From: a virus
Strand: one strand, 5' to 3'
Length of the DNA stretch: 44,702 bases
Virus record (IMG/VR): IMGVR_UViG_3300034066_001483
Coordinates: 1-44,702 of that record
Positions 1 to 44,702 of the stretch are shown one piece after another (the first letter of the stretch is position 1; each line of letters begins with the position of its first letter). Below the pieces are notes generated by a model. The model did no database searches. It saw only the letters and a list, made by a program, of their open reading frames with translations, and had not been told where the DNA came from. A program made the translations under genes and the position numbers.

Positions 1-589
1 TTGGAAGTTGCCGACCTTCTTGATAGGCGCTGCGTATGGCATCGAGATTAGGGAGGATTTTAGTGACGGTTTTAGGTTCAGTTCTGGTGGATAGAACTTC
101 TCCTGACATTGATCGTACAACAACTTGCTTTGTTGTTGTGACTTCTTCTTCAATGCAATAATCTGCTCGCTCTTGAGTGTGCCAAAACTCTGGATCCGTG
201 GTGACTTCGACGGTAAGTTCTTTTTTGCAGACAAGGGTGAACTGATAATTGCGACCTGTGATTTTGTTCGAGTCCAATGGAAGAACTCGACGTAAGTAAT
301 TTAGCAGGCCTTTGAGCGAGCGCAACTGGGATTCATGGTGCCGCTTGGACTGCGTAATCAAGTCACCTTCTTTCTTGATGCGTTCCAGTGCATCCTCATG
401 GGACGCCATCGCGTAATAGATACGATCAATTTTTTCTGAGCGTAAGTGGGCACAACTTTCAAGCTCAGCTTTTGCCAGCTCCTGGGACTCAGGAGTAAGT
501 AAAGGCAGTGATTTTTCAAGAGCATTGTAGTGTTCGTAGAGCTTGATAACGGTTAAGTCTTTGAGTTTAGCTTGTGTGATCTGGGTCAT
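1..589 (-). CDS. Gp157-like siphovirus protein (C-terminus cut by window edge)
   Basis: Read directly from the minus strand: the ATG at 589 opens a frame with no stop down to base 1, giving 196 residues beginning MTQITQAKLKDL. The middle part (about residues 60-110) is a charged helical stretch (SHEDALERIKKEGDL, then SQLRSLKGLLNYLRRV) followed by a beta-type segment with a Lys/Asn-rich turn (LDSNKITGRNYQFTLV). This order, a coiled coil followed by a small beta domain, and the last visible part (LPNLDAIRSAYQEGRQLP, like the 'lk.G..vpGa' end of the family) resemble the Sipho_Gp157 family, whose biochemical role is not established; in other phages it lies near SSB and recombination genes. The start is preceded by the AC-rich leader CAATTCAACTGAACC and has no Shine-Dalgarno sequence. 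It lies 3 bp downstream of a 37-residue membrane peptide gene. Confidence 0.7.
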   Translation of the reverse strand, partial: MTQITQAKLKDLTVIKLYEHYNALEKSLPLLTPESQELAKAELESCAHLRSEKIDRIYYAMASHEDALERIKKEGDLITQSKRHHESQLRSLKGLLNYLRRVLPLDSNKITGRNYQFTLVCKKELTVEVTTDPEFWHTQERADYCIEEEVTTTKQVVVRSMSGEVLSTRTEPKTVTKILPNLDAIRSAYQEGRQLP

Positions 590-592
590 GGT

Positions 593-706
593 TCAGTTGA
601 ATTGAGTTTGAAACTTGTTGAAGAGATAGGTCAGCGCTATGCCAGCCGCTGCCCAAAGCAAGTCTTTCATCACCGGAAGTACGGCGGCAAGCAAAGATTC
701 AAACAT
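593..706 (-). CDS. 37-residue hydrophobic single-TM peptide
   Basis: A short minus-strand frame: MFESLLAAVLPVMKDLLWAA and onward, ending FNKFQTQFN-stop. Residues about 5-30 form one hydrophobic segment (ALP, LLWAAAGIALTYLF) that could span a membrane, with a short polar, positively charged C-terminus. The start is preceded by the AC-rich leader CTCAACACCACACC found before many genes here, and by an H-type pseudoknot ending 20 nt upstream. It is followed 3 bp later by the Gp157-like gene. No family recognised. A holin-like or regulatory membrane peptide is possible but nothing in the sequence proves it. Confidence 0.6.
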   Translation of the reverse strand: MFESLLAAVLPVMKDLLWAAAGIALTYLFNKFQTQFN

Positions 707-725
707 GGTGTGGTGTTGAGATGGT

Positions 726-752
726 GGTCAGTTTTACGTCATGACCAGGACG
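726..752 (-). promoter_or_regulatory. H-type pseudoknot leader element (copy 1)
   Basis: On the transcript: CGTC (752-749), then stem-2 strand GGTCA (746-742), then GACG (740-737) pairing with CGTC, then loop TAAAAC, then TGACC (730-726) pairing with GGTCA. Stem 2 differs in sequence from the other copies yet still pairs. It lies 18 nt after the stop of the upstream gene and 19 nt before the ATG of the 37-residue peptide. Confidence 0.65.
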
Positions 753-770
753 GCTCAACCATAAGCCTGA

Positions 771-1157
771 TCAGTCTACCAGGTTTTCAGCAATGCCGTT
801 GAGACCCTTGGTGGTGACTTTGACCAGCTCAGCAAGGTAGTCAGCAAGCGCTTCGACCTTGGCGTTGACGGATTGGATCTCAGCTAGTAACTCTTCCCTG
901 GAAGGATAGATACCTAGTAGATCAGTATCCTTGAGAGCCTCGGGGTTGTTGCTCTTTTGGTACCGCCGACAATCATCGTTAGTTGCGTAAACAGTCTCTT
1001 GATACATGTCAAGAACTGTTTTGAAATCAACACTACCAGCACCTTCGGCGCTAATGATGTTGCAGGTTTTCAAATAAAGCTGGGCAGCAAAACGAATGTT
1101 GTTTTCAAAGAACTCCTCGTACTGTTCAGACGAAAGTCCGTAGGTGTCAATCGACAT
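771..1157 (-). CDS. hypothetical protein
   Basis: 128 residues from the ATG at 1157 (MSIDTYGLSSEQYEEFFENN), which overlaps the stop of the upstream gene by 11 bp; an in-frame ATG at 1184 would add nine residues and a longer overlap, so the later start is preferred. The protein is acidic and mostly helical, ending with a heptad-like helix (REELLAEIQSVNAKVEALAD) and a hydrophobic tail (YLAELVKVTTKGLNGIAENL). The C-terminal coiled coil suggests oligomerisation. I do not recognise a family. It belongs to a tightly packed group with overlapping ends (1147-2526), which argues for a common transcript. Confidence 0.75.
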   Translation of the reverse strand: MSIDTYGLSSEQYEEFFENNIRFAAQLYLKTCNIISAEGAGSVDFKTVLDMYQETVYATNDDCRRYQKSNNPEALKDTDLLGIYPSREELLAEIQSVNAKVEALADYLAELVKVTTKGLNGIAENLVD

Positions 1158-1353
1158 AGCAATCACAAGCTTCTCGGAGTGCATTAATCATAAAGGTTTC
1201 TTGGCCTTCTGGACCTAGATCGGTCCACCATTGGAGATCAGGATCGTTCTCATCCCAAGTGATATGGATGGTCATGGATCCATCATCTTCATCAATGCAT
1301 TCAATGTGCAGCTTGTTTATCGAGTTCGGATTCAACAAGGCCCACGAGGACAT
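1147..1353 (-). CDS. hypothetical acidic protein (WDENDPDL motif)
   Basis: The C-terminal 50 residues form a compact acidic module: HIECIDEDDGSMTIHITWDE, then NDPDLQWWTDLGPEGQETF and a final helix (INALREACDCYVD). Beta strand, 'WDEnDPdL' turn, helix is a pattern I have seen in small phage proteins, without a known role. The start is uncertain: ATG 1353 overlaps the upstream gene by 53 bp, ATG 1275 would leave only the core of about 42 residues, and ATG 1362 or 1392 are also open. The end overlaps the next gene by 11 bp, so translational coupling is likely. Confidence 0.6.
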   Translation of the reverse strand: MSSWALLNPNSINKLHIECIDEDDGSMTIHITWDENDPDLQWWTDLGPEGQETFMINALREACDCYVD

Positions 1354-1594
1354 TTTCTGCATAGGTTTCACAATCAGTTCTGATCTCCGCACCTAGTTTA
1401 ACAAGACCCCAGTAAGTGTCTTCATCAATCTCAAGGTGCAATGCGTACTTGCCGTTGGATAACATCATTTGTTTTGTAAAAGGTTTGTTGGCTAACTCTG
1501 TTGCGTACTTGCGTAGATCAGAGTTAATCGTAAGTATTGTACTGGGACATTGAGTACCCAAGTAAACGGTGCCATCATTCATCTGAAATGTCAT
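1301..1594 (-). CDS. hypothetical protein
   Basis: 97 residues starting MTFQMNDGTVYLGTQCPSTI at the ATG at 1594, which shares ATGA with the stop of the 311-residue gene upstream. That four-base overlap decides the start over an in-frame ATG 30 codons earlier. The sequence alternates short strands and helices (LTINSDLRKYATELANKPFT, then MMLSNGKYALHLEIDEDTYW) with no catalytic motif that I recognise. It is probably translated by reinitiation after the SWIM-like gene. Confidence 0.7.
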   Translation of the reverse strand: MTFQMNDGTVYLGTQCPSTILTINSDLRKYATELANKPFTKQMMLSNGKYALHLEIDEDTYWGLVKLGAEIRTDCETYAENVLVGLVESELDKQAAH

Positions 1595-2526
1595 TGTTTC
1601 TTGATTGCAGATTTGAGTTGGGGCAATGCAGTACCAGGGAATGGGACATAGGATGCATCCATCATATTGAAGAACAAATCCCATGCATCATGCTGCGTGA
1701 AGATCTCCTTTGGTTTGTAGGTACGCCAATGACTGAGCGGAGCTTGTGCACCTGAGTTTGTATACAACAGTACAAAGCGTCCATCACTGATGTGGTCAGC
1801 CGGTGGGGCGTACCACCAACTAACACACTTCTCAGGTGTGCCACTGGGGCTAGCATTACGTGCTTCGGTACGCTTGCACAGCAGCTCGCGGTACTTGTTG
1901 AACCAAGTCAGGTGGATGCACCAGGGTTTGAATCCTTGGATCTCGGACGCAAAGTCAGATACGTTGCTGAGCTGACGCTGATACGACCCACACGAACACC
2001 AAGGTTCACCCATGACAGGCTCGGAGTCGTCAGCTTCCATGTCGCCGTCAATGTCAATGGGCCGATTCGGAAGCCGCAATCCATCTGGCGCAACCAAATG
2101 TCCAATATCCGTTTGATCGGACTGGAGGAGGTGGAGGACTTTGTTGGTGTCTGATACATGTATAAATTTGTCCACCCAATGCGCTTGAAGTTTTGCATGG
2201 GAGCTCAGGTGTCCGAGTGCGTGCGAGTAGTTCCAGCCCTTAAAAAGAATGTAAGCATTGTTGTGCCATACACTAGGGCCACGATAATTGGGACCAAGAT
2301 AGGAAAAGAAATCTTTAAGACGGTGGGTGTAGTTGTTAAAGGAAGTCTTGATTAGTTCCCTGTTGTAAGCTTGCTCGCTACCATCGCGACGCACCACAAG
2401 ACAATCATCGCCTCGCAAATAGATGCCACCAATGTCGGTGTCATCAAAGTCTTGAAAGGCACGCGAAAGATTTGTGCGTGTATAGATTGCAGCTTGCGCT
2501 GCATTAAGCTCAACTTGTGTTTGCAT
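1591..2526 (-). CDS. SWIM-like zinc-binding protein
   Basis: 311 residues. The central part has a Cys-x-Cys followed after about 28 residues by Cys-x-His (WCSCGSYQRQLSN, then PWCIHLTW), which fits the CxCx(n)CxH signature of SWIM zinc fingers, a domain that usually binds DNA or protein partners. The N-terminal half carries strands and aromatic residues (HALGHLSSHAKLQAHWVDKF) of unknown fold; the C-terminus has WWYAPPADHISDGRFVLLYT. The leader is the AC-rich type (CAACTCAATTCAAATCAA) directly before the ATG at 2526, without a Shine-Dalgarno sequence. It heads a group of four overlapping genes down to 771. The zinc ligands are visible in the sequence; the SWIM assignment is by pattern only. Confidence 0.7.
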   Translation of the reverse strand: MQTQVELNAAQAAIYTRTNLSRAFQDFDDTDIGGIYLRGDDCLVVRRDGSEQAYNRELIKTSFNNYTHRLKDFFSYLGPNYRGPSVWHNNAYILFKGWNYSHALGHLSSHAKLQAHWVDKFIHVSDTNKVLHLLQSDQTDIGHLVAPDGLRLPNRPIDIDGDMEADDSEPVMGEPWCSCGSYQRQLSNVSDFASEIQGFKPWCIHLTWFNKYRELLCKRTEARNASPSGTPEKCVSWWYAPPADHISDGRFVLLYTNSGAQAPLSHWRTYKPKEIFTQHDAWDLFFNMMDASYVPFPGTALPQLKSAIKKQ

Positions 2527-2562
2527 TTGATTTGAATTGAGTTGGTGTGTTGTACCAGGTGG

Positions 2563-2751
2563 TTACCCCCTCCAGTACTTGGCTTGCCCTTGGTCAATCA
2601 AAGATTGGATGCGAGCACGCTTGGCCATGCGGTACGTTGCCACTATAGCAGCCGCCCAGGAGACTGGGTTAGGCAGGAGGATGGCAGCAGCGGCTGTCAC
2701 CAATGCCGTTTGAGCACCGACGGTAAGAGCAGCTTTGTTCTCTGGTTTCAT
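2563..2751 (-). CDS. small Ala-rich membrane protein
   Basis: 62 residues from ATG 2751 (MKPENKAALTVGAQTALVTA), with the leader TTCAACAC typical of this arm. Two hydrophobic stretches (about residues 8-27 and 30-45) are separated by a Pro-Asn-Pro turn, followed by a basic tail (RMAKRARI). This suggests a hairpin inserted in the membrane with a cytoplasmic basic end, a topology seen in small holins, although no further evidence supports a lysis role. An ATG six codons upstream is possible but lacks the leader. Confidence 0.6.
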   Translation of the reverse strand: MKPENKAALTVGAQTALVTAAAAILLPNPVSWAAAIVATYRMAKRARIQSLIDQGQAKYWRG

Positions 2752-2801
2752 GTGTTGAATCCCTAACACAAACGAAAGGTTTAATTAAGTTTACGTTGTA
2801 G

Positions 2802-2809
2802 TTATAATA
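2802..2809 (+). promoter_or_regulatory. TTATAATA promoter-like box
   Basis: A -10-like TTATAATA on the plus strand, 20 nt before the ATG at 2830. The same octamer (TTATAATA or TTAAAATA) precedes many virion genes after 23 kb, so this lone plus-strand gene may follow the late programme. Transcription would begin near 2815, leaving a very short untranslated leader. Confidence 0.6.
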
Positions 2810-2829
2810 CTTTGAAACAATTGAATCCC

Positions 2830-3051
2830 ATGTTGCAATTTGAAATGGGTCCAGAAGAAGCCTTCTGGCAAGAGAAGATGATACGTTCCATTAACGAATG
2901 CAGTTCAATGAGTGAGCTAAAAGAAATGGCGACCTTACTAACGAAGATCGCCACGATGCGTCAAGTTGCAATTAAAGGATTAGTAAAGGATGCAATGGAC
3001 TTGATGAGTAATCAAGTTGACCATGACATCCTGAACCGTCTCAAAGACTAA
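2830..3051 (+). CDS. hypothetical protein, lone plus-strand gene in the early arm
   Basis: 73 residues from ATG 2830 (MLQFEMGPEEAFWQEKMIRS). A TTG at 2812 is in frame but lies upstream of the start site predicted from the TTATAATA box, so ATG is chosen. The protein is almost wholly helical, with Met- and charge-rich heptads (SELKEMATLLTKIATMRQVA, IKGLVKDAMDLMSNQVD). It is encoded against the direction of all neighbours and ends 11 bp inside the 3' end of the convergent DUF5895-like gene. No family is recognised; the late-type promoter box suggests a virion or assembly role, which is inference. Confidence 0.7.
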   Translation: MLQFEMGPEEAFWQEKMIRSINECSSMSELKEMATLLTKIATMRQVAIKGLVKDAMDLMSNQVDHDILNRLKD

Positions 3052-4057
3052 GATCTTCTCCGGTTAGTTCATTGCGTGCAGGCAATGCTTTCACGTCAAC
3101 TGCATCTGTGATGCGTGAGACGGGAAGAATCTCAACCCCAGCTTTGATTCCATAAGCACCACCAAGACGCTGCGCATCTTGCCGAGAATGTTGATTGATG
3201 TAATCATTGAACATCTCTTGGTACTTCCAAGTTGATTCACGGTCTTCATCGGGAATCGAAAGACGACCCAATGACGCAACCGCTTCCTCTTGGGAACTGT
3301 AATCAGGAATGTCAAAGGATTCAATGGCGCAGATCTCTACGTTGTTAGCGCCACGCATCTCGTTGGCAAGGACGGGAGTAAACACCGTGGTGGCGTAAAA
3401 CTTCTCGTTGAATGCCAGCGGTACCTCGGAGTCCAGTGCTTTGCTCAGGCACTTAGACATTTCCTTTTCGTACAGCTTGACCTTGTCGCTGACATCGGTA
3501 CCATTCAGACCCTTGAGTGTGAGCACCATGGGGATCTTATGAGCACGCTTGTTGTCCTGGGTCAGGATGTACACCAGGTACTTTGTACGTACACTGTACT
3601 TACGCTTGTACATCTCGCCCTTGCTGTTGGCAAGGTCGGATGCAATCTTGTCGTTTTCAAACATGGCTTTGACCTCTGGATCTTCAAAGGTGCCAATCGT
3701 TTGTCTCATCCCTGTGGTTTCCTCAACCATGAGGGGAGAACGTAAAAGGATTTGAACTCGAGGCTCAACAAAATTGAGTCCTTCTTCAATTGAAGTGTTG
3801 GGAGCCATACCAAAAGTTTGCTTGTAGTTCCAGATAACTGAATCTTTAGCAAACTGATCTTCAGTGGCACTCCATCCACAAGTGTCCAGATCTGACTTCC
3901 GCACGAACCAACCTCGTGTCTTGGACTTGTTGAGAGGTTGAATTGTGACGAGGTTTTGGTAGCCTGAAACAAACTCTTTAGCTTGGAAAAGTTTAAAAGA
4001 ATCAAGTCCCCTGGATGTAAGCACAGAAGTTTTCTTGGTAGTCATGGAAGCAGTCAT
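3041..4057 (-). CDS. DUF5895-like protein, possible replication/recombination factor
   Basis: 338 residues from ATG 4057 (MTASMTTKKTSVLTSRGLDS); ATG 4045 is the alternative, and longer frames would run into the pseudoknot leader. The N-terminal half reads RGWFVRKSDLDTCGWSATED, then EPRVQILLRSPLMVEE, strands in the style of the cyanobacterial DUF5895 family (a 'GWF/GLFI' segment followed by 'apRllv...Pl'). The second half has YSVRTKYLVYILTQDNKRAH, LTLKGLNGTDV and acidic ends. The function of DUF5895 is unknown. The position directly after SSB and polymerase, and a shared pseudoknot leader with SSB, suggest work on single-stranded or replicating DNA; this is inference. Family assignment is tentative. 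Confidence 0.65.
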   Translation of the reverse strand: MTASMTTKKTSVLTSRGLDSFKLFQAKEFVSGYQNLVTIQPLNKSKTRGWFVRKSDLDTCGWSATEDQFAKDSVIWNYKQTFGMAPNTSIEEGLNFVEPRVQILLRSPLMVEETTGMRQTIGTFEDPEVKAMFENDKIASDLANSKGEMYKRKYSVRTKYLVYILTQDNKRAHKIPMVLTLKGLNGTDVSDKVKLYEKEMSKCLSKALDSEVPLAFNEKFYATTVFTPVLANEMRGANNVEICAIESFDIPDYSSQEEAVASLGRLSIPDEDRESTWKYQEMFNDYINQHSRQDAQRLGGAYGIKAGVEILPVSRITDAVDVKALPARNELTGEDLSL

Positions 4058-4078
4058 GGTTGTTTCGTAGTCAGGAGT

Positions 4079-4105
4079 GAGCAGTTTAACGTCATGCTCA
4101 GGACG
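4079..4105 (-). promoter_or_regulatory. H-type pseudoknot leader element (copy 2)
   Basis: Transcript order: CGTC (4105-4102), GAGCA (4099-4095), GACG (4093-4090), loop TTAAAC, TGCTC (4083-4079). Stem 1 is CGTC/GACG, stem 2 is GAGCA/TGCTC. It lies 5 nt after the stop of the upstream gene and 21 nt before ATG 4057 of the DUF5895-like gene. Confidence 0.7.
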
Positions 4106-4110
4106 GTCCA

Positions 4111-4368
4111 TCAGTCTACAGAAAGCTCGTCTTGTTGAAGCTGCAGTTCTCTGTTCCTGAGAGAATTCGTAATACGCAATGAATCAAAGTAAGACTCAGC
4201 ATATTCCTGCATGGATTCAACAATACTGCTTTCCATGTAACCACAACCCTTGAGGAAATCCACAAGGTGATGGATTACATCGTCAGCAACAAGAGCTTTG
4301 AATTCATACAGAAGTTTAGTGTTCTCATCCTCATAGAGGAGAGTGAACTGATCATGCGTCGGTGTCAT
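4111..4368 (-). CDS. hypothetical protein
   Basis: 85 residues from ATG 4368 (MTPTHDQFTLLYEDENTKLL), overlapping the end of the upstream gene by 17 bp. The first 50 residues, FTLLYEDENTKLLYEFKAL followed by DDVIHHLVDFLKGCGY, form a beta-hairpin then helix pattern ending in 'FLKGCGY', which I recognise from small uncharacterised phage proteins ('...edFLrgcGf'). The end is helical and Gln/Leu-rich. No catalytic motif is visible. Starts by coupling to the preceding gene. Confidence 0.75.
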   Translation of the reverse strand: MTPTHDQFTLLYEDENTKLLYEFKALVADDVIHHLVDFLKGCGYMESSIVESMQEYAESYFDSLRITNSLRNRELQLQQDELSVD

Positions 4369-4582
4369 GGGTTTGTTCAATGTTGTGGTAACGCGCAATA
4401 CAAAAAATGTTTGCGATCATATAAGAAGCTTTAGCAACTTTTGCAATTGCTTCTCCAATATCTATACCTTCTTCCTTAGCATTTTCTATTGTAACATTTA
4501 CGTTGTCCATAAAGAACTCGTAAGCAATGGCGTCTTCCAAGGAAAGAAGATCTTTTCCTTCAAGATCAAGTTGAAGAGTCAT
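4352..4582 (-). CDS. hypothetical acidic helical protein
   Basis: 76 residues (MTLQLDLEGKDLLSLEDAIA and onward). Acidic, mostly helical, with a hydrophobic central helix (IAKVAKASYMIANIFCIARY). The start lies 3 bp after the SSB stop. The stop is overlapped by the start of the next gene, so SSB, this gene and the next look like one translational unit. No family recognised. Confidence 0.75.
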   Translation of the reverse strand: MTLQLDLEGKDLLSLEDAIAYEFFMDNVNVTIENAKEEGIDIGEAIAKVAKASYMIANIFCIARYHNIEQTHDTDA

Positions 4583-4585
4583 GAA

Positions 4586-5386
4586 TCAGAACGGAATGAA
4601 TTCAGGAGTAGGCTCAGGAGCTGGACCGTACTGACCAGGGAGATCAGGCAGGCCTTGGCTCCAGCAATCTTCGGCAGTCTTGCCGCCCCACAGTGTAGCA
4701 CTGTTATCGGAGGAAGCAACCGTTGTCTGGGACGCAACGGGTTTTTGATCTCCAGTGCCAGCCTTGGGTGCCAAGGTCATCTGCACAAGTTGGATCTTGG
4801 TCAGTGTCCGGCGTTGTTGTGTTTCTTTATCAGTCCATGCATCGGTAACAAGACGGCCACGAATGGTAAGTCCAGTTCCTTTCCGTGTGAAGTTGACCAT
4901 CAACTCAGCGTTATTTAACTTGTCATCCTTGCTATTAATTGCATAGAAGTTGAACAAGTCTCCTTGGTTCCGACCAGTATTAACTGAGATGGTTTGATTG
5001 GCAATCATCAAACCATCTGGTGTTGTTTTGAAAGCACGGGCATCTTCTTGATCAATGTCTTTGATGCAACGACCAGTAAGAATCACATCGTTAAAGATCG
5101 GAAACGAATCATTAACAACTGCAATAACACCGCCGTGCAGTGAGTATGCCTTGGCATCAATGTCGTAACGGATCTTTGAACCGTGTACATACAGACGAGC
5201 ACCACGATCAAGGGTCCGGAATTTCTCAGCAGCCTTGCCGTAAACATGAAGGGCAAGAGATGTTGCAGATTTATTTTTTCCTACAGGAGGAAGCATTACC
5301 TCTGCAACATAGTTGCTTGACGTGGCAGAAGTATAAACTTCGCGAGGTGTGTCGTTGAGTTGAGCGCAAACTGTAACAAAGTTCAT
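4586..5386 (-). CDS. ssb: single-stranded DNA-binding protein, two OB-like domains
   Basis: 266 residues. Residues 1-95 look like an OB fold (MNFVTVCAQLNDTPREVYTS, SLALHVYGKAAEKF, LYVHGSKIRYD), and residues about 97-205 like a second one (FNDVILTGRCIKDI, LFNFYAI, LTIRGRLVTDAWTDKET). The 60-residue tail is Pro/Ser-rich and finishes EPTPEFIPF, comparable with the acidic DxxPF tip by which bacterial SSBs recruit partner proteins. It would coat single-stranded DNA during replication. It lies directly after DNA polymerase and is preceded by a pseudoknot leader; the T4 SSB gene (gene 32) is autoregulated through a leader pseudoknot, a suggestive parallel. An SSB-like identity is well supported by fold pattern and tail, not by a search. 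Confidence 0.75.
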   Translation of the reverse strand: MNFVTVCAQLNDTPREVYTSATSSNYVAEVMLPPVGKNKSATSLALHVYGKAAEKFRTLDRGARLYVHGSKIRYDIDAKAYSLHGGVIAVVNDSFPIFNDVILTGRCIKDIDQEDARAFKTTPDGLMIANQTISVNTGRNQGDLFNFYAINSKDDKLNNAELMVNFTRKGTGLTIRGRLVTDAWTDKETQQRRTLTKIQLVQMTLAPKAGTGDQKPVASQTTVASSDNSATLWGGKTAEDCWSQGLPDLPGQYGPAPEPTPEFIPF

Positions 5387-5405
5387 GTGTTCAAACAGTA
5401 GGTGA

Positions 5406-5433
5406 TAAGTAGTTTAGCGTCATGCTTAGGACG
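5406..5433 (-). promoter_or_regulatory. H-type pseudoknot leader element (copy 3), SSB leader
   Basis: Transcript order: CGTC (5433-5430), TAAGCA (5428-5423), GACG (5421-5418), loop CTAAAC, TACTTA (5411-5406). Stem 2 pairs TAAG with CTTA and A with T around one C/A mismatch. It lies 6 nt after the polymerase stop and 19 nt before the SSB start codon. Confidence 0.6.
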
Positions 5434-5439
5434 AGTTGC

Positions 5440-7263
5440 TTAGTGCGTTTGGCTCCAGTTGGATCCTACACGAGAATCTCCCTCAATGTCACACAGGAAT
5501 CCAAAGAATTGCTGTGCTTGTGGGAAGGCTGCCAACGCTTGGACTCTGATCTGCTCTGTGTATTTGGGACTACAAACCAGTTGCACTTCGTCATGAATCA
5601 TCAAGACTTGTTCCCACTCTGCCCCATGGGGCAGACTGAGGGCAGACTCAATGTTGTCATGAATGTTAATAACAACTTGCTTCATAAGGATTGCGCCTGC
5701 TGATTGTAATAAAACATTCAATCCTTTGAATGCCGAGCGACAATAAAGAATACGGCGATCCAATCCAACAAGATGATCGTTGTGTGCAATCTGAGATTCA
5801 ATACGTTCCTTAAGTTCTTTCAAGGCTGGCACCTCAGCCATGAATGAATTTATTGCAGTTCTTCCTAGTTTACGCAGAACTTCTTCATCTTTTTCATTCG
5901 GATCCACGATGCTACCAGCCTTGAGGTGGCCAGCGCCATACAATACGGCATACAGCAAACGTTTGCTGATGTCCCTGGTAGCGACACCAAAACGCTCTTG
6001 GTTATAAACGTGAATGTCAATTGTTGGATCAGTAACCACACGTGCATACTCACCACCGTCATAGATGGCAAGGTAACCAGCAAGACACCGCAGCTCCAAT
6101 GCTTTGGCATCAATACCGATCATGTCCCATCCTTGTGGTGCATGAAATAACGACCGACATTCTTTGCCGTATGGCGAATAGCCTGCTGGAACCTGACCCA
6201 TATTTGGGTATCGGTGAGCACAACGACCAGTGACGCAGCCGTTAGTAACAACGTCACCGTGCATACGACTGCTGTCATTATTAACCAGCTTGAGCCAAGC
6301 GTTGTTGCCATCTGCAATTTGACCAAGGCGTTTTTTGATGAGCATGTATTCTGCCAGAGGCTTGGCTTCTGGATAAGGCAATGCCTCTAACACTTCATCA
6401 TTAAGGATTGGATTTCCTTTTTCAGTTGTCTTTTCTGGTTGCCATCCGTACTTAGCCTTGAGTCGATCAGCAATTTGATCACGAGATCCAGGATTGAATT
6501 CTTCGTAATGGATTTTTTCAAAGGGTACTCCTTTGACATAGCCTCGAGTTTTATTGTTGACCTTAGGAGTAAACCAATTGCGATGTTCAAGTGGTGGAAA
6601 GATTTCCTTTAGTTCCGCTTCAAGCTGTGCTTCTCTTGCTCTGAGATTATCCACAAGATCAATAGCTGCATCCACATCAAAAGAAACACCTGCTCTAATT
6701 TGCTTATTAATGGCAAGAGCAAAGTCGTGTTCAAGTTTGAGAGCTTGCTCGGGATAACCTTGGTTGGCGATATGCTTCCAAAGCTTCGAAGTAACCGAGA
6801 CGTCTTGCTTGCAATAGACAAGCATTTCCTCTGAGTACTCCGAGAAATCTTTGAACTCAATCTTGTTATCGGAAAGGCGGTAACCCCAGGCTTTAAGACC
6901 GGCCATCCCGCGGTAGTTCTTTGGAACTTCCGGATAGAGTTGTACGTCAAGGTCGTAGAGTTTTTCTTTGGGCCAGATGAGTCGTGTGCAGATGAGTGTG
7001 TCAAGGATGCGTGCTTTGCAGTTGAATGAATGTAGTTTTTGCAGAACCGGTACGTCGTAGAAGATCACATTGTGACCAATGAGTACATCACCGGTTGCCA
7101 GATGAGCAAGAGCATCATCAATGCGATCAGGCCCATAAGCAAAAGTTTTTTCTCGGTTGATATCGTAAATAACGATACAAAAAACTTTCGTGACTTTATC
7201 GTAGAGGCCATCGGTTTCAATATCAAAAACTAACCAAGATTCATTTTTAGAACCGGGCTTCAT
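5440..7263 (-). CDS. DNA polymerase, family A (T7-like) with 3'-5' exonuclease
   Basis: 607 residues from ATG 7263, which overlaps the upstream stop by 17 bp; earlier in-frame ATGs (7281, 7302) are possible. Exonuclease motifs: FDIETDGL (ExoI), HNVIFYDVPVL (ExoII), YCKQDVSVTSKLW (ExoIII). Polymerase motifs: VTNGCVTGRCAHRYPNMGQV before the palm, DAKALELRCLAGYLA (motif A), RDISKRLLYAVLYGAG (motif B, O-helix) and IHDEVQLV (motif C). The O-helix residue equivalent to E. coli F762 / T7 Y526 is Tyr. Length is somewhat below T7 gp5 (704). All catalytic carboxylates I can place are present, so it should be an active replicative polymerase with proofreading. No thioredoxin-binding loop is obvious. Confidence 0.96.
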   Translation of the reverse strand: MKPGSKNESWLVFDIETDGLYDKVTKVFCIVIYDINREKTFAYGPDRIDDALAHLATGDVLIGHNVIFYDVPVLQKLHSFNCKARILDTLICTRLIWPKEKLYDLDVQLYPEVPKNYRGMAGLKAWGYRLSDNKIEFKDFSEYSEEMLVYCKQDVSVTSKLWKHIANQGYPEQALKLEHDFALAINKQIRAGVSFDVDAAIDLVDNLRAREAQLEAELKEIFPPLEHRNWFTPKVNNKTRGYVKGVPFEKIHYEEFNPGSRDQIADRLKAKYGWQPEKTTEKGNPILNDEVLEALPYPEAKPLAEYMLIKKRLGQIADGNNAWLKLVNNDSSRMHGDVVTNGCVTGRCAHRYPNMGQVPAGYSPYGKECRSLFHAPQGWDMIGIDAKALELRCLAGYLAIYDGGEYARVVTDPTIDIHVYNQERFGVATRDISKRLLYAVLYGAGHLKAGSIVDPNEKDEEVLRKLGRTAINSFMAEVPALKELKERIESQIAHNDHLVGLDRRILYCRSAFKGLNVLLQSAGAILMKQVVINIHDNIESALSLPHGAEWEQVLMIHDEVQLVCSPKYTEQIRVQALAAFPQAQQFFGFLCDIEGDSRVGSNWSQTH

Positions 7264-7474
7264 CGGAAACCTGGAGCTCATAACAGGAGAGTGTGGGTTC
7301 ATTGTCCAGGATCCAACTTAGAACTTGATAAGCATCAGCCCGATAAGGATGGGAGCAAATTCTACTAAGTGAACTAGCAGAATCCAAAGCTAACAGTTCA
7401 AACTTGGAGTCGGAACTATTGGCATGGATGGCGTGTGGCACACCATCCACCAACGTACTAATGATGTAAGCCAT
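7247..7474 (-). CDS. hypothetical protein
   Basis: 75 residues (MAYIISTLVDGVPHAIHANS, then LLALDSASSLSRICSHPYRA). An N-terminal beta-hairpin is followed by helices and a final strand (YELQVSDEARF). No family recognised. Its stop overlaps the polymerase start by 17 bp, suggesting coupling, and a perfect 9-bp hairpin sits just before its start. Confidence 0.7.
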   Translation of the reverse strand: MAYIISTLVDGVPHAIHANSSDSKFELLALDSASSLSRICSHPYRADAYQVLSWILDNEPTLSCYELQVSDEARF

Positions 7475-7481
7475 TGAGCAG

Positions 7482-7514
7482 GATAAGACCAGGCATATGG
7501 TACCAGGTCTTATC
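7482..7514 (-). promoter_or_regulatory. perfect 9-bp intergenic hairpin
   Basis: GATAAGACC (7514-7506) pairs fully with GGTCTTATC (7490-7482) around a 15-nt loop. It lies 7 nt before ATG 7474 and 7 nt after the GP88 stop. There is no U-run, so processing or translational control is more likely than termination. Confidence 0.5.
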
Positions 7515-7521
7515 GTGATAA

Positions 7522-8280
7522 CTACCTTTGTGACTTACCGTAACCTACGAACTTACCTTCTTTCTTCCGTTGCGTTAAGGCTTTCATGGCATCAGATCCA
7601 GCACGTTGCGAACCATGCACCAAGAGTGCAAACGGCTTGTCACCAAGGCAATGGCTATCGTCGTGATCGATCTCTAGCCCACGCTCTTGCGCTTCCTCTT
7701 CTGTGTAGACCACATAAGCAATGCGTTGAAACACCTCGGGGTACTTGGGGATCAGGTAATCGAGTGTCCCACCTTGCGACGCAGTAAGATAGAAGTTAGA
7801 TGGGATGATGTCCTTGAGGTTCAACCACATGCCAAGCGACTTGGTAAACGCATAGAACTTTTGATGAGGACGACTTGCTGCGACCATGAACCAAGCCCGC
7901 ATGTACTGCTCAGTCCAAAAGTCACCTGCTTCATGGACACGAACAAGATCTTTCTCTGGTTGAACCATAAGTGAAAGATCAATCAGGTCACGAATCAACA
8001 TGCCCTGATCACCACCCATATACATAACTTCACGCAGCAGATCCCAGTTGTGCCAACGAGCTTCACGTACTGTTGGCCTAGTCTCTGCCATGGCAGCAAA
8101 GCAACGATACTCATCTGCTTCTGTGCCAGTGAACTGAGGTAGATCCATGATTTTGCCGGTAGCTCGATCAGCCATGGTCTTACACACACCAGCGTGTGGA
8201 CATGCATAGCCCGCTGGGATGTTGAAGATCAGACGGTTCTTAAGCTTGCCGTTACCTGTGGAGAACTTGAGGAGTTTCAT
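7522..8280 (-). CDS. GP88-family phage protein
   Basis: 252 residues. The N-terminus LLKFSTGNGKLKNRLIFNIP followed by AGYACPHAGVCKTM, the segment VRVHEAGDFWTEQYMRAWF and later KFYAFTKSLGMWLNL match the pattern of mycobacteriophage gene product 88 and relatives ('...lPAg.tCP.a..C', 'vRihdsGDFfs.eYl.aW', 'FYaYTK'). Biochemical function is unknown; the conserved Cys and the HEAGDF motif suggest metal binding. The ATG at 8280 is preceded by CAACTCAACTCAACACC and, further up, by a pseudoknot. It is a single full-length copy between small ORFs. Confidence 0.75.
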   Translation of the reverse strand: MKLLKFSTGNGKLKNRLIFNIPAGYACPHAGVCKTMADRATGKIMDLPQFTGTEADEYRCFAAMAETRPTVREARWHNWDLLREVMYMGGDQGMLIRDLIDLSLMVQPEKDLVRVHEAGDFWTEQYMRAWFMVAASRPHQKFYAFTKSLGMWLNLKDIIPSNFYLTASQGGTLDYLIPKYPEVFQRIAYVVYTEEEAQERGLEIDHDDSHCLGDKPFALLVHGSQRAGSDAMKALTQRKKEGKFVGYGKSQR

Positions 8281-8315
8281 GGTGTTGAGTTGAGTTGAAT
8301 GATAATAAAAACTAA

Positions 8316-8343
8316 TGAGTAGTTTTAGGACGTGCTCAGGTCC
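8316..8343 (-). promoter_or_regulatory. H-type pseudoknot leader element (copy 4, covarying stem 1)
   Basis: Transcript order: GGAC (8343-8340), TGAGCA (8338-8333), GTCC (8331-8328), loop TAAAAC, TACTCA (8321-8316). Stem 1 is GGAC/GTCC here instead of CGTC/GACG: both strands changed and pairing is kept. It lies 35 nt before the GP88 start. Confidence 0.7.
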
Positions 8344-8358
8344 ATCTTCCCGTTCGGG

Positions 8359-8655
8359 CTATTGCAGTTGACTGCAACCTTTGAATGGTTCTCTTGATAG
8401 TCGAATCACAATCTGATCACCTGAGTCAGGAACTTCTGATGGACCCTGGTGCACCAAGATCTCCCATATGTTTCTGTTGATTTTCATGATGGAGTTGCAA
8501 TAGTTTGTCATCAATGATTCTTTATCTTGACCTGGTTTATAAGTCAAGATCTTTTTGTGAATGTCAATGGGTTCATCGTCATTGTCCTTGGCATAGACAG
8601 CAACCCAATAACTAGATGAACGTGTGCGTTCTTTGGTGGAACTAAATCCTTTCAT
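8359..8655 (-). CDS. hypothetical protein
   Basis: 98 residues beginning MKGFSSTKERTRSSSYWVAV. Predicted strands (SYWVAVYAKDNDD, QIVIRLSREPF) flank a helical middle (SLMTNYCNSIMKINRNIWEI). Basic N-terminus. No family recognised. Lies between the GP88 gene (78 bp downstream) and a 58-residue gene 15 bp upstream, all in one direction. Confidence 0.65.
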   Translation of the reverse strand: MKGFSSTKERTRSSSYWVAVYAKDNDDEPIDIHKKILTYKPGQDKESLMTNYCNSIMKINRNIWEILVHQGPSEVPDSGDQIVIRLSREPFKGCSQLQ

Positions 8656-8670
8656 AGGTAATGGGTCTGA

Positions 8671-8847
8671 CTACTGGGCTTCAAGCTGTTTAATCCGTTT
8701 GTCCATTTGCCATAGCAAAAGCATTAATGATTCTGTATCTAGTTGAGAAGCATGACTCCCTTGCAAGTATGTAAACTGTGAAACAAATTTATAGTAGTCA
8801 TCTGGAAGATCAGATTCATCTGTGACACGAGCTAAAAGAAAAGACAT
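8671..8847 (-). CDS. hypothetical 58-residue protein
   Basis: Read from the minus strand: MSFLLARVTDESDLPDDYYK, a polar middle, then an amphipathic helix (SLMLLLWQMDKRIKQLEAQ) before the stop. The start lies 3 bp after the stop of the neighbouring membrane protein gene and the stop lies 15 bp before the next start, so it fills the gap exactly as expected for a real gene in this compact operon. Function unknown. Confidence 0.6.
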   Translation of the reverse strand: MSFLLARVTDESDLPDDYYKFVSQFTYLQGSHASQLDTESLMLLLWQMDKRIKQLEAQ

Positions 8848-8850
8848 GGC

Positions 8851-9042
8851 TCAACTTGCAAATTGTTTTAAGAATTTGTACATGTCTTGATCTTCTGTGC
8901 ATTTAGCAAGGCCGGCAATAACAACGTAGGCTACCCAACCTGGAAACAAAAGGCCAATAAAACCAAGGACAAAAAGGATAAACCTTCCTTTGATGCCCAT
9001 GCTTTTATTGAATGCTTTGCAGGTTTCAGAAATAGAAATCAT
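8851..9042 (-). CDS. small single-TM membrane protein
   Basis: 63 residues (MISISETCKAFNKSMGIKGR, then FILFVLGFIGLLFPGWVAYV). One strongly hydrophobic segment at about residues 21-46 follows a basic stretch, so the N-terminus is probably cytoplasmic. The C-terminus is polar (CTEDQDMYKFLKQFAS). The leader contains AAAACAACC directly before ATG. No family recognised. Confidence 0.65.
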   Translation of the reverse strand: MISISETCKAFNKSMGIKGRFILFVLGFIGLLFPGWVAYVVIAGLAKCTEDQDMYKFLKQFAS

Positions 9043-9066
9043 GGTTGTTTTACTAAAGAGATTACA

Positions 9067-9234
9067 TCACAGTGTATCTGTGATGGGTTGATAGGGTGGC
9101 ATTAACTTGCCATCTTCAGCAATAATCCCAGCGTTCATAAGGAATTGCCTAGCTTTTTCTGGCTCACTGTATTCTTCAATCAGACGTTGAATCTGTTGAG
9201 AACACAGCTTCTCCGATGATGGGGAATTGTTCAC
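9067..9234 (-). CDS. hypothetical small protein downstream of thyX
   Basis: The part beyond thyX is clearly protein-like: QIQRLIEEYSEPEKARQFL, then NAGIIAEDGKLMPPYQPITD. A helix followed by a short strand and Pro-rich end is a common small phage-protein pattern. The start is uncertain: no ATG lies near the thyX stop; GTG 9234 gives 55 residues and a 59-bp overlap, ATG 9288 would overlap thyX by 113 bp. I choose GTG. Confidence 0.55.
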   Translation of the reverse strand: MNNSPSSEKLCSQQIQRLIEEYSEPEKARQFLMNAGIIAEDGKLMPPYQPITDTL

Positions 9235-9826
9235 AGAAGATTTGTTTGATTTCTCTGGCGATTTGCTGGTGCTCAAGTTGGGTTCCATTGGAGCAACGAA
9301 GATCAAGGTAGTGTATCCATGAACGCAATGTACCGTTCATGAACAAACGTGTCTGTGTTGATAAGGGCAGAATGGCACGAGCACATTCCTTTGCAATACC
9401 ATTGCTTACCATCTCGCGATACAAATGTTCTGCATCTTCATACAGTTCACTGATACGTCGATAGTAATTAGCAACAACATCAGCAGATAGATCATCAATA
9501 CTGTTCTGCCGATTCTTTTGATCTTGTCTACGTAGATGCGGAATAACAGCCGAGCCAAGCTCACTTGTGTCCGCATAACGTTGACTAAATTCCTGGAACG
9601 AGAAGGAACGATGACGAAGAATCTGTGGTGAGATTGCACGTGTCGTTTCAATCTCAACGCACATATTGGCCATCTCAAACGGCGACCAATGTTTGTGCTT
9701 GATGAGATACTTCAACAACCGTGGAGCTGTATCCATGTTGTCTTGATTCTTCGGCGCGGATACCCGTGCCATCTTGACAATCATTTCCTCTGCATTGGGC
9801 GTTGCCCAAACAAGTTGTACGTTCAT
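9176..9826 (-). CDS. thyX: flavin-dependent thymidylate synthase ThyX
   Basis: 216 residues from ATG 9826 (MNVQLVWATPNAEEMIVKMA), sharing ATGA with the stop of the upstream gene. The ThyX signature RHRSFSFQEFSQRY (RHRxxSxxExSxRY) is intact, preceded by HKHWSPFEMANMCVEIET (dUMP/FAD site, 'H.S.fE...') and followed by RAILPLSTQTRLFMNGTLRS and LDLRCSNGTQLEHQQIA, all diagnostic. Length is normal for the family. It makes dTMP from dUMP with FAD, NADPH and methylene-tetrahydrofolate, supplying thymidylate for phage DNA synthesis. ThyX is common in cyanophages. Confidence 0.97.
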   Translation of the reverse strand: MNVQLVWATPNAEEMIVKMARVSAPKNQDNMDTAPRLLKYLIKHKHWSPFEMANMCVEIETTRAISPQILRHRSFSFQEFSQRYADTSELGSAVIPHLRRQDQKNRQNSIDDLSADVVANYYRRISELYEDAEHLYREMVSNGIAKECARAILPLSTQTRLFMNGTLRSWIHYLDLRCSNGTQLEHQQIAREIKQIFCEQFPIIGEAVFSTDSTSD

Positions 9827-10032
9827 GAGCACTTAAGGAAGTAATGCCAACGAGTTGTGGGATCAGTGTAACGGATTACTGAACAACCTTCGTACTGATC
9901 AAGGACTTCAAACTTAGAGTTGTTCTTAGGTTCATCAGGTGACAGAAAGATTGCAGCAATTAAACCAGTAGCTGCAAACGCAAGGATTGTTGCGCAACAA
10001 CCACGAAGGAATTGAATTTGATTTTCAGTCAT
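9823..10032 (-). CDS. small membrane protein with YFLKC-type tail
   Basis: 69 residues. One hydrophobic segment (about residues 9-30, CCATILAFAATGLIAAIFL) is followed by a soluble domain: FEVLDQYEGCSVIRYTDPTT, then RWHYFLKCS. The pattern 'yeGcsViRYtDpttrwhYFLkC' recurs in small phage proteins; function unknown. The two Cys might form a disulphide if this part is periplasmic. Its stop overlaps the thyX start as ATGA. Confidence 0.7.
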   Translation of the reverse strand: MTENQIQFLRGCCATILAFAATGLIAAIFLSPDEPKNNSKFEVLDQYEGCSVIRYTDPTTRWHYFLKCS

Positions 10033-10375
10033 TGGGCAGTGCCTCCAGTGCTTTACGAATTAGTTTTTCTTCAGTTGTTGGTCCGAGCATTTTATCTTCA
10101 ATCACGTTTAGGGCGGCAAGCGCCCGCTCCTTCAAGCTCGGCGGCTTGGGACGCATTGCTTGTCTCAATGCATCTCCAGATGGTGTGATTGTTAAGTGTG
10201 TGCTGAACAAAGCACAGGTGTCAAGCCACCTTGCGTCCTGTTCTAGCTGCTCATCAGCGCCCCAGCGAGCGGCTTGGGTAGTAACTGCCTCAAACTCGTA
10301 TAAGGCACCGTGAGTGCCATCCCACCATTGTTGCACCAGCTCAGGTGGTGGGGTGATCGGATGCTCTTGTGCCAT
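10025..10375 (-). CDS. 'ITPPPELV' family protein, paralogue 1
   Basis: 116 residues from ATG 10375 (MAQEHPITPPPELVQQWWDG). Conserved blocks: the N-terminal HPITPPPELV, a central AARWGADEQLEQDARWLD, RPKPPSLKERALAALN, and the C-terminal IRKALEALPND. The same blocks occur in the gene at 10685-11026 and partly at 15145-15480, so three paralogues exist here. I know this family from picocyanobacterial and cyanophage genomes; it has no assigned function. It overlaps the previous gene by 8 bp and follows the next one closely. Confidence 0.8.
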   Translation of the reverse strand: MAQEHPITPPPELVQQWWDGTHGALYEFEAVTTQAARWGADEQLEQDARWLDTCALFSTHLTITPSGDALRQAMRPKPPSLKERALAALNVIEDKMLGPTTEEKLIRKALEALPND

Positions 10376-10376
10376 G

Positions 10377-10676
10377 TCATTCACCAGGGACAAGGACTTC
10401 TTTCGTCAGACGTTCTAACGCTGACACAGGACAGATGCGTGCAGTGGCATGTTCAGTTGGGCTAGGTAAATGATCCCAACGAACAAGCAAGAACTTTTGG
10501 GTAGCACCACGTGAATTGTTTTTGTAGTTGATGCCAACAACTTCACCATACCGCTGGCTCCTGTACTGAGAGATGCGTTCTCTTGTTTGTTGGTTGTTTG
10601 TGTAGATCCCATGGGGTTTGGGACGTTCAGCAACACGGTCACCAATCATGTAATCAAACTGTCGCTTGGTTGTCAT
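10377..10676 (-). CDS. hypothetical protein (possible small beta-barrel)
   Basis: 99 residues (MTTKRQFDYMIGDRVAERPK). Pattern: IGDRVAERPKPHGIYT, then RYGEVVGINYKNNSRG, FLLVRWDHLPSPTEHA and ICPVSALERLT. The short strands (GDRV, YGEVVGI, FLLVRWD) resemble a KOW/SH3-like small barrel, as in some nucleic-acid-binding proteins. This is a guess from pattern. Ends 1 bp before the ATG of paralogue 1. Confidence 0.7.
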   Translation of the reverse strand: MTTKRQFDYMIGDRVAERPKPHGIYTNNQQTRERISQYRSQRYGEVVGINYKNNSRGATQKFLLVRWDHLPSPTEHATARICPVSALERLTKEVLVPGE

Positions 10677-10684
10677 TGTAATAA

Positions 10685-11026
10685 TTAGTTGTTGTCGGGA
10701 AGTTGTTCAAGGGCGCGGCGGATGGTGTCGGAATATTGAGGCCACTCCAATTCTGTTAGACCAACGTCGGCTTCAGCAAGTGCTTGTAACGCCTGCTCCT
10801 TCAAGCTCGGCGGCTTAGGGCGGCGGGCGACGCGGAGGGCTTCTGTTTGCCATAGCGCGGTTTTGGATTCAGTGCGAAGCCACTCACAGCACGCCTCCAG
10901 CTCCTGGTCGGCGCCCGCTTGAAAGATGCTAGTGAACAGTTGATAAATGTTTGCTCCTTGTTCAAACCGTTTCTGCCACTGCTTCACCAACTCCGGCGGC
11001 GGAGTGATGGGATGTTGCTGTGTCAT
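10685..11026 (-). CDS. 'ITPPPELV' family protein, paralogue 2
   Basis: 113 residues. Shares HPITPPPELVKQW, AGADQELEACCEWL, RRPKPPSLKEQALQALAE and TIRRALEQLPDN with the gene at 10025-10375. It is the best-preserved member of the three. The region of this gene is visibly richer in G+C than its neighbours. The start overlaps the upstream stop by 4 bp (ATGA). Function unknown. Confidence 0.8.
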   Translation of the reverse strand: MTQQHPITPPPELVKQWQKRFEQGANIYQLFTSIFQAGADQELEACCEWLRTESKTALWQTEALRVARRPKPPSLKEQALQALAEADVGLTELEWPQYSDTIRRALEQLPDNN

Positions 11027-11358
11027 TTGATGTTGGTGTAAGTTTTGTAGTTGACAATACGTGAGATTGTACTGCGAGCAGTGTCATAGCGTATTGCTAT
11101 CTGACCATTGCTCAATCCTTTCTGATGTAGATGACGAATCATTAACACATCATTGTCAGTTAAGAAGGAGTTTCCATTCCTGGTACCAATAGGTTTGTAG
11201 ACTTTCAATGGAATCGGTTTAGCAACTTCATACCGTTCAACAGTACGGTACTTGCAACCACAATCAAGACAACGACAATAACGCTTGGTTACATCAGGTC
11301 CCAAATGGTCAGTGCAAGTAACGCGTGTGTTACTGCTGTTGCATTGTCTGCAATTCAT
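11023..11358 (-). CDS. zinc-ribbon plus helix-turn-helix protein
   Basis: 111 residues. Residues 1-45 form a zinc ribbon: MNCRQCNSSNTRV (CxxC) and RYCRCLDCGCKYRTVERYE (CxxC), much like the NrdR N-terminus. Residues about 65-108 read FLTDNDVLMIRHLHQKGLSN, GQIAIRYDTARSTISRIVN, a helix-turn-helix of the kind found beside phage HNH proteins. It is likely a DNA-binding regulator or recognition protein. The HTH module is similar to that of the 18878-19252 gene. The ATG lies inside the end of the upstream gene (29-bp overlap). Confidence 0.75.
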   Translation of the reverse strand: MNCRQCNSSNTRVTCTDHLGPDVTKRYCRCLDCGCKYRTVERYEVAKPIPLKVYKPIGTRNGNSFLTDNDVLMIRHLHQKGLSNGQIAIRYDTARSTISRIVNYKTYTNIK

Positions 11359-11650
11359 CTTCAGTGAGATTCAATGAGCTGAGTAGTTCAAGGCAATTGA
11401 TTGCACCCATAATCTTGAATGCATCAACAATAAGATCTTGTTTTAAATCAGGGAGTTGATAGTAATCATACAGAATTTCTTCTGCACGATCAAAGCCATC
11501 ATAAGTGCCTGTCAACTTCTCAAGTGCAGGGCCAGGCATGTTATCCACCAAGGCTGTAACAATTGCTTGTCTTACCTGAGTCCATGCTTGCTCTGGTATC
11601 AATGCAATGGTCTTGTCGACAAGGTCAAAATCAATAGTGTCGTGTGTCAT
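11330..11650 (-). CDS. hypothetical acidic helical protein
   Basis: 106 residues (MTHDTIDFDLVDKTIALIPE). All-helical and acidic, with a Pro-Gly turn (DNMPGPALEKLTGTYDGFDR) in the middle and a Gln-rich C-terminus. No family recognised. A strong GC-rich hairpin lies 8 nt before its start. Confidence 0.7.
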   Translation of the reverse strand: MTHDTIDFDLVDKTIALIPEQAWTQVRQAIVTALVDNMPGPALEKLTGTYDGFDRAEEILYDYYQLPDLKQDLIVDAFKIMGAINCLELLSSLNLTEDELQTMQQQ

Positions 11651-11658
11651 AGAGAAAG

Positions 11659-11678
11659 GCCCCCGCTTGCGCAGGGGC
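11659..11678 (-). terminator. GC-rich terminator-like hairpin
   Basis: Transcript GCCCCTGC-GCAA-GCGGGGGC: eight pairs (one T-G) closed by a GNRA-type GCAA loop, followed by CTTTCTCT. The weak U-run makes it a possible intrinsic terminator or attenuator for the gene at 11702-12061; the next ATG begins 8 nt later, so partial read-through must occur. Confidence 0.5.
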
Positions 11679-11701
11679 TGGGTTGATATTCCAAAGGAAG
11701 T

Positions 11702-12061
11702 TTACATGGTTATGGCAGTGGTGTCGACCACTCCACCCCCTCCATCCGTGTTCATGTTCTGTAACATTTGCTCTAGGATCTGAGCTTGTGCCTGTGCTTG
11801 TGCCATGAAGTGAGCAGCACGTTCTGCTGACATGACATGGCAACGTCCATTGGGTTCAATGAAAAGCCAACTGCCATCAGGCTGCTGCTTACCCTGAAGA
11901 GCTAGGCGTTCTGAGTTGCGTGTGTACTTGAGTTCGACGTTGTGGTAGTCACGCAAGCCCTGGTCGTTAGTCCAGGTAGCGCCAACGTGGTAGCCTCTGT
12001 CATCCGCACTGAATGCATGGAACTCAGGGATGAGGCACTTGATCGAACGAATGATGTCCAT
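11702..12061 (-). CDS. hypothetical protein with Gln/Ala-rich tail
   Basis: 119 residues from ATG 12061 (MDIIRSIKCLIPEFHAFSAD); the longer frame upstream runs through the tRNA and is rejected. The domain reads FHAFSADDRGYHVGATWTND, ELKYTRNSERL, GSWLFIEPNGRCHVM: beta-rich. The tail is helical and low-complexity (HFMAQAQAQAQILEQMLQ) with a Gly run. The start lies 18 nt after the 3' end of tRNA-Leu. No family recognised. Confidence 0.7.
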   Translation of the reverse strand: MDIIRSIKCLIPEFHAFSADDRGYHVGATWTNDQGLRDYHNVELKYTRNSERLALQGKQQPDGSWLFIEPNGRCHVMSAERAAHFMAQAQAQAQILEQMLQNMNTDGGGGVVDTTAITM

Positions 12062-12079
12062 TGGTGTAGTGTGTTGAGT

Positions 12080-12165
12080 TGGTAGGAGCGACAGGACTTG
12101 CACCTGCACGGCCAAAGGCCAACGCATTTTAAGTGCGTCATGTTTACTAATTACATCACGCTCCC
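12080..12165 (-). tRNA. tRNA-Leu, anticodon UAA
   Basis: 86 nt with the CCA encoded. Acceptor GGGAGCG pairs with CGCTCCT (first pair G-T); discriminator A, then CCA. D stem ATG/CAT; anticodon stem ACGCA/TGCGT around loop CTTAAAA, so the anticodon is UAA; long variable arm (GGCC/GGCC), as expected for leucine; T arm GCAGG-TGCAAGT-CCTGT. The T loop has G where Psi55 is normally U. The 5' end overlaps the last 10 bp of the upstream coding gene, including its stop codon, and the next ATG comes 18 nt after the CCA. Confidence 0.93.
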
Positions 12166-12413
12166 TCGCTTGGGCTTACGTCAATTGAATCTGACTGCCA
12201 AGTGTGGTCTTGAGGTAGGACTTCCATTCCGTAAGTCCAACTATCGTAATCTTCCTCGTTTCGAGGATCGTCTTCAATCAGGATGTACTGTGGTGAATTG
12301 TCATGGATGTACTCGCCTAAGTTAGCTAATGCCATGGCAAGCAGTTGTTCTTCCGTGGGAGTTATGTCTCTATGCTCATGAGGTTGATCTGTGTGTTTGG
12401 TAAAGGGTTCCAT
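12156..12413 (-). CDS. hypothetical acidic protein
   Basis: 85 residues (MEPFTKHTDQPHEHRDITPT). Hydrophilic and very acidic (YILIEDDPRNEEDYDSWTYG); one short helix (EEQLLAMALANLGEYI). Its stop codon TGA lies inside the tRNA-Leu gene. This overlap means that cutting out the tRNA would remove the 3' end of this message. Function unknown. Confidence 0.7.
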   Translation of the reverse strand: MEPFTKHTDQPHEHRDITPTEEQLLAMALANLGEYIHDNSPQYILIEDDPRNEEDYDSWTYGMEVLPQDHTWQSDSIDVSPSEGA

Positions 12414-12422
12414 AGGTAAAGA

Positions 12423-12450
12423 GGCATCCCATTTACGAGGATAGGATGCC
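12423..12450 (-). promoter_or_regulatory. 7-bp intergenic hairpin
   Basis: GGCATCC pairs with GGATGCC around a 14-nt loop, between the PcfJ-like gene stop side and ATG 12413 (9 nt away). No U-run. Confidence 0.45.
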
Positions 12451-12462
12451 CCTGCTGTGGCT

Positions 12463-14193
12463 TCAGCTCTTAGAGCTTAGCTCATCGTTGCGAGATTGCA
12501 AGGCCAGCTTGAATGCATTGGAGTACTTCTCCTTCTGGTCTTCGTCCAATCGCTGGTTGCCAACTCCAGCAATCTGCTTGACATTCATAACACCCATGGA
12601 TACATCCAGTTGGATAGTGAAGGTTGGCTTGCCATCAATCATGCAGAGCACAATGAAGTGCTTACGTTTCTTGATGTCCTCTGCATACTGGGACGCAGAT
12701 CCAACACAGTTACGGACAGCTTGTCCCCATTGCGCTAGCTGATGAGTGTCAATGGGTTGAAGGAATGTCCAATCACTGTCACCCATGCTGACCTTGACAG
12801 GTGTGGGGAATAAATCCTGGTGCAGTGATTCCTTCTTGTTAGCTATCTTCCATGCTTCTGCTTGCACGTAGTCATGGAAGTCAGGCATGCGCCAACGCTT
12901 AGGTGCTTCGATAGTCTTGCCTTCATGCAATACACGTCCAAGCATTGAGAATGTATCATTCATTTCGTACCATGAATGAACAACATAGTCAAAGTCTAAA
13001 TACGTAGAAACAAGTCGCCTGTCCTGATTACATTGCTCAACATATTTACGCATCATATTAAAGAATGATGCAACAGGCATGTTCTGTTGTAGCCAGACAA
13101 GCAAAGCATCACTGGTACGCAGTTGGTTAAGATTAGTTGTACGTAGTTCTTCAAAGTAAGTACGATAGTAATCAAGTGGGCAATCAGGCCAGATCCGATT
13201 GATGAAGTAGATAGCGTTAGTTGTCTGCTCGAATTCTTTGTAGCCATACTTGATTGACTTGCGTTGCTCGTTATCTGGATCTTGATATGCAACAGTGCTG
13301 CGATCAAGCATCTGTTGTAAGCGTGCTTTGATAGCCGGTGTTGTAATGATGTGATCAATACTATTGATCGTTAGATAAGTTGATGATGATGTGTATTCAA
13401 CTTTATGTTTAGCTGACCATGCGTGAGCCAAACCAACAATGGAATCAACACTGAGTTGAATGTTGTTTCTATCTGCAATACCGCTTGTAAGTGCAGTAGG
13501 AAACTCAATTGCATCAAGGATGTTAGTGCACTTCATGCGATCAAACATTGAACGGCTGTCATTCCATGTAGGAATAGTCTCCATCAATGCTTGCTCAAAC
13601 TGGTTAAGCGTATTATTCATCTCACGTGTCTTTTGGTAATACGCACCAACACCCATGGCACGCCAGTTGCGATCGTCTTTACCATTGATAATATCTTGTT
13701 TGGTCACTAGCATTGTACGTACAAACAATTGCGAGCCACGACCAATGGTGTGCTCAGTGCAATTATCTTTACTATCCCAGATATGCTTAGGTAATGTCTT
13801 AGCTGCTGATGCAGTGTTCTTGAATGCGTATGCATAGCCATAAACATATTGATCTTCTTGTCCCTTGGGAGGTAGCCATGCTGCATACCAGCATTGTTCA
13901 AAGTGATACAAGATGGCAATGGTTATAACACGTGCTTCTGGTGTAGCAACATCGACCACCTTGGTAAATCGGCGATGACGATTAGCTACAACTGCTGTAT
14001 TGATCTGTTCAATTGCATCATCTTGATAGCTGCCACGCACAACATCCTCTGGGATGAGATGAGGAATCTTACCCAGTGGATACTTAGCTTTCTTGGTTGT
14101 GGACTTAGGTGCTTGTTCCTTGGCCAAAGCTTTGAGCTTTGGATCGTAGGCAAGCAGCTCTTGTTGGAGATTGGAAGGCAGTTCGAAATGCAT
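12463..14193 (-). CDS. PcfJ-like protein
   Basis: 576 residues (MHFELPSNLQQELLAYDPKL). The C-terminal 110 residues hold the PcfJ signature: WGQAVRNCVGSASQYAEDI, KHFIVLCMIDGKPTFTIQLD and MNVKQIAGVGNQRLD, corresponding to 'l..cvgsy', 'R..gkp..TlEl' and 'i.Q..G..N'. PcfJ was first named on an enterococcal conjugative plasmid, and related proteins occur in phages; no activity is established. The N-terminal 400 residues (helical, Trp/Tyr-rich) are unassigned, with a basic start (PKSTTKKAKYPLGKIPHLIP). The leader has a pseudoknot and CTCAACTCAACTCC. The largest small-gene-arm protein after the polymerase. Confidence 0.7.
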   Translation of the reverse strand: MHFELPSNLQQELLAYDPKLKALAKEQAPKSTTKKAKYPLGKIPHLIPEDVVRGSYQDDAIEQINTAVVANRHRRFTKVVDVATPEARVITIAILYHFEQCWYAAWLPPKGQEDQYVYGYAYAFKNTASAAKTLPKHIWDSKDNCTEHTIGRGSQLFVRTMLVTKQDIINGKDDRNWRAMGVGAYYQKTREMNNTLNQFEQALMETIPTWNDSRSMFDRMKCTNILDAIEFPTALTSGIADRNNIQLSVDSIVGLAHAWSAKHKVEYTSSSTYLTINSIDHIITTPAIKARLQQMLDRSTVAYQDPDNEQRKSIKYGYKEFEQTTNAIYFINRIWPDCPLDYYRTYFEELRTTNLNQLRTSDALLVWLQQNMPVASFFNMMRKYVEQCNQDRRLVSTYLDFDYVVHSWYEMNDTFSMLGRVLHEGKTIEAPKRWRMPDFHDYVQAEAWKIANKKESLHQDLFPTPVKVSMGDSDWTFLQPIDTHQLAQWGQAVRNCVGSASQYAEDIKKRKHFIVLCMIDGKPTFTIQLDVSMGVMNVKQIAGVGNQRLDEDQKEKYSNAFKLALQSRNDELSSKS

Positions 14194-14219
14194 GATGGAG
14201 TTGGAGTTGAGTTGAGTAT

Positions 14220-14246
14220 AGGCAGTTTAACGTCATGCCCAGGACG
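14220..14246 (-). promoter_or_regulatory. H-type pseudoknot leader element (copy 5)
   Basis: Transcript order: CGTC (14246-14243), GGGCA (14240-14236), GACG (14234-14231), loop TTAAAC, TGCCT (14224-14220). Stem 2 is GGGCA/TGCCT with one G-T pair, a third distinct sequence in that stem. 26 nt before the PcfJ-like start. Confidence 0.68.
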
Positions 14247-14284
14247 ATGTGTTAAAGGATTGGGATTCCTTTAACGTATGCTTC

Positions 14285-14479
14285 TTAACGTGTCAAGAAG
14301 TTCTTCATCTTAACTGTTTCCTCACTAGCCCATGTGTCAATGTACTGGTCAAGTGTGTATGTACTTGTCGGTGTCATGACTGGCATGCGTTTAGCAAAGC
14401 CAGTTGCCAAGTACACTCGACCCTTGGGACCACGCAGTACAAAGTAGTAGCGCTTGAATTCAAGTGAGAAGCCAATCAT
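14285..14479 (-). CDS. hypothetical protein
   Basis: 64 residues (MIGFSLEFKRYYFVLRGPKG). N-terminal beta strands (YYFVLRGPKGRVYLATGFA) are followed by a basic helix (SEETVKMKNFLTR). The ATG shares ATGA with the stop of the gene upstream. No family recognised. Confidence 0.6.
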   Translation of the reverse strand: MIGFSLEFKRYYFVLRGPKGRVYLATGFAKRMPVMTPTSTYTLDQYIDTWASEETVKMKNFLTR

Positions 14480-14727
14480 TCGTCGTCACTCAGATCGAGT
14501 AGTTGCCAGAGAGGATCGAGTTGATCAAGATAGCTGCAGAAGCCATCTTCGTCAAGAGGAATCGGTTCCTCTGGATCCAACTCAATAGTTGTTGTGCACA
14601 GTGCAGGAGCCCACTCTTCAGGGTCGAAGCGAGTCGCCCGATAGAGCAGGCGCATGTCGTCAACAACTGCTGTAACTGTGACATGAGTTTGTGTGAAGTA
14701 AGTATCTTCGATTGCAAGGACTGTCAT
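14476..14727 (-). CDS. hypothetical acidic protein
   Basis: 83 residues (MTVLAIEDTYFTQTHVTVTA). Beta-rich N-terminus (VTVTAVVDDMRLLYRATRF), then an acidic region ending DLSDDE. Start and stop overlap the neighbours (TGATG at 14727, ATGA at 14476), so three small genes (14285-14912) are coupled. Function unknown. Confidence 0.65.
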   Translation of the reverse strand: MTVLAIEDTYFTQTHVTVTAVVDDMRLLYRATRFDPEEWAPALCTTTIELDPEEPIPLDEDGFCSYLDQLDPLWQLLDLSDDE

Positions 14728-14912
14728 CAGTCAGGCTCCACGAATGAAACGGTGGTTGAGATGTAGCAGTTGTAACGAGTCCACATCTTTGCAGTTGTGT
14801 ACTCGCTAACAAAACGATCGCGATCAAAATGATTATTTTGGGCACGCTCCATTGCGCAGCGTGCAACATTGATGCGATCAAACAAGCTGAGGTTTGTGTT
14901 TGTGGTAGCCAT
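14727..14912 (-). CDS. hypothetical protein
   Basis: 61 residues (MATTNTNLSLFDRINVARCA). A helix (RINVARCAMERAQNNHFDRD) is followed by strands (TRYNCYISTTVSFVEPD). The leader before the ATG is a typical AC-rich run (CAACTCAATTCAATTCAACC) placed 28 nt after a class-II RNA element. No family recognised. Confidence 0.6.
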   Translation of the reverse strand: MATTNTNLSLFDRINVARCAMERAQNNHFDRDRFVSEYTTAKMWTRYNCYISTTVSFVEPD

Positions 14913-14940
14913 GGTTGAATTGAATTGAGTTGGTGGACAA

Positions 14941-14974
14941 GACCTGGGACTTACACCGTAAGGATGCCCAGATC
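14941..14974 (-). promoter_or_regulatory. Class-II intergenic RNA element (copy 1)
   Basis: Outer stem GATCTGGG/CCCAGGTC (8 bp, one T-G), internal loop CAT on the 5' side and TGTAAGT on the 3' side, inner CC-TTAC-GG. Starts 2 nt after the upstream stop; 28 nt before ATG 14912. Confidence 0.65.
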
Positions 14975-14975
14975 T

Positions 14976-15173
14976 TTAGATTAACTTAATGTTTGGAATG
15001 CTCAAGCCTGTGCCAGGGATACTGACTGATCCTTTGACGCCATTGGGGCTGGCATTGACAGTCAGTTGGAATGGACCAAGCTTGATCTGTTTACTTACTG
15101 ATTTGATGCCATGTTCAGTGATGTTCACACCATGAATGGTGCGATCAAAACTTAATGGAGATTTCCTGGTCAT
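14976..15173 (-). CDS. DUF4236-like small protein
   Basis: 65 residues (MTRKSPLSFDRTIHGVNITE). The C-terminal 40 residues, IKLGPFQLTVNASPNGVKGS followed by VSIPGTGLSIPNIK, show the regular beta pattern of DUF4236 ('..lgp.rlnvs..Gv..sv...PGTGlsy'). The family is found in bacteria and phages and has no known role. The start overlaps the upstream gene by 29 bp. Confidence 0.6.
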   Translation of the reverse strand: MTRKSPLSFDRTIHGVNITEHGIKSVSKQIKLGPFQLTVNASPNGVKGSVSIPGTGLSIPNIKLI

Positions 15174-15480
15174 CTTTGAGTTTGCGGATGAGCTGTTGTA
15201 GATCTTCTTCAGTGCCAGTAATGGACACTGTCATTGAAACTTGCCTTGACTTAGGTCTCCGTCTGTCACGTAGATCACGGACAGATGAGCGTCGTTGAAA
15301 CTTAGTGCCACATACTGAATTAGATTCGAATAGTTTGCAGCATTCTTCCAGTTCTGTATCTGCTCCATATTGAACAGCTTCAACAAGAAGATCGCCAAAA
15401 CTTTTGCCGTACCTTTGATACTGATGTATCCAAGCATCAAGCATATACTTTGGTGGAACCACAGGATGTTGTTGAGTCAT
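15145..15480 (-). CDS. 'ITPPPELV' family protein, divergent paralogue 3
   Basis: 111 residues from ATG 15480 (MTQQHPVVPPKYMLDAWIHQ). It has the family start (MTQQHPVVPP versus MTQQHPITPP) and the central block YGADTELEECCKLFES, then RDRRRPKS, but the C-terminal third (VSMTVSITGTEEDLQQLIRK) differs from the other two and reads like a short beta-alpha segment. So the family's N-terminal half may be joined to another tail here. Function unknown. Confidence 0.7.
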   Translation of the reverse strand: MTQQHPVVPPKYMLDAWIHQYQRYGKSFGDLLVEAVQYGADTELEECCKLFESNSVCGTKFQRRSSVRDLRDRRRPKSRQVSMTVSITGTEEDLQQLIRKLKDDQEISIKF

Positions 15481-15514
15481 TTTTGAAAAATGGTAATTGT
15501 TTATTAAATGAGTG

Positions 15515-15724
15515 TTACTTGAGATCCTCCGGCATGAGTGCCATGGCATCATCGTCATCCATGTTTGTCATTACAAATTTCTCTCCATTGGGAGCAATGA
15601 AGCCCCCAATGAAACCAATGCCATGTCTCTCGGCTGATTCCTTCATCTTCGCTACAAGCTGCATAGCCTGCAGTCGTTGCATGTCAAGTGAGTCGGGAAT
15701 GCGAGGAGTGTTGGAGGATGTCAT
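15515..15724 (-). CDS. hypothetical protein
   Basis: 69 residues (MTSSNTPRIPDSLDMQRLQA). A long helix (MQRLQAMQLVAKMKESAERH) is followed by a beta-hairpin (GIGFIGGFIAPNGEKFVMTN) and an acidic end (MDDDDAMALMPEDLK). No family recognised. AC-rich leader AATCAACTCAATTCAA before the ATG. Confidence 0.65.
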   Translation of the reverse strand: MTSSNTPRIPDSLDMQRLQAMQLVAKMKESAERHGIGFIGGFIAPNGEKFVMTNMDDDDAMALMPEDLK

Positions 15725-15781
15725 TTGAATTGAGTTGATTAACTAGGTCAGTCTACCAGGGCAGTCAAGGTAAAGGCCATG

Positions 15782-15827
15782 CATCAGGGATACTGATACA
15801 CGGCCAGTACTTATGTACTACCTGATG
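15782..15827 (-). promoter_or_regulatory. intergenic stem with nested hairpin
   Basis: Begins immediately after the stop codon at 15828. CATCAGG/CCTGATG outer stem encloses AGTAC-ATAA-GTACT, which is a perfect 5-bp hairpin. It lies in the 103-bp gap before ATG 15724; I see no credible gene in that gap. Confidence 0.45.
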
Positions 15828-16115
15828 TTATGAATGCATGGCAAGGTGTTCTTTCCATGCAGCAGTGTGCATTTCATCCATAGTCATGGGTGGTTCACCT
15901 GGTTCACTAGGTGTTGGATCGTAGTCAAGCTCATCGCTTAACATACCGATCACCTCATCGAGTACGTCACGGGTATGTGGATCGAGATGCTCATCCATCT
16001 GATGTCGTTTAGATTCACGATTCCGAATTGCTTCAAGTGCATCTAATGCAAGACGCAATTGGTGGTACTCGTTCTTGGTCCAGGTGAGTTCAGGATACTT
16101 CTTTGTTTGTTCCAT
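15828..16115 (-). CDS. hypothetical acidic helical protein
   Basis: 95 residues from ATG 16115 (MEQTKKYPELTWTKNEYHQL); the 16-codon extension upstream would run into the class-II RNA element. Helical with a charged heptad region (ALDALEAIRNRESKRHQMDE, VLDEVIGMLSDELDYD) and a Pro-rich linker. AC-rich leader CTTCAACTCAACC. No family recognised. Confidence 0.65.
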   Translation of the reverse strand: MEQTKKYPELTWTKNEYHQLRLALDALEAIRNRESKRHQMDEHLDPHTRDVLDEVIGMLSDELDYDPTPSEPGEPPMTMDEMHTAAWKEHLAMHS

Positions 16116-16144
16116 GGTTGAGTTGAAGGTGAGGTTGGTGTAAC

Positions 16145-16183
16145 CCTGGGACTTACACCACACTAAATGTGTGGATGCCCAGG
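16145..16183 (-). promoter_or_regulatory. Class-II intergenic RNA element (copy 2)
   Basis: CCTGGG/CCCAGG outer stem, internal loop CAT x TGTAAGT, inner hairpin CCACAC-ATTTA-GTGTGG. 29 nt before ATG 16115. The clearest copy. Confidence 0.68.
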
Positions 16184-16194
16184 CTTAAACTTAG

Positions 16195-16443
16195 ATGAGA
16201 TCTGAGTTTGTACTTATGTTAATTGCTGGCAGGTTTGCAGTTGGTGGTAGTCCATTCCTTGAGGGATGGAAGCAAGAGTACATGAAAGCACAGGGTTCCA
16301 TGCCACCACCTGAGAAGGTGATGGATTTCTTGACATCTGTGATACGGAATGAAAGTATTCCAATGCAAAACAAACAGGCAGAGATAAGGATGCTAGAGCA
16401 GATGCAGAGATTTAGACCTGAGGTTAGGTCAGTGGCTGGGTGA
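16195..16443 (+). CDS. possible plus-strand small protein
   Basis: 82 residues (MRSEFVLMLIAGRFAVGGSP), with a second ATG at 16216. Composition is protein-like: a hydrophobic start, then EGWKQEYMKAQGSMPPPEKV and a helical, Met/Gln-rich end (MQNKQAEIRMLEQMQRFRPE). It is encoded opposite to all its neighbours and has no clear promoter box or Shine-Dalgarno. The antisense frame is less convincing. Evidence for translation is only the open frame and composition. Confidence 0.4.
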   Translation: MRSEFVLMLIAGRFAVGGSPFLEGWKQEYMKAQGSMPPPEKVMDFLTSVIRNESIPMQNKQAEIRMLEQMQRFRPEVRSVAG

Positions 16444-16461
16444 TGATGGGTAAAAGGATGA

Positions 16462-16650
16462 ATACCGTGTTATAGAAGGGTAAATACCGTCTTATTATCT
16501 TAGATATAGGGTTTCATACGTTGTTAAAAAAGTGTATTAAACCTGGTGTCTAACGGATGAATAGCAGCTTATCCATACAACTTTCTAGAAAGGTATGAAA
16601 CCCTATAGAGGGTTAGATAAGACTGTATTCACTGTTGAATAAGATGGTAT
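16462..16650. repeat. 189-bp dyad of three nested inverted-repeat pairs
   Basis: Three pairs of blocks share exactly one centre (16556): ATACCGTGTTAT (16462) with ATAAGATGGTAT (16639); ATACCGTCTTAT (16484) with ATAAGACTGTAT (16617); ATAGGGTTTCATAC (16506) with its perfect complement GTATGAAACCCTAT (16593). Intervening DNA is only weakly symmetrical. It is in a 412-bp stretch without genes (16444-16855). It may be an origin, an operator array, a bidirectional hairpin, or the remains of a small inverted-repeat element. Confidence 0.7.
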
Positions 16651-16753
16651 TGACGGTTTCCCCCGTCTTCCCCATGTACATGTGTACTATTCCTTGGTAC
16701 AAGTGGAGATATCTTTGGTACGTGTGTACTAGATATAGATATGAATGAAGGAT

Positions 16754-16796
16754 ATCCCTGGTACATACCCACTAGTTAGAGGTACATACCAGGGAT
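16754..16796. repeat. inverted and direct repeats (GGTACATACC)
   Basis: ATCCCTGGTA (16754-16763) is complementary to TACCAGGGAT (16787-16796), and GGTACATACC is repeated directly at 16760 and 16781. Related GTACA/GGTAC words occur at 16675-16725. Together with the dyad above it fills the gene-free stretch upstream of the GIY-YIG gene's 3' end. Possible protein-binding sites; I see no gene here. Confidence 0.5.
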
Positions 16797-16855
16797 GGGT
16801 AGGTATTAATACTTAATATTGTCTGGCAACAAAGAATTGCCAATACATGCCAATA

Positions 16856-17221
16856 CTATAAACTAGACGGATAACCAGGGAGCATTTGATTAAGACTTGG
16901 TGCATATGTTTTGAAATAATATCTTTCTGCTTCTGCAAGGATTGAAGAAGCTACTCCTATATCAAACGTTTCTAAAACTTCATACTCAAATAAAAACATA
17001 GTCATTTGAAATACTTCTTTCAAAGAAAAGGTTTGGTTTAGGATGTTTTGCTTGCAAAGTGATAGTCTCCATTGCGGTGAATTACAAAAGCGATGATAAT
17101 AAGTAAATCGTAAGCGTAGATTAGAAGTAGCTCCAATGTATTCTTCCTCGTCTTTATAAATGATTTTATAAATACCAGGAAGTTTAGGCGCTGTTTTAAA
17201 TGACAAAGCTGTGTAGTACAT
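16856..17221 (-). CDS. GIY-YIG endonuclease, free-standing
   Basis: 121 residues (MYYTALSFKTAPKLPGIYKI). The GIY-YIG core is visible: PGIYKIIYKDEEEYIGATSN followed by LRLRFTYYHRF with the conserved Arg, and near the end AEAERYYFKTYAPSLNQM (the 'E..wi..y.p..N' end, with the Glu and the Asn). It is little more than the catalytic domain, so DNA recognition would be minimal. Such genes move as homing endonucleases between phages. Its region is more A+T-rich than its neighbours, and it borders the repeat-rich gene-free segment, which fits insertion of a mobile gene. Confidence 0.85.
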   Translation of the reverse strand: MYYTALSFKTAPKLPGIYKIIYKDEEEYIGATSNLRLRFTYYHRFCNSPQWRLSLCKQNILNQTFSLKEVFQMTMFLFEYEVLETFDIGVASSILAEAERYYFKTYAPSLNQMLPGYPSSL

Positions 17222-17224
17222 CGC

Positions 17225-17467
17225 TTATTGTTCTTTGGGTGCAAGCATGATCCATGCTGTGTAGTTAGCACTGCTTCTGTCTACATGTATCAATCCGTAT
17301 TCTTCCAGTCGCACCAAGGCCTGGAGATATTGCTCAAGCCTTGAGCTTTGCGATGGAAGCTTAGGTACGAAGCATGGTGTGTTCCCATACTTCTTCTTGT
17401 GATTCAAGTAATACTGATATAAATTACGCTGGTTGATACTGAGTGCAGGTGTTGCAGTTGCTTGCAT
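17225..17467 (-). CDS. possible winged-helix protein
   Basis: 80 residues (MQATATPALSINQRNLYQYY). Pattern: helix NLYQYYLNHKKKYGNTPC, helix RLEQYLQALVRLEEYGLIHV, and a final beta-hairpin (SANYTAWIMLAPKEQ). Helix-helix-wing order, with 'LeeyGLI.v', is typical of winged helix-turn-helix domains. Ends 3 bp before the GIY-YIG start. DNA binding is inference. Confidence 0.6.
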   Translation of the reverse strand: MQATATPALSINQRNLYQYYLNHKKKYGNTPCFVPKLPSQSSRLEQYLQALVRLEEYGLIHVDRSSANYTAWIMLAPKEQ

Positions 17468-17470
17468 TGA

Positions 17471-17839
17471 TCAGCAGTAGTACGGACGTGATTCAGGGTA
17501 AGCCTTAGCTAGTTCGTTGGAGAAGCTGATGTCAATGTTGGATCGAGTTGTTGTATCTCCAAGAGACGGTTGGCCTTCGATCTCGTACTCTTCGAAGTAC
17601 TTGACGTAGATCTGGACCGCTTGCCTCTTGGAGAAGATGCAGTGGCTAACAAGAGGTTCTCCTTGGGTGTAGTACCAACCTCCTTCTTCGGGTCCGCCGT
17701 ACCTGAGATAGGTTTCGTGGACCGTGACGACCGTTGGGTCTTTGTGCTCGAAGTACTTGTGCACTTTGTATGCATTGATTGCGAAGCGTGCTTTGTAGGA
17801 CTTGGGGTAGAACTTCTTGAGTTCTGAGATGTAAGACAT
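17471..17839 (-). CDS. hypothetical protein (GGPEEGGWYYTQGEPL)
   Basis: 122 residues (MSYISELKKFYPKSYKARFA). The central YLRYGGPEEGGWYYTQGEPL is a motif I recognise from uncharacterised phage proteins. It is followed by a helix (KRQAVQIYVKYFEEYEIEGQ) and a C-terminus rich in Tyr and Pro. No catalytic assignment. A second open frame, starting upstream with a TM segment, overlaps nearly the whole gene (see 17509-17940). Confidence 0.75.
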   Translation of the reverse strand: MSYISELKKFYPKSYKARFAINAYKVHKYFEHKDPTVVTVHETYLRYGGPEEGGWYYTQGEPLVSHCIFSKRQAVQIYVKYFEEYEIEGQPSLGDTTTRSNIDISFSNELAKAYPESRPYYC

Positions 17840-17940
17840 GATGCAAACTCCGTGATGATGATTGAAATGATTGCGATCAGGATGACGATGATGTCACCAT
17901 CATCCCATGCTTGACGCAGTGTGTACTTAGGCTTGGTCAT
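17509..17940 (-). CDS. TM-segment frame overlapping the GGPEEGG gene out of frame
   Basis: ATG 17940 overlaps the stop of the 45-residue gene upstream by 14 bp, as real starts do here. The first 34 residues (MTKPKYTLRQAWDDGDIIVI, then a run of Ile-rich TM residues) look genuine. No stop follows before the next gene, and the frame continues for 110 codons out of frame through 17471-17839, where it is Ser/Thr/Lys-rich and looks like a shadow. Either the gene is truly overlapping, or a frameshift fuses the TM segment to the next protein, or there is a sequencing error. Confidence 0.4.
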   Translation of the reverse strand: MTKPKYTLRQAWDDGDIIVILIAIISIIITEFASCLTSQNSRSSTPSPTKHASQSMHTKCTSTSSTKTQRSSRSTKPISGTADPKKEVGTTPKENLLLATASSPRGKRSRSTSSTSKSTRSKANRLLEIQQLDPTLTSASPTN

Positions 17941-18064
17941 CGTAGGTCTCCAGTTCAGGTGGGTTGAGTTCGTATTCTTCACGCATGGCTTGCTCTTGTT
18001 GATAGGCAATGTCTGCCATGGCATCAAGCAAGTCAGCGTTGTAGTTGGGATCGAGTTCAGGCAT
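17927..18064 (-). CDS. hypothetical 45-residue acidic protein
   Basis: From ATG 18064: MPELDPNYNADLLDAMADIA, then a helix (YQQEQAMREEYELNPPELET). The AC-type leader CTACTCAATTCAAGC precedes it and a class-II RNA element ends 28 nt upstream. The in-frame ATG at 18109 is inside that element and is rejected. Function unknown. Confidence 0.55.
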   Translation of the reverse strand: MPELDPNYNADLLDAMADIAYQQEQAMREEYELNPPELETYDDQA

Positions 18065-18092
18065 TGCTTGAATTGAGTAGGTGGACAGTAAA

Positions 18093-18135
18093 CCCTGGGA
18101 CTTACACACCGTACTTACGTCGGTGCTGCCCAGGG
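18093..18135 (-). promoter_or_regulatory. Class-II intergenic RNA element (copy 3)
   Basis: CCCTGGG/CCCAGGG outer stem (7 bp), internal loop CAG x TGTAAGT, inner CACCG/CGGTG hairpin. Begins 1 nt after the upstream stop; 28 nt before ATG 18064. Confidence 0.65.
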
Positions 18136-18136
18136 A

Positions 18137-18361
18137 TCAGAAGGTATTGGCCACCTTTGTTGCTAAGGAATCAACAAAGGTTGGACCATCTTCTTGGAAT
18201 GCGAGCATGTATTGTTCACGCTCGTCTTCATCCATCAATGCACCCAGGGTGTGATGCGCATGATAGAAGGCTAGTGCGTTGACGATGGCATACTTCTCAT
18301 CAACGTTGATGATGAGGTGATACCGCTTGTTGTCTTCCGTTTGATCCATGAGTGCGCCCAT
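18137..18361 (-). CDS. hypothetical protein
   Basis: 74 residues (MGALMDQTEDNKRYHLIINV). A strand (YHLIINVDEKYAIVNALAFY), a His-rich turn (HAHHTLGALMDEDE) and helices. A start at the second Met (GAL-M) is possible. Flanked on both sides by class-II RNA elements. No family recognised. Confidence 0.6.
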   Translation of the reverse strand: MGALMDQTEDNKRYHLIINVDEKYAIVNALAFYHAHHTLGALMDEDEREQYMLAFQEDGPTFVDSLATKVANTF

Positions 18362-18389
18362 GTTGAATTGAGGTAGGTGAATAGTTGAG

Positions 18390-18443
18390 CATGGGACTTA
18401 CACCACTGTTATTGAGAAGAGTTCTCAATTGTGGATGCCCATG
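18390..18443 (-). promoter_or_regulatory. Class-II intergenic RNA element (copy 4, covarying)
   Basis: Outer stem CATGGG/CCCATG, different from other copies but fully paired; internal loop CAT x TGTAAGT; inner CCAC/GTGG plus TTGAGAA/TTCTCAA. 28 nt before ATG 18361. Confidence 0.68.
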
Positions 18444-18449
18444 TGTTGG

Positions 18450-18806
18450 TTACTTCATATAGAGGTATGAGCCCGCCCAATCAGCATTTTGGATGCAGGT
18501 GGCAAACGATACCTCGTCCATGAGGTTGTAACGTACGTGCTTAGCTGGTGACGCCCAGCTTGCTGGTTTGTAGACAGAACCAGATTGACGGTCAATAAAT
18601 GCATGGACTGATGCACCAGTCTTGCCGTCAATGGTTGAACGCTTGACGTCACGTTGAATAAGTTTGTAGTACTTGGTACCTTTAACAATGTCAAAGGTAA
18701 TGCCGCCATCTCCATAGTGCTTAGCGTAACTAGCAAGGAGCTTGTCGATGAGACAATTGATGCGAGCTTCAAGTACTTGGATGTGCTCGGCTAGTTGTGT
18801 TGTCAT
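18450..18806 (-). CDS. hypothetical protein (SVHAFIDRQSGSVYKPASW)
   Basis: 118 residues (MTTQLAEHIQVLEARINCLI). After an N-terminal coiled coil, the domain reads GDGGITFDIVKGTKYYKLIQ, SVHAFIDRQSGSVYKPASW and AKHVRYNLMDE, with a C-terminal AGSYLY. I recognise this pattern ('kyyki...svhaFvdk.tGdvykpaswk.PAk.vRyNl') as a widespread uncharacterised phage family. The AC leader CAACTCAACTCAAACC precedes the ATG. Confidence 0.75.
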   Translation of the reverse strand: MTTQLAEHIQVLEARINCLIDKLLASYAKHYGDGGITFDIVKGTKYYKLIQRDVKRSTIDGKTGASVHAFIDRQSGSVYKPASWASPAKHVRYNLMDEVSFATCIQNADWAGSYLYMK

Positions 18807-18834
18807 GGTTTGAGTTGAGTTGATTAAGGTTTGT

Positions 18835-18873
18835 ACTAGGACTTACACCACACATTGTGTGTGGATGCCTAGT
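18835..18873 (-). promoter_or_regulatory. Class-II intergenic RNA element (copy 5, covarying)
   Basis: Outer stem ACTAGG/CCTAGT, internal loop CAT x TGTAAGT, inner hairpin CCACACA-CAA-TGTGTGG. 28 nt before ATG 18806; 4 nt after the upstream stop. Confidence 0.68.
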
Positions 18874-18877
18874 GTTG

Positions 18878-19252
18878 TTAACGAGTGAGACGATTAGTGA
18901 AGTTATATCTATAGCCGCTGTCGTATGCAGGTTCTTTATACGTTACGTTGTTAGCAATCTTGCAGATCGCTGACTCACCAATGTGATAGTCCTTAGCAAT
19001 AGATAGTGCAGTCTCACCTTGTGCTTTGCGCATACGAATATCTTCTACTTGGTTATCACTAAGGAAATTACTGCGACGACCACGTTTGATTGGGTCTTTC
19101 TCGATCGGAGGACGACGCCTCACTCGACGTAATACAATTGTCATGTACCCAGGATTACAGTTGACAATGCTGCCGATTGAATCGTAGTCGTACCCCTGGC
19201 ACCTGAGTTGCCAGATCCGATCTTCCTTGACGATAGATACTCGATTGCGCAT
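18878..19252 (-). CDS. double helix-turn-helix protein
   Basis: 124 residues. Two HTH-like segments: IWQLRCQGYDYDSIGSIVNC followed by NPGYMTIVLRRV at residues about 13-45, and FLSDNQVEDIRMRKAQGETA, LSIAKDYHIGESAICKIAN at about 62-105. The second resembles the C-terminal module of the Zn-ribbon protein at 11023 (FLTDNDVLMIRHL). A highly basic linker (RRVRRRPPIEKDPIKRGRRS) joins them. Likely a sequence-specific DNA-binding protein or regulator. Confidence 0.7.
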   Translation of the reverse strand: MRNRVSIVKEDRIWQLRCQGYDYDSIGSIVNCNPGYMTIVLRRVRRRPPIEKDPIKRGRRSNFLSDNQVEDIRMRKAQGETALSIAKDYHIGESAICKIANNVTYKEPAYDSGYRYNFTNRLTR

Positions 19253-19277
19253 GGGGATTGATGAGTTGGTTGGGTGA

Positions 19278-19310
19278 CTGGGACTTATATCCTCATGGAG
19301 GAAGGCCCAG
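19278..19310 (-). promoter_or_regulatory. Class-II intergenic RNA element (copy 6, divergent)
   Basis: CTGGG/CCCAG outer stem, 3' internal-loop strand TATAAGT instead of TGTAAGT, inner hairpin TCCTC-CAT-GAGGA. 25 nt before ATG 19252. Confidence 0.55.
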
Positions 19311-19321
19311 GTTATGGCTAG

Positions 19322-19528
19322 CTAGTAGCCCATGACGTACAGCTTGGAGGCGTTGATGCCCTGTGGGCCAAGCGACGTGTACTTACTGGCTAGTGCTGCG
19401 ATGGTGCTAATGCTAGCCGCAAGTATGAGTGCAGCCACCACAGCTTTCAATAGATGGTTGGACTTATGAGTCTCACCATAAGAATCCATCTGGATGAAAC
19501 CGTTATGCATGCGATAGATCGTCTTCAT
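19322..19528 (-). CDS. small single-TM membrane protein
   Basis: 68 residues from ATG 19528 (MKTIYRMHNGFIQMDSYGET), 1 bp after the upstream stop; the longer frame overlaps the upstream gene. One TM segment (about residues 27-48: LLKAVVAALILAASISTIAA) follows a His/Lys-rich stretch, and the C-terminus (SLGPQGINASKLYVMGY) is probably outside. No family recognised. Confidence 0.6.
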   Translation of the reverse strand: MKTIYRMHNGFIQMDSYGETHKSNHLLKAVVAALILAASISTIAALASKYTSLGPQGINASKLYVMGY

Positions 19529-19529
19529 G

Positions 19530-19805
19530 TCAAACGGTCTCCAGGATATAGCGACAGCAGATGTAGTCTTCATCTGGTAGCTGAACAGGGTTACCTTGTT
19601 CGTGCGAACCGTAGGTATCTACCCATCGCTCGTCAATTAGTACATCGAGACACTCAAGGAATGCGTCAATGTATTCACGAGCCTGAGACGTTGTTGCTAC
19701 CCAATGGAGATAGACGACGTTGTCATCGAACTCCAGGTGATAGTGATTGATCTTGAACACTGCAAGTGCAGAGTCAAGCTCTTCTTTGCCAACTAGTAGT
19801 GCCAT
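19530..19805 (-). CDS. hypothetical acidic protein
   Basis: 91 residues (MALLVGKEELDSALAVFKIN). Alternating strands and helices: HYHLEFDDNVVYLHWVATT, then a helix (REYIDAFLECLDVLIDERWV), and a C-terminal DEDYICCRYILETV. No family recognised. A CTCAACA-loop hairpin ends 22 nt before the start. Confidence 0.65.
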   Translation of the reverse strand: MALLVGKEELDSALAVFKINHYHLEFDDNVVYLHWVATTSQAREYIDAFLECLDVLIDERWVDTYGSHEQGNPVQLPDEDYICCRYILETV

Positions 19806-19827
19806 GTTAAATGCAATGGAATGGAAT

Positions 19828-19866
19828 CCAGGATGTTGAGTCCTGGTGGGAAGGGCCGAAGCCCCT
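19828..19866 (-). promoter_or_regulatory. two leader hairpins, UUCG and CTCAACA loops
   Basis: First AGGGGC-TTCG-GCCCTT (19866-19851), a very stable UUCG hairpin; then CCAGGA-CTCAACA-TCCTGG (19846-19828). The second shares its loop and inner pairs with the hairpin at 20844-20862, while the outer pair covaries. 22 nt before ATG 19805. Confidence 0.6.
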
Positions 19867-19877
19867 CCAATCAGGAG

Positions 19878-20117
19878 TCAATCCTCATGCCTGCGTTCCC
19901 AACGAAGCAGATCCCTGTTGAGATCTACTTTGCGTTGGAGTACCACGCAGAATGGGACTAGGTCTTGGAACTGGGCTAACCCATCTTGCCATTGGAAGAA
20001 GAGATCGAGAGCAGCTTGACGCTGTTCTTCAATCTCTGCATCAATGACAGGGGAGTCTCTGCGAGCCAATAAACGTGCGTCTTGGGTCAGCAGTTGTTCA
20101 ACAGCTTTAGGAGTCAT
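19878..20117 (-). CDS. hypothetical helical protein
   Basis: 79 residues (MTPKAVEQLLTQDARLLARR). Mostly helical and charged (DAEIEEQRQAALDLFFQWQD, LQRKVDLNRDLLRWERRHED). Heptad spacing of Leu suggests a coiled coil. No family recognised. Confidence 0.6.
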   Translation of the reverse strand: MTPKAVEQLLTQDARLLARRDSPVIDAEIEEQRQAALDLFFQWQDGLAQFQDLVPFCVVLQRKVDLNRDLLRWERRHED

Positions 20118-20145
20118 GGTCTCCAGTTGGTGTCGTGTGGTGTGT

Positions 20146-20202
20146 TGCAGGTGTGACCTGCAGAAAACTCACCGGCAATACATGTGTACTACCGGGAGAG
20201 TT
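20146..20202 (-). promoter_or_regulatory. leader hairpin pair
   Basis: An outer stem AACTC/GAGTT encloses CCGG/CCGG and TACA/TGTA pairing (20202-20166), followed by a perfect hairpin TGCAGGT-CAC-ACCTGCA (20162-20146) 28 nt before ATG 20117. Same two-hairpin plan as at 20844-20899. Confidence 0.5.
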
Positions 20203-20211
20203 ATGTGCAGA

Positions 20212-20409
20212 TTACAGGTACTTACTGTGGATGCAGTAGTACGTGTCCCCTAGGAATCCTTGTGTACGTACAAGGTTGTGGTTTGGTCTTGCGTTGCAGT
20301 GTTCTTCGTAGTGTTGGTTGAGTAGCTTCTGTACTCCAGTAGATAGGAGTAAGCCACTACCAATGCCAATGACAAGAGCAACACAGGAGTCTTTGAATGA
20401 GTTGGACAT
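20212..20409 (-). CDS. small single-TM membrane protein (GDTYYC motif)
   Basis: 65 residues (MSNSFKDSCVALVIGIGSGL). TM segment at about residues 8-28, then a soluble end: HYEEHCNARPNHNLVRTQGF, LGDTYYCIHSKYL. The ending 'vrtq.flGdtyYCi..ry' is one I recognise from small membrane proteins of other phages; two Cys could pair outside the membrane. Function unknown. Confidence 0.65.
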   Translation of the reverse strand: MSNSFKDSCVALVIGIGSGLLLSTGVQKLLNQHYEEHCNARPNHNLVRTQGFLGDTYYCIHSKYL

Positions 20410-20437
20410 AAGTTGTTAGTTGGATTTAGATGGTGTG

Positions 20438-20821
20438 TCAGAAGTCCAGGTAGTCTTCTTCCTCAGGTTGAGACGATGCATCAACAGCCTTAGGCCTTGG
20501 TGCTGCACCGATAGTGGCACGTACTCCTGTGAGTTTGATCTCAGGGTACTTGAGTGCCACAAGTTGACCATCCTTCTGGTAGTGCGTCTTGATAGTGCTG
20601 ATGCGTACACTCCACTGCGTGAGGATGAGTTGATGGCCTGCGACTAAGCTGCCCTTGTTAAATGCCGCAAGCAATCCATTGCTATTCGTAAACCGCAAGC
20701 GGCACGAACCGCCGAATGGATCGTTGACTGCAATACTTGCAGCCAGGAAAACACTATTGTCTTCCCTGGACTTGAGCACCTTGAGGTCGGTGACATAGCG
20801 AATGATGGTTGAGCTGAACAT
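20438..20821 (-). CDS. second SSB-like OB-fold protein with acidic tail
   Basis: 127 residues (MFSSTIIRYVTDLKVLKSRE). One beta-barrel-like domain: VFLAASIAVNDPFGGSCRLR, GSLVAGHQLILTQWSVRIST, VALKYPEIKLTGVRA (about residues 1-103), then a short linker and SQPEEEDYLDF, an acidic tip ending in Asp-Phe like SSB tails. It is shorter than, and unlike in sequence to, the SSB at 4586-5386. It may bind single-stranded nucleic acid; the assignment is by pattern only. Confidence 0.6.
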   Translation of the reverse strand: MFSSTIIRYVTDLKVLKSREDNSVFLAASIAVNDPFGGSCRLRFTNSNGLLAAFNKGSLVAGHQLILTQWSVRISTIKTHYQKDGQLVALKYPEIKLTGVRATIGAAPRPKAVDASSQPEEEDYLDF

Positions 20822-20843
20822 GAGAATACTGTGGTGTTGACAA

Positions 20844-20899
20844 GCAGGATGTTGAGTCCTGCAGTAAACCCACCGACGTAGTACTGATGTACTGGTGGG
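20844..20899 (-). promoter_or_regulatory. leader hairpin pair with CTCAACA loop
   Basis: CCCACC/GGTGGG encloses AGTAC-ATCA-GTACT (20899-20869); then GCAGGA-CTCAACA-TCCTGC (20862-20844), 22 nt before ATG 20821, the same spacing and loop as at 19828-19846. Confidence 0.58.
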
Positions 20900-20916
20900 A
20901 GGGCTTAGAGCAGGAA

Positions 20917-21150
20917 TCAGAATGCTACTGCATACATGATGTCTTGAAGCATGGTCATTGAGTAGTTGTAATACTCTCTCATCTCGTAGTAAAGCTCCTT
21001 GGTACCTGTCGGCATCCCTGACATGAATGTCAGGGAATCAAGGTCTTCCCACTCGCCATCTTTGATCTTCTGGAAGTGAAGCATAGAGCTGTCACCTCCA
21101 TTCCAGATGACGCGATGGAGATTATCAAACTCAGGCTTGTAGATCAACAT
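20917..21150 (-). CDS. hypothetical protein
   Basis: 77 residues from ATG 21150 (MLIYKPEFDNLHRVIWNGGD); the upstream extension merely translates the conserved leader hairpin. Basic/aromatic start, acidic middle (KIKDGEWEDLDSLTFMSGMP), then a Tyr/Met-rich helix (YYEMREYYNYSMTMLQDIMY). No family recognised. Confidence 0.6.
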   Translation of the reverse strand: MLIYKPEFDNLHRVIWNGGDSSMLHFQKIKDGEWEDLDSLTFMSGMPTGTKELYYEMREYYNYSMTMLQDIMYAVAF

Positions 21151-21166
21151 GGTGTTGTGTAGTAGA

Positions 21167-21211
21167 TGCCACGGGATTGTGGCAATAGTTGTGTGGGGCA
21201 TTCGATGCCCC
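21167..21211 (-). promoter_or_regulatory. T-arm-like hairpin plus TGCCAC leader hairpin (copy 1)
   Basis: GGGGC-ATCGAAT-GCCCC (21211-21195), a 7-nt loop of T-loop type, then ATTGCCAC-AATCCC-GTGGCA (stem 21184-21167), 16 nt before ATG 21150. No clear outer stem in this copy. Confidence 0.6.
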
Positions 21212-21224
21212 GGCTCACGGCTGG

Positions 21225-21419
21225 TCAGAAGACCATCACAACGTCGTCGGCCTCCATCATCTCCTGGAAGGACATGATCTGCACGTCATGCGTGCCTTGG
21301 ATGCCGTCGTTTAACTCGGGTGAGTTAAGTTGGAAGTCCATTTGTGCAGCTTCGATAAGTGCTTCTTCCCACTGGAAGGAGAAGCCGTGCTGCACGCCGT
21401 CAATCACGATGTAGTACAT
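21225..21419 (-). CDS. hypothetical acidic protein
   Basis: 64 residues from ATG 21419 (MYYIVIDGVQHGFSFQWEEA). An N-terminal beta-hairpin (YYIVIDGVQHGFSF), helix (WEEALIEAAQMDFQLN) and acidic Met-rich end (SFQEMMEADDVVMVF). AC leader CTCAACTCAACACC. The start MYYIVIDGVQHG resembles the start of the gene at 7247 (MAYIISTLVDGVPHA), perhaps a distant relative. Confidence 0.6.
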   Translation of the reverse strand: MYYIVIDGVQHGFSFQWEEALIEAAQMDFQLNSPELNDGIQGTHDVQIMSFQEMMEADDVVMVF

Positions 21420-21437
21420 GGTGTTGAGTTGAGTAGA

Positions 21438-21511
21438 TGCCACGGGATTGTGGCAATAACTGAGCAGGGGATTTGATCCCCCAGCATCACGCTCTACTTA
21501 CGTAGGCTCAG
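21438..21511 (-). promoter_or_regulatory. tRNA-like three-way junction plus TGCCAC hairpin (copy 2)
   Basis: Outer stem CTGAGC (21511-21506)/GCTCAG (21465-21460); inside, CTAC-GTAA-GTAG, AGC-GTGAT-GCT, and a T-arm-like GGGG-ATCAAAT-CCCC. Then TGCCAC/GTGGCA (21455-21438), 18 nt before ATG 21419. Confidence 0.65.
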
Positions 21512-21520
21512 CTAATAACT

Positions 21521-21703
21521 TCAGCCTCGACGGATCTGAAGGTTCCTGTCTGCTTTACAAGCAGCAGAAATCTGCTGAGGCGTTGCTGCCTCGCAGAAGT
21601 AATTCGGATCACCTCCGAAGAAATGATCCGTAACCAAAGTAACTTTGCCGTCGTTAGTACGACGGACAAAGAACAGGTTGTTCAGTTGCATGGATCTCTC
21701 CAT
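21521..21703 (-). CDS. hypothetical protein
   Basis: 60 residues from ATG 21703 (MERSMQLNNLFFVRRTNDGK); the Met at 21691 is an equally possible start. Strands LNNLFFVRRTNDGKVTLVTD, then FFGGDPNYFCEAATPQQISA and a basic end. No family recognised. Confidence 0.55.
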   Translation of the reverse strand: MERSMQLNNLFFVRRTNDGKVTLVTDHFFGGDPNYFCEAATPQQISAACKADRNLQIRRG

Positions 21704-21711
21704 GTGTGTGG

Positions 21712-21781
21712 TGCCCATCTCCACAGGGGGCAATAACTGGACCAGGGTTTGCACCTGGTCACCCGCTTAGACGGATCAGTT
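21712..21781 (-). promoter_or_regulatory. tRNA-like three-way junction plus hairpin (copy 3)
   Basis: Outer stem AACTG (21781-21777)/CAGTT (21739-21735); inside, CCG-TCTAAG-CGG and the T-arm-like GACCAGG-TGCAAAC-CCTGGTC. Then a changed hairpin TGCCC/GGGCA (21732-21712). The outer stem overlaps the stop codon of the upstream gene. Confidence 0.62.
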
Positions 21782-21958
21782 GGTTGGATAGTTGTTAGCT
21801 GCGCACCACGCAAGGTGGATGTCATGTGCCTCTACTGGCCACTCATGGTTGATGCATTGCTTTGCGGTCGCCTTATCCAACTGATGGATGGTGACCTGAG
21901 TACCAATGCCCATGATTGTGGCTGCGGCAATGACAATGGATGCGATGTGTTCGGTCAT
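21776..21958 (-). CDS. small membrane protein with CINHEWP motif
   Basis: 60 residues from ATG 21958 (MTEHIASIVIAAATIMGIGT). TM segment at about residues 5-24, then QLDKATAKQCINHEWPVEAH and DIHLAWCAANNYPTN. The pattern 'a..Cl.heWP..ah..H..WC..ngYp' recurs in small phage proteins, with two Cys that could pair. Function unknown. Confidence 0.65.
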   Translation of the reverse strand: MTEHIASIVIAAATIMGIGTQVTIHQLDKATAKQCINHEWPVEAHDIHLAWCAANNYPTN

Positions 21959-21975
21959 GGTTGGTGTGAAGTAAA

Positions 21976-22039
21976 TGCCACTGGATTGTGGCAATGCTGA
22001 TGGGAGGACTTGCACCTCCCTGTCCGCTTACGGATCAGC
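21976..22039 (-). promoter_or_regulatory. tRNA-like three-way junction plus TGCCAC hairpin (copy 4)
   Basis: Outer stem GCTGAT (22039-22034)/ATCAGC (22001-21996); inside, CCG-TAAG-CGG and GGGAGG-TGCAAGT-CCTCCC, whose loop is identical to the T loop of the tRNA-Leu in this window. Then TGCCAC/GTGGCA (21993-21976), 17 nt before ATG 21958. The stem includes the stop codon of the upstream gene. Confidence 0.68.
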
Positions 22040-22220
22040 GCCCGCTATAGGTAACGCGGGAGTTGTTGCGTTGGTTGTAACGGATGACGTCGCCTGTGAT
22101 GCGGTCGTTGTAACGGATGACGTCGCCAGTAATACGACGGTCGTTTGATTCGTGCCACTCTTGGGAAGCTGCCTGTGCGGCAGCAGAGAATGCACGTCCG
22201 AGGGATGTACGGAAACCCAT
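22035..22220 (-). CDS. small protein with duplicated 11-residue repeat
   Basis: 61 residues from ATG 22220 (MGFRTSLGRAFSAAAQAASQ). The second half contains RITGDVIRYND and RITGDVIRYNQ in tandem, encoded by a 33-bp DNA repeat with several synonymous changes. N-terminal helix is Ala-rich. No family recognised. Its stop lies in the outer stem of the next RNA element. Confidence 0.6.
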   Translation of the reverse strand: MGFRTSLGRAFSAAAQAASQEWHESNDRRITGDVIRYNDRITGDVIRYNQRNNSRVTYSGR

Positions 22221-22236
22221 GGTGTTAGGTAGTAGA

Positions 22237-22306
22237 TGCCACTGGATTGTGGCAATGACCAGAGCCAGGCATTGCACCTGGCTTGGGAGCTATGACTCAC
22301 CTGGTC
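22237..22306 (-). promoter_or_regulatory. tRNA-like three-way junction plus TGCCAC hairpin (copy 5)
   Basis: Outer stem GACCAG (22306-22301)/CTGGTC (22262-22257); inside, GAG-TCATAG-CTC and GCCAGG-TGCAATG-CCTGGC. Then TGCCAC/GTGGCA (22254-22237), 16 nt before ATG 22220. The outer stem ends just before the TGA of the upstream gene. Confidence 0.65.
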
Positions 22307-22482
22307 TGTAGTTGACGCACGAGCTTGCGCCCTGCGTCTAAGCTGAGGAGTGTGGAGCGATGCCACTCTCCTGGGCATTGCGCCTTGAGGATCATCTTCG
22401 TGACTCTCACGAGATTCTCCTCCTTGTTCACCTGGAACTTATAGACGGCTTCGTCTGTGGTCAGGGTGAAGTAGATGATCAT
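22297..22482 (-). CDS. hypothetical basic protein
   Basis: 61 residues from ATG 22482 (MIIYFTLTTDEAVYKFQVNK). Beta strands in the first half, a basic helix at the end (SLDAGRKLVRQLQTR). The longer frame to 22608 translates the pseudoknot leader and is rejected. It is the first gene of the long minus-strand series; the promoter must lie in 22550-22950. Confidence 0.55.
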   Translation of the reverse strand: MIIYFTLTTDEAVYKFQVNKEENLVRVTKMILKAQCPGEWHRSTLLSLDAGRKLVRQLQTR

Positions 22483-22525
22483 GATTGATCCTCTTGATCT
22501 GCGACTGACGTGCGCAGAAGTAACG

Positions 22526-22550
22526 GCTGCGTTTAACGTCCAGCTTGACG
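22526..22550 (-). promoter_or_regulatory. H-type pseudoknot leader element (copy 6)
   Basis: Transcript order: CGTC (22550-22547), GCTG (22544-22541), GACG (22540-22537), loop TTAAAC, CAGC (22529-22526). Stem 2 is GCTG/CAGC, again a new sequence. 43 nt before ATG 22482, at the head of the early gene series. Confidence 0.62.
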
Positions 22551-22723
22551 AATGACCCTTGGATCTATTGCTCACTCTTCTGTCTTGCTTGTGTTGAAAC
22601 AGTGACAATTACCTCGAGCTTCTCGATGAACTGTTCTGTATCTCCCGCAGTGACGCATAGCCGAAACCCGTTGCGCGCGAAGGGATCTCAGGGATTCGTA
22701 CGCTGTCTGAAAGTGTTGCAGCC

Positions 22724-22744
22724 TGTGGAAAAACCTGTGGAAAA
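22724..22744 (-). other. two tandem DnaA-type boxes (TTTTCCACA)
   Basis: TGTGGAAAA occurs at 22724-22732 and 22736-22744 (TTTTCCACA on the minus strand), 12 bp apart. TTTTCCACA is the DnaA box form reported for cyanobacteria. They lie in the 480-bp stretch without genes that divides the early and virion arms (22,551-23,031), which also holds a terminator and an AT-rich run at 22,981-23,042. Possible origin or DnaA-regulated promoter; only the sequence matches are seen. Confidence 0.5.
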
Positions 22745-22954
22745 CTCGTGCATGCCCCCGCTCCGCTCCAATTACTTCTCTACCCTCCCACCGTTCTTTT
22801 TTTTCTATGCACATTCGCATTCCCACAGGTGTTGCAAGAACCGTCAGAAAAATATTTTCCCTATTTTGGGTATATAGGGGCCATTTTCACGAAAAATCGT
22901 ACACTATCAACAAAAAGTGTAGACGCTGCAAGGAGTTTGCCCAAGTTTTTAGAC

Positions 22955-22980
22955 AAAAAAGCCGGGGAAGCTACCCCGGC
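22955..22980 (-). terminator. intrinsic terminator of the 23032 gene
   Basis: On the minus strand GCCGGGG-TAGCTT-CCCCGGC (7 perfect GC-rich pairs) followed by TTTTTTG. A textbook intrinsic terminator about 50 bp after the stop of the gene at 23032-23253. It isolates that gene from the early operon downstream. Confidence 0.88.
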
Positions 22981-23031
22981 GTTAATTAAATTTACACATT
23001 TTCTAAATAATTAAAAAATTAAAATTCTAAT

Positions 23032-23253
23032 TTAAAATTCTGGACCGCTATTTTGACGTTTAAAGTTACCTGCCGCGACAAACGCACTTTTATATTTGTC
23101 TACATCTGGTTTCTGACGTGCTAATTCCCGCTGCGCACCAGACGAAAACGTTTTAACAGTAATTGGATCAGCACCTGCATCCTCTAATTCTTTTGTTTTG
23201 TCCGCAATTGCCCTTAATGCAAGTGCACGTTGCGCCCTATCCGCAGGATCCAT
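23032..23253 (-). CDS. hypothetical protein at the arm boundary
   Basis: 73 residues (MDPADRAQRALALRAIADKT). Helical, charged N-terminal half (KTKELEDAGADPITVKTFSS), then GAQRELARQKPDVDKYKSAF and a polar end. It has its own terminator, and its promoter region (23254-23317) is shared, divergently, with the first virion gene, so it may be separately controlled. No family recognised. Confidence 0.65.
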   Translation of the reverse strand: MDPADRAQRALALRAIADKTKELEDAGADPITVKTFSSGAQRELARQKPDVDKYKSAFVAAGNFKRQNSGPEF

Positions 23254-23317
23254 AGATTTCTTGGTACTTTCGCTGTATATAGTCTAACGTACGTTGTCAT
23301 TTCTTGAATTTTGCACC

Positions 23318-23325
23318 TTAAAATA
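23318..23325 (+). promoter_or_regulatory. TTAAAATA promoter-like box
   Basis: TTAAAATA 35 nt before the first virion-arm gene; the wider sequence CCTTAAAATA recurs at 31605-31614. Likely -10 element for the 23361 gene; no clear -35 box. Confidence 0.5.
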
Positions 23326-23360
23326 CAGATATCATAAAAATATCAAGCGATAGAACGCAC

Positions 23361-26300
23361 ATGGCGGAATATTACGAAGAATCACGTAACGAAGGTCCAA
23401 ATATCTTAGGAATGGCGGGGCTTCTTGGCTTAGGTGCCCTCGCTGGTGCTGGTGGCTACTACGCATTACGTAACACCAAGGGAAAGAATGCGGCGGCAGA
23501 GGCATTGACACGTGCTGCCCGTAGTGAACGCCCCCGTGGTGTACAAATGACTGACCTTGGCGCACGACGTACCGGTGATTTTGGACTCGTTGACATTCCA
23601 CCGTCACGTTCTGCTCGTGTTACAGGTGATCGTGGTGTAACTCAATCGCCTATAACAAACGATGTTGTAACAAATTTACCGGAAGTCATTTCTTCTGCAC
23701 CACAAGAACGAATGGTGCGTCGTCACGGACGTATGGTACCACTTTCTTCTGTACAACCTCGAGTTGCTCCACATGCACCGGAGCAATACTCCAATGTTCC
23801 ACCGAGTGTGCCGCCAACTACACCTACTTCTGAACTGCGTTCCCAGGTGTACGCCAATGTAGCTGCCAAGCCTGCGTCGGAATTACCAAGGGTATATAAA
23901 CCCCAAGGTGGTACGACCGAAGAAATGCTTGTTACTGATCCCAATACAGGTGAGATTTACCGCAGGGGTGGCGGTGGCGCATATTTTGCGAGTAAAGCGG
24001 CAGAATTAGCAGGCAACATTGTAACGGACCTACCAGAAGTCGTTGCTTCCGCCCCACGGGAACGAATGGTGCGTCGTCAAGGACGCATGGTACCGCTTTC
24101 TTCTTTACAGCAAAAGCAACCAGCCATCCCAAGTGCAACCGTTGATCTCAATACCTTAGAAGCACAGCCTACCGCTCCCGTTCAAACAACTACACGTTCT
24201 CAGCCACAAGGTCAGTTCCTTGCGTTCCATCAAGAACTAGGCAGAAAAGGTTATAGCTTAATGGGGAATCCTTACGATAATGAACTCATTCTTTTGACCG
24301 ATAGTGGAAAAGAGTTATATCTTAAAAACCCACTTTCTTCTCATCCAAAAGAATCTATTCGCCAAGTAGCGTTACAAGAAGAGCAAATTGGTCGTCAAGC
24401 CCTGGCGAATGCAGGGTTTACTTTGGAGCAAGCAGAAGAAGCACGTCTTGAACAATTCCAACGTGCTTTTGGCGGCAACCCTGATTTACAAAACCAAGCA
24501 ACAAGCGCAGTCGAATCTGGTGCATCGCAACAAGAAGGACGTGTATGGCAACAGCTCTCACGTAACGAAGATCTTGATAAAACACAGATTGCGCAATTAG
24601 AAGCACAAGCTGATGCGGACTATAAAGCAATGTTGGGATCTAATCCCAGTGAATGGTCTGGCGTTGAAGGTGACGTCGCAATCAATAAGGTAGCTCAAGC
24701 TTTACCTGATGGACTTCCCATCGATCAGGCTGAAGGTATTGGCTACGACCTGCGCACTGGAGAACGCTTTAAGTTTGGTGGTGCGCGTCCAGCACGTACG
24801 GGCCTTGCTCCTGGCGGTACTATCGAATTACAAGCAGCCCCTGGCGCAGACCTAGGACAGAGTTCGGCAGCACGGTTCCTTCAGCAACGACGGGAAAAGC
24901 TGATGGAAGATGCCGGTACTTCCGGACGTTTAGAAACCCAATTAGCCAAGGCATTTGGTCCTGAAGCATGGCGCGAAGATCCTAAAGCTACAAGGCGTCG
25001 CAACGCACTTAAACTTGGCGCGGCAGGTAATGAGCAGTTTTTTGAAAACTTAAACGAAGGAACCGTAACAATTGCCGGAGAACAATTCCCTGTATCGTCC
25101 TTGAAAGAAGGTGTATACATGGAAGATACCGCACAAAATCTTGTTGACAAAGTCAAAGGCTATAAAAATTGGCTAGGTAATATTCGGTTAGAAGAAACAC
25201 GTAATCAAATTGGTTTAGCAAATGAGCTAGACAACTTGATGGCGCAAGATGCTTTACTTCAAGCCGATGTCGCAAATATGAACGAAGGACGCAGATCTTT
25301 CTCGAGCCCACAAGAACGTGATGCATACATTACGGCAAGCCGAGGTCGTGAAGTTGCTTTAGATCTACAAGACGAGCTTGACGCACGGGTTAACGAGACG
25401 TTGCGTAACTTCGAGATGAGTGAGCGACGTCTCCTTGGCGCTGAGAAAGCAACTGCACGTAACATCCGAAGGGCTGCTGTTCCTCAGAAACTAATGGGTG
25501 GCGTAGAGGAAGGTATTGTTGTTCGTCCTATCCTTACGGCACCAGACAACATGGTGGTTGAAGAAGGTGAGCTTTCTAATATTGAACGTGGGCGTCCTGT
25601 TGGTCAATACATTTCTCAAGAGCAGCTTGAGATTGTTCCAGGAGGCCTTCTATCTGGTGGCCGCGCAAAATCTGTTCCCAACATTGGCTCAGATCTTGGT
25701 ATTGATCCTGAAACTGGTGATCGCATTACGTTACCTAACGTTAATCAAGACACTGGTGAGACCCTCGTTCAGAAGCTTGCCGGTAAGCGTATGGGCGCTG
25801 ATGTAAACGTGCGTGGCCGCGGTGGCGTCGCAGGAATGGAAACCAAAGCTTCCATTGGCATCTACGGTCCAGAGCTTGCCGAGTATGGCACTTCTGCAAT
25901 GACCAAACAAGGCGAGTATACGCCTCAAGCTAGTCGTCCACCTAGCGCAACTGACTCCTCGGTAGGTGTATATAAAGTTCGTAAGTATGTTGTAGATGAC
26001 GAAAATCCTGAAGGCAAAGCCGTATTCTTTAGTTCTCCCAGTTCTTACGTAGAACCCGAAGCGTATAAGTATTCGCAAGCCATTACTCCACAAGGGTTGC
26101 AGTCTATTGACTTGAGTCGGGCAGTTCAAGGTATTTACGCAAGCGATCCACGTGAGCTGGCAGAAGCCAAAGTAAAAGTTGGCTTGAGTGGTATGGCACA
26201 ACTTGCCGGTAAGCAATTACCTCCATCGGCAACCAGTAGCCGTTTTGGTGCCACAGGCCCGTCAACTCCTTTAGAAAGAACTATTCAAGAACGAACTCCA

Positions 26301-26828
26301 GAAGGACAATTTAAGACTTATCAGGTTTCTAATCGTCCAGTAGCTCCGACCGAAGAACCGATTGCAAGTCCCCTGGAACCAACACAGCTTAGCTTCCGTT
26401 CTGATGTTGTTCCGCCTATTGCACGTACACGCGTATCCGAAGCAGATGCTTATGCAAATCAACTTGCAAACTATATGGCTAAAATGCAAAGAGGACAAAC
26501 AGAAGCAACAAGTTCTCCCGCAGTCATTCAACCTAATTTAGTTGTAGCCGAAGAGTATCAATTACCTCTGGCTCTTTCCGCAGGTGCACCTACACCTCAG
26601 ATGCAAGGTCCTATGCGTGCTACTCCACAACTTAGAGGACTTGAAGCACCTATACAATATGTAGAGACGTATCAACCAACGTTGTTTGCAGCACCTACTG
26701 AAACCCTGGCACTTCAAAATCCGGTCGCAAACTTAACCTTGCGTGAAAGAAATGCAGAAAATCGTTTACAACGGATTAGAGAAGACATTGCAAACAGGCA
26801 ACAACGTCGTCTTGCAGGAGGTATCTAA
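23361..26828 (+). CDS. large putative virion protein with internal duplication
   Basis: 1155 residues. The N-terminus (residues about 14-36, ILGMAGLLGLGALAGAGGYY) is a Gly/Ala-rich TM-like segment. Two copies of a roughly 30-residue block occur: VTNLPEVISSAPQERMVRRH, then GRMVPLSS, near residue 102, and VTDLPEVVASAPRERMVRRQ, GRMVPLSS, near residue 219. The rest is hydrophilic, helical and Gln/Glu/Arg-rich, and the protein ends RQQRRLAGGI. A large, TM-bearing, low-complexity protein beside other such genes recalls internal (ejection) virion proteins of podoviruses. No enzymatic motif (lysozyme, transglycosylase) is seen. Role is inferred from context. Confidence 0.8.
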   Translation: MAEYYEESRNEGPNILGMAGLLGLGALAGAGGYYALRNTKGKNAAAEALTRAARSERPRGVQMTDLGARRTGDFGLVDIPPSRSARVTGDRGVTQSPITNDVVTNLPEVISSAPQERMVRRHGRMVPLSSVQPRVAPHAPEQYSNVPPSVPPTTPTSELRSQVYANVAAKPASELPRVYKPQGGTTEEMLVTDPNTGEIYRRGGGGAYFASKAAELAGNIVTDLPEVVASAPRERMVRRQGRMVPLSSLQQKQPAIPSATVDLNTLEAQPTAPVQTTTRSQPQGQFLAFHQELGRKGYSLMGNPYDNELILLTDSGKELYLKNPLSSHPKESIRQVALQEEQIGRQALANAGFTLEQAEEARLEQFQRAFGGNPDLQNQATSAVESGASQQEGRVWQQLSRNEDLDKTQIAQLEAQADADYKAMLGSNPSEWSGVEGDVAINKVAQALPDGLPIDQAEGIGYDLRTGERFKFGGARPARTGLAPGGTIELQAAPGADLGQSSAARFLQQRREKLMEDAGTSGRLETQLAKAFGPEAWREDPKATRRRNALKLGAAGNEQFFENLNEGTVTIAGEQFPVSSLKEGVYMEDTAQNLVDKVKGYKNWLGNIRLEETRNQIGLANELDNLMAQDALLQADVANMNEGRRSFSSPQERDAYITASRGREVALDLQDELDARVNETLRNFEMSERRLLGAEKATARNIRRAAVPQKLMGGVEEGIVVRPILTAPDNMVVEEGELSNIERGRPVGQYISQEQLEIVPGGLLSGGRAKSVPNIGSDLGIDPETGDRITLPNVNQDTGETLVQKLAGKRMGADVNVRGRGGVAGMETKASIGIYGPELAEYGTSAMTKQGEYTPQASRPPSATDSSVGVYKVRKYVVDDENPEGKAVFFSSPSSYVEPEAYKYSQAITPQGLQSIDLSRAVQGIYASDPRELAEAKVKVGLSGMAQLAGKQLPPSATSSRFGATGPSTPLERTIQERTPEGQFKTYQVSNRPVAPTEEPIASPLEPTQLSFRSDVVPPIARTRVSEADAYANQLANYMAKMQRGQTEATSSPAVIQPNLVVAEEYQLPLALSAGAPTPQMQGPMRATPQLRGLEAPIQYVETYQPTLFAAPTETLALQNPVANLTLRERNAENRLQRIREDIANRQQRRLAGGI

Positions 26829-27053
26829 ATGACTAAAGACAAAAAAGACAAGAACTGGATCGACAAGGCTGAGATTAAAAAAGGTGCGTTCACCAAGAAA
26901 GCAGCTAAAAAAGGTATTACCACTGCGCAGTTACAAGAGAACGTACTTGCCAATCCAGAGGATTATGATAAGTCCACCGTTAAGCAAGCAAACTTACGCA
27001 AGACTTTAGTATCATTGAAAAAGAAAAAGTACCGCAAAGCTGAGGAAGATTAA
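26829..27053 (+). CDS. small Lys-rich protein
   Basis: 74 residues, about a third of them Lys (MTKDKKDKNWIDKAEIKKGA, FTKKAAKKGITTAQLQENVL, SLKKKKYRKAEED). The start follows the previous stop directly and the stop shares TAATG with the next start. Strong basicity and the site between virion genes suggest a nucleic-acid-binding virion or assembly protein; this is inference. Confidence 0.75.
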   Translation: MTKDKKDKNWIDKAEIKKGAFTKKAAKKGITTAQLQENVLANPEDYDKSTVKQANLRKTLVSLKKKKYRKAEED

Positions 27054-27667
27054 TGGCACGGGATGCACGCCTTGCTGGTCACGGCAGCAATTACTTTTCT
27101 GGGAATGAACCGCAGCGTTACATTGACTTTACAAAAGACGTCTTTGAGCGAAAAAGTAAAGTAGATTATGCAACGTTGTTTACAACACCTGCTGATAGTT
27201 TTCAAACACCTTTTTCCCCTGGTCGTTTTAATGAAACAGATATTAGAAAAAGCCTTGCGGCACGAAAGTTAAAGTTAAATCCTGGCTTGGGATATGTTGA
27301 GTTTAAAGAAGACGAAAAAGGTCGCGTTGTTCCCAACGAAGTGTTTGCTGGTATTGGCGGACCCTTTAGGCGTGATGAAGATTATGACTTTGAAACAGGT
27401 CGCCCAAAGACAAGACAACGTCCAGAAGATCAGCCTGATTACAATCCCATGTGGAAAGAGATGTATTCCTATAGTCCGACCGTAAAAGAGCTTAGCGAAA
27501 ATCCAATGCCATCTTTTTATAACCCAGATCCCACGGGACGTATCATGGAGCGGCAAAAAGCTAAAGCTGAGAATGAAGTGGAGGACAACAAATCTGTTGC
27601 GCAATTACTTGCGGAAGATAAAGGTGGCAAGGGTAAAAAAGAAGATGAAAAAAGCTCTAAAGCCTAG
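27053..27667 (+). CDS. hypothetical virion-region protein
   Basis: 204 residues (MARDARLAGHGSNYFSGNEP). Polar, Pro-rich and probably extended in the middle (DFETGRPKTRQRPEDQPDYN), with a Lys/Glu-rich end (KGGKGKKEDEKSSKA). It is translated by coupling with the upstream gene (TAATG overlap). No family recognised; virion-associated by context. Confidence 0.75.
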   Translation: MARDARLAGHGSNYFSGNEPQRYIDFTKDVFERKSKVDYATLFTTPADSFQTPFSPGRFNETDIRKSLAARKLKLNPGLGYVEFKEDEKGRVVPNEVFAGIGGPFRRDEDYDFETGRPKTRQRPEDQPDYNPMWKEMYSYSPTVKELSENPMPSFYNPDPTGRIMERQKAKAENEVEDNKSVAQLLAEDKGGKGKKEDEKSSKA

Positions 27668-27671
27668 CGCT

Positions 27672-27679
27672 TTATAATA
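27672..27679 (+). promoter_or_regulatory. TTATAATA promoter-like box
   Basis: TTATAATA 19 nt before ATG 27699, same octamer and distance as the box at 2802. Confidence 0.55.
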
Positions 27680-27698
27680 AAAGAAAAACAATATTCAG

Positions 27699-28394
27699 AT
27701 GCCAGCACCAGTAGTAGCCGCCGCTGCAGCCGCAGCACAACCAGCTCTTTTCGCAGGGTTTATGAACTTACTTCGCCCTGCTTTAATGAGTGGCGGCATT
27801 AGTACTGCTGTTAGCGTAATGCTGGGTGAAGAGTTACCCAAAGCTTTACTATATGGCGCTGGAGATACTCTGGTTTCTACCGCAGCAATTGGGGGATTAC
27901 GTGCGGTAAGACCAGGAAAAAATGTGGAAATAAAAGACGTAAAGACTGGCAAGATAAGAAATGAATATCAGCCAAGTAGATTAGAAACCCCTGTCAATGT
28001 TATTGCTTCCCTTGGAGCGGGCAACTTAGTTAGTGCTGCCCTTGGAAGACCATCTTTATTTGGCCCTGGTCGAGAAACACCTCAACAGCATCAAAGCCAA
28101 TCTTTACAAGAAACAGATCTTAGTAATGTTAATTTAGATCAATTAACTGAGCCAGAGTTAGCGCAATTATCTGACGAACAGATCCTTACTATTATTCAAC
28201 AAAACAATCAACGTGACCAAGTTAACAGGAAGCAATTCTTAGATAGTTACATGGATAAGCTTGCCCCTGGAACAATGTTCCAAACTGCCGGACTACCTAG
28301 CAGGCAGTCGATGAACGATGAGTTTATGCGAACTGAAATGAACACCGACTTTGGTGAAATCCAAAAAATGATGGGAGCAATTGCCGGTGTCTAA
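27699..28394 (+). CDS. Ala-rich putative virion membrane-active protein
   Basis: 231 residues (MPAPVVAAAAAAAQPALFAG). The first 75 residues are hydrophobic Ala/Gly-rich with two likely membrane-associating helices; a second hydrophobic patch (VNVIASLGAGNLVSAALG) follows near residue 100. The remainder is Gln-rich and helical (QSLQETDLSNVNLDQLTEPE, LAQLSDEQILTIIQQNNQRD). Ejection-protein-like composition. No family recognised. Confidence 0.7.
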   Translation: MPAPVVAAAAAAAQPALFAGFMNLLRPALMSGGISTAVSVMLGEELPKALLYGAGDTLVSTAAIGGLRAVRPGKNVEIKDVKTGKIRNEYQPSRLETPVNVIASLGAGNLVSAALGRPSLFGPGRETPQQHQSQSLQETDLSNVNLDQLTEPELAQLSDEQILTIIQQNNQRDQVNRKQFLDSYMDKLAPGTMFQTAGLPSRQSMNDEFMRTEMNTDFGEIQKMMGAIAGV

Positions 28395-29379
28395 TCCAAA
28401 TCGGTTTCAACGTTTACTATCTAATACTTCGCAAGCATTAAAAGAAGGTGCAAAGAAAAGTGAACGTGCTACACGCATCGCAGATGAAGTTTATCCAAGC
28501 GTTTTAAATATCGCTGGTAAATACCACGACGCATTACGTGCACAAGGAGTTAGCTTAAAAGAAACACCAATCCAAGCTATTGGTGCTTTTGGTACGCGTT
28601 TAGTGACTGACTTAACCAACGACGGCACAAGGGGTGTGTATTGGCGTTACAACCACCCATTGGCAATATTGGATACTGGTATTGAAAACACAATGAAAGC
28701 CGTCGCTGGCAAGGATGCGTACAAAGATTTAGGCAAAACACGAACAGGGTTAATGGCTGCAAGTGTGGCAATCCCAACTACGATCATGAGTGGTGCATTC
28801 AATGTTTTGAATCCAGGAGAAGCTTTCCGTGCCACTGGATACGCGCAAACATATTCTCCTGAGGGTACAGATGATCGCAGACAAACAGAACAACCAGTAC
28901 AAGAATTATTCGATCGCTTCTTCCTTGGTCGTCAAGGAGCACCATTAAAATATGAAACTGCAAAAGCAGAGATTCCGAGTTTAACGCCAGAGCGTTATGC
29001 CAATTTCATGCAAAATTATTACCAAGATCGTGGTTTCTTGGGACTTATAAAAGCAACTCCTGAAAACCTAGAAGGAATTCCAGAAGCTCGTATGCTTGGC
29101 TATCCAGTTAACATTGCAACAGCTACAACTGCACTTGGTGGACTAGCTGGTTTAACTGCAGGAATACGTAGCACACCAACTAAGACAGTACCTGGCAGAG
29201 GCTATCGTCAACATACTACAGAAACAGTACGCACTGGTTTAACGCGCCGTGGTTTAATTGGTGGAGCAGCAGGTGCTCTCGCTGGTGCTGCGGTAGGTGC
29301 AACAATTAACGCAACTATTGCACAAGCTAATCGCCCTAAACTACCAACAGTTGCTGAATATTCAGAAGAAATGCAATGA
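28387..29379 (+). CDS. putative virion protein with C-terminal Ala/Gly hydrophobic segments
   Basis: 330 residues from GTG 28387, overlapping the previous stop by 8 bp; a TTG two codons upstream is also open. N-terminal half helical (NTSQALKEGAKKSERATRIA), the central part has FDRFFLGRQGAPLKYETAKA, and the C-terminal third has hydrophobic Ala/Gly segments (TTALGGLAGLTAG, RRGLIGGAAGALAGAAVGAT). The topology suggests membrane insertion during DNA delivery, by analogy with ejection proteins; not demonstrated. Confidence 0.7.
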   Translation: MSNPNRFQRLLSNTSQALKEGAKKSERATRIADEVYPSVLNIAGKYHDALRAQGVSLKETPIQAIGAFGTRLVTDLTNDGTRGVYWRYNHPLAILDTGIENTMKAVAGKDAYKDLGKTRTGLMAASVAIPTTIMSGAFNVLNPGEAFRATGYAQTYSPEGTDDRRQTEQPVQELFDRFFLGRQGAPLKYETAKAEIPSLTPERYANFMQNYYQDRGFLGLIKATPENLEGIPEARMLGYPVNIATATTALGGLAGLTAGIRSTPTKTVPGRGYRQHTTETVRTGLTRRGLIGGAAGALAGAAVGATINATIAQANRPKLPTVAEYSEEMQ

Positions 29380-29410
29380 TAGAATTAGCAAATAACAGAT
29401 AGCAGTAAAC

Positions 29411-30559
29411 ATGGCAGTCGTAACGGGAAATGTCACCGATGAGGAGTACGGTACTCGCCGTGGCCAAGGTGCACGCAGGGGCGGTAGGGTAAATGACCAA
29501 GATTTTCTTGCTAAATATATTGAAAGACCAGCACAAAGTGTAAGAGCAGCTTATGATGCAGTTGTTCGTGGTCTTTCAACACCTTCTGTCGCTACTGCCG
29601 CGGCGGCTGCTACTCCTGCTGCTGCCGCATTGACTCCAGATACTGGTGCAGCAGAGCAAGTAAGTGTAATCCTAGATAAAAATGGGAATCCTATCGTAAT
29701 CAATCCTTCTTCAACTCCTAGCCAAGTAGTTAATACGGCTACAAACGTAACTCCTTCGCCATCAGCTACACCACCTAGCAGTGGCGGTGGTGGCACTCCA
29801 CCTCCTACTACTGGCGGCGGTACTCCACCGGCTGATGACACACCAAACCCTAATCAACGCGGTGGTCTTTTAGCAAGCACCAGCGATTTACTTGGCGGTG
29901 CTTTAAAAGAAGGTGATCCGATCAAACGAAATATTGGACGACTTGGTTACTTAGCACCTGCTGTTGCCGCTTTCCAGGATTACACCGAAGGCAATAACCC
30001 ATATGCTGTCGGCGGTGGTGCCGCTGCAGGTTTAGGTGTTACTGCATTAACACGTGCGGCGGGTCGTTCTGTTGGCGGTGGTAAGGGTGCAGTTCTGCAA
30101 ATGGTTGCACCACTCCTTGGCTTAGGAACACAACAGTTAACAACTGCAGCCATCCAAAAGGATCGTCAACGGAAAACCGGTGAAGGAGATCCTAGTGCTT
30201 TCTCTACACAGTTAGGTCGCTTAGAGCAACTGCGTAAGATTGGTAACGAAGGCCAAATCCAAATGATGAATGCAGAACGTGCAGGAGTCAAAGACATTTA
30301 TGGCTACATGGTTGATAAAGACCGAGAAAATTTACAAGCAATGGCGCCGCTGATTGAACGACAACGTGACAATCAAGCTGTTCGTGAGCAGCAAATCATG
30401 AATACCATGGGTCAAAACTTTGCAATGCTTGGTAGCATGGCAACAACGGGTAAATTAGCCCTTGGGGCACAAACCCAAGCAGGTGCGAATCTCCGTGCAT
30501 TTATGACTGCTGCTCCTTACTCTGGTTCAGTCCTTCAAGCTCCCAACATTACTTTCTAA
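29411..30559 (+). CDS. putative virion protein with Pro/Gly/Thr hinge
   Basis: 382 residues (MAVVTGNVTDEEYGTRRGQG). A basic start, an Ala-rich helix, then a low-complexity linker of about 45 residues with SSGGGGTPPPTTGGGTPPAD, then a C-terminal domain with LGYLAPAVAAFQDYTEGNNP and a helical region (LGRLEQLRKIGNEGQIQMMN) ending YSGSVLQAPNITF. The flexible hinge joining two helical domains is typical of structural proteins. No family recognised. Confidence 0.72.
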   Translation: MAVVTGNVTDEEYGTRRGQGARRGGRVNDQDFLAKYIERPAQSVRAAYDAVVRGLSTPSVATAAAAATPAAAALTPDTGAAEQVSVILDKNGNPIVINPSSTPSQVVNTATNVTPSPSATPPSSGGGGTPPPTTGGGTPPADDTPNPNQRGGLLASTSDLLGGALKEGDPIKRNIGRLGYLAPAVAAFQDYTEGNNPYAVGGGAAAGLGVTALTRAAGRSVGGGKGAVLQMVAPLLGLGTQQLTTAAIQKDRQRKTGEGDPSAFSTQLGRLEQLRKIGNEGQIQMMNAERAGVKDIYGYMVDKDRENLQAMAPLIERQRDNQAVREQQIMNTMGQNFAMLGSMATTGKLALGAQTQAGANLRAFMTAAPYSGSVLQAPNITF

Positions 30560-30571
30560 TAGGTACTGATT

Positions 30572-31069
30572 ATGTTAGGCGCACTTAGTGGATTATTCGG
30601 AGGAGGAGGAGGCCAAGGTGGGTTCATGAGCCAACCTTATGGCGATTGGCGCACTACTTCAGGAGAAGGCAGCGGGAATCCAAATCTCGCTGGTAGGTAT
30701 TCAGACATTGTCAAAGAGTATCAAGATCTGTATAGAACCAATGCTCCAATTGATCCAAAAGATCCAATGTCTGTGGCAACGAATCTGATTAAAGACCAAC
30801 AAATGCATATATCGCTTTCCCAGGATCCTCGCATTGTTGGTATGCAAGCACAAGCTTATGTTGATCCAATGAATCAACTAGCGGACAAAGCATCTGAGCG
30901 TGGCGCAAAAGGTCGTATCTTTGCCCTACAGGAAAAGTTGCCTTATCTTTATGCTGAAGCGATGGCACGTAAGTTTGACTTCATCAATCCTGTAATTGCA
31001 GAAATGCGAGCCAATAGAACCAAACGGTTCCAAGATTCCGGCGGCAGTATACTTAAATTTAACGTCTGA
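30572..31069 (+). CDS. putative virion protein
   Basis: 165 residues (MLGALSGLFGGGGGQGGFMS). After a Gly-rich start: YSDIVKEYQDLYRTNAPIDP, VATNLIKDQQMHISLSQDPR, a helix (LADKASERGAKGRIFALQEK) and a final KFNV. It begins 12 bp after the previous stop. No family recognised. Confidence 0.7.
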   Translation: MLGALSGLFGGGGGQGGFMSQPYGDWRTTSGEGSGNPNLAGRYSDIVKEYQDLYRTNAPIDPKDPMSVATNLIKDQQMHISLSQDPRIVGMQAQAYVDPMNQLADKASERGAKGRIFALQEKLPYLYAEAMARKFDFINPVIAEMRANRTKRFQDSGGSILKFNV

Positions 31070-31079
31070 GGAAAATACA

Positions 31080-31595
31080 ATGTTCCCTGGTGCTTTTAAT
31101 TTACCCGCCGGTTCATTTGGTAATTATTCCGGAGTTGATCTTAATAACCCAATGTATAAATTCCCTGATCCAGGGAGTGTTAAATTTGATCCTTCTGTCT
31201 ATACTGCTGATCTTCCCGCAGGTTCTTTCGGTTCGTTTCCTAGCGTAGATGGATCTGCTGCTGGAAAAGCTGCGTTTGGTGGAGCTACTCCAGGGGGCGG
31301 ATTATCTTGGGGCGCTGTACAAAGCCTTGGTAACTTGGCCAATATGGGTATCCAAGCGTTTGGTAATCAACAAGGAACTACAGCAGGTAAAAACTATCTT
31401 GACTTCATGGCAGACATGCGGGATGCCAACTTTGGTTCCGATTTAATTGAACGTAATATAGGCATTGCCGATACAGCTAGAATTACAGATCTTGTTGCAA
31501 ATATGCGTGCAAATAATCCAAACTTACGACAAGAAACCCGAATGATGAATGTACCGAAATTAGCCGGCAGGCTTAGCGGTTTCTTAAATACTTAA
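31080..31595 (+). CDS. putative virion protein with LPAGSFG repeats
   Basis: 171 residues from ATG 31080 (MFPGAFNLPAGSFGNYSGVD), preceded by the purine-rich TGAGGAAAA, which decides this start over an upstream frame that overlaps the previous gene. LPAGSFG occurs twice (about residues 8 and 44). The second half is helical (GTTAGKNYLDFMADMRDANF). No family recognised. Confidence 0.7.
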   Translation: MFPGAFNLPAGSFGNYSGVDLNNPMYKFPDPGSVKFDPSVYTADLPAGSFGSFPSVDGSAAGKAAFGGATPGGGLSWGAVQSLGNLANMGIQAFGNQQGTTAGKNYLDFMADMRDANFGSDLIERNIGIADTARITDLVANMRANNPNLRQETRMMNVPKLAGRLSGFLNT

Positions 31596-31606
31596 ACATA
31601 AACACC

Positions 31607-31614
31607 TTAAAATA
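31607..31614 (+). promoter_or_regulatory. TTAAAATA promoter-like box
   Basis: CCTTAAAATA at 31605-31614, 23 nt before ATG 31638; identical over 10 bases to the box before 23361. A purine-rich GAGAAAGAGAG follows as a possible ribosome site. Confidence 0.55.
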
Positions 31615-31637
31615 GTGAGAAAGAGAGCATAGTCATT

Positions 31638-32306
31638 ATGGCGTTTAACATCGGGGGAGCTGGTAGTGGCGTTATGCAAGGTGCTTCGGCAGGCATGTCG
31701 ATCGGTGGTCCTTGGGGTGCAGCAGCAGGCGCCTTATTTGGTGGTCTTACAGGCGGTTTTGGCGGCGGTGGCGATGCTCTTGAATACGGTTTGACTCCAA
31801 GGGAAAAAGAACTTCAGGACTATGCGTTTGATCAAGTAAAAGCTTCTCCTCTTGAAAAACGTAAAACTATTAGTAAAGCTAAACAATATTTAGCAGATGG
31901 TGATCGAGGATCGTTTGAATCATATCTTGAAGGACTTGCAGGTCGCTACACCAACCCTGAGTTTATTGACAAACGCTTAGCCAAAAGCTACAGAAAACCT
32001 ATTGATTATTACGGTGATAGCTACCAAGCTACCGCAAAAGGTTTATTTGGTACACAAGGCATTGGGTTTACACCTGCTGAGTACGACAGTTTTGTAGATC
32101 AAGCTAAAGCACAAAAAGTAAGGAGTGCCGCAGCATTTGGTGACCTACTGAAATCTAATATGATTGCCAGTGGTAAAGTAATGTCAGAAGATCAACAGAG
32201 GCTTGCTAATATCTTTGGAAAAGCAGAAAGAGATGCCTCTGGTACACTAACAGGTAGATACGGCGACATCTCAAACAGTATTCTATCCAAATACGTAAGA
32301 GCATAA
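31638..32306 (+). CDS. putative ejection-type virion protein, Gly-rich N-terminus
   Basis: 222 residues. The N-terminus GGAGSGVMQGASAGMSIGGP followed by WGAAAGALFGGLTGGFGGGG is a glycine-zipper-like hydrophobic stretch of the type found in podovirus DNA-transfer (internal virion) proteins. The rest is helical and charged (EKRKTISKAKQYLADGDRGS, FVDQAKAQKVRSAAAFGDLL). It may insert in the host membrane at infection. Inference from composition and location. Confidence 0.7.
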   Translation: MAFNIGGAGSGVMQGASAGMSIGGPWGAAAGALFGGLTGGFGGGGDALEYGLTPREKELQDYAFDQVKASPLEKRKTISKAKQYLADGDRGSFESYLEGLAGRYTNPEFIDKRLAKSYRKPIDYYGDSYQATAKGLFGTQGIGFTPAEYDSFVDQAKAQKVRSAAAFGDLLKSNMIASGKVMSEDQQRLANIFGKAERDASGTLTGRYGDISNSILSKYVRA

Positions 32307-32318
32307 GGAGTTTTAATC

Positions 32319-33257
32319 ATGTCACAAAAAGGAAATAAGGGTAAAGACAACGCTCCCAACAAGAGTGTCAACACTCCAAGGAAGGATAGTCCTTCCAATC
32401 AAACCAACAATACTCCAAAAAAAGACAATACTCCTAGCAGGACTGACAATACTTCAAGGAAAGATAGTACTCCTGACAAAGGTAAGAATGCAGCAGTTGC
32501 CTCAAAAACATACAAAGAAAAAGAAAAAGATAAAGCAAAAGTTCCGTCTGTGATGATAGAAGGAACGCGATATGACGCGCCAAATAAGCAAATCACACCA
32601 AAAATCTTTAAAGAAATTGTTGCTGCAAACCCAACTATTTCCCTGCCAGACTTAAGGGACGATATAAAAGATAAAGGAAGAACGCTTACACCAAAGGCCA
32701 AAGATTATTTTACTAAATTTAAAGACACTTTAAATCAATCCACGGCGGCCAGTAGCAATGCAGGTGACGCTAATGAAGAGGTATCATTAGATTACGATGA
32801 CGATGGCAACGTAAATGCACCCCGTGGAGCTGATCCATTTGAATGGCAAGCTTACGGTAATATCGCACTTGGAGAGCTTCAAAAAGAAACTTCAGTAGAA
32901 AGTGAAGCAGTTCGAGGGAAGTATTTAGCAGAAGTTGCCAGGATCCAAAGAGGACAAAGTGACTATGCACAAGATGCAGAGACAAAACGTTCTTTTTATT
33001 CGGACGACAGTGAAGAGCGCTGGCGTAAATTTGCCAGTACTGCCGACAAAGAAAAGGCTATTGAAGTACAAAAAATTGTTGCAGCCGGTTTAAGAGATGT
33101 GGCTGAGATTGAAGGTAGTTATGGTCTTAAAGGAATTCAAGCAAAAGGTGAAGCAGATAAAGCAGTTATGGGTATTAGGGCTCAAGCAGATAAGGATATT
33201 TCTCGAATGGATAACACTTCAAGAATGTATAGCCTGCTGGGCTTAGCCTTTGGTTAA
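32319..33257 (+). CDS. putative virion protein with NTP-K/R-KD repeats
   Basis: 312 residues. Residues 1-60 are a disordered basic region with degenerate repeats (NTPRKDSPSNQT, NTPKKDNTPSRT, NTSRKDSTPDKG), suitable for binding DNA. Then a folded middle (IEGTRYDAPNKQITPKIFKE), an acidic stretch (DANEEVSLDYDDDGN), and a C-terminal coiled coil (EIEGSYGLKGIQAKGEADKA, GIRAQADKDISRMDN). The GGAG (taaggag) ribosome site lies 10 nt before ATG. No family recognised. Confidence 0.72.
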   Translation: MSQKGNKGKDNAPNKSVNTPRKDSPSNQTNNTPKKDNTPSRTDNTSRKDSTPDKGKNAAVASKTYKEKEKDKAKVPSVMIEGTRYDAPNKQITPKIFKEIVAANPTISLPDLRDDIKDKGRTLTPKAKDYFTKFKDTLNQSTAASSNAGDANEEVSLDYDDDGNVNAPRGADPFEWQAYGNIALGELQKETSVESEAVRGKYLAEVARIQRGQSDYAQDAETKRSFYSDDSEERWRKFASTADKEKAIEVQKIVAAGLRDVAEIEGSYGLKGIQAKGEADKAVMGIRAQADKDISRMDNTSRMYSLLGLAFG

Positions 33258-33263
33258 GTCTGT

Positions 33264-33271
33264 TTATAATA
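33264..33271 (+). promoter_or_regulatory. TTATAATA promoter-like box
   Basis: GTTTATAATAAT ending 30 nt before ATG 33302; same octamer as at 2802 and 27672. Confidence 0.5.
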
Positions 33272-33301
33272 ATTAGATACCTACACATTGGGTTATAAAG
33301 A

Positions 33302-33481
33302 ATGACCAACGCTCTTACCGATACCGGTACTGACAACGCCACTAATTTTGACCTCAGTAACTTTGAGAAGCTCCTTGAGCGTCTCGAGGCATCGAAAGGT
33401 CGTCAACAGCGCCAGAAGTCTGTGGAAGGTCGCCGTGACATCTTCCAACAGGGTCTCGCTAGCATGATGTCTAACTTCTGA
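33302..33481 (+). CDS. 59-residue helical protein upstream of terminase
   Basis: Read directly: MTNALTDTGTDNATNFDLSN, then FEKLLERLEASKGRQQRQKS and DIFQQGLASMMSNF-stop. A charged amphipathic helix with a polar head. It exactly fills the gap between 33257 and 33502, with a promoter-like box before it. Function unknown. Confidence 0.65.
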   Translation: MTNALTDTGTDNATNFDLSNFEKLLERLEASKGRQQRQKSVEGRRDIFQQGLASMMSNF

Positions 33482-33501
33482 TCTTGAGGCAACTATAAGC
33501 C

Positions 33502-33756
33502 ATGACAACGTTGCCTCCCGGCCAGGTCAATAAAACAACTGAGGACGACCCGTTTGATATTGACAAATATCGACAGGCCGCTGAAGTGGCTTATAGTTTC
33601 TCCAAGAAAAAATTAGAAGATGCTGGAACCCAAGAACGCGAAACCATCGGTAAAGGTGCGTCAGAACAACGCACCTCTGCAGAGCAAGCCCAGCAATTCA
33701 AAGACACAGAAGAAGCCCGAGACTACAACCAGGCGCAACGAGGCTATCGATATTGA
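33502..33756 (+). CDS. hypothetical polar protein before the small terminase
   Basis: 84 residues (MTTLPPGQVNKTTEDDPFDI). Polar, Gln/Glu-rich helix (SEQRTSAEQAQQFKDTEEAR) with little hydrophobic core. Its 3' end overlaps the putative TerS frame; see that entry for the start problem. Possibly a disordered partner of the packaging complex, which is speculation. Confidence 0.65.
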   Translation: MTTLPPGQVNKTTEDDPFDIDKYRQAAEVAYSFSKKKLEDAGTQERETIGKGASEQRTSAEQAQQFKDTEEARDYNQAQRGYRY

Positions 33757-34246
33757 GTTATTTGACCAATGGGTCGATAACTTAACATCCTCAGATCAAG
33801 ATGCGTTTTGTAGTTTTGCCGAGGAAACTTTCTCGGTAATTGAATGCTATCTGTATGCCAGGTTCCTTGGCTATGGCGGTAGTATTTCTGCGTGTGATCT
33901 ATGGGTTAAATCTCATTACAAAAAGCCTGATCATCGCAAGAAACTCCTCTATGAAATTGAGGAGATGCAAGAAGATATCCGCAAGCTACGAGAAGACGTA
34001 GATAACGGTGTCGTTAAACGTGATGCTGGCGTGGCACGTATCGCTGGTATGCAGAAAGAATTGCGCGGCACCATTGCACAGATAGAACTATTTACATCTA
34101 GCCGTGATCGCAAAGGATTGCTAATGGCTGGTGCAGATCGTGCTCTACGTGAATTGCAGATTATCTTCAAGGATGACCCAATTGAAATCCCCTTGGAAGA
34201 AGCATCCATGAGTATTTGGGCCAAAATGCAATACGAAGACAGTTAA
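33752..34246 (+). CDS. putative terminase small subunit (non-ATG start likely)
   Basis: 164 residues if begun at ATT 33752 (IELFDQWVDNLTSSDQDAFC). Helical throughout, with a coiled coil (KLLYEIEEMQEDIRKLREDV) and C-terminal DRKGLLMAGADRALRELQII, EEASMSIWAKMQYED, a layout like small terminase subunits; the large subunit follows after one small gene. No ATG/GTG/TTG lies near the previous stop: ATT 33752 follows GAGG (33740-33743) at good spacing and overlaps the stop by 5 bp; otherwise GTG 33656 or ATG 33620 would overlap the previous gene by over 100 bp. It would recognise phage DNA for packaging. Confidence 0.6.
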   Translation: MELFDQWVDNLTSSDQDAFCSFAEETFSVIECYLYARFLGYGGSISACDLWVKSHYKKPDHRKKLLYEIEEMQEDIRKLREDVDNGVVKRDAGVARIAGMQKELRGTIAQIELFTSSRDRKGLLMAGADRALRELQIIFKDDPIEIPLEEASMSIWAKMQYEDS

Positions 34247-34247
34247 G

Positions 34248-34255
34248 TTAAAATA
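34248..34255 (+). promoter_or_regulatory. TTAAAATA box giving a near-leaderless mRNA
   Basis: GTTAAAATACAC with ATG 34261 only 5 nt after the octamer. If this is a -10 box the transcript would start within a few bases of the ATG, so the message would be almost leaderless. Confidence 0.5.
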
Positions 34256-34260
34256 CACAT

Positions 34261-34662
34261 ATGATGAACTCACCACAATCAAATGCAACTCCTGGTCAAG
34301 CACCAGGAACTGACGCCATGCTTGCGGGTAGTCTTGGCGCCGCTGTGCAAAAATTACAAGAGAATCGCAATCGTTTTGGTGGGCGACGTGAATTACAAGG
34401 AGCACCCATTGGTGGGGAAGCTAAAAGTCCTGCAGCGCAAGGCGCCAAAGTATTGAGTGCAGTTGCAGAAACACGTAATGAACAGTATGGAAACCAACCG
34501 CCGACAGCTCCCACAAATCCTGGCGCACCTCAAGGAACGGGAAGCCCGCAACCAGGACAACAGCCCAATGTCGGACAAAGACAAGCACCAAGCAGCACTG
34601 GAAAAGGCACGCCAGTACCAAGCACAGAAGAAGAAAAACAAAAACGCCAACGAATGAAGTAG
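34261..34662 (+). CDS. Pro/Gln/Gly-rich hypothetical protein
   Basis: 133 residues (MMNSPQSNATPGQAPGTDAM). Residues 20-70 are structured (LAGSLGAAVQKLQENRNRFG), then a Pro/Gly/Gln-rich disordered tail (NPGAPQGTGSPQPGQQPNVG) ending EEEKQKRQRMK. A second open frame, 34457-34657, covers the tail and would encode a Lys/Gln-rich helix (KHQAALEKARQYQAQKKKNK); which of the two is translated there cannot be decided by eye. Lies between the terminase genes. Confidence 0.6.
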   Translation: MMNSPQSNATPGQAPGTDAMLAGSLGAAVQKLQENRNRFGGRRELQGAPIGGEAKSPAAQGAKVLSAVAETRNEQYGNQPPTAPTNPGAPQGTGSPQPGQQPNVGQRQAPSSTGKGTPVPSTEEEKQKRQRMK

Positions 34663-34689
34663 TATTCAGTTACTAGCTGATTACTTATT

Positions 34690-36216
34690 GTGCCTGCATA
34701 TCAACATCTTGCATATCGACGTAACGCGCAAGCTGCTGCACGTAGGCAACAAATTCGTGTACCACGTAATCTTGAGTCTCTAAAGAAAGCAAGAGAAGAC
34801 TTTGGATACTTTTGTGATTACGTAGCCGATAAACCTCCTGCACAGCATCATAAAGAATGGCATCGTCATTTTGTTACAGGCGAAGATAGTGCGTGTCTTT
34901 TAAAAATTGCAGGACCAAATGTTGATCTTCTGGCACCACGTGGATCTGCTAAGTCCACAATCTTAGGTTTGTTCACGGCATGGGCTATTGGTCTTCATAC
35001 ACAAGCCAAGAAGCCACTACAAATTCTTTATCTCTCCTATACGGTTGACATTGCACGCTCTAAGTCGGCAACTATTAAACGCATCATTGAAAGCAAACGA
35101 TACCAAGAAGTATTTCCAACTGTACGTCTTCTCAAGAACGTAACCAGTAATGAGTACTGGTCAATTGACCACAAGTTCGCTGGCATTGATACCACAGGTG
35201 AAGAACAATTTACACTCTGTGCCGCAGGTCTTAAAGGCTCAGTGACCTCCAAGCGTTCGCACCTTGTGATCATTGATGACGCCATTAAATCTGCCGCAGA
35301 CATTTCCAACCCTGACATTCGTAAACAGATGCAGGACAACTGGAATGCTGTGATTGCACCCACTATGTTTGAAGGAGCCAGGGCTATCTGCCTTGGTACT
35401 CGCTTCCGACATGATGACATTCATGCAACAACATTTAACACACAAAACAACTGGCTTCAGATTGTGTTATCTGCAATTCTTACTGATCCCAAAACGGGAG
35501 AAGAAGTTTCATATTGGCCAGACATGTGGTCACTTGATTACTTAAAAGAAAAGAAACGACAAGCACCAATTGCCTTCTCGTTCCAGTACATGAATCAAGT
35601 TGTCAGACAAAACGAATTGTCCTTGGCACCAGAGCTGATTGTTAAAGCGGAGATTGCAACTGAATTTGATTGTCTTGCTGTAGGCGTTGACCTATCTGCG
35701 GGCACCAAAGAGAAGAATGACTACACTGTCATGACGCTTGCAGGTCGGATTGGAGATCGAATTCATGTTATTGATTACCGTCGATTGCGTGTGATGGGTA
35801 ATCTTGAAAAACTAGATGCTCTTAAGGAACTCCTCAATGATTGGAATATTGTGGGTCAAGATGAAAATGGTAATTACTACCCAACGTATTCAACATGCGA
35901 CATCTATTCAGAAGCGGTTCAGTACCAGGCTTCTTTGGAGGCCGACTTTAAACGTGTATGCTTAACTAATGAAGGGCTTTATAACTTAAATTGGCACCCT
36001 GTCAAAGGATTCCGAGCTGATAAACTAGCACGCTTCCGTGGATGCATGGGGTTGTTTGAGGACCGCAAATTGATTTTTAATCGTTATCGCAACTTTACTG
36101 CAATGTTTGAAGAGCTGACTAATTTTGGTGTTAGTAGCCATGATGATTGCGTTGACAGCTTGGTTTGGGTCATCAATGGGCTAATGCGAAAAGGTCGCCT
36201 GCACGTTGATTACTGA
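34690..36216 (+). CDS. terL: terminase large subunit
   Basis: 508 residues from GTG 34690 (MPAYQHLAYRRNAQAAARRQ). ATPase domain: Walker A LLAPRGSAKST (residues about 80-90) and Walker B HLVIIDDA, followed by the coupling region (CLGTRFRHDDIH). Nuclease domain: VGVDLSAGTKEKNDYTVMTL with the first Asp, YSTCDIYSEAVQYQASLEAD, and SSHDDCVDSLVWVINGL near the C-terminus. It is of normal length with both domains complete. It drives DNA into the prohead and cuts it. An HNH endonuclease gene follows, as in many HK97-type packaging modules. Confidence 0.96.
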   Translation: MPAYQHLAYRRNAQAAARRQQIRVPRNLESLKKAREDFGYFCDYVADKPPAQHHKEWHRHFVTGEDSACLLKIAGPNVDLLAPRGSAKSTILGLFTAWAIGLHTQAKKPLQILYLSYTVDIARSKSATIKRIIESKRYQEVFPTVRLLKNVTSNEYWSIDHKFAGIDTTGEEQFTLCAAGLKGSVTSKRSHLVIIDDAIKSAADISNPDIRKQMQDNWNAVIAPTMFEGARAICLGTRFRHDDIHATTFNTQNNWLQIVLSAILTDPKTGEEVSYWPDMWSLDYLKEKKRQAPIAFSFQYMNQVVRQNELSLAPELIVKAEIATEFDCLAVGVDLSAGTKEKNDYTVMTLAGRIGDRIHVIDYRRLRVMGNLEKLDALKELLNDWNIVGQDENGNYYPTYSTCDIYSEAVQYQASLEADFKRVCLTNEGLYNLNWHPVKGFRADKLARFRGCMGLFEDRKLIFNRYRNFTAMFEELTNFGVSSHDDCVDSLVWVINGLMRKGRLHVDY

Positions 36217-36220
36217 TTTG

Positions 36221-36228
36221 TTAAAATA
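36221..36228 (+). promoter_or_regulatory. TTAAAATA promoter-like box
   Basis: TTAAAATA 11 nt before GTG 36240; the HNH gene may have its own promoter with a very short leader. Confidence 0.5.
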
Positions 36229-36239
36229 AATTTTTTACA

Positions 36240-36707
36240 GTGAAGCGTTTAAATCCAAGCACTGGCCGCCCTTGGGAATATGGAGAAGTTTCCTCAGAGG
36301 GTAAGGTTTTTATTCAACACAGATGCAAAGAGCCTTTAACCAAAGATGGGTTTTATCGTGTCAACTGGGCTACACCAGAAAAATGGGAAGAAAGAAAAAT
36401 CTATACGCTAAAAACTTCTAGCGCCCGTCGCAAACAAAACTTAGAATTAGTACAGGCAGAGAAAGTAAAACGTGGCTGTGCTTGCTGCGGATACAACAAA
36501 GACGCCTGCGCATTAGATTTTGACCATTTAGATCCAGATAAGAAAAATGCAGGTGTTGGGCGTATGATGACACACAGTTTTTCTAAAATCCTGGAGGAGA
36601 TTGAAAAATGCCAAATACTTTGCGCAAATTGCCATCGTATCAAAACACATAACCCCGAAAAATTTACCACTATGTGTAATGCAAAACAAGTTGAACTAAA
36701 AGAGTAA
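36240..36707 (+). CDS. HNH endonuclease
   Basis: 155 residues from GTG 36240 (MKRLNPSTGRPWEYGEVSSE). The C-terminal half holds the zinc-containing HNH fold: GCACCGYNKDACAL (CxxC), DFDHLDPDKKNAGVG (the H), ILEEIEKCQILCANCHRIKT (CxxCH, with N and H). The N-terminal part has a short beta segment (KVFIQHRCKEPLTKDGFYRV). It could assist packaging as do HNH proteins next to terL, or be a homing endonuclease; position favours the first, the separate promoter the second. Confidence 0.85.
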   Translation: MKRLNPSTGRPWEYGEVSSEGKVFIQHRCKEPLTKDGFYRVNWATPEKWEERKIYTLKTSSARRKQNLELVQAEKVKRGCACCGYNKDACALDFDHLDPDKKNAGVGRMMTHSFSKILEEIEKCQILCANCHRIKTHNPEKFTTMCNAKQVELKE

Positions 36708-36751
36708 ACTTGATTACTAAACCTTAGAATTAGAAAAAAGCGAATTTGGTC

Positions 36752-37048
36752 GTGGGGCCTGAATATATTGCTATTGGTTTAACGGCCGTTGTATCCGCTA
36801 TTACCGGTGGCAGTTGGGTCGCAGGTAAAATCCTTGGAAGACAAAACGACCAGATCCAACAAGCTTTTAATTACATCGGCTCGCAGAAACGAAGGATTGA
36901 CGTTTTGGAAGACGACTTAAAACGCATGCCTTTAGATTACGTGCTTAAGGTAGACTTCCTAAGAGAAATCCAGCAAATGCATGATAATTTCAATCAAATC
37001 AACAATAAGCTTGATAAGCTAATGGAGAAATTGCTCGAATCAAAATGA
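36752..37048 (+). CDS. TM plus coiled-coil protein
   Basis: 98 residues from GTG 36752 (TTG 36746 is also open): EYIAIGLTAVVSAITGGSWV is a TM segment at the very N-terminus, then RQNDQIQQAFNYIGSQKRRI, VLEDDLKRMPLDYVLKVDFL and REIQQMHDNFNQINNKLDKL form a long coiled coil. The topology resembles small membrane-anchored spanin or XhlA-type proteins, but the evidence for a lysis role is weak. The stop shares ATGA with the AbrB-like gene. Confidence 0.65.
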   Translation: MGPEYIAIGLTAVVSAITGGSWVAGKILGRQNDQIQQAFNYIGSQKRRIDVLEDDLKRMPLDYVLKVDFLREIQQMHDNFNQINNKLDKLMEKLLESK

Positions 37049-37227
37049 GTTACATTCTTGAAGTTCAAGAGGATGAGAACGGAGACCAGTACATTACATT
37101 TCCCGACGAAGTAGTCGAAGAGCTTGGCTGGCAAGAAGGCGACGTCCTTAATTGGGATGTACGTGGCACCGGCATTATCATTACCAAAGTTAATGATGCC
37201 GCTGGCTACGAAGTTATAGAAGAGTAG
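37045..37227 (+). CDS. AbrB/MazE-like swapped-hairpin protein
   Basis: 60 residues: MSYILEVQEDENGDQYITFP, DEVVEELGWQEGDVLNWDVR, then IIITKVND. The order 'i.lP.evve.lgw.eGD.l.w...g..i.i.k' is the AbrB/SpoVT fold, which dimerises by swapped hairpins and usually binds DNA; here the charge is acidic, so DNA binding is not certain. Small AbrB-like proteins of this kind occur in cyanophages. Confidence 0.75.
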   Translation: MSYILEVQEDENGDQYITFPDEVVEELGWQEGDVLNWDVRGTGIIITKVNDAAGYEVIEE

Positions 37228-37256
37228 AATAGTCCCAATAGCAGAAAGTATTTAGA

Positions 37257-37670
37257 GTGGAAAGGTATCTTCCGCAACCGGGTGGTCTTTACGGTTCCCA
37301 AGTTGGCAATCCCCTTGGAGTAATGGCCGCAAGTCCTTTTGATCCTCGTTTTCAAATTCCGGGTGCAAAGAATAAGGACAAGCCCATTCTTCCCGGTGAG
37401 AATCGCAAGAACATTGATGACGTGTATGGCCCAGGGCAGCCGCAGCCAATGCCAGGAGCCCCAGGATTCCCTCAGCTTCCGATGGCAGGTAGTCCGTTTG
37501 GTTCCAGTAATCTTTACGGCTCTATGGCGCAGATGGGTGGACGCTATGACCCAAGTGCTCCAGGGAATGGTGCGGCGATGAGCAATCTTCCCAATGGTGC
37601 TAATGCAGCCAACGCAACGTTTTATCGGGGAACACTCCCTGCTGGGTTTTCAAATATGACGGTTTCTTGA
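37257..37670 (+). CDS. Pro/Gly-rich hypothetical protein
   Basis: 137 residues from GTG 37257 (MERYLPQPGGLYGSQVGNPL). Low-complexity: QPQPMPGAPGFPQLPMAGSP, then MGGRYDPSAPGNGAAMSNLP. Mostly disordered, ending TLPAGFSNMTVS. Located just before the portal. Structural or assembly role is possible; no family recognised. Confidence 0.65.
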   Translation: MERYLPQPGGLYGSQVGNPLGVMAASPFDPRFQIPGAKNKDKPILPGENRKNIDDVYGPGQPQPMPGAPGFPQLPMAGSPFGSSNLYGSMAQMGGRYDPSAPGNGAAMSNLPNGANAANATFYRGTLPAGFSNMTVS

Positions 37671-37705
37671 AACCTGCTAGTATTACTCAATAACCAAAGC
37701 AAATA

Positions 37706-39979
37706 ATGGCGGACGCTAAAGCCAGACTTCAAGAAATTGTCAACGCTTATCTTGATCGAGATAGTGGCGTTGTGGTTGACACAGGCATTGTCGCGTCCCA
37801 TATTGCACAGATGAAACTCTTTGGTATTCGCCAAGGAGTTGAATTCTTCCCATCCCAAGATAACTTCGGCTCACAACGTAAAGACTTCCTTGATCGCGTT
37901 TGCAAATACAACAAGCTTGATACGAGACTTGATTCCATTTGGGAGTATTTCATTTGTGATGGCCAAGGACTTTTTTACATCCGTCCTACTAAAAACAATT
38001 ACCGTCTGTATTATTTCCGCAAACACGAATATCGTTCCTATTACAACGTTGATGGCGAACTGGATGAAGTTGTAATCATCTACAGCTATAAGGTGCGCAA
38101 GGCCATGAATGGCTTTGGTGACATCCAGATGAAGAGTCTTACCAATACTCCCGGTGTTAACAACGCTTATAGCCCTGGAGCAAAGAGATACATTCGTTTG
38201 TCAATCAAAGCAGATTCAATCGAAGAGACTCATTCTGAATCTGAACTCAACTTTGATATGCCCACGTACACCTTGACGGGTGATACCAAGAAGTTTCCAA
38301 ACACCCTCAATTTCATTCCATGTGTTGAAATTACCAACAATCCTCAGGGCTTCTCTGCAGAAGGATATGGTGACTTTGACGCACTAGCCAATGCCATTTG
38401 TACGCACGATGAATTGATGCGTACGATGCGTAAGAACATCACGTTCTTTGGTAACCCAACGCTGTTGTCATCGCGTCCCAAAACCGACCTTATGGAGTCC
38501 GGTGGTGACATGGCGATCCAGCGTCCTTCGATTGCCGCTAACTCAGGGTTTGCTAGCCAATCCCCCATGAGTGCGTCCATGTTCAAGGCTGATCCCGTCA
38601 GTCGTGGCATGGAAGCACAGATCAGAGTGCCACGCGTCATTGCAAACCTGGAACCAAACGATCGAGTTGGTTACATTGTTCCAGATGCAATCACCGGAGA
38701 CCAGAATGCTTTTGGTCGCCAATATCGAGAAGAGATTCGTACCGCCCTTGGCGGCGTTGATGAGCTTTCTATTTCCGCAGGTGTTACCGCTACTGAATAC
38801 AAATCACTCTTTGGTCGTGTTGCCGCAACAACGAAGAAGAAAGCAAATGCTATTTATGAGCATGGTATTTGTCGTTGCTTTGAATTAATCATTTATCAAG
38901 AAGAACAACTCTTCAAATCAACCTTGGCACAAGCAGCACAGCTTGAGAAACCAATTCCTTTGGAACCTGGTGCACCTGAAGAACAACAAGCGCTGTATAA
39001 AGAAGCCATGCAGATGTATGAGCAAAAGCTCAAGCAAATTATGATGGCGTGCATCGAAACGCAAATGATTCCGCCTAGTGTGGTGGGGTTAATTCCAGAT
39101 GGCGACATAACAGTTTTGTGGCGCTGGCTAGGCCCTGTTTACGAGGACTCTACGCAAGATATTCTTAACAACTCAATTGTTGTAAGAAACCTTCAAGAGT
39201 TAGGGGTTGATAGCATTGAAGCACTGAAATATCTTTTCCCATCTAAAACAGATGAGGAAAGAGCGGAAATGCTATCTGGCTTTCCGTTCAGGATGGTGAA
39301 CGAATTGCAGGGTGCATACGCTGCATTTTCTAAACTAGTGGGGGGCATGATGCAGACTCCTCACCCGCAAGCACCGGATCTTCCGATGGCTGCGGATCCA
39401 AGATTGGATTTAACGCCATATCTGTATCGAACTTTAGAAGCTTTACAAAAGGAGATGAGTTATGCAGGACGCTACCGTCCAATCGATCCCACAGACGAGC
39501 CAAGTTCCGGCAGCGGTGGCTCCAAGCAGCTACGTGGTGCCGAGCTACCAAGCAGCTCCAGTGGGACAACCAGCCCAGTATCAGGTGGGTACGAGCTACC
39601 CCCAAGCGGTACCACAGGCGGCCCCCAATTACCAATCAAACCCGTCTCAGTACGCCCCCCAATCCCCATCGGAGACGACGGGCAATCCATGGGAATCGGC
39701 GTTCAACAAGGTGGTGGGCCTTCTGAGCAGCCCAGTTCAATCCCCGTTCCAGGGTCAACCGTCAGTGCCGACGACTTACAGTCCGGCCAATTACGGACAG
39801 GTCAACGGCCAGGGTACGTATCAATCGGTTCCGCAGACCTCGCAAGCCAACCAGACATACTCGCCCAATTATTCCCAAACTTCTTCGACAGCCTCCGCGG
39901 AAACCAACGGCCAGTCGCTGAGCCAACTGGTGGCGGACAGCCTAAATCTAAGCAACGAAAGCCGGTTCGTAGTAAATAA
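37706..39979 (+). CDS. portal protein with long low-complexity tail
   Basis: 757 residues. Residues 1 to about 585 look like a portal: IAQMKLFGIRQGVEFFPSQD, LFYIRPTKNNYRLYYFRKHE, a helical middle (THDELMRTMRKNITFFGNPT), SAGVTATEYKSLFGRVAATT and EQLFKSTLAQAAQLEKPIPL, WRWLGPVYEDSTQDILNN. It forms the ring at the capsid vertex through which DNA enters. After about residue 585 a Ser/Gly/Pro-rich tail of about 170 residues follows, which overlaps, out of frame, the start of the next gene for 518 bp. The tail has no typical portal feature and may be accidental read-through of a frame without stops. Confidence 0.85.
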   Translation: MADAKARLQEIVNAYLDRDSGVVVDTGIVASHIAQMKLFGIRQGVEFFPSQDNFGSQRKDFLDRVCKYNKLDTRLDSIWEYFICDGQGLFYIRPTKNNYRLYYFRKHEYRSYYNVDGELDEVVIIYSYKVRKAMNGFGDIQMKSLTNTPGVNNAYSPGAKRYIRLSIKADSIEETHSESELNFDMPTYTLTGDTKKFPNTLNFIPCVEITNNPQGFSAEGYGDFDALANAICTHDELMRTMRKNITFFGNPTLLSSRPKTDLMESGGDMAIQRPSIAANSGFASQSPMSASMFKADPVSRGMEAQIRVPRVIANLEPNDRVGYIVPDAITGDQNAFGRQYREEIRTALGGVDELSISAGVTATEYKSLFGRVAATTKKKANAIYEHGICRCFELIIYQEEQLFKSTLAQAAQLEKPIPLEPGAPEEQQALYKEAMQMYEQKLKQIMMACIETQMIPPSVVGLIPDGDITVLWRWLGPVYEDSTQDILNNSIVVRNLQELGVDSIEALKYLFPSKTDEERAEMLSGFPFRMVNELQGAYAAFSKLVGGMMQTPHPQAPDLPMAADPRLDLTPYLYRTLEALQKEMSYAGRYRPIDPTDEPSSGSGGSKQLRGAELPSSSSGTTSPVSGGYELPPSGTTGGPQLPIKPVSVRPPIPIGDDGQSMGIGVQQGGGPSEQPSSIPVPGSTVSADDLQSGQLRTGQRPGYVSIGSADLASQPDILAQLFPNFFDSLRGNQRPVAEPTGGGQPKSKQRKPVRSK

Positions 39980-40436
39980 CTACGGCTGGGAAGCACCAGC
40001 AATTCTTAACCAATATGCTCTTAATCTTGAGGGCATGCTGGATAGTGCTGTTGCATGGGGTCAACAAGCACAAGGTCTGTTAACTGGTTATGCCAGTTTT
40101 GCAGTTAACGAGCACCAAGAGAACCTTGCTTATAACGAAATCCTGACGAACCCCGATGTTCTCAGCGATTACACCCTGCAGTTCTTTGGTCCTGAAGGTC
40201 CGTGCCCTGTGTACGAAAACGAGGCAGAACTCGAGACTCCTGGTTATCGCACCGCACCTGTTGATGCGATGAATGCGTATATGCCAGCACCTCCTTCTGC
40301 AACTGCTCCCCAACGTCCTGAAAACTTCTGGGGTAGCTTTAAGCAACAGATGGATATGGATCCCGCAAACGCTTGGCGTTTACTGAATCAAGCCCAACCT
40401 CAAGTTGTTGCAAACAAATTGTTTGTAATGGAGTGA
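39462..40436 (+). CDS. scaffold-like capsid assembly protein
   Basis: 324 residues from ATG 39462 (MQDATVQSIPQTSQVPAAVA). Residues 1-150 are Pro/Gln/Ser/Tyr-rich and disordered (YQVGTSYPQAVPQAAPNYQS); residues about 155-324 are helical and acidic (LSQLVADSLNLSNESRFVVN, EGMLDSAVAWGQQAQGLLTG), ending RLLNQAQPQVVANKLFVME. Site between portal and capsid, disordered N-terminus and helical acidic C-terminus are what a scaffolding protein would show. The first 518 bp lie inside the portal frame in another phase. Confidence 0.75.
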   Translation: MQDATVQSIPQTSQVPAAVAPSSYVVPSYQAAPVGQPAQYQVGTSYPQAVPQAAPNYQSNPSQYAPQSPSETTGNPWESAFNKVVGLLSSPVQSPFQGQPSVPTTYSPANYGQVNGQGTYQSVPQTSQANQTYSPNYSQTSSTASAETNGQSLSQLVADSLNLSNESRFVVNNYGWEAPAILNQYALNLEGMLDSAVAWGQQAQGLLTGYASFAVNEHQENLAYNEILTNPDVLSDYTLQFFGPEGPCPVYENEAELETPGYRTAPVDAMNAYMPAPPSATAPQRPENFWGSFKQQMDMDPANAWRLLNQAQPQVVANKLFVME

Positions 40437-40440
40437 GGCA

Positions 40441-40887
40441 ATGAAACTGGCCGGTAAGTTTGATCCATTACTCGCAAGGGGTAAGGCGGCATTAACAAAT
40501 GCAGCAATGAACCCAGCATTGTCGACTCTTGGTGCAGGTGCCGCCGCCGCTGGTCTTGCCACTCTTGGAAACGTTGTTACCGGTCAAGCACAAGAAAAAA
40601 GTCCCGGTCGTCTAATTGCGGAAGCGTTAGGCGCCGGTGCTTTAGGTGCAGGAGTAGGAGCAACTCTTGGGCCAGGCTATATGAACAGACTTGTTAAGAC
40701 TGGTTCTACTAGTCCCAAAGCTGAGTTTGCACTTGGTACCGGGATTGGTGTTCTTGGTGCAGGTGCACTTGGTGGCACGATTGGTGGTGGTGTTATGAAC
40801 GTCGTTCAAGGTGAGGATCCAGAGCGTTATGGATCCAGCAATACCTTGATGGCACGTACTGCCACACCTACTTTGCAGTATACGTAA
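40441..40887 (+). CDS. Gly/Ala-rich membrane-active protein
   Basis: 148 residues (MKLAGKFDPLLARGKAALTN). Three hydrophobic Ala/Gly segments (LGAGAAAAGLATLGNVV, ALGAGALGAGVGATLG, GIGVLGAGALGGTIGGGV) are separated by short polar turns, a glycine-zipper pattern. The start lies 4 bp after the scaffold stop. Comparable with the N-terminal segments of the proteins at 27699 and 31638, so it may be another ejection-type virion protein. No family recognised. Confidence 0.7.
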   Translation: MKLAGKFDPLLARGKAALTNAAMNPALSTLGAGAAAAGLATLGNVVTGQAQEKSPGRLIAEALGAGALGAGVGATLGPGYMNRLVKTGSTSPKAEFALGTGIGVLGAGALGGTIGGGVMNVVQGEDPERYGSSNTLMARTATPTLQYT

Positions 40888-40997
40888 CTAATAAGTTACT
40901 AACTGCTAAAATTTCTAATAGATAAGACATGGAAATGTCTGAATCTTTTACCCGATAACAAACACTTCCTAGACGATCACACGGAGGATGAAACAAA

Positions 40998-42161
40998 GTG
41001 TTTATTGATAATGACTTTCCAAAAATCTTGGGTGCGGAACTTTACCGTCCCCATCCTGCGTACATCGCAGAAATGGCAGTCGAGCCTGTGGTCGTTCATG
41101 ACTTCACTCGTCAGCCTGGTCAAACTGTTCAGTTAGACCGCTACAAGTTCTGGGGTACCCCTGGTACTAAGGACAGCCGTGAGCGTGTGTCCGATCAAAC
41201 CATCGGTACTGCCAACAGCCGCAACATCACCAAAGAGAAGGTGCTTGTTGTGCTGAAGGAATACACGGGTCCTGCAGACCCGGGTGATCCAACTCAACCT
41301 TCGACCTTCAAGATTGCTCGTGAGACCCTGATTACGGCCCAGCGCCTTCTTCTGGACTCTGGCAACCTCAACATGTTCCACCAGTCGATCGGTAGCCTGA
41401 CGCTGCTCGACGACTATCGCCGTTGGCGTGACCGCGTGTTCCTTGATGAACTCGCCAAAGCTGAAGCCAATGGTGCCGCCTCTACTTCGCAAGGCGGTTA
41501 CTACTTTGCTGGTGGTAAGACCAAAGATTCTTCTGGTCGCATTAGCTACACCGGCACTGAGTACACTGCTGATGTGCAGCAGTTCCAAGTTCGTACCGAC
41601 CTTCTGAACGTCGTTAAGGACCTGCGTAAGCGTAACGTGCCGACCTTCTCTGATGGTCTGTATCGTTGCATTTGCGATCCCGTCTTCATGATGCACCTGC
41701 GTCGTGACCCAGACTTCCGTGAGATCGCTCGTTACGCTGGTAACCCTGGTCAAGGCATGTACATGGGTAATCCCATGATGCCTAACAACGCCAGCTTCTA
41801 CATGGGTCCCCAGGCTGGTCAAGGTTACTTCCTGGCTGGCGAACCTGTGATGCCTACTGGCGTTCAGTTCGAAGGTGTGAAATTCTTCGAATCGACCAAC
41901 TTCCCAAGCAAGAATATTACCGCTTCTTTCGATGGCGGCTCTACTTATGCTTCCAAGGAAGTTGCCCAAGGTTACTTCTTCGGTCCTCAAGCTGTTGGCG
42001 TTGGTATCGGCGGCCCGAATGCTCAGGTGCTGATCAACAACAACGACGACTTCAGCCGCTTCATCATTCTGATTTGGCAACTGTACGCTGGTTTTGAAAT
42101 CCTTAACACTGATTTCATCACCACCGCGTTCAGCTTCATTCAAGATGATGGCAACATCTGA
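40998..42161 (+). CDS. major capsid protein, HK97-like fold
   Basis: 387 residues from GTG 40998 (MFIDNDFPKILGAELYRPHP), with the ribosome site GGAGG at 40983-40987 exactly 10 nt upstream. Segments consistent with an HK97-type capsid protein: VVHDFTRQPGQTVQLDRYKF, a middle helix (QFQVRTDLLNVVKDLRKRNV), GLYRCICDPVFMMHLRRD (P-domain strand) and FFGPQAVGVGIGGPNAQVL near the end, as in capsid proteins that close with a 'fgp.A..va.g' strand. Codon use is strongly biased towards C-ending codons, unlike the neighbours, as expected for the most abundant virion protein. A hairpin (AGACAT-GGAA-ATGTCT, 40925-40940) lies in its 110-bp leader. Confidence 0.88.
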   Translation: MFIDNDFPKILGAELYRPHPAYIAEMAVEPVVVHDFTRQPGQTVQLDRYKFWGTPGTKDSRERVSDQTIGTANSRNITKEKVLVVLKEYTGPADPGDPTQPSTFKIARETLITAQRLLLDSGNLNMFHQSIGSLTLLDDYRRWRDRVFLDELAKAEANGAASTSQGGYYFAGGKTKDSSGRISYTGTEYTADVQQFQVRTDLLNVVKDLRKRNVPTFSDGLYRCICDPVFMMHLRRDPDFREIARYAGNPGQGMYMGNPMMPNNASFYMGPQAGQGYFLAGEPVMPTGVQFEGVKFFESTNFPSKNITASFDGGSTYASKEVAQGYFFGPQAVGVGIGGPNAQVLINNNDDFSRFIILIWQLYAGFEILNTDFITTAFSFIQDDGNI

Positions 42162-42189
42162 TAACAACAAGCATATCTGGAATAGATAG

Positions 42190-43002
42190 ATGACTTATTT
42201 AACGGCTAAAAAGATTTATCCAGGTAACTGGAATAATGCTCTCAACGGTTGGTATCGCAATATCAACCCTAACGCCTCTGGTACTGATACCGGTTCCAAC
42301 GCAGGCCCTACTTCGGTGCTTGCTACTCCTGGTTACCGTTACTTCCAGCAGCGTGGTTATGTGCCAGTCGTTGGCATTTCTGGTGGCACCGGCTCTCTTG
42401 CCGTGACCACTACCGCTGATGTGATCGTTCCTTCACCTTACCGCCAAGACGACACTCGTCCCAACATCACCGGTATGGTGATCTCTGGTGACTCCACCCT
42501 GCCCGCTTACGTGTATCGCACTGCGATTTCCGTTGCTTCCGGTTGGGATGGCACTGTTGCTTCTGGTGTGTATGCCGCAACTGGCAACGTGATTTCTTTC
42601 GGTCGTAGCAATGGTGGCAACCCCACCGCTGCTTCGGGCGTTGGTGAAGGTGTGGCACAAGCCAACCTCACCTCTACCGTTTCTGGTACTCAAGCTGGTG
42701 AAATTTATTTCTCCGGTGGCACCGCTGGTTACGGCACCAATCCTTTCATTCTGAGCTCCGGCGTACTTGGTCCTCTTCCTGGTAACGCTTACTACTCGCT
42801 GAATAGCTCGACCACTTTCAAAGTGTTCGCTAAGGAAACCGCTAATAGCACCACGACTTCCGGTGGTTTCTATATTTCCGCTGCTGACAGTGCCGCTAGC
42901 CGCGCTGGTTACCTGGTTGTGGAAGTGTGCTACATCCAACCTGATGTCGCCCCTGGTTACGAAGATATTGACATGTACCTCACCGGTCGTGTTGTTAGCT
43001 GA
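42190..43002 (+). CDS. abundant structural protein, possible capsid decoration protein
   Basis: 270 residues (MTYLTAKKIYPGNWNNALNG). Beta-rich and Gly/Ser/Thr-rich (GYVPVVGISGGTGSLAVTTT, PAYVYRTAISVASGWDGTVA, GYLVVEVCYIQPDVAPGYED). It has the same strongly biased codon use as the capsid gene 28 bp upstream, so both are probably made at high level from one message. No catalytic motif. Decoration, or fibre, protein is inferred from site and composition. Confidence 0.7.
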   Translation: MTYLTAKKIYPGNWNNALNGWYRNINPNASGTDTGSNAGPTSVLATPGYRYFQQRGYVPVVGISGGTGSLAVTTTADVIVPSPYRQDDTRPNITGMVISGDSTLPAYVYRTAISVASGWDGTVASGVYAATGNVISFGRSNGGNPTAASGVGEGVAQANLTSTVSGTQAGEIYFSGGTAGYGTNPFILSSGVLGPLPGNAYYSLNSSTTFKVFAKETANSTTTSGGFYISAADSAASRAGYLVVEVCYIQPDVAPGYEDIDMYLTGRVVS

Positions 43003-43014
43003 TTAGGTTAAACT

Positions 43015-43037
43015 AAGACCAGTGAACAACTGGTCTT
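43015..43037 (+). promoter_or_regulatory. 8-bp hairpin abutting a start codon
   Basis: AAGACCAG-TGAACAA-CTGGTCTT; the final T is directly followed by ATG 43038. It could end or protect the upstream messages, or limit translation of the HhH gene. It has no U-run. Confidence 0.5.
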
Positions 43038-43469
43038 ATGTCTACGCCAACTGCAGATATGCTTTATCAGCATAAAAAAACAGGTGCACGAGTTGAGATT
43101 GTAAGCGAATGGGATAACGGCGATTGGTTCATGGTCAAAGACCAGGACGGTCGCCTTTATACCGCTTACAAAACTGAACTCACACCTGATGAAGAAGCCA
43201 CGAAGAAAGTAAAAACTCTTCGCGTGAAAGATAAAGCATCGCAGGAAGAACCACGCACTTTCCCCCCGGACACACGCCTTAACATCAATGGCGCTACCCC
43301 ACAAATGATCGCTGATCATATTAAGGGTATCGGATTGAAAACAGCTCGAGAAATTAAAGATCTTCAGATGTCCTTATCGGGTGAAAGGTTTAACAATCTT
43401 GAACAGTTAAAGCAAATTAAACGGGTTGATTGGGACGCGGTTTTAGCAGCAGACTTGATCAGAGTTTGA
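43038..43469 (+). CDS. ComEA-like helix-hairpin-helix protein
   Basis: 143 residues (MSTPTADMLYQHKKTGARVE). The first 60 residues are a small beta domain (ARVEIVSEWDNGDWFMVKDQ); the rest shows an HhH region: RLNINGATPQMIADHIKGIG, LKTAREIKDL, and LEQLKQIKRVDWDAVLAADL, like ComEA ('lNiN.A....L..ipGIG...A..I...r...g.f.sleeL..v.gi'). Non-specific DNA binding is expected for this domain. Followed by a strong terminator. Confidence 0.7.
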   Translation: MSTPTADMLYQHKKTGARVEIVSEWDNGDWFMVKDQDGRLYTAYKTELTPDEEATKKVKTLRVKDKASQEEPRTFPPDTRLNINGATPQMIADHIKGIGLKTAREIKDLQMSLSGERFNNLEQLKQIKRVDWDAVLAADLIRV

Positions 43470-43487
43470 TACTTATCTCCTATCTAG

Positions 43488-43511
43488 CCCCTGGGAAACC
43501 GGGGGTTTTTT
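43488..43511 (+). terminator. intrinsic terminator
   Basis: CCCCTGG-GAAA-CCGGGGG (7 bp, one T-G) followed by TTTTTT. Ends the capsid-decoration-HhH transcript; a TAAAATA box for the next gene follows directly. Confidence 0.92.
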
Positions 43512-43515
43512 GCAC

Positions 43516-43523
43516 GTAAAATA
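43516..43523 (+). promoter_or_regulatory. GTAAAATA promoter-like box
   Basis: GTAAAATA 14 nt before ATG 43538, immediately behind a terminator, which supports a promoter role for this octamer in the virion arm. Confidence 0.6.
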
Positions 43524-43537
43524 AGAAATAAAACAAC

Positions 43538-44272
43538 ATGGCATACTCTGTTAATCGCAGTGGATATACAGGACCTAGTAATAAAATTGGTGGCAGTTCT
43601 CCCTATCACATTGATTGGAAAGCGTTAAAGTCGCTCCCTGCTATTGAGAAAGTCAAAGCAATGGATGCATTGGCAAACCAATACGGTTCTCATGGGCGCG
43701 AAATAGAATTCTCAAACAACGCAGTGGCTGGAAGGAGGTGGAATACAGCAGCAGATCTATCAGATAAAATTGATTTACTAGAAAGAGCAGCAGCGGCGCA
43801 CGCTCATAGTCAAAGTCCTGGATTTGATTCTTTTGATTTCTATGTACCTTTTAAAGGTAAAAGCAGGTTTGATAAAGGTGCTGTAGAAGACGCATCTATT
43901 TACATACCTGGCATTGCAGGCGGCAAGATTCGTCGCGGTAGTGGTGGAGGATATGGATATTTTTCTGAGGCTTTAGATCCTAGTGGTAAAGTTGTATTCC
44001 GCGTTGGCCATGGTAACGTTGATCGCCCTGAAACAGAAACTGAAGTCTTAATTCCCACTGGTCAAGTTGTTAGTCCAGGCGCTACTACTGATGCAAATAC
44101 TGCAGAAACACGACAAGATTTTTTGAAACGTTATATGCAAGATCAAATGCAAACAACAATGATGCAACAATTACTTAATCCTCCGCAACGCACTGATCAT
44201 CGCGCAACGATGGAACAAATGATGCAAGCAATGGGAGGCCTTGGAGTTCTACAAAATCCAATGAGCTTATAA
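43538..44272 (+). CDS. hypothetical protein with LytM-like stretch
   Basis: 244 residues (MAYSVNRSGYTGPSNKIGGS). The stretch IRRGSGGGYGYFSEALDPSG followed by KVVFRVGHGNVDRPETETEV resembles the core strands of M23 (LytM) peptidases ('...GG.yG..v.l....g....yaHl'), but the zinc ligands are not convincingly present, so any enzyme activity is doubtful. The C-terminus is a Met/Gln-rich helix (MQDQMQTTMMQQLLNPPQRT). Located just after the capsid genes; a tail or head-completion role is possible. Confidence 0.6.
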   Translation: MAYSVNRSGYTGPSNKIGGSSPYHIDWKALKSLPAIEKVKAMDALANQYGSHGREIEFSNNAVAGRRWNTAADLSDKIDLLERAAAAHAHSQSPGFDSFDFYVPFKGKSRFDKGAVEDASIYIPGIAGGKIRRGSGGGYGYFSEALDPSGKVVFRVGHGNVDRPETETEVLIPTGQVVSPGATTDANTAETRQDFLKRYMQDQMQTTMMQQLLNPPQRTDHRATMEQMMQAMGGLGVLQNPMSL

Positions 44273-44295
44273 TGAAAAACATACGGAACTAAGCT

Positions 44296-44702
44296 GTGCA
44301 TCTCAGCGACTTCGATAAAAGTAGAGTCCGATACCACCTCGGCTACTTCACGGTCACCGTACCAGCGGGCGATTACAGTCGGCTGGAAGAAGCTATGAAT
44401 ACCATCCCGGATTCATACTTCTACGACAAAGTTATTATTCAACTTGGTCGTTGCGATACTGCCGAGAAGAAAACCGAAGTTGCTACTTCGCCTTCTACTC
44501 GTATTGAGAACATCGTTGGTGATGTGGATCGTACAATTCGCTCCAGCAATGCCAGGGAATCTTTGAAGGTTTGGGACGAGATTTATCTCTACGAAACCAA
44601 TCGACTTGCACAGATTCTTTACGTTCCAAACTACAAAGATCCGTTCCAGGCTCGTTATCGTTACGAACGTTCTGGTGCTGAATTCATCCAGGCATTACCT
44701 GG
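44296..44702 (+). CDS. hypothetical structural-region protein (cut by window edge)
   Basis: Read directly from GTG 44296 (MHLSDFDKSRVRYHLGYFTV); 135 codons are visible and the frame is still open at the window end. Segments: VTVPAGDYSRLEEAMNTIPD, TRIENIVGDVDRTIRSSNAR, and DEIYLYETNRLAQILYVPNY. Mixed helix and strand with many Arg/Tyr; the position after the capsid genes fits a head-tail connector, but no motif proves it. Confidence 0.7.
   Translation, partial: MHLSDFDKSRVRYHLGYFTVTVPAGDYSRLEEAMNTIPDSYFYDKVIIQLGRCDTAEKKTEVATSPSTRIENIVGDVDRTIRSSNARESLKVWDEIYLYETNRLAQILYVPNYKDPFQARYRYERSGAEFIQALP

Follow-up and report, generated by a model that had tools for sequence, protein, structure and literature searches.

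The window analysed here, a 44,702-nt stretch of viral DNA (IMG/VR record IMGVR_UViG_3300034066_001483), carries a recurrent 28-nt H-type RNA pseudoknot of fixed geometry that lies in sense orientation at gene junctions, and beyond this single virus the element is also found in many phages unrelated to one another and in some bacterial genomes. The unit is composed of a 4-bp stem 1, a loop 1 consisting of C, a 6-bp stem 2, a one-base wedge and a last loop (loop 3) NNAAAC, with the consensus NNNC/GNNN for stem 1 and URRNCA/UGNYYA for stem 2. A strict descriptor scan recovered five copies on the minus strand of the window, compared with a mean of 0.0033 and a maximum of 1 in 300 dinucleotide shuffles, and one further minus-strand copy is a variant. 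A sequence-only reading had proposed a six-copy family with two interlocking stems; five copies and the interlocking hold, while stem 2 had been drawn one or two pairs short and the sixth copy (22550-22526) is the variant, which fails the strict descriptor.

Stem 1 is fully paired (4/4) in all five strict copies, and stem 2 is paired 6/6 in three of them and 5/6 in two, with one C.A mismatch each. Copy 1 (725..752; this and all following features are on the minus strand) has stem 1 CGTC/GACG, stem 2 TGGTCA/TGACCA (6/6) and loop 3 TAAAAC, and lies 5′ of a gene for a 37-aa predicted membrane peptide (593..706, start and end set by eye), a relative of which had no match in a Pfam search. Copy 2 (4078..4105; stem 2 TGAGCA/TGCTCA, 6/6) precedes the DUF5895 gene (3041..4057; PF19247, E value of 1.7e-11). 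Copy 3 (5406..5433; stem 2 TAAGCA/TACTTA, 5/6) lies between the PolA stop codon and the SSB gene (4586..5386; PF00436, E value of 2.1e-10), and in four close relatives its stem 2 reads TAAGTA/TACTTA and is paired 6/6. Copy 4 (8316..8343), with a compensated stem 1 GGAC/GTCC and stem 2 TGAGCA/TACTCA (5/6), is found 5′ of the GP88 gene (7522..8280; PF17338, E value of 2.4e-37), and copy 5 (14219..14246; stem 2 TGGGCA/TGCCTA, 6/6 including one G.U) 5′ of the PcfJ-like gene (12463..14193; PF14284, E value of 1.1e-7). These Pfam matches agree with the gene assignments proposed earlier, as does the location of the copies, each preceded by a stop codon and followed by the next leader: the distance from the upstream stop is 18, 5, 6, 15 and 38 nt for copies 1 to 5, and that to the ATG 18, 20, 19, 35 and 25 nt, respectively.

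The variant copy (22526..22550; CGTC AA GCTG GACG TTAAACG CAGC), located 5′ of a small open reading frame (ORF) (22297..22482, start set by eye), shares stem 1 and AAAC with the others but has a two-base loop 1, a 4-bp stem 2 and no wedge. Among the 13 relatives searched, it is present in three near-identical ones (95-97%) and in one divergent relative, where it sits within the sole 45-nt stretch that aligns and a C-to-T change keeps the pair as G.U; of the remaining nine, eight did not match the region at all, and in one a weak match fell outside the element.

In a scan without constraint on loop 1, run on S-EIV1, the window and the loci obtained through SSB homology, loop 1 was C in 64/66 elements; shuffles gave 0-3 matches, so that the two non-C cases and some others may be chance. 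With loop lengths (L1/L2/L3) of 1/1/6 there were 275 matches and none in the reversed control, and no other combination exceeded 11 matches (control 1), a comparison biased by the fact that most loci had been fetched with the 1/1/6 geometry. Pairing was examined in two IMG/VR scans, each of which left one strand or stem unconstrained, with pair counts controlled by shuffling and sliding. Among the matches listed, stem 1 paired in 93.4% of cells across 99 distinct elements and stem 2 in 91.3% across 71. Counted by element, again among the matches listed, stem 1 was 4/4 in 104, 3/4 in 28 and 2/4 in 1 of 133 elements, and stem 2 was 6/6 in 101, 5/6 in 29, 4/6 in 8 and 2/6 in 1 of 139. Two of the five covariation measures, the pairs changed on both sides and the number of further pair types, were not above shuffles. 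At the level of sequence, these data show both stems to be under compensatory selection.

The element was found in phages of cyanobacteria, Firmicutes, actinobacteria and Roseobacter-group bacteria, in crAss-like phages, in ssDNA phages and in bacterial genome assemblies, with several copies per phage. In ssDNA Microviridae, the annotated features seen were VP1, VP3, VP4 and VP5; in Lactobacillus and Staphylococcus phages the element lies 5′ of annotated scaffold genes, and in Roseobacter-group phages 3′ of ribonucleotide reductase. Copy numbers across collections are lower bounds. A protein scan gave 13 loci. The counts leave out near-duplicates, elements near locus ends and elements that fail the strict descriptor, and one of the spacing analyses also leaves out stops within the element, which the 233-element count below includes. 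Bacterial genomes yielded 118 pattern matches among those listed, and 52 genome elements were kept for the orientation analysis; plasmids gave 14 weak, mostly partial matches, and E. coli genomes, scanned for one variant, gave no match. Most elements are single; tandem copies, spaced 27 nt or about 78 nt apart, occur in loci L187, L223, L231, L294 and L342.

None of the 331 intergenic viral elements (321 distinct contexts, among the matches listed) is antisense to both neighbours, compared with 35-42% of random gap placements. In NatCom_6392, a short annotated hypothetical gene runs antisense over the element, and on the sense strand a 77-codon open frame stops 6 nt short of the element. Covariation cannot by itself tell DNA from RNA, and STAXI has been discussed in the light of DNA structure (PMC2864571); nevertheless, the sense orientation and the spacing to stop and start codons make an ssDNA or DNA cruciform element scarcely probable.

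The distance to the upstream stop codon is short and sharp. For upstream ORFs of at least 60 aa (233 elements), the stop fell within the element in 3 cases, 0-4 nt away in 5 and 5-6 nt away in 85, compared with 438, 98 and 44, respectively, of 2033 random sense positions, and the 5-6 nt spacing is sharp in the clade of the window, in other viral sets and in the genome sets alike. The short spacing may partly reflect compact genomes. With a spacing of 5-6 nt, a ribosome whose A site holds the stop codon would have the fold at its mRNA entrance, where the fold could alter termination, recycling or coupling to the next cistron. Frameshift and readthrough pseudoknots use similar spacing, and the geometry of the MMTV frameshift pseudoknot resembles that of the element. 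We nevertheless consider a termination or reinitiation element unlikely: no clear fusion signal emerged, the frames past the stop closing after a median of 18 (frame 0, the longest), 5 (+1) and 13 (-1) codons (n=106; medians uncorrected for composition), and some copies have no ORF stop close upstream, as in prophage Lj771 (172 nt), in one Microviridae leader and in some copies that follow terminator-like hairpins, as judged by eye. Among the genome matches listed, 57/118 follow an ORF of about 20 aa whose frame often enters the fold, which breaks the rule that the element is not translated; a terminator-like hairpin lies within 72 nt of only 9/55 of the elements behind such ORFs.

On the downstream side, 77/192 elements have an ATG 19-22 nt from their 3′ edge and 16/192 at 0-17 nt, so that start codons are rarely closer than 18-19 nt. 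The 19-22 nt peak is largely the contribution of one clade; among viral cases outside the clade, 8/60 fall in this range. A fold docking on the platform of the 30S subunit near the mRNA exit, about 20 nt 5′ of the AUG, could enhance translation, and the 18-22 nt edge-to-ATG distance and AC-rich leaders of the clade would suit this, as would the position 5′ of scaffold genes, which are usually highly expressed. The loose ATG spacing outside the clade and the many copies with no ATG near make such an enhancer quite improbable. Outside the clade the element often resembles a 3′ element, and in some cases a tRNA follows immediately. The tRNA begins 2-13 nt 3′ of the element in 16/155 non-clade viral elements and 3 nt 3′ in 3/123 clade elements, while 14/600 control gaps had a tRNA within 60 nt downstream. 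The 220 nt upstream of the elements contained no tRNA in any case. For 80/155 non-clade viral elements, neither an ATG nor a tRNA lies within 60 nt, and their 3′ neighbour is unexplained.

Within the S-EIV1 cyanophage clade (15 members sampled: the window, S-EIV1 and 13 relatives, with several near-identical pairs among them), the element appears to have been fixed as the leader of some five genes. It precedes SSB in 12/15 members by the strict descriptor and in 15/15 by a relaxed one; strict elements precede the PcfJ-like gene in 12/14, GP88 in 9/15, DUF5895 in 8/15 and PolA in 0/15 members. Where the upstream genes change, SSB and GP88 keep the element. This constancy, the AC-rich leader, conserved junction bases that could serve as a contact site and the gene 32 precedent (PMC3014915) favour an operator on which a trans-acting RNA-binding protein, in the clade possibly the phage SSB, would nucleate before spreading through the unstructured leader and over the start codon. 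Against it, the same element occurs in Microviridae, in scaffold leaders, at tRNA junctions and in bacterial assemblies, which makes phage SSB an unlikely common partner, and in Arthrobacter phage Molivia a longer-loop element lies 3′ of the SSB gene, not 5′. We therefore regard the operator as rather unlikely. Of the regulon proposed earlier, a fixed gene set including SSB survives within the clade, where alone SSB binding may apply; SSB as a general mechanism is not supported.

The other role that had been proposed, a small-ligand riboswitch, fits poorly as a general function. The preQ1-I riboswitch has a compact H-type fold with an A-rich tail, and here the conserved C of loop 1, the AAAC of loop 3 and the junction pairs could make a pocket; tandem copies also occur. 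Yet the element differs from preQ1-I in its loop sizes, no association with metabolite genes was seen, and neither preQ1-I nor any other riboswitch family of Rfam matched over the elements in the window and the loci tested. Because the genes beside it are so unrelated and even include tRNAs, and with multiple copies per phage and a start codon that is not sequestered, the fold mostly lying at least 18 nt clear of it, a riboswitch is very improbable. Relatedness to the hammerhead or pistol ribozyme, considered by eye, was rejected: the variable stem 2 breaks a CUGA core, and no Rfam ribozyme matched in the window and the loci tested.

Stops rarely lie closer than 5 nt and starts rarely closer than 18-19 nt, and hence the fold could persist during both termination and initiation; the unrelated neighbours argue against a gene-specific ligand. 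Our preferred, though tentative, reading from this position is a junction barrier acting in cis, a folded boundary that would resist nucleases and insulate the adjoining cistrons. After intercistronic cleavage, for instance at a 3′ tRNA, the fold would shield the upstream message at its end; in leader position it would shield the 5′ end of the downstream one. The nuclease protection is what we infer from position alone. In the clade, the element tracks the downstream genes, which is unexpected for a pure 3′ protector. A broader form of the cis barrier is possible but doubtful: a universal RNA-end module of tailed and ssDNA phages and bacterial genomes, a ribosome-flush roadblock at cistron boundaries that would parallel, in prokaryotes, the nuclease-resistant RNAs known from eukaryotic viruses and that one cyanophage clade reuses as the common leader of replication-linked genes. 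Through the spacing to stop and start codons, ribosome footprints, mRNA processing and phage gene order can be connected in a testable way, and the 28-nt size makes the element easy to mutate and compensate.

Rfam searches gave no family over the elements in the window and in loci L187 (7300-7750), L294, L342 and L161, possibly because a model that omits pseudoknots retains little signal from only 28 nt, and no description in open-access PMC text was recognised as this element. The frameshift and readthrough pseudoknots of MMTV, BWYV and MuLV have short stems, a loop 1 of 1-2 bases, an A-rich last loop and a spacing of 5-9 nt to a ribosomal site. The element shares all these traits, its spacing mode of 5-6 nt falling in the same range, but its site is a stop codon at a gene junction, with no clear fusion-ORF signal found. 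The covariance model of STAXI (RF01728), of a kind not known to carry pseudoknot pairs, had no match in the window (E≤5, E≤10), in L187 7300-7750 (E≤10) or in L342, L294 and L161 (E≤3). STAXI consists of small tandem pseudoknots near SSB and other DNA-handling genes (PMC2864571). Small pseudoknots and proximity to SSB are shared, and of two or three pseudoknots in tandem the element shows some cases, most copies being single; compared by model and description, RF01728 is a 153-position tandem-repeat model listed under Enterobacteriales, whereas our element is a 28-nt unit. In T4, T2 and RB69, where the SSB gp32 autoregulates its own gene, an H-type pseudoknot likewise lies 5′ of the phage SSB gene (gene 32) and is followed by an unstructured leader; in T4 the pseudoknot is placed 67 nt upstream of the start, and an RNase E cut at -71 is close to it (PMC3014915). 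In contrast to gene 32, the element of the window lies 18-35 nt from the AUG, forms a 28-nt unit with a one-base wedge and occurs in several copies per genome; rather than belonging to the SSB gene, the element, known here from its sequence, accompanies many unrelated genes in phages and bacteria that share no SSB.

The window, a 44.7-kb virus record related to Synechococcus phage S-EIV1, carries five minus-strand copies of a 28-nt H-type pseudoknot with one exact architecture: a 4-bp stem 1, an L1 consisting of a single C, a 6-bp stem 2 (with one mismatch in two of the five), a one-base wedge and a loop 3 of NNAAAC. A strict descriptor fixing this geometry matched five times in the window, compared with a mean of 0.0033 over 300 dinucleotide shuffles. 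The sequence-only reading had proposed a six-copy family; five copies bear it out, while the sixth, at 22550-22526, is only a shorter variant, found in 4 of 13 relatives searched. L1 was C in 64 of 66 elements in a scan of homology-fetched loci that did not require C; the constancy of AAAC is in large part a product of the search patterns.

The window also contains other repeats. A second leader structure (GGGCA.. hairpin ..GTGTAAGTCC plus an outer stem) precedes small genes near 14956, 16158, 18107, 18403 and 18848 (minus strand), and its outer stem seems, by eye, to covary (CTAGG/CCTAG, CATGGG/CCCATG, CCTGGG/CCCAGG). The motif TTGCCACAATCC(A/C)GTGGCA occurs four times (21185, 21456, 21994 and 22255, minus strand), each copy closely following a T-arm-like hairpin (e.g., GGGAGGTGCAAGTCCTCCC) and lying ahead of a small gene; these copies look like tRNA-like intergenic modules. 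A tRNA-Leu (taa) gene lies among small genes at 12080-12165 (minus strand).

An IMG/VR scan used CGTCCTNNNCATGACGNNAAAC, a pattern that puts no constraint on any of stem 2's 3′ strand, and recovered at least 118 stretches. Among the matches listed, 139 elements paired at 6/6 stem 2 positions in 101 cases, 5/6 in 29, 4/6 in 8 and 2/6 in 1. Conversely, the pattern of a second scan specified stem 2 and let stem 1 vary freely, and the 133 elements among its listed matches paired at 4/4 positions in 104 cases, 3/4 in 28 and 2/4 in 1. In stem 1, 93.4% of cells were paired (set A2, 99 distinct 28-nt rows), with 157 double-change cells versus 51.8 in shuffles; in stem 2, 91.3% were paired (set A3, 71 distinct 28-nt rows), with 69 versus 24.4. 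Sliding the partner strand by 1-3 columns lowered pairing to 13-49%. The paired stems of the sequence-only reading covary: on three of five measures (percentage paired, double-change cells and covariation score) both stems exceeded all 500 shuffles, which are no strict significance test because the rows are related sequences. The count of pairs changed on both sides did not exceed all shuffles (18/500 equally high for stem 1, 490/500 for stem 2), nor did that of further pair types (473/500 and 125/500).

The element is not confined to the window's relatives. A genome scan with GTCCTNNNCATGACNNNAAACTG, a pattern in which two of the six stem 2 pairs are specified, gave at least 116 stretches; those listed came from assemblies titled Omnitrophota, Deltaproteobacteria, Firmicutes, Saccharibacteria and others, and stem 2 paired at five or more of six positions in 99 of the 116 listed. 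Of 193 genomes belonging to the same phylum as an Omnitrophota genome, another pattern matched 25, at one site each, versus one match for the reversed control. Seventeen named phage records, a minority of the BLAST matches, were picked out and inspected. The strict descriptor was satisfied by 7/7 in the first set (a Microviridae, Moorella MTATph1, Christensenellales NatCom_6392, Mycobacterium Labelle, Paracoccus ParKuw1, cyanophage S-RIM4 and Nostoc NMeng1) and by 6/10 in the second, where StB12, crAss cr7_1, Molivia and a second Microviridae had either a mismatch or a loop longer than the descriptor allows. Some scanned loci held tandem pseudoknots, either abutting at 27-nt spacing (L342, 4947/4974; L294, 6094/6121) or about 78 nt apart (L223, 3168/3246; L231, 5442/5519; L187, 7403/7481, with a third, degenerate copy by eye).

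Orientation was assessed with a simple ORF-based gene caller, which errs on small genes. Few elements fell within a called gene (10/174 and 1/137 viral elements among the matches listed in two scans, and 2/33 in relatives fetched by SSB homology), and none of the remaining 331 (321 distinct contexts) had both neighbors antisense, compared with 35-42% of random gap placements; the figure for genome elements was 1/50. This sense orientation argues for RNA rather than DNA.

Spacing to neighboring ORFs was also examined. Among 325 nonredundant elements, 233 had an ORF of 60 aa or more that ended nearby; its stop lay inside the element in 3 cases, 0-4 nt upstream in 5, 5-6 nt in 85 and 7-12 nt in 56, versus 438, 98, 44 and 120 for 2,033 random sense positions. 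The 5-nt edge is present in the window's clade (the S-EIV1-like cyanophages), other viral loci and genomes. Downstream, an ATG edge begins at 18-19 nt (77/192 at 19-22 nt, 16/192 at 0-17 nt); the 19-22 nt peak is weak outside the clade (8/60 viral cases). Given the ribosome's dimensions, a fold 5 nt away would stay clear of a ribosome positioned on the stop codon, and one at 19 nt would leave room for an initiating ribosome. Of the 118 listed genome matches, 57 depart from this spacing: they follow an ORF of about 20 aa, and its frame commonly terminates within the fold. An action on translation termination, to which the stop edge might point, is unlikely. A 30S-docking site, which the ATG peak might suggest, is less likely still.

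That tiny conserved ORF (M..RFM.PRVAHC.EGC..SWA-stop; loci L253-L368, e.g., L342 near 4947 and L253, minus strand) precedes or enters the pseudoknot in Omnitrophota, Deltaproteobacteria, Peptococcaceae and others. By eye, a Shine-Dalgarno-like sequence often lies ahead of its start, and the frame is sometimes ended early by a stop with the RNA element still kept. None of five typed examples matched NCBIfam, and none of three matched Pfam above cutoff.

Within the clade, the element stays with its downstream gene. In counts that include the window itself and near-identical pairs, it precedes SSB in 12/15 cases (15/15 with a relaxed descriptor), the PcfJ-like gene in 12/14, GP88 in 9/15 and DUF5895 in 8/15; one further gene scored 6/14, solely through a membrane peptide lying between gene and element, and the other genes tallied scored 0. 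Upstream genes vary, with PolA in 11 of 21 SSB cases, and with one gene in 4/15 GP88 cases, two others once each and no recognized gene in 9. SSB may be an operator-binding protein for the element, in this clade only. In S-EIV1-like loci, the gene most often following the element (a cluster of 37 of 194 downstream ORFs) encodes a conserved membrane-like peptide of about 37 aa (MFE.LLA.LLPVMKDLLWAAAG; 593-706, minus strand, in the window).

Outside the clade, the element often looks like a 3′ element: neither an ATG nor a tRNA lay within 60 nt downstream of 80/155 non-clade elements. A tRNA started 2-13 nt downstream of 16/155, and 3 nt downstream of 3/123 clade elements; none was found within 220 nt upstream in 326 entries (one element being in two groups). 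Annotated scaffold genes follow at 55-62 nt in two Lactobacillus phages and at about 140 nt in Staphylococcus phage StB12. In Lentibacter ICBM1 and Celeribacter P12053L the element separates ribonucleotide reductase from glutaredoxin, and in SIO1 it sits behind ribonucleotide reductase. In two Clostridia assemblies (L273 and L348) it lies upstream of an rplK-like gene (ribosomal protein L11, by eye); L273 has a NusG-like ORF upstream, and its element, whose stem 2 spells a −35-like TTGACA, may be a chance match. A riboswitch, the other proposal of the sequence-only reading, is very improbable for an element so indifferent to gene identity across phages. That indifference, the near-exclusion from translated sequence and the occurrence in 5′ as well as 3′ positions fit, tentatively, a cis-acting folded boundary protecting or insulating transcript ends, in which the fold would shield RNA from nucleases.

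Rfam placed no family over the elements in the window, part of L187 or ten further loci. By description, the nearest known RNA is STAXI, pseudoknot repeats near SSB genes (PMC2864571); its Rfam model had no match here, though the two may be related. By working principle, the nearest is the T4 gene 32 leader (PMC3014915).
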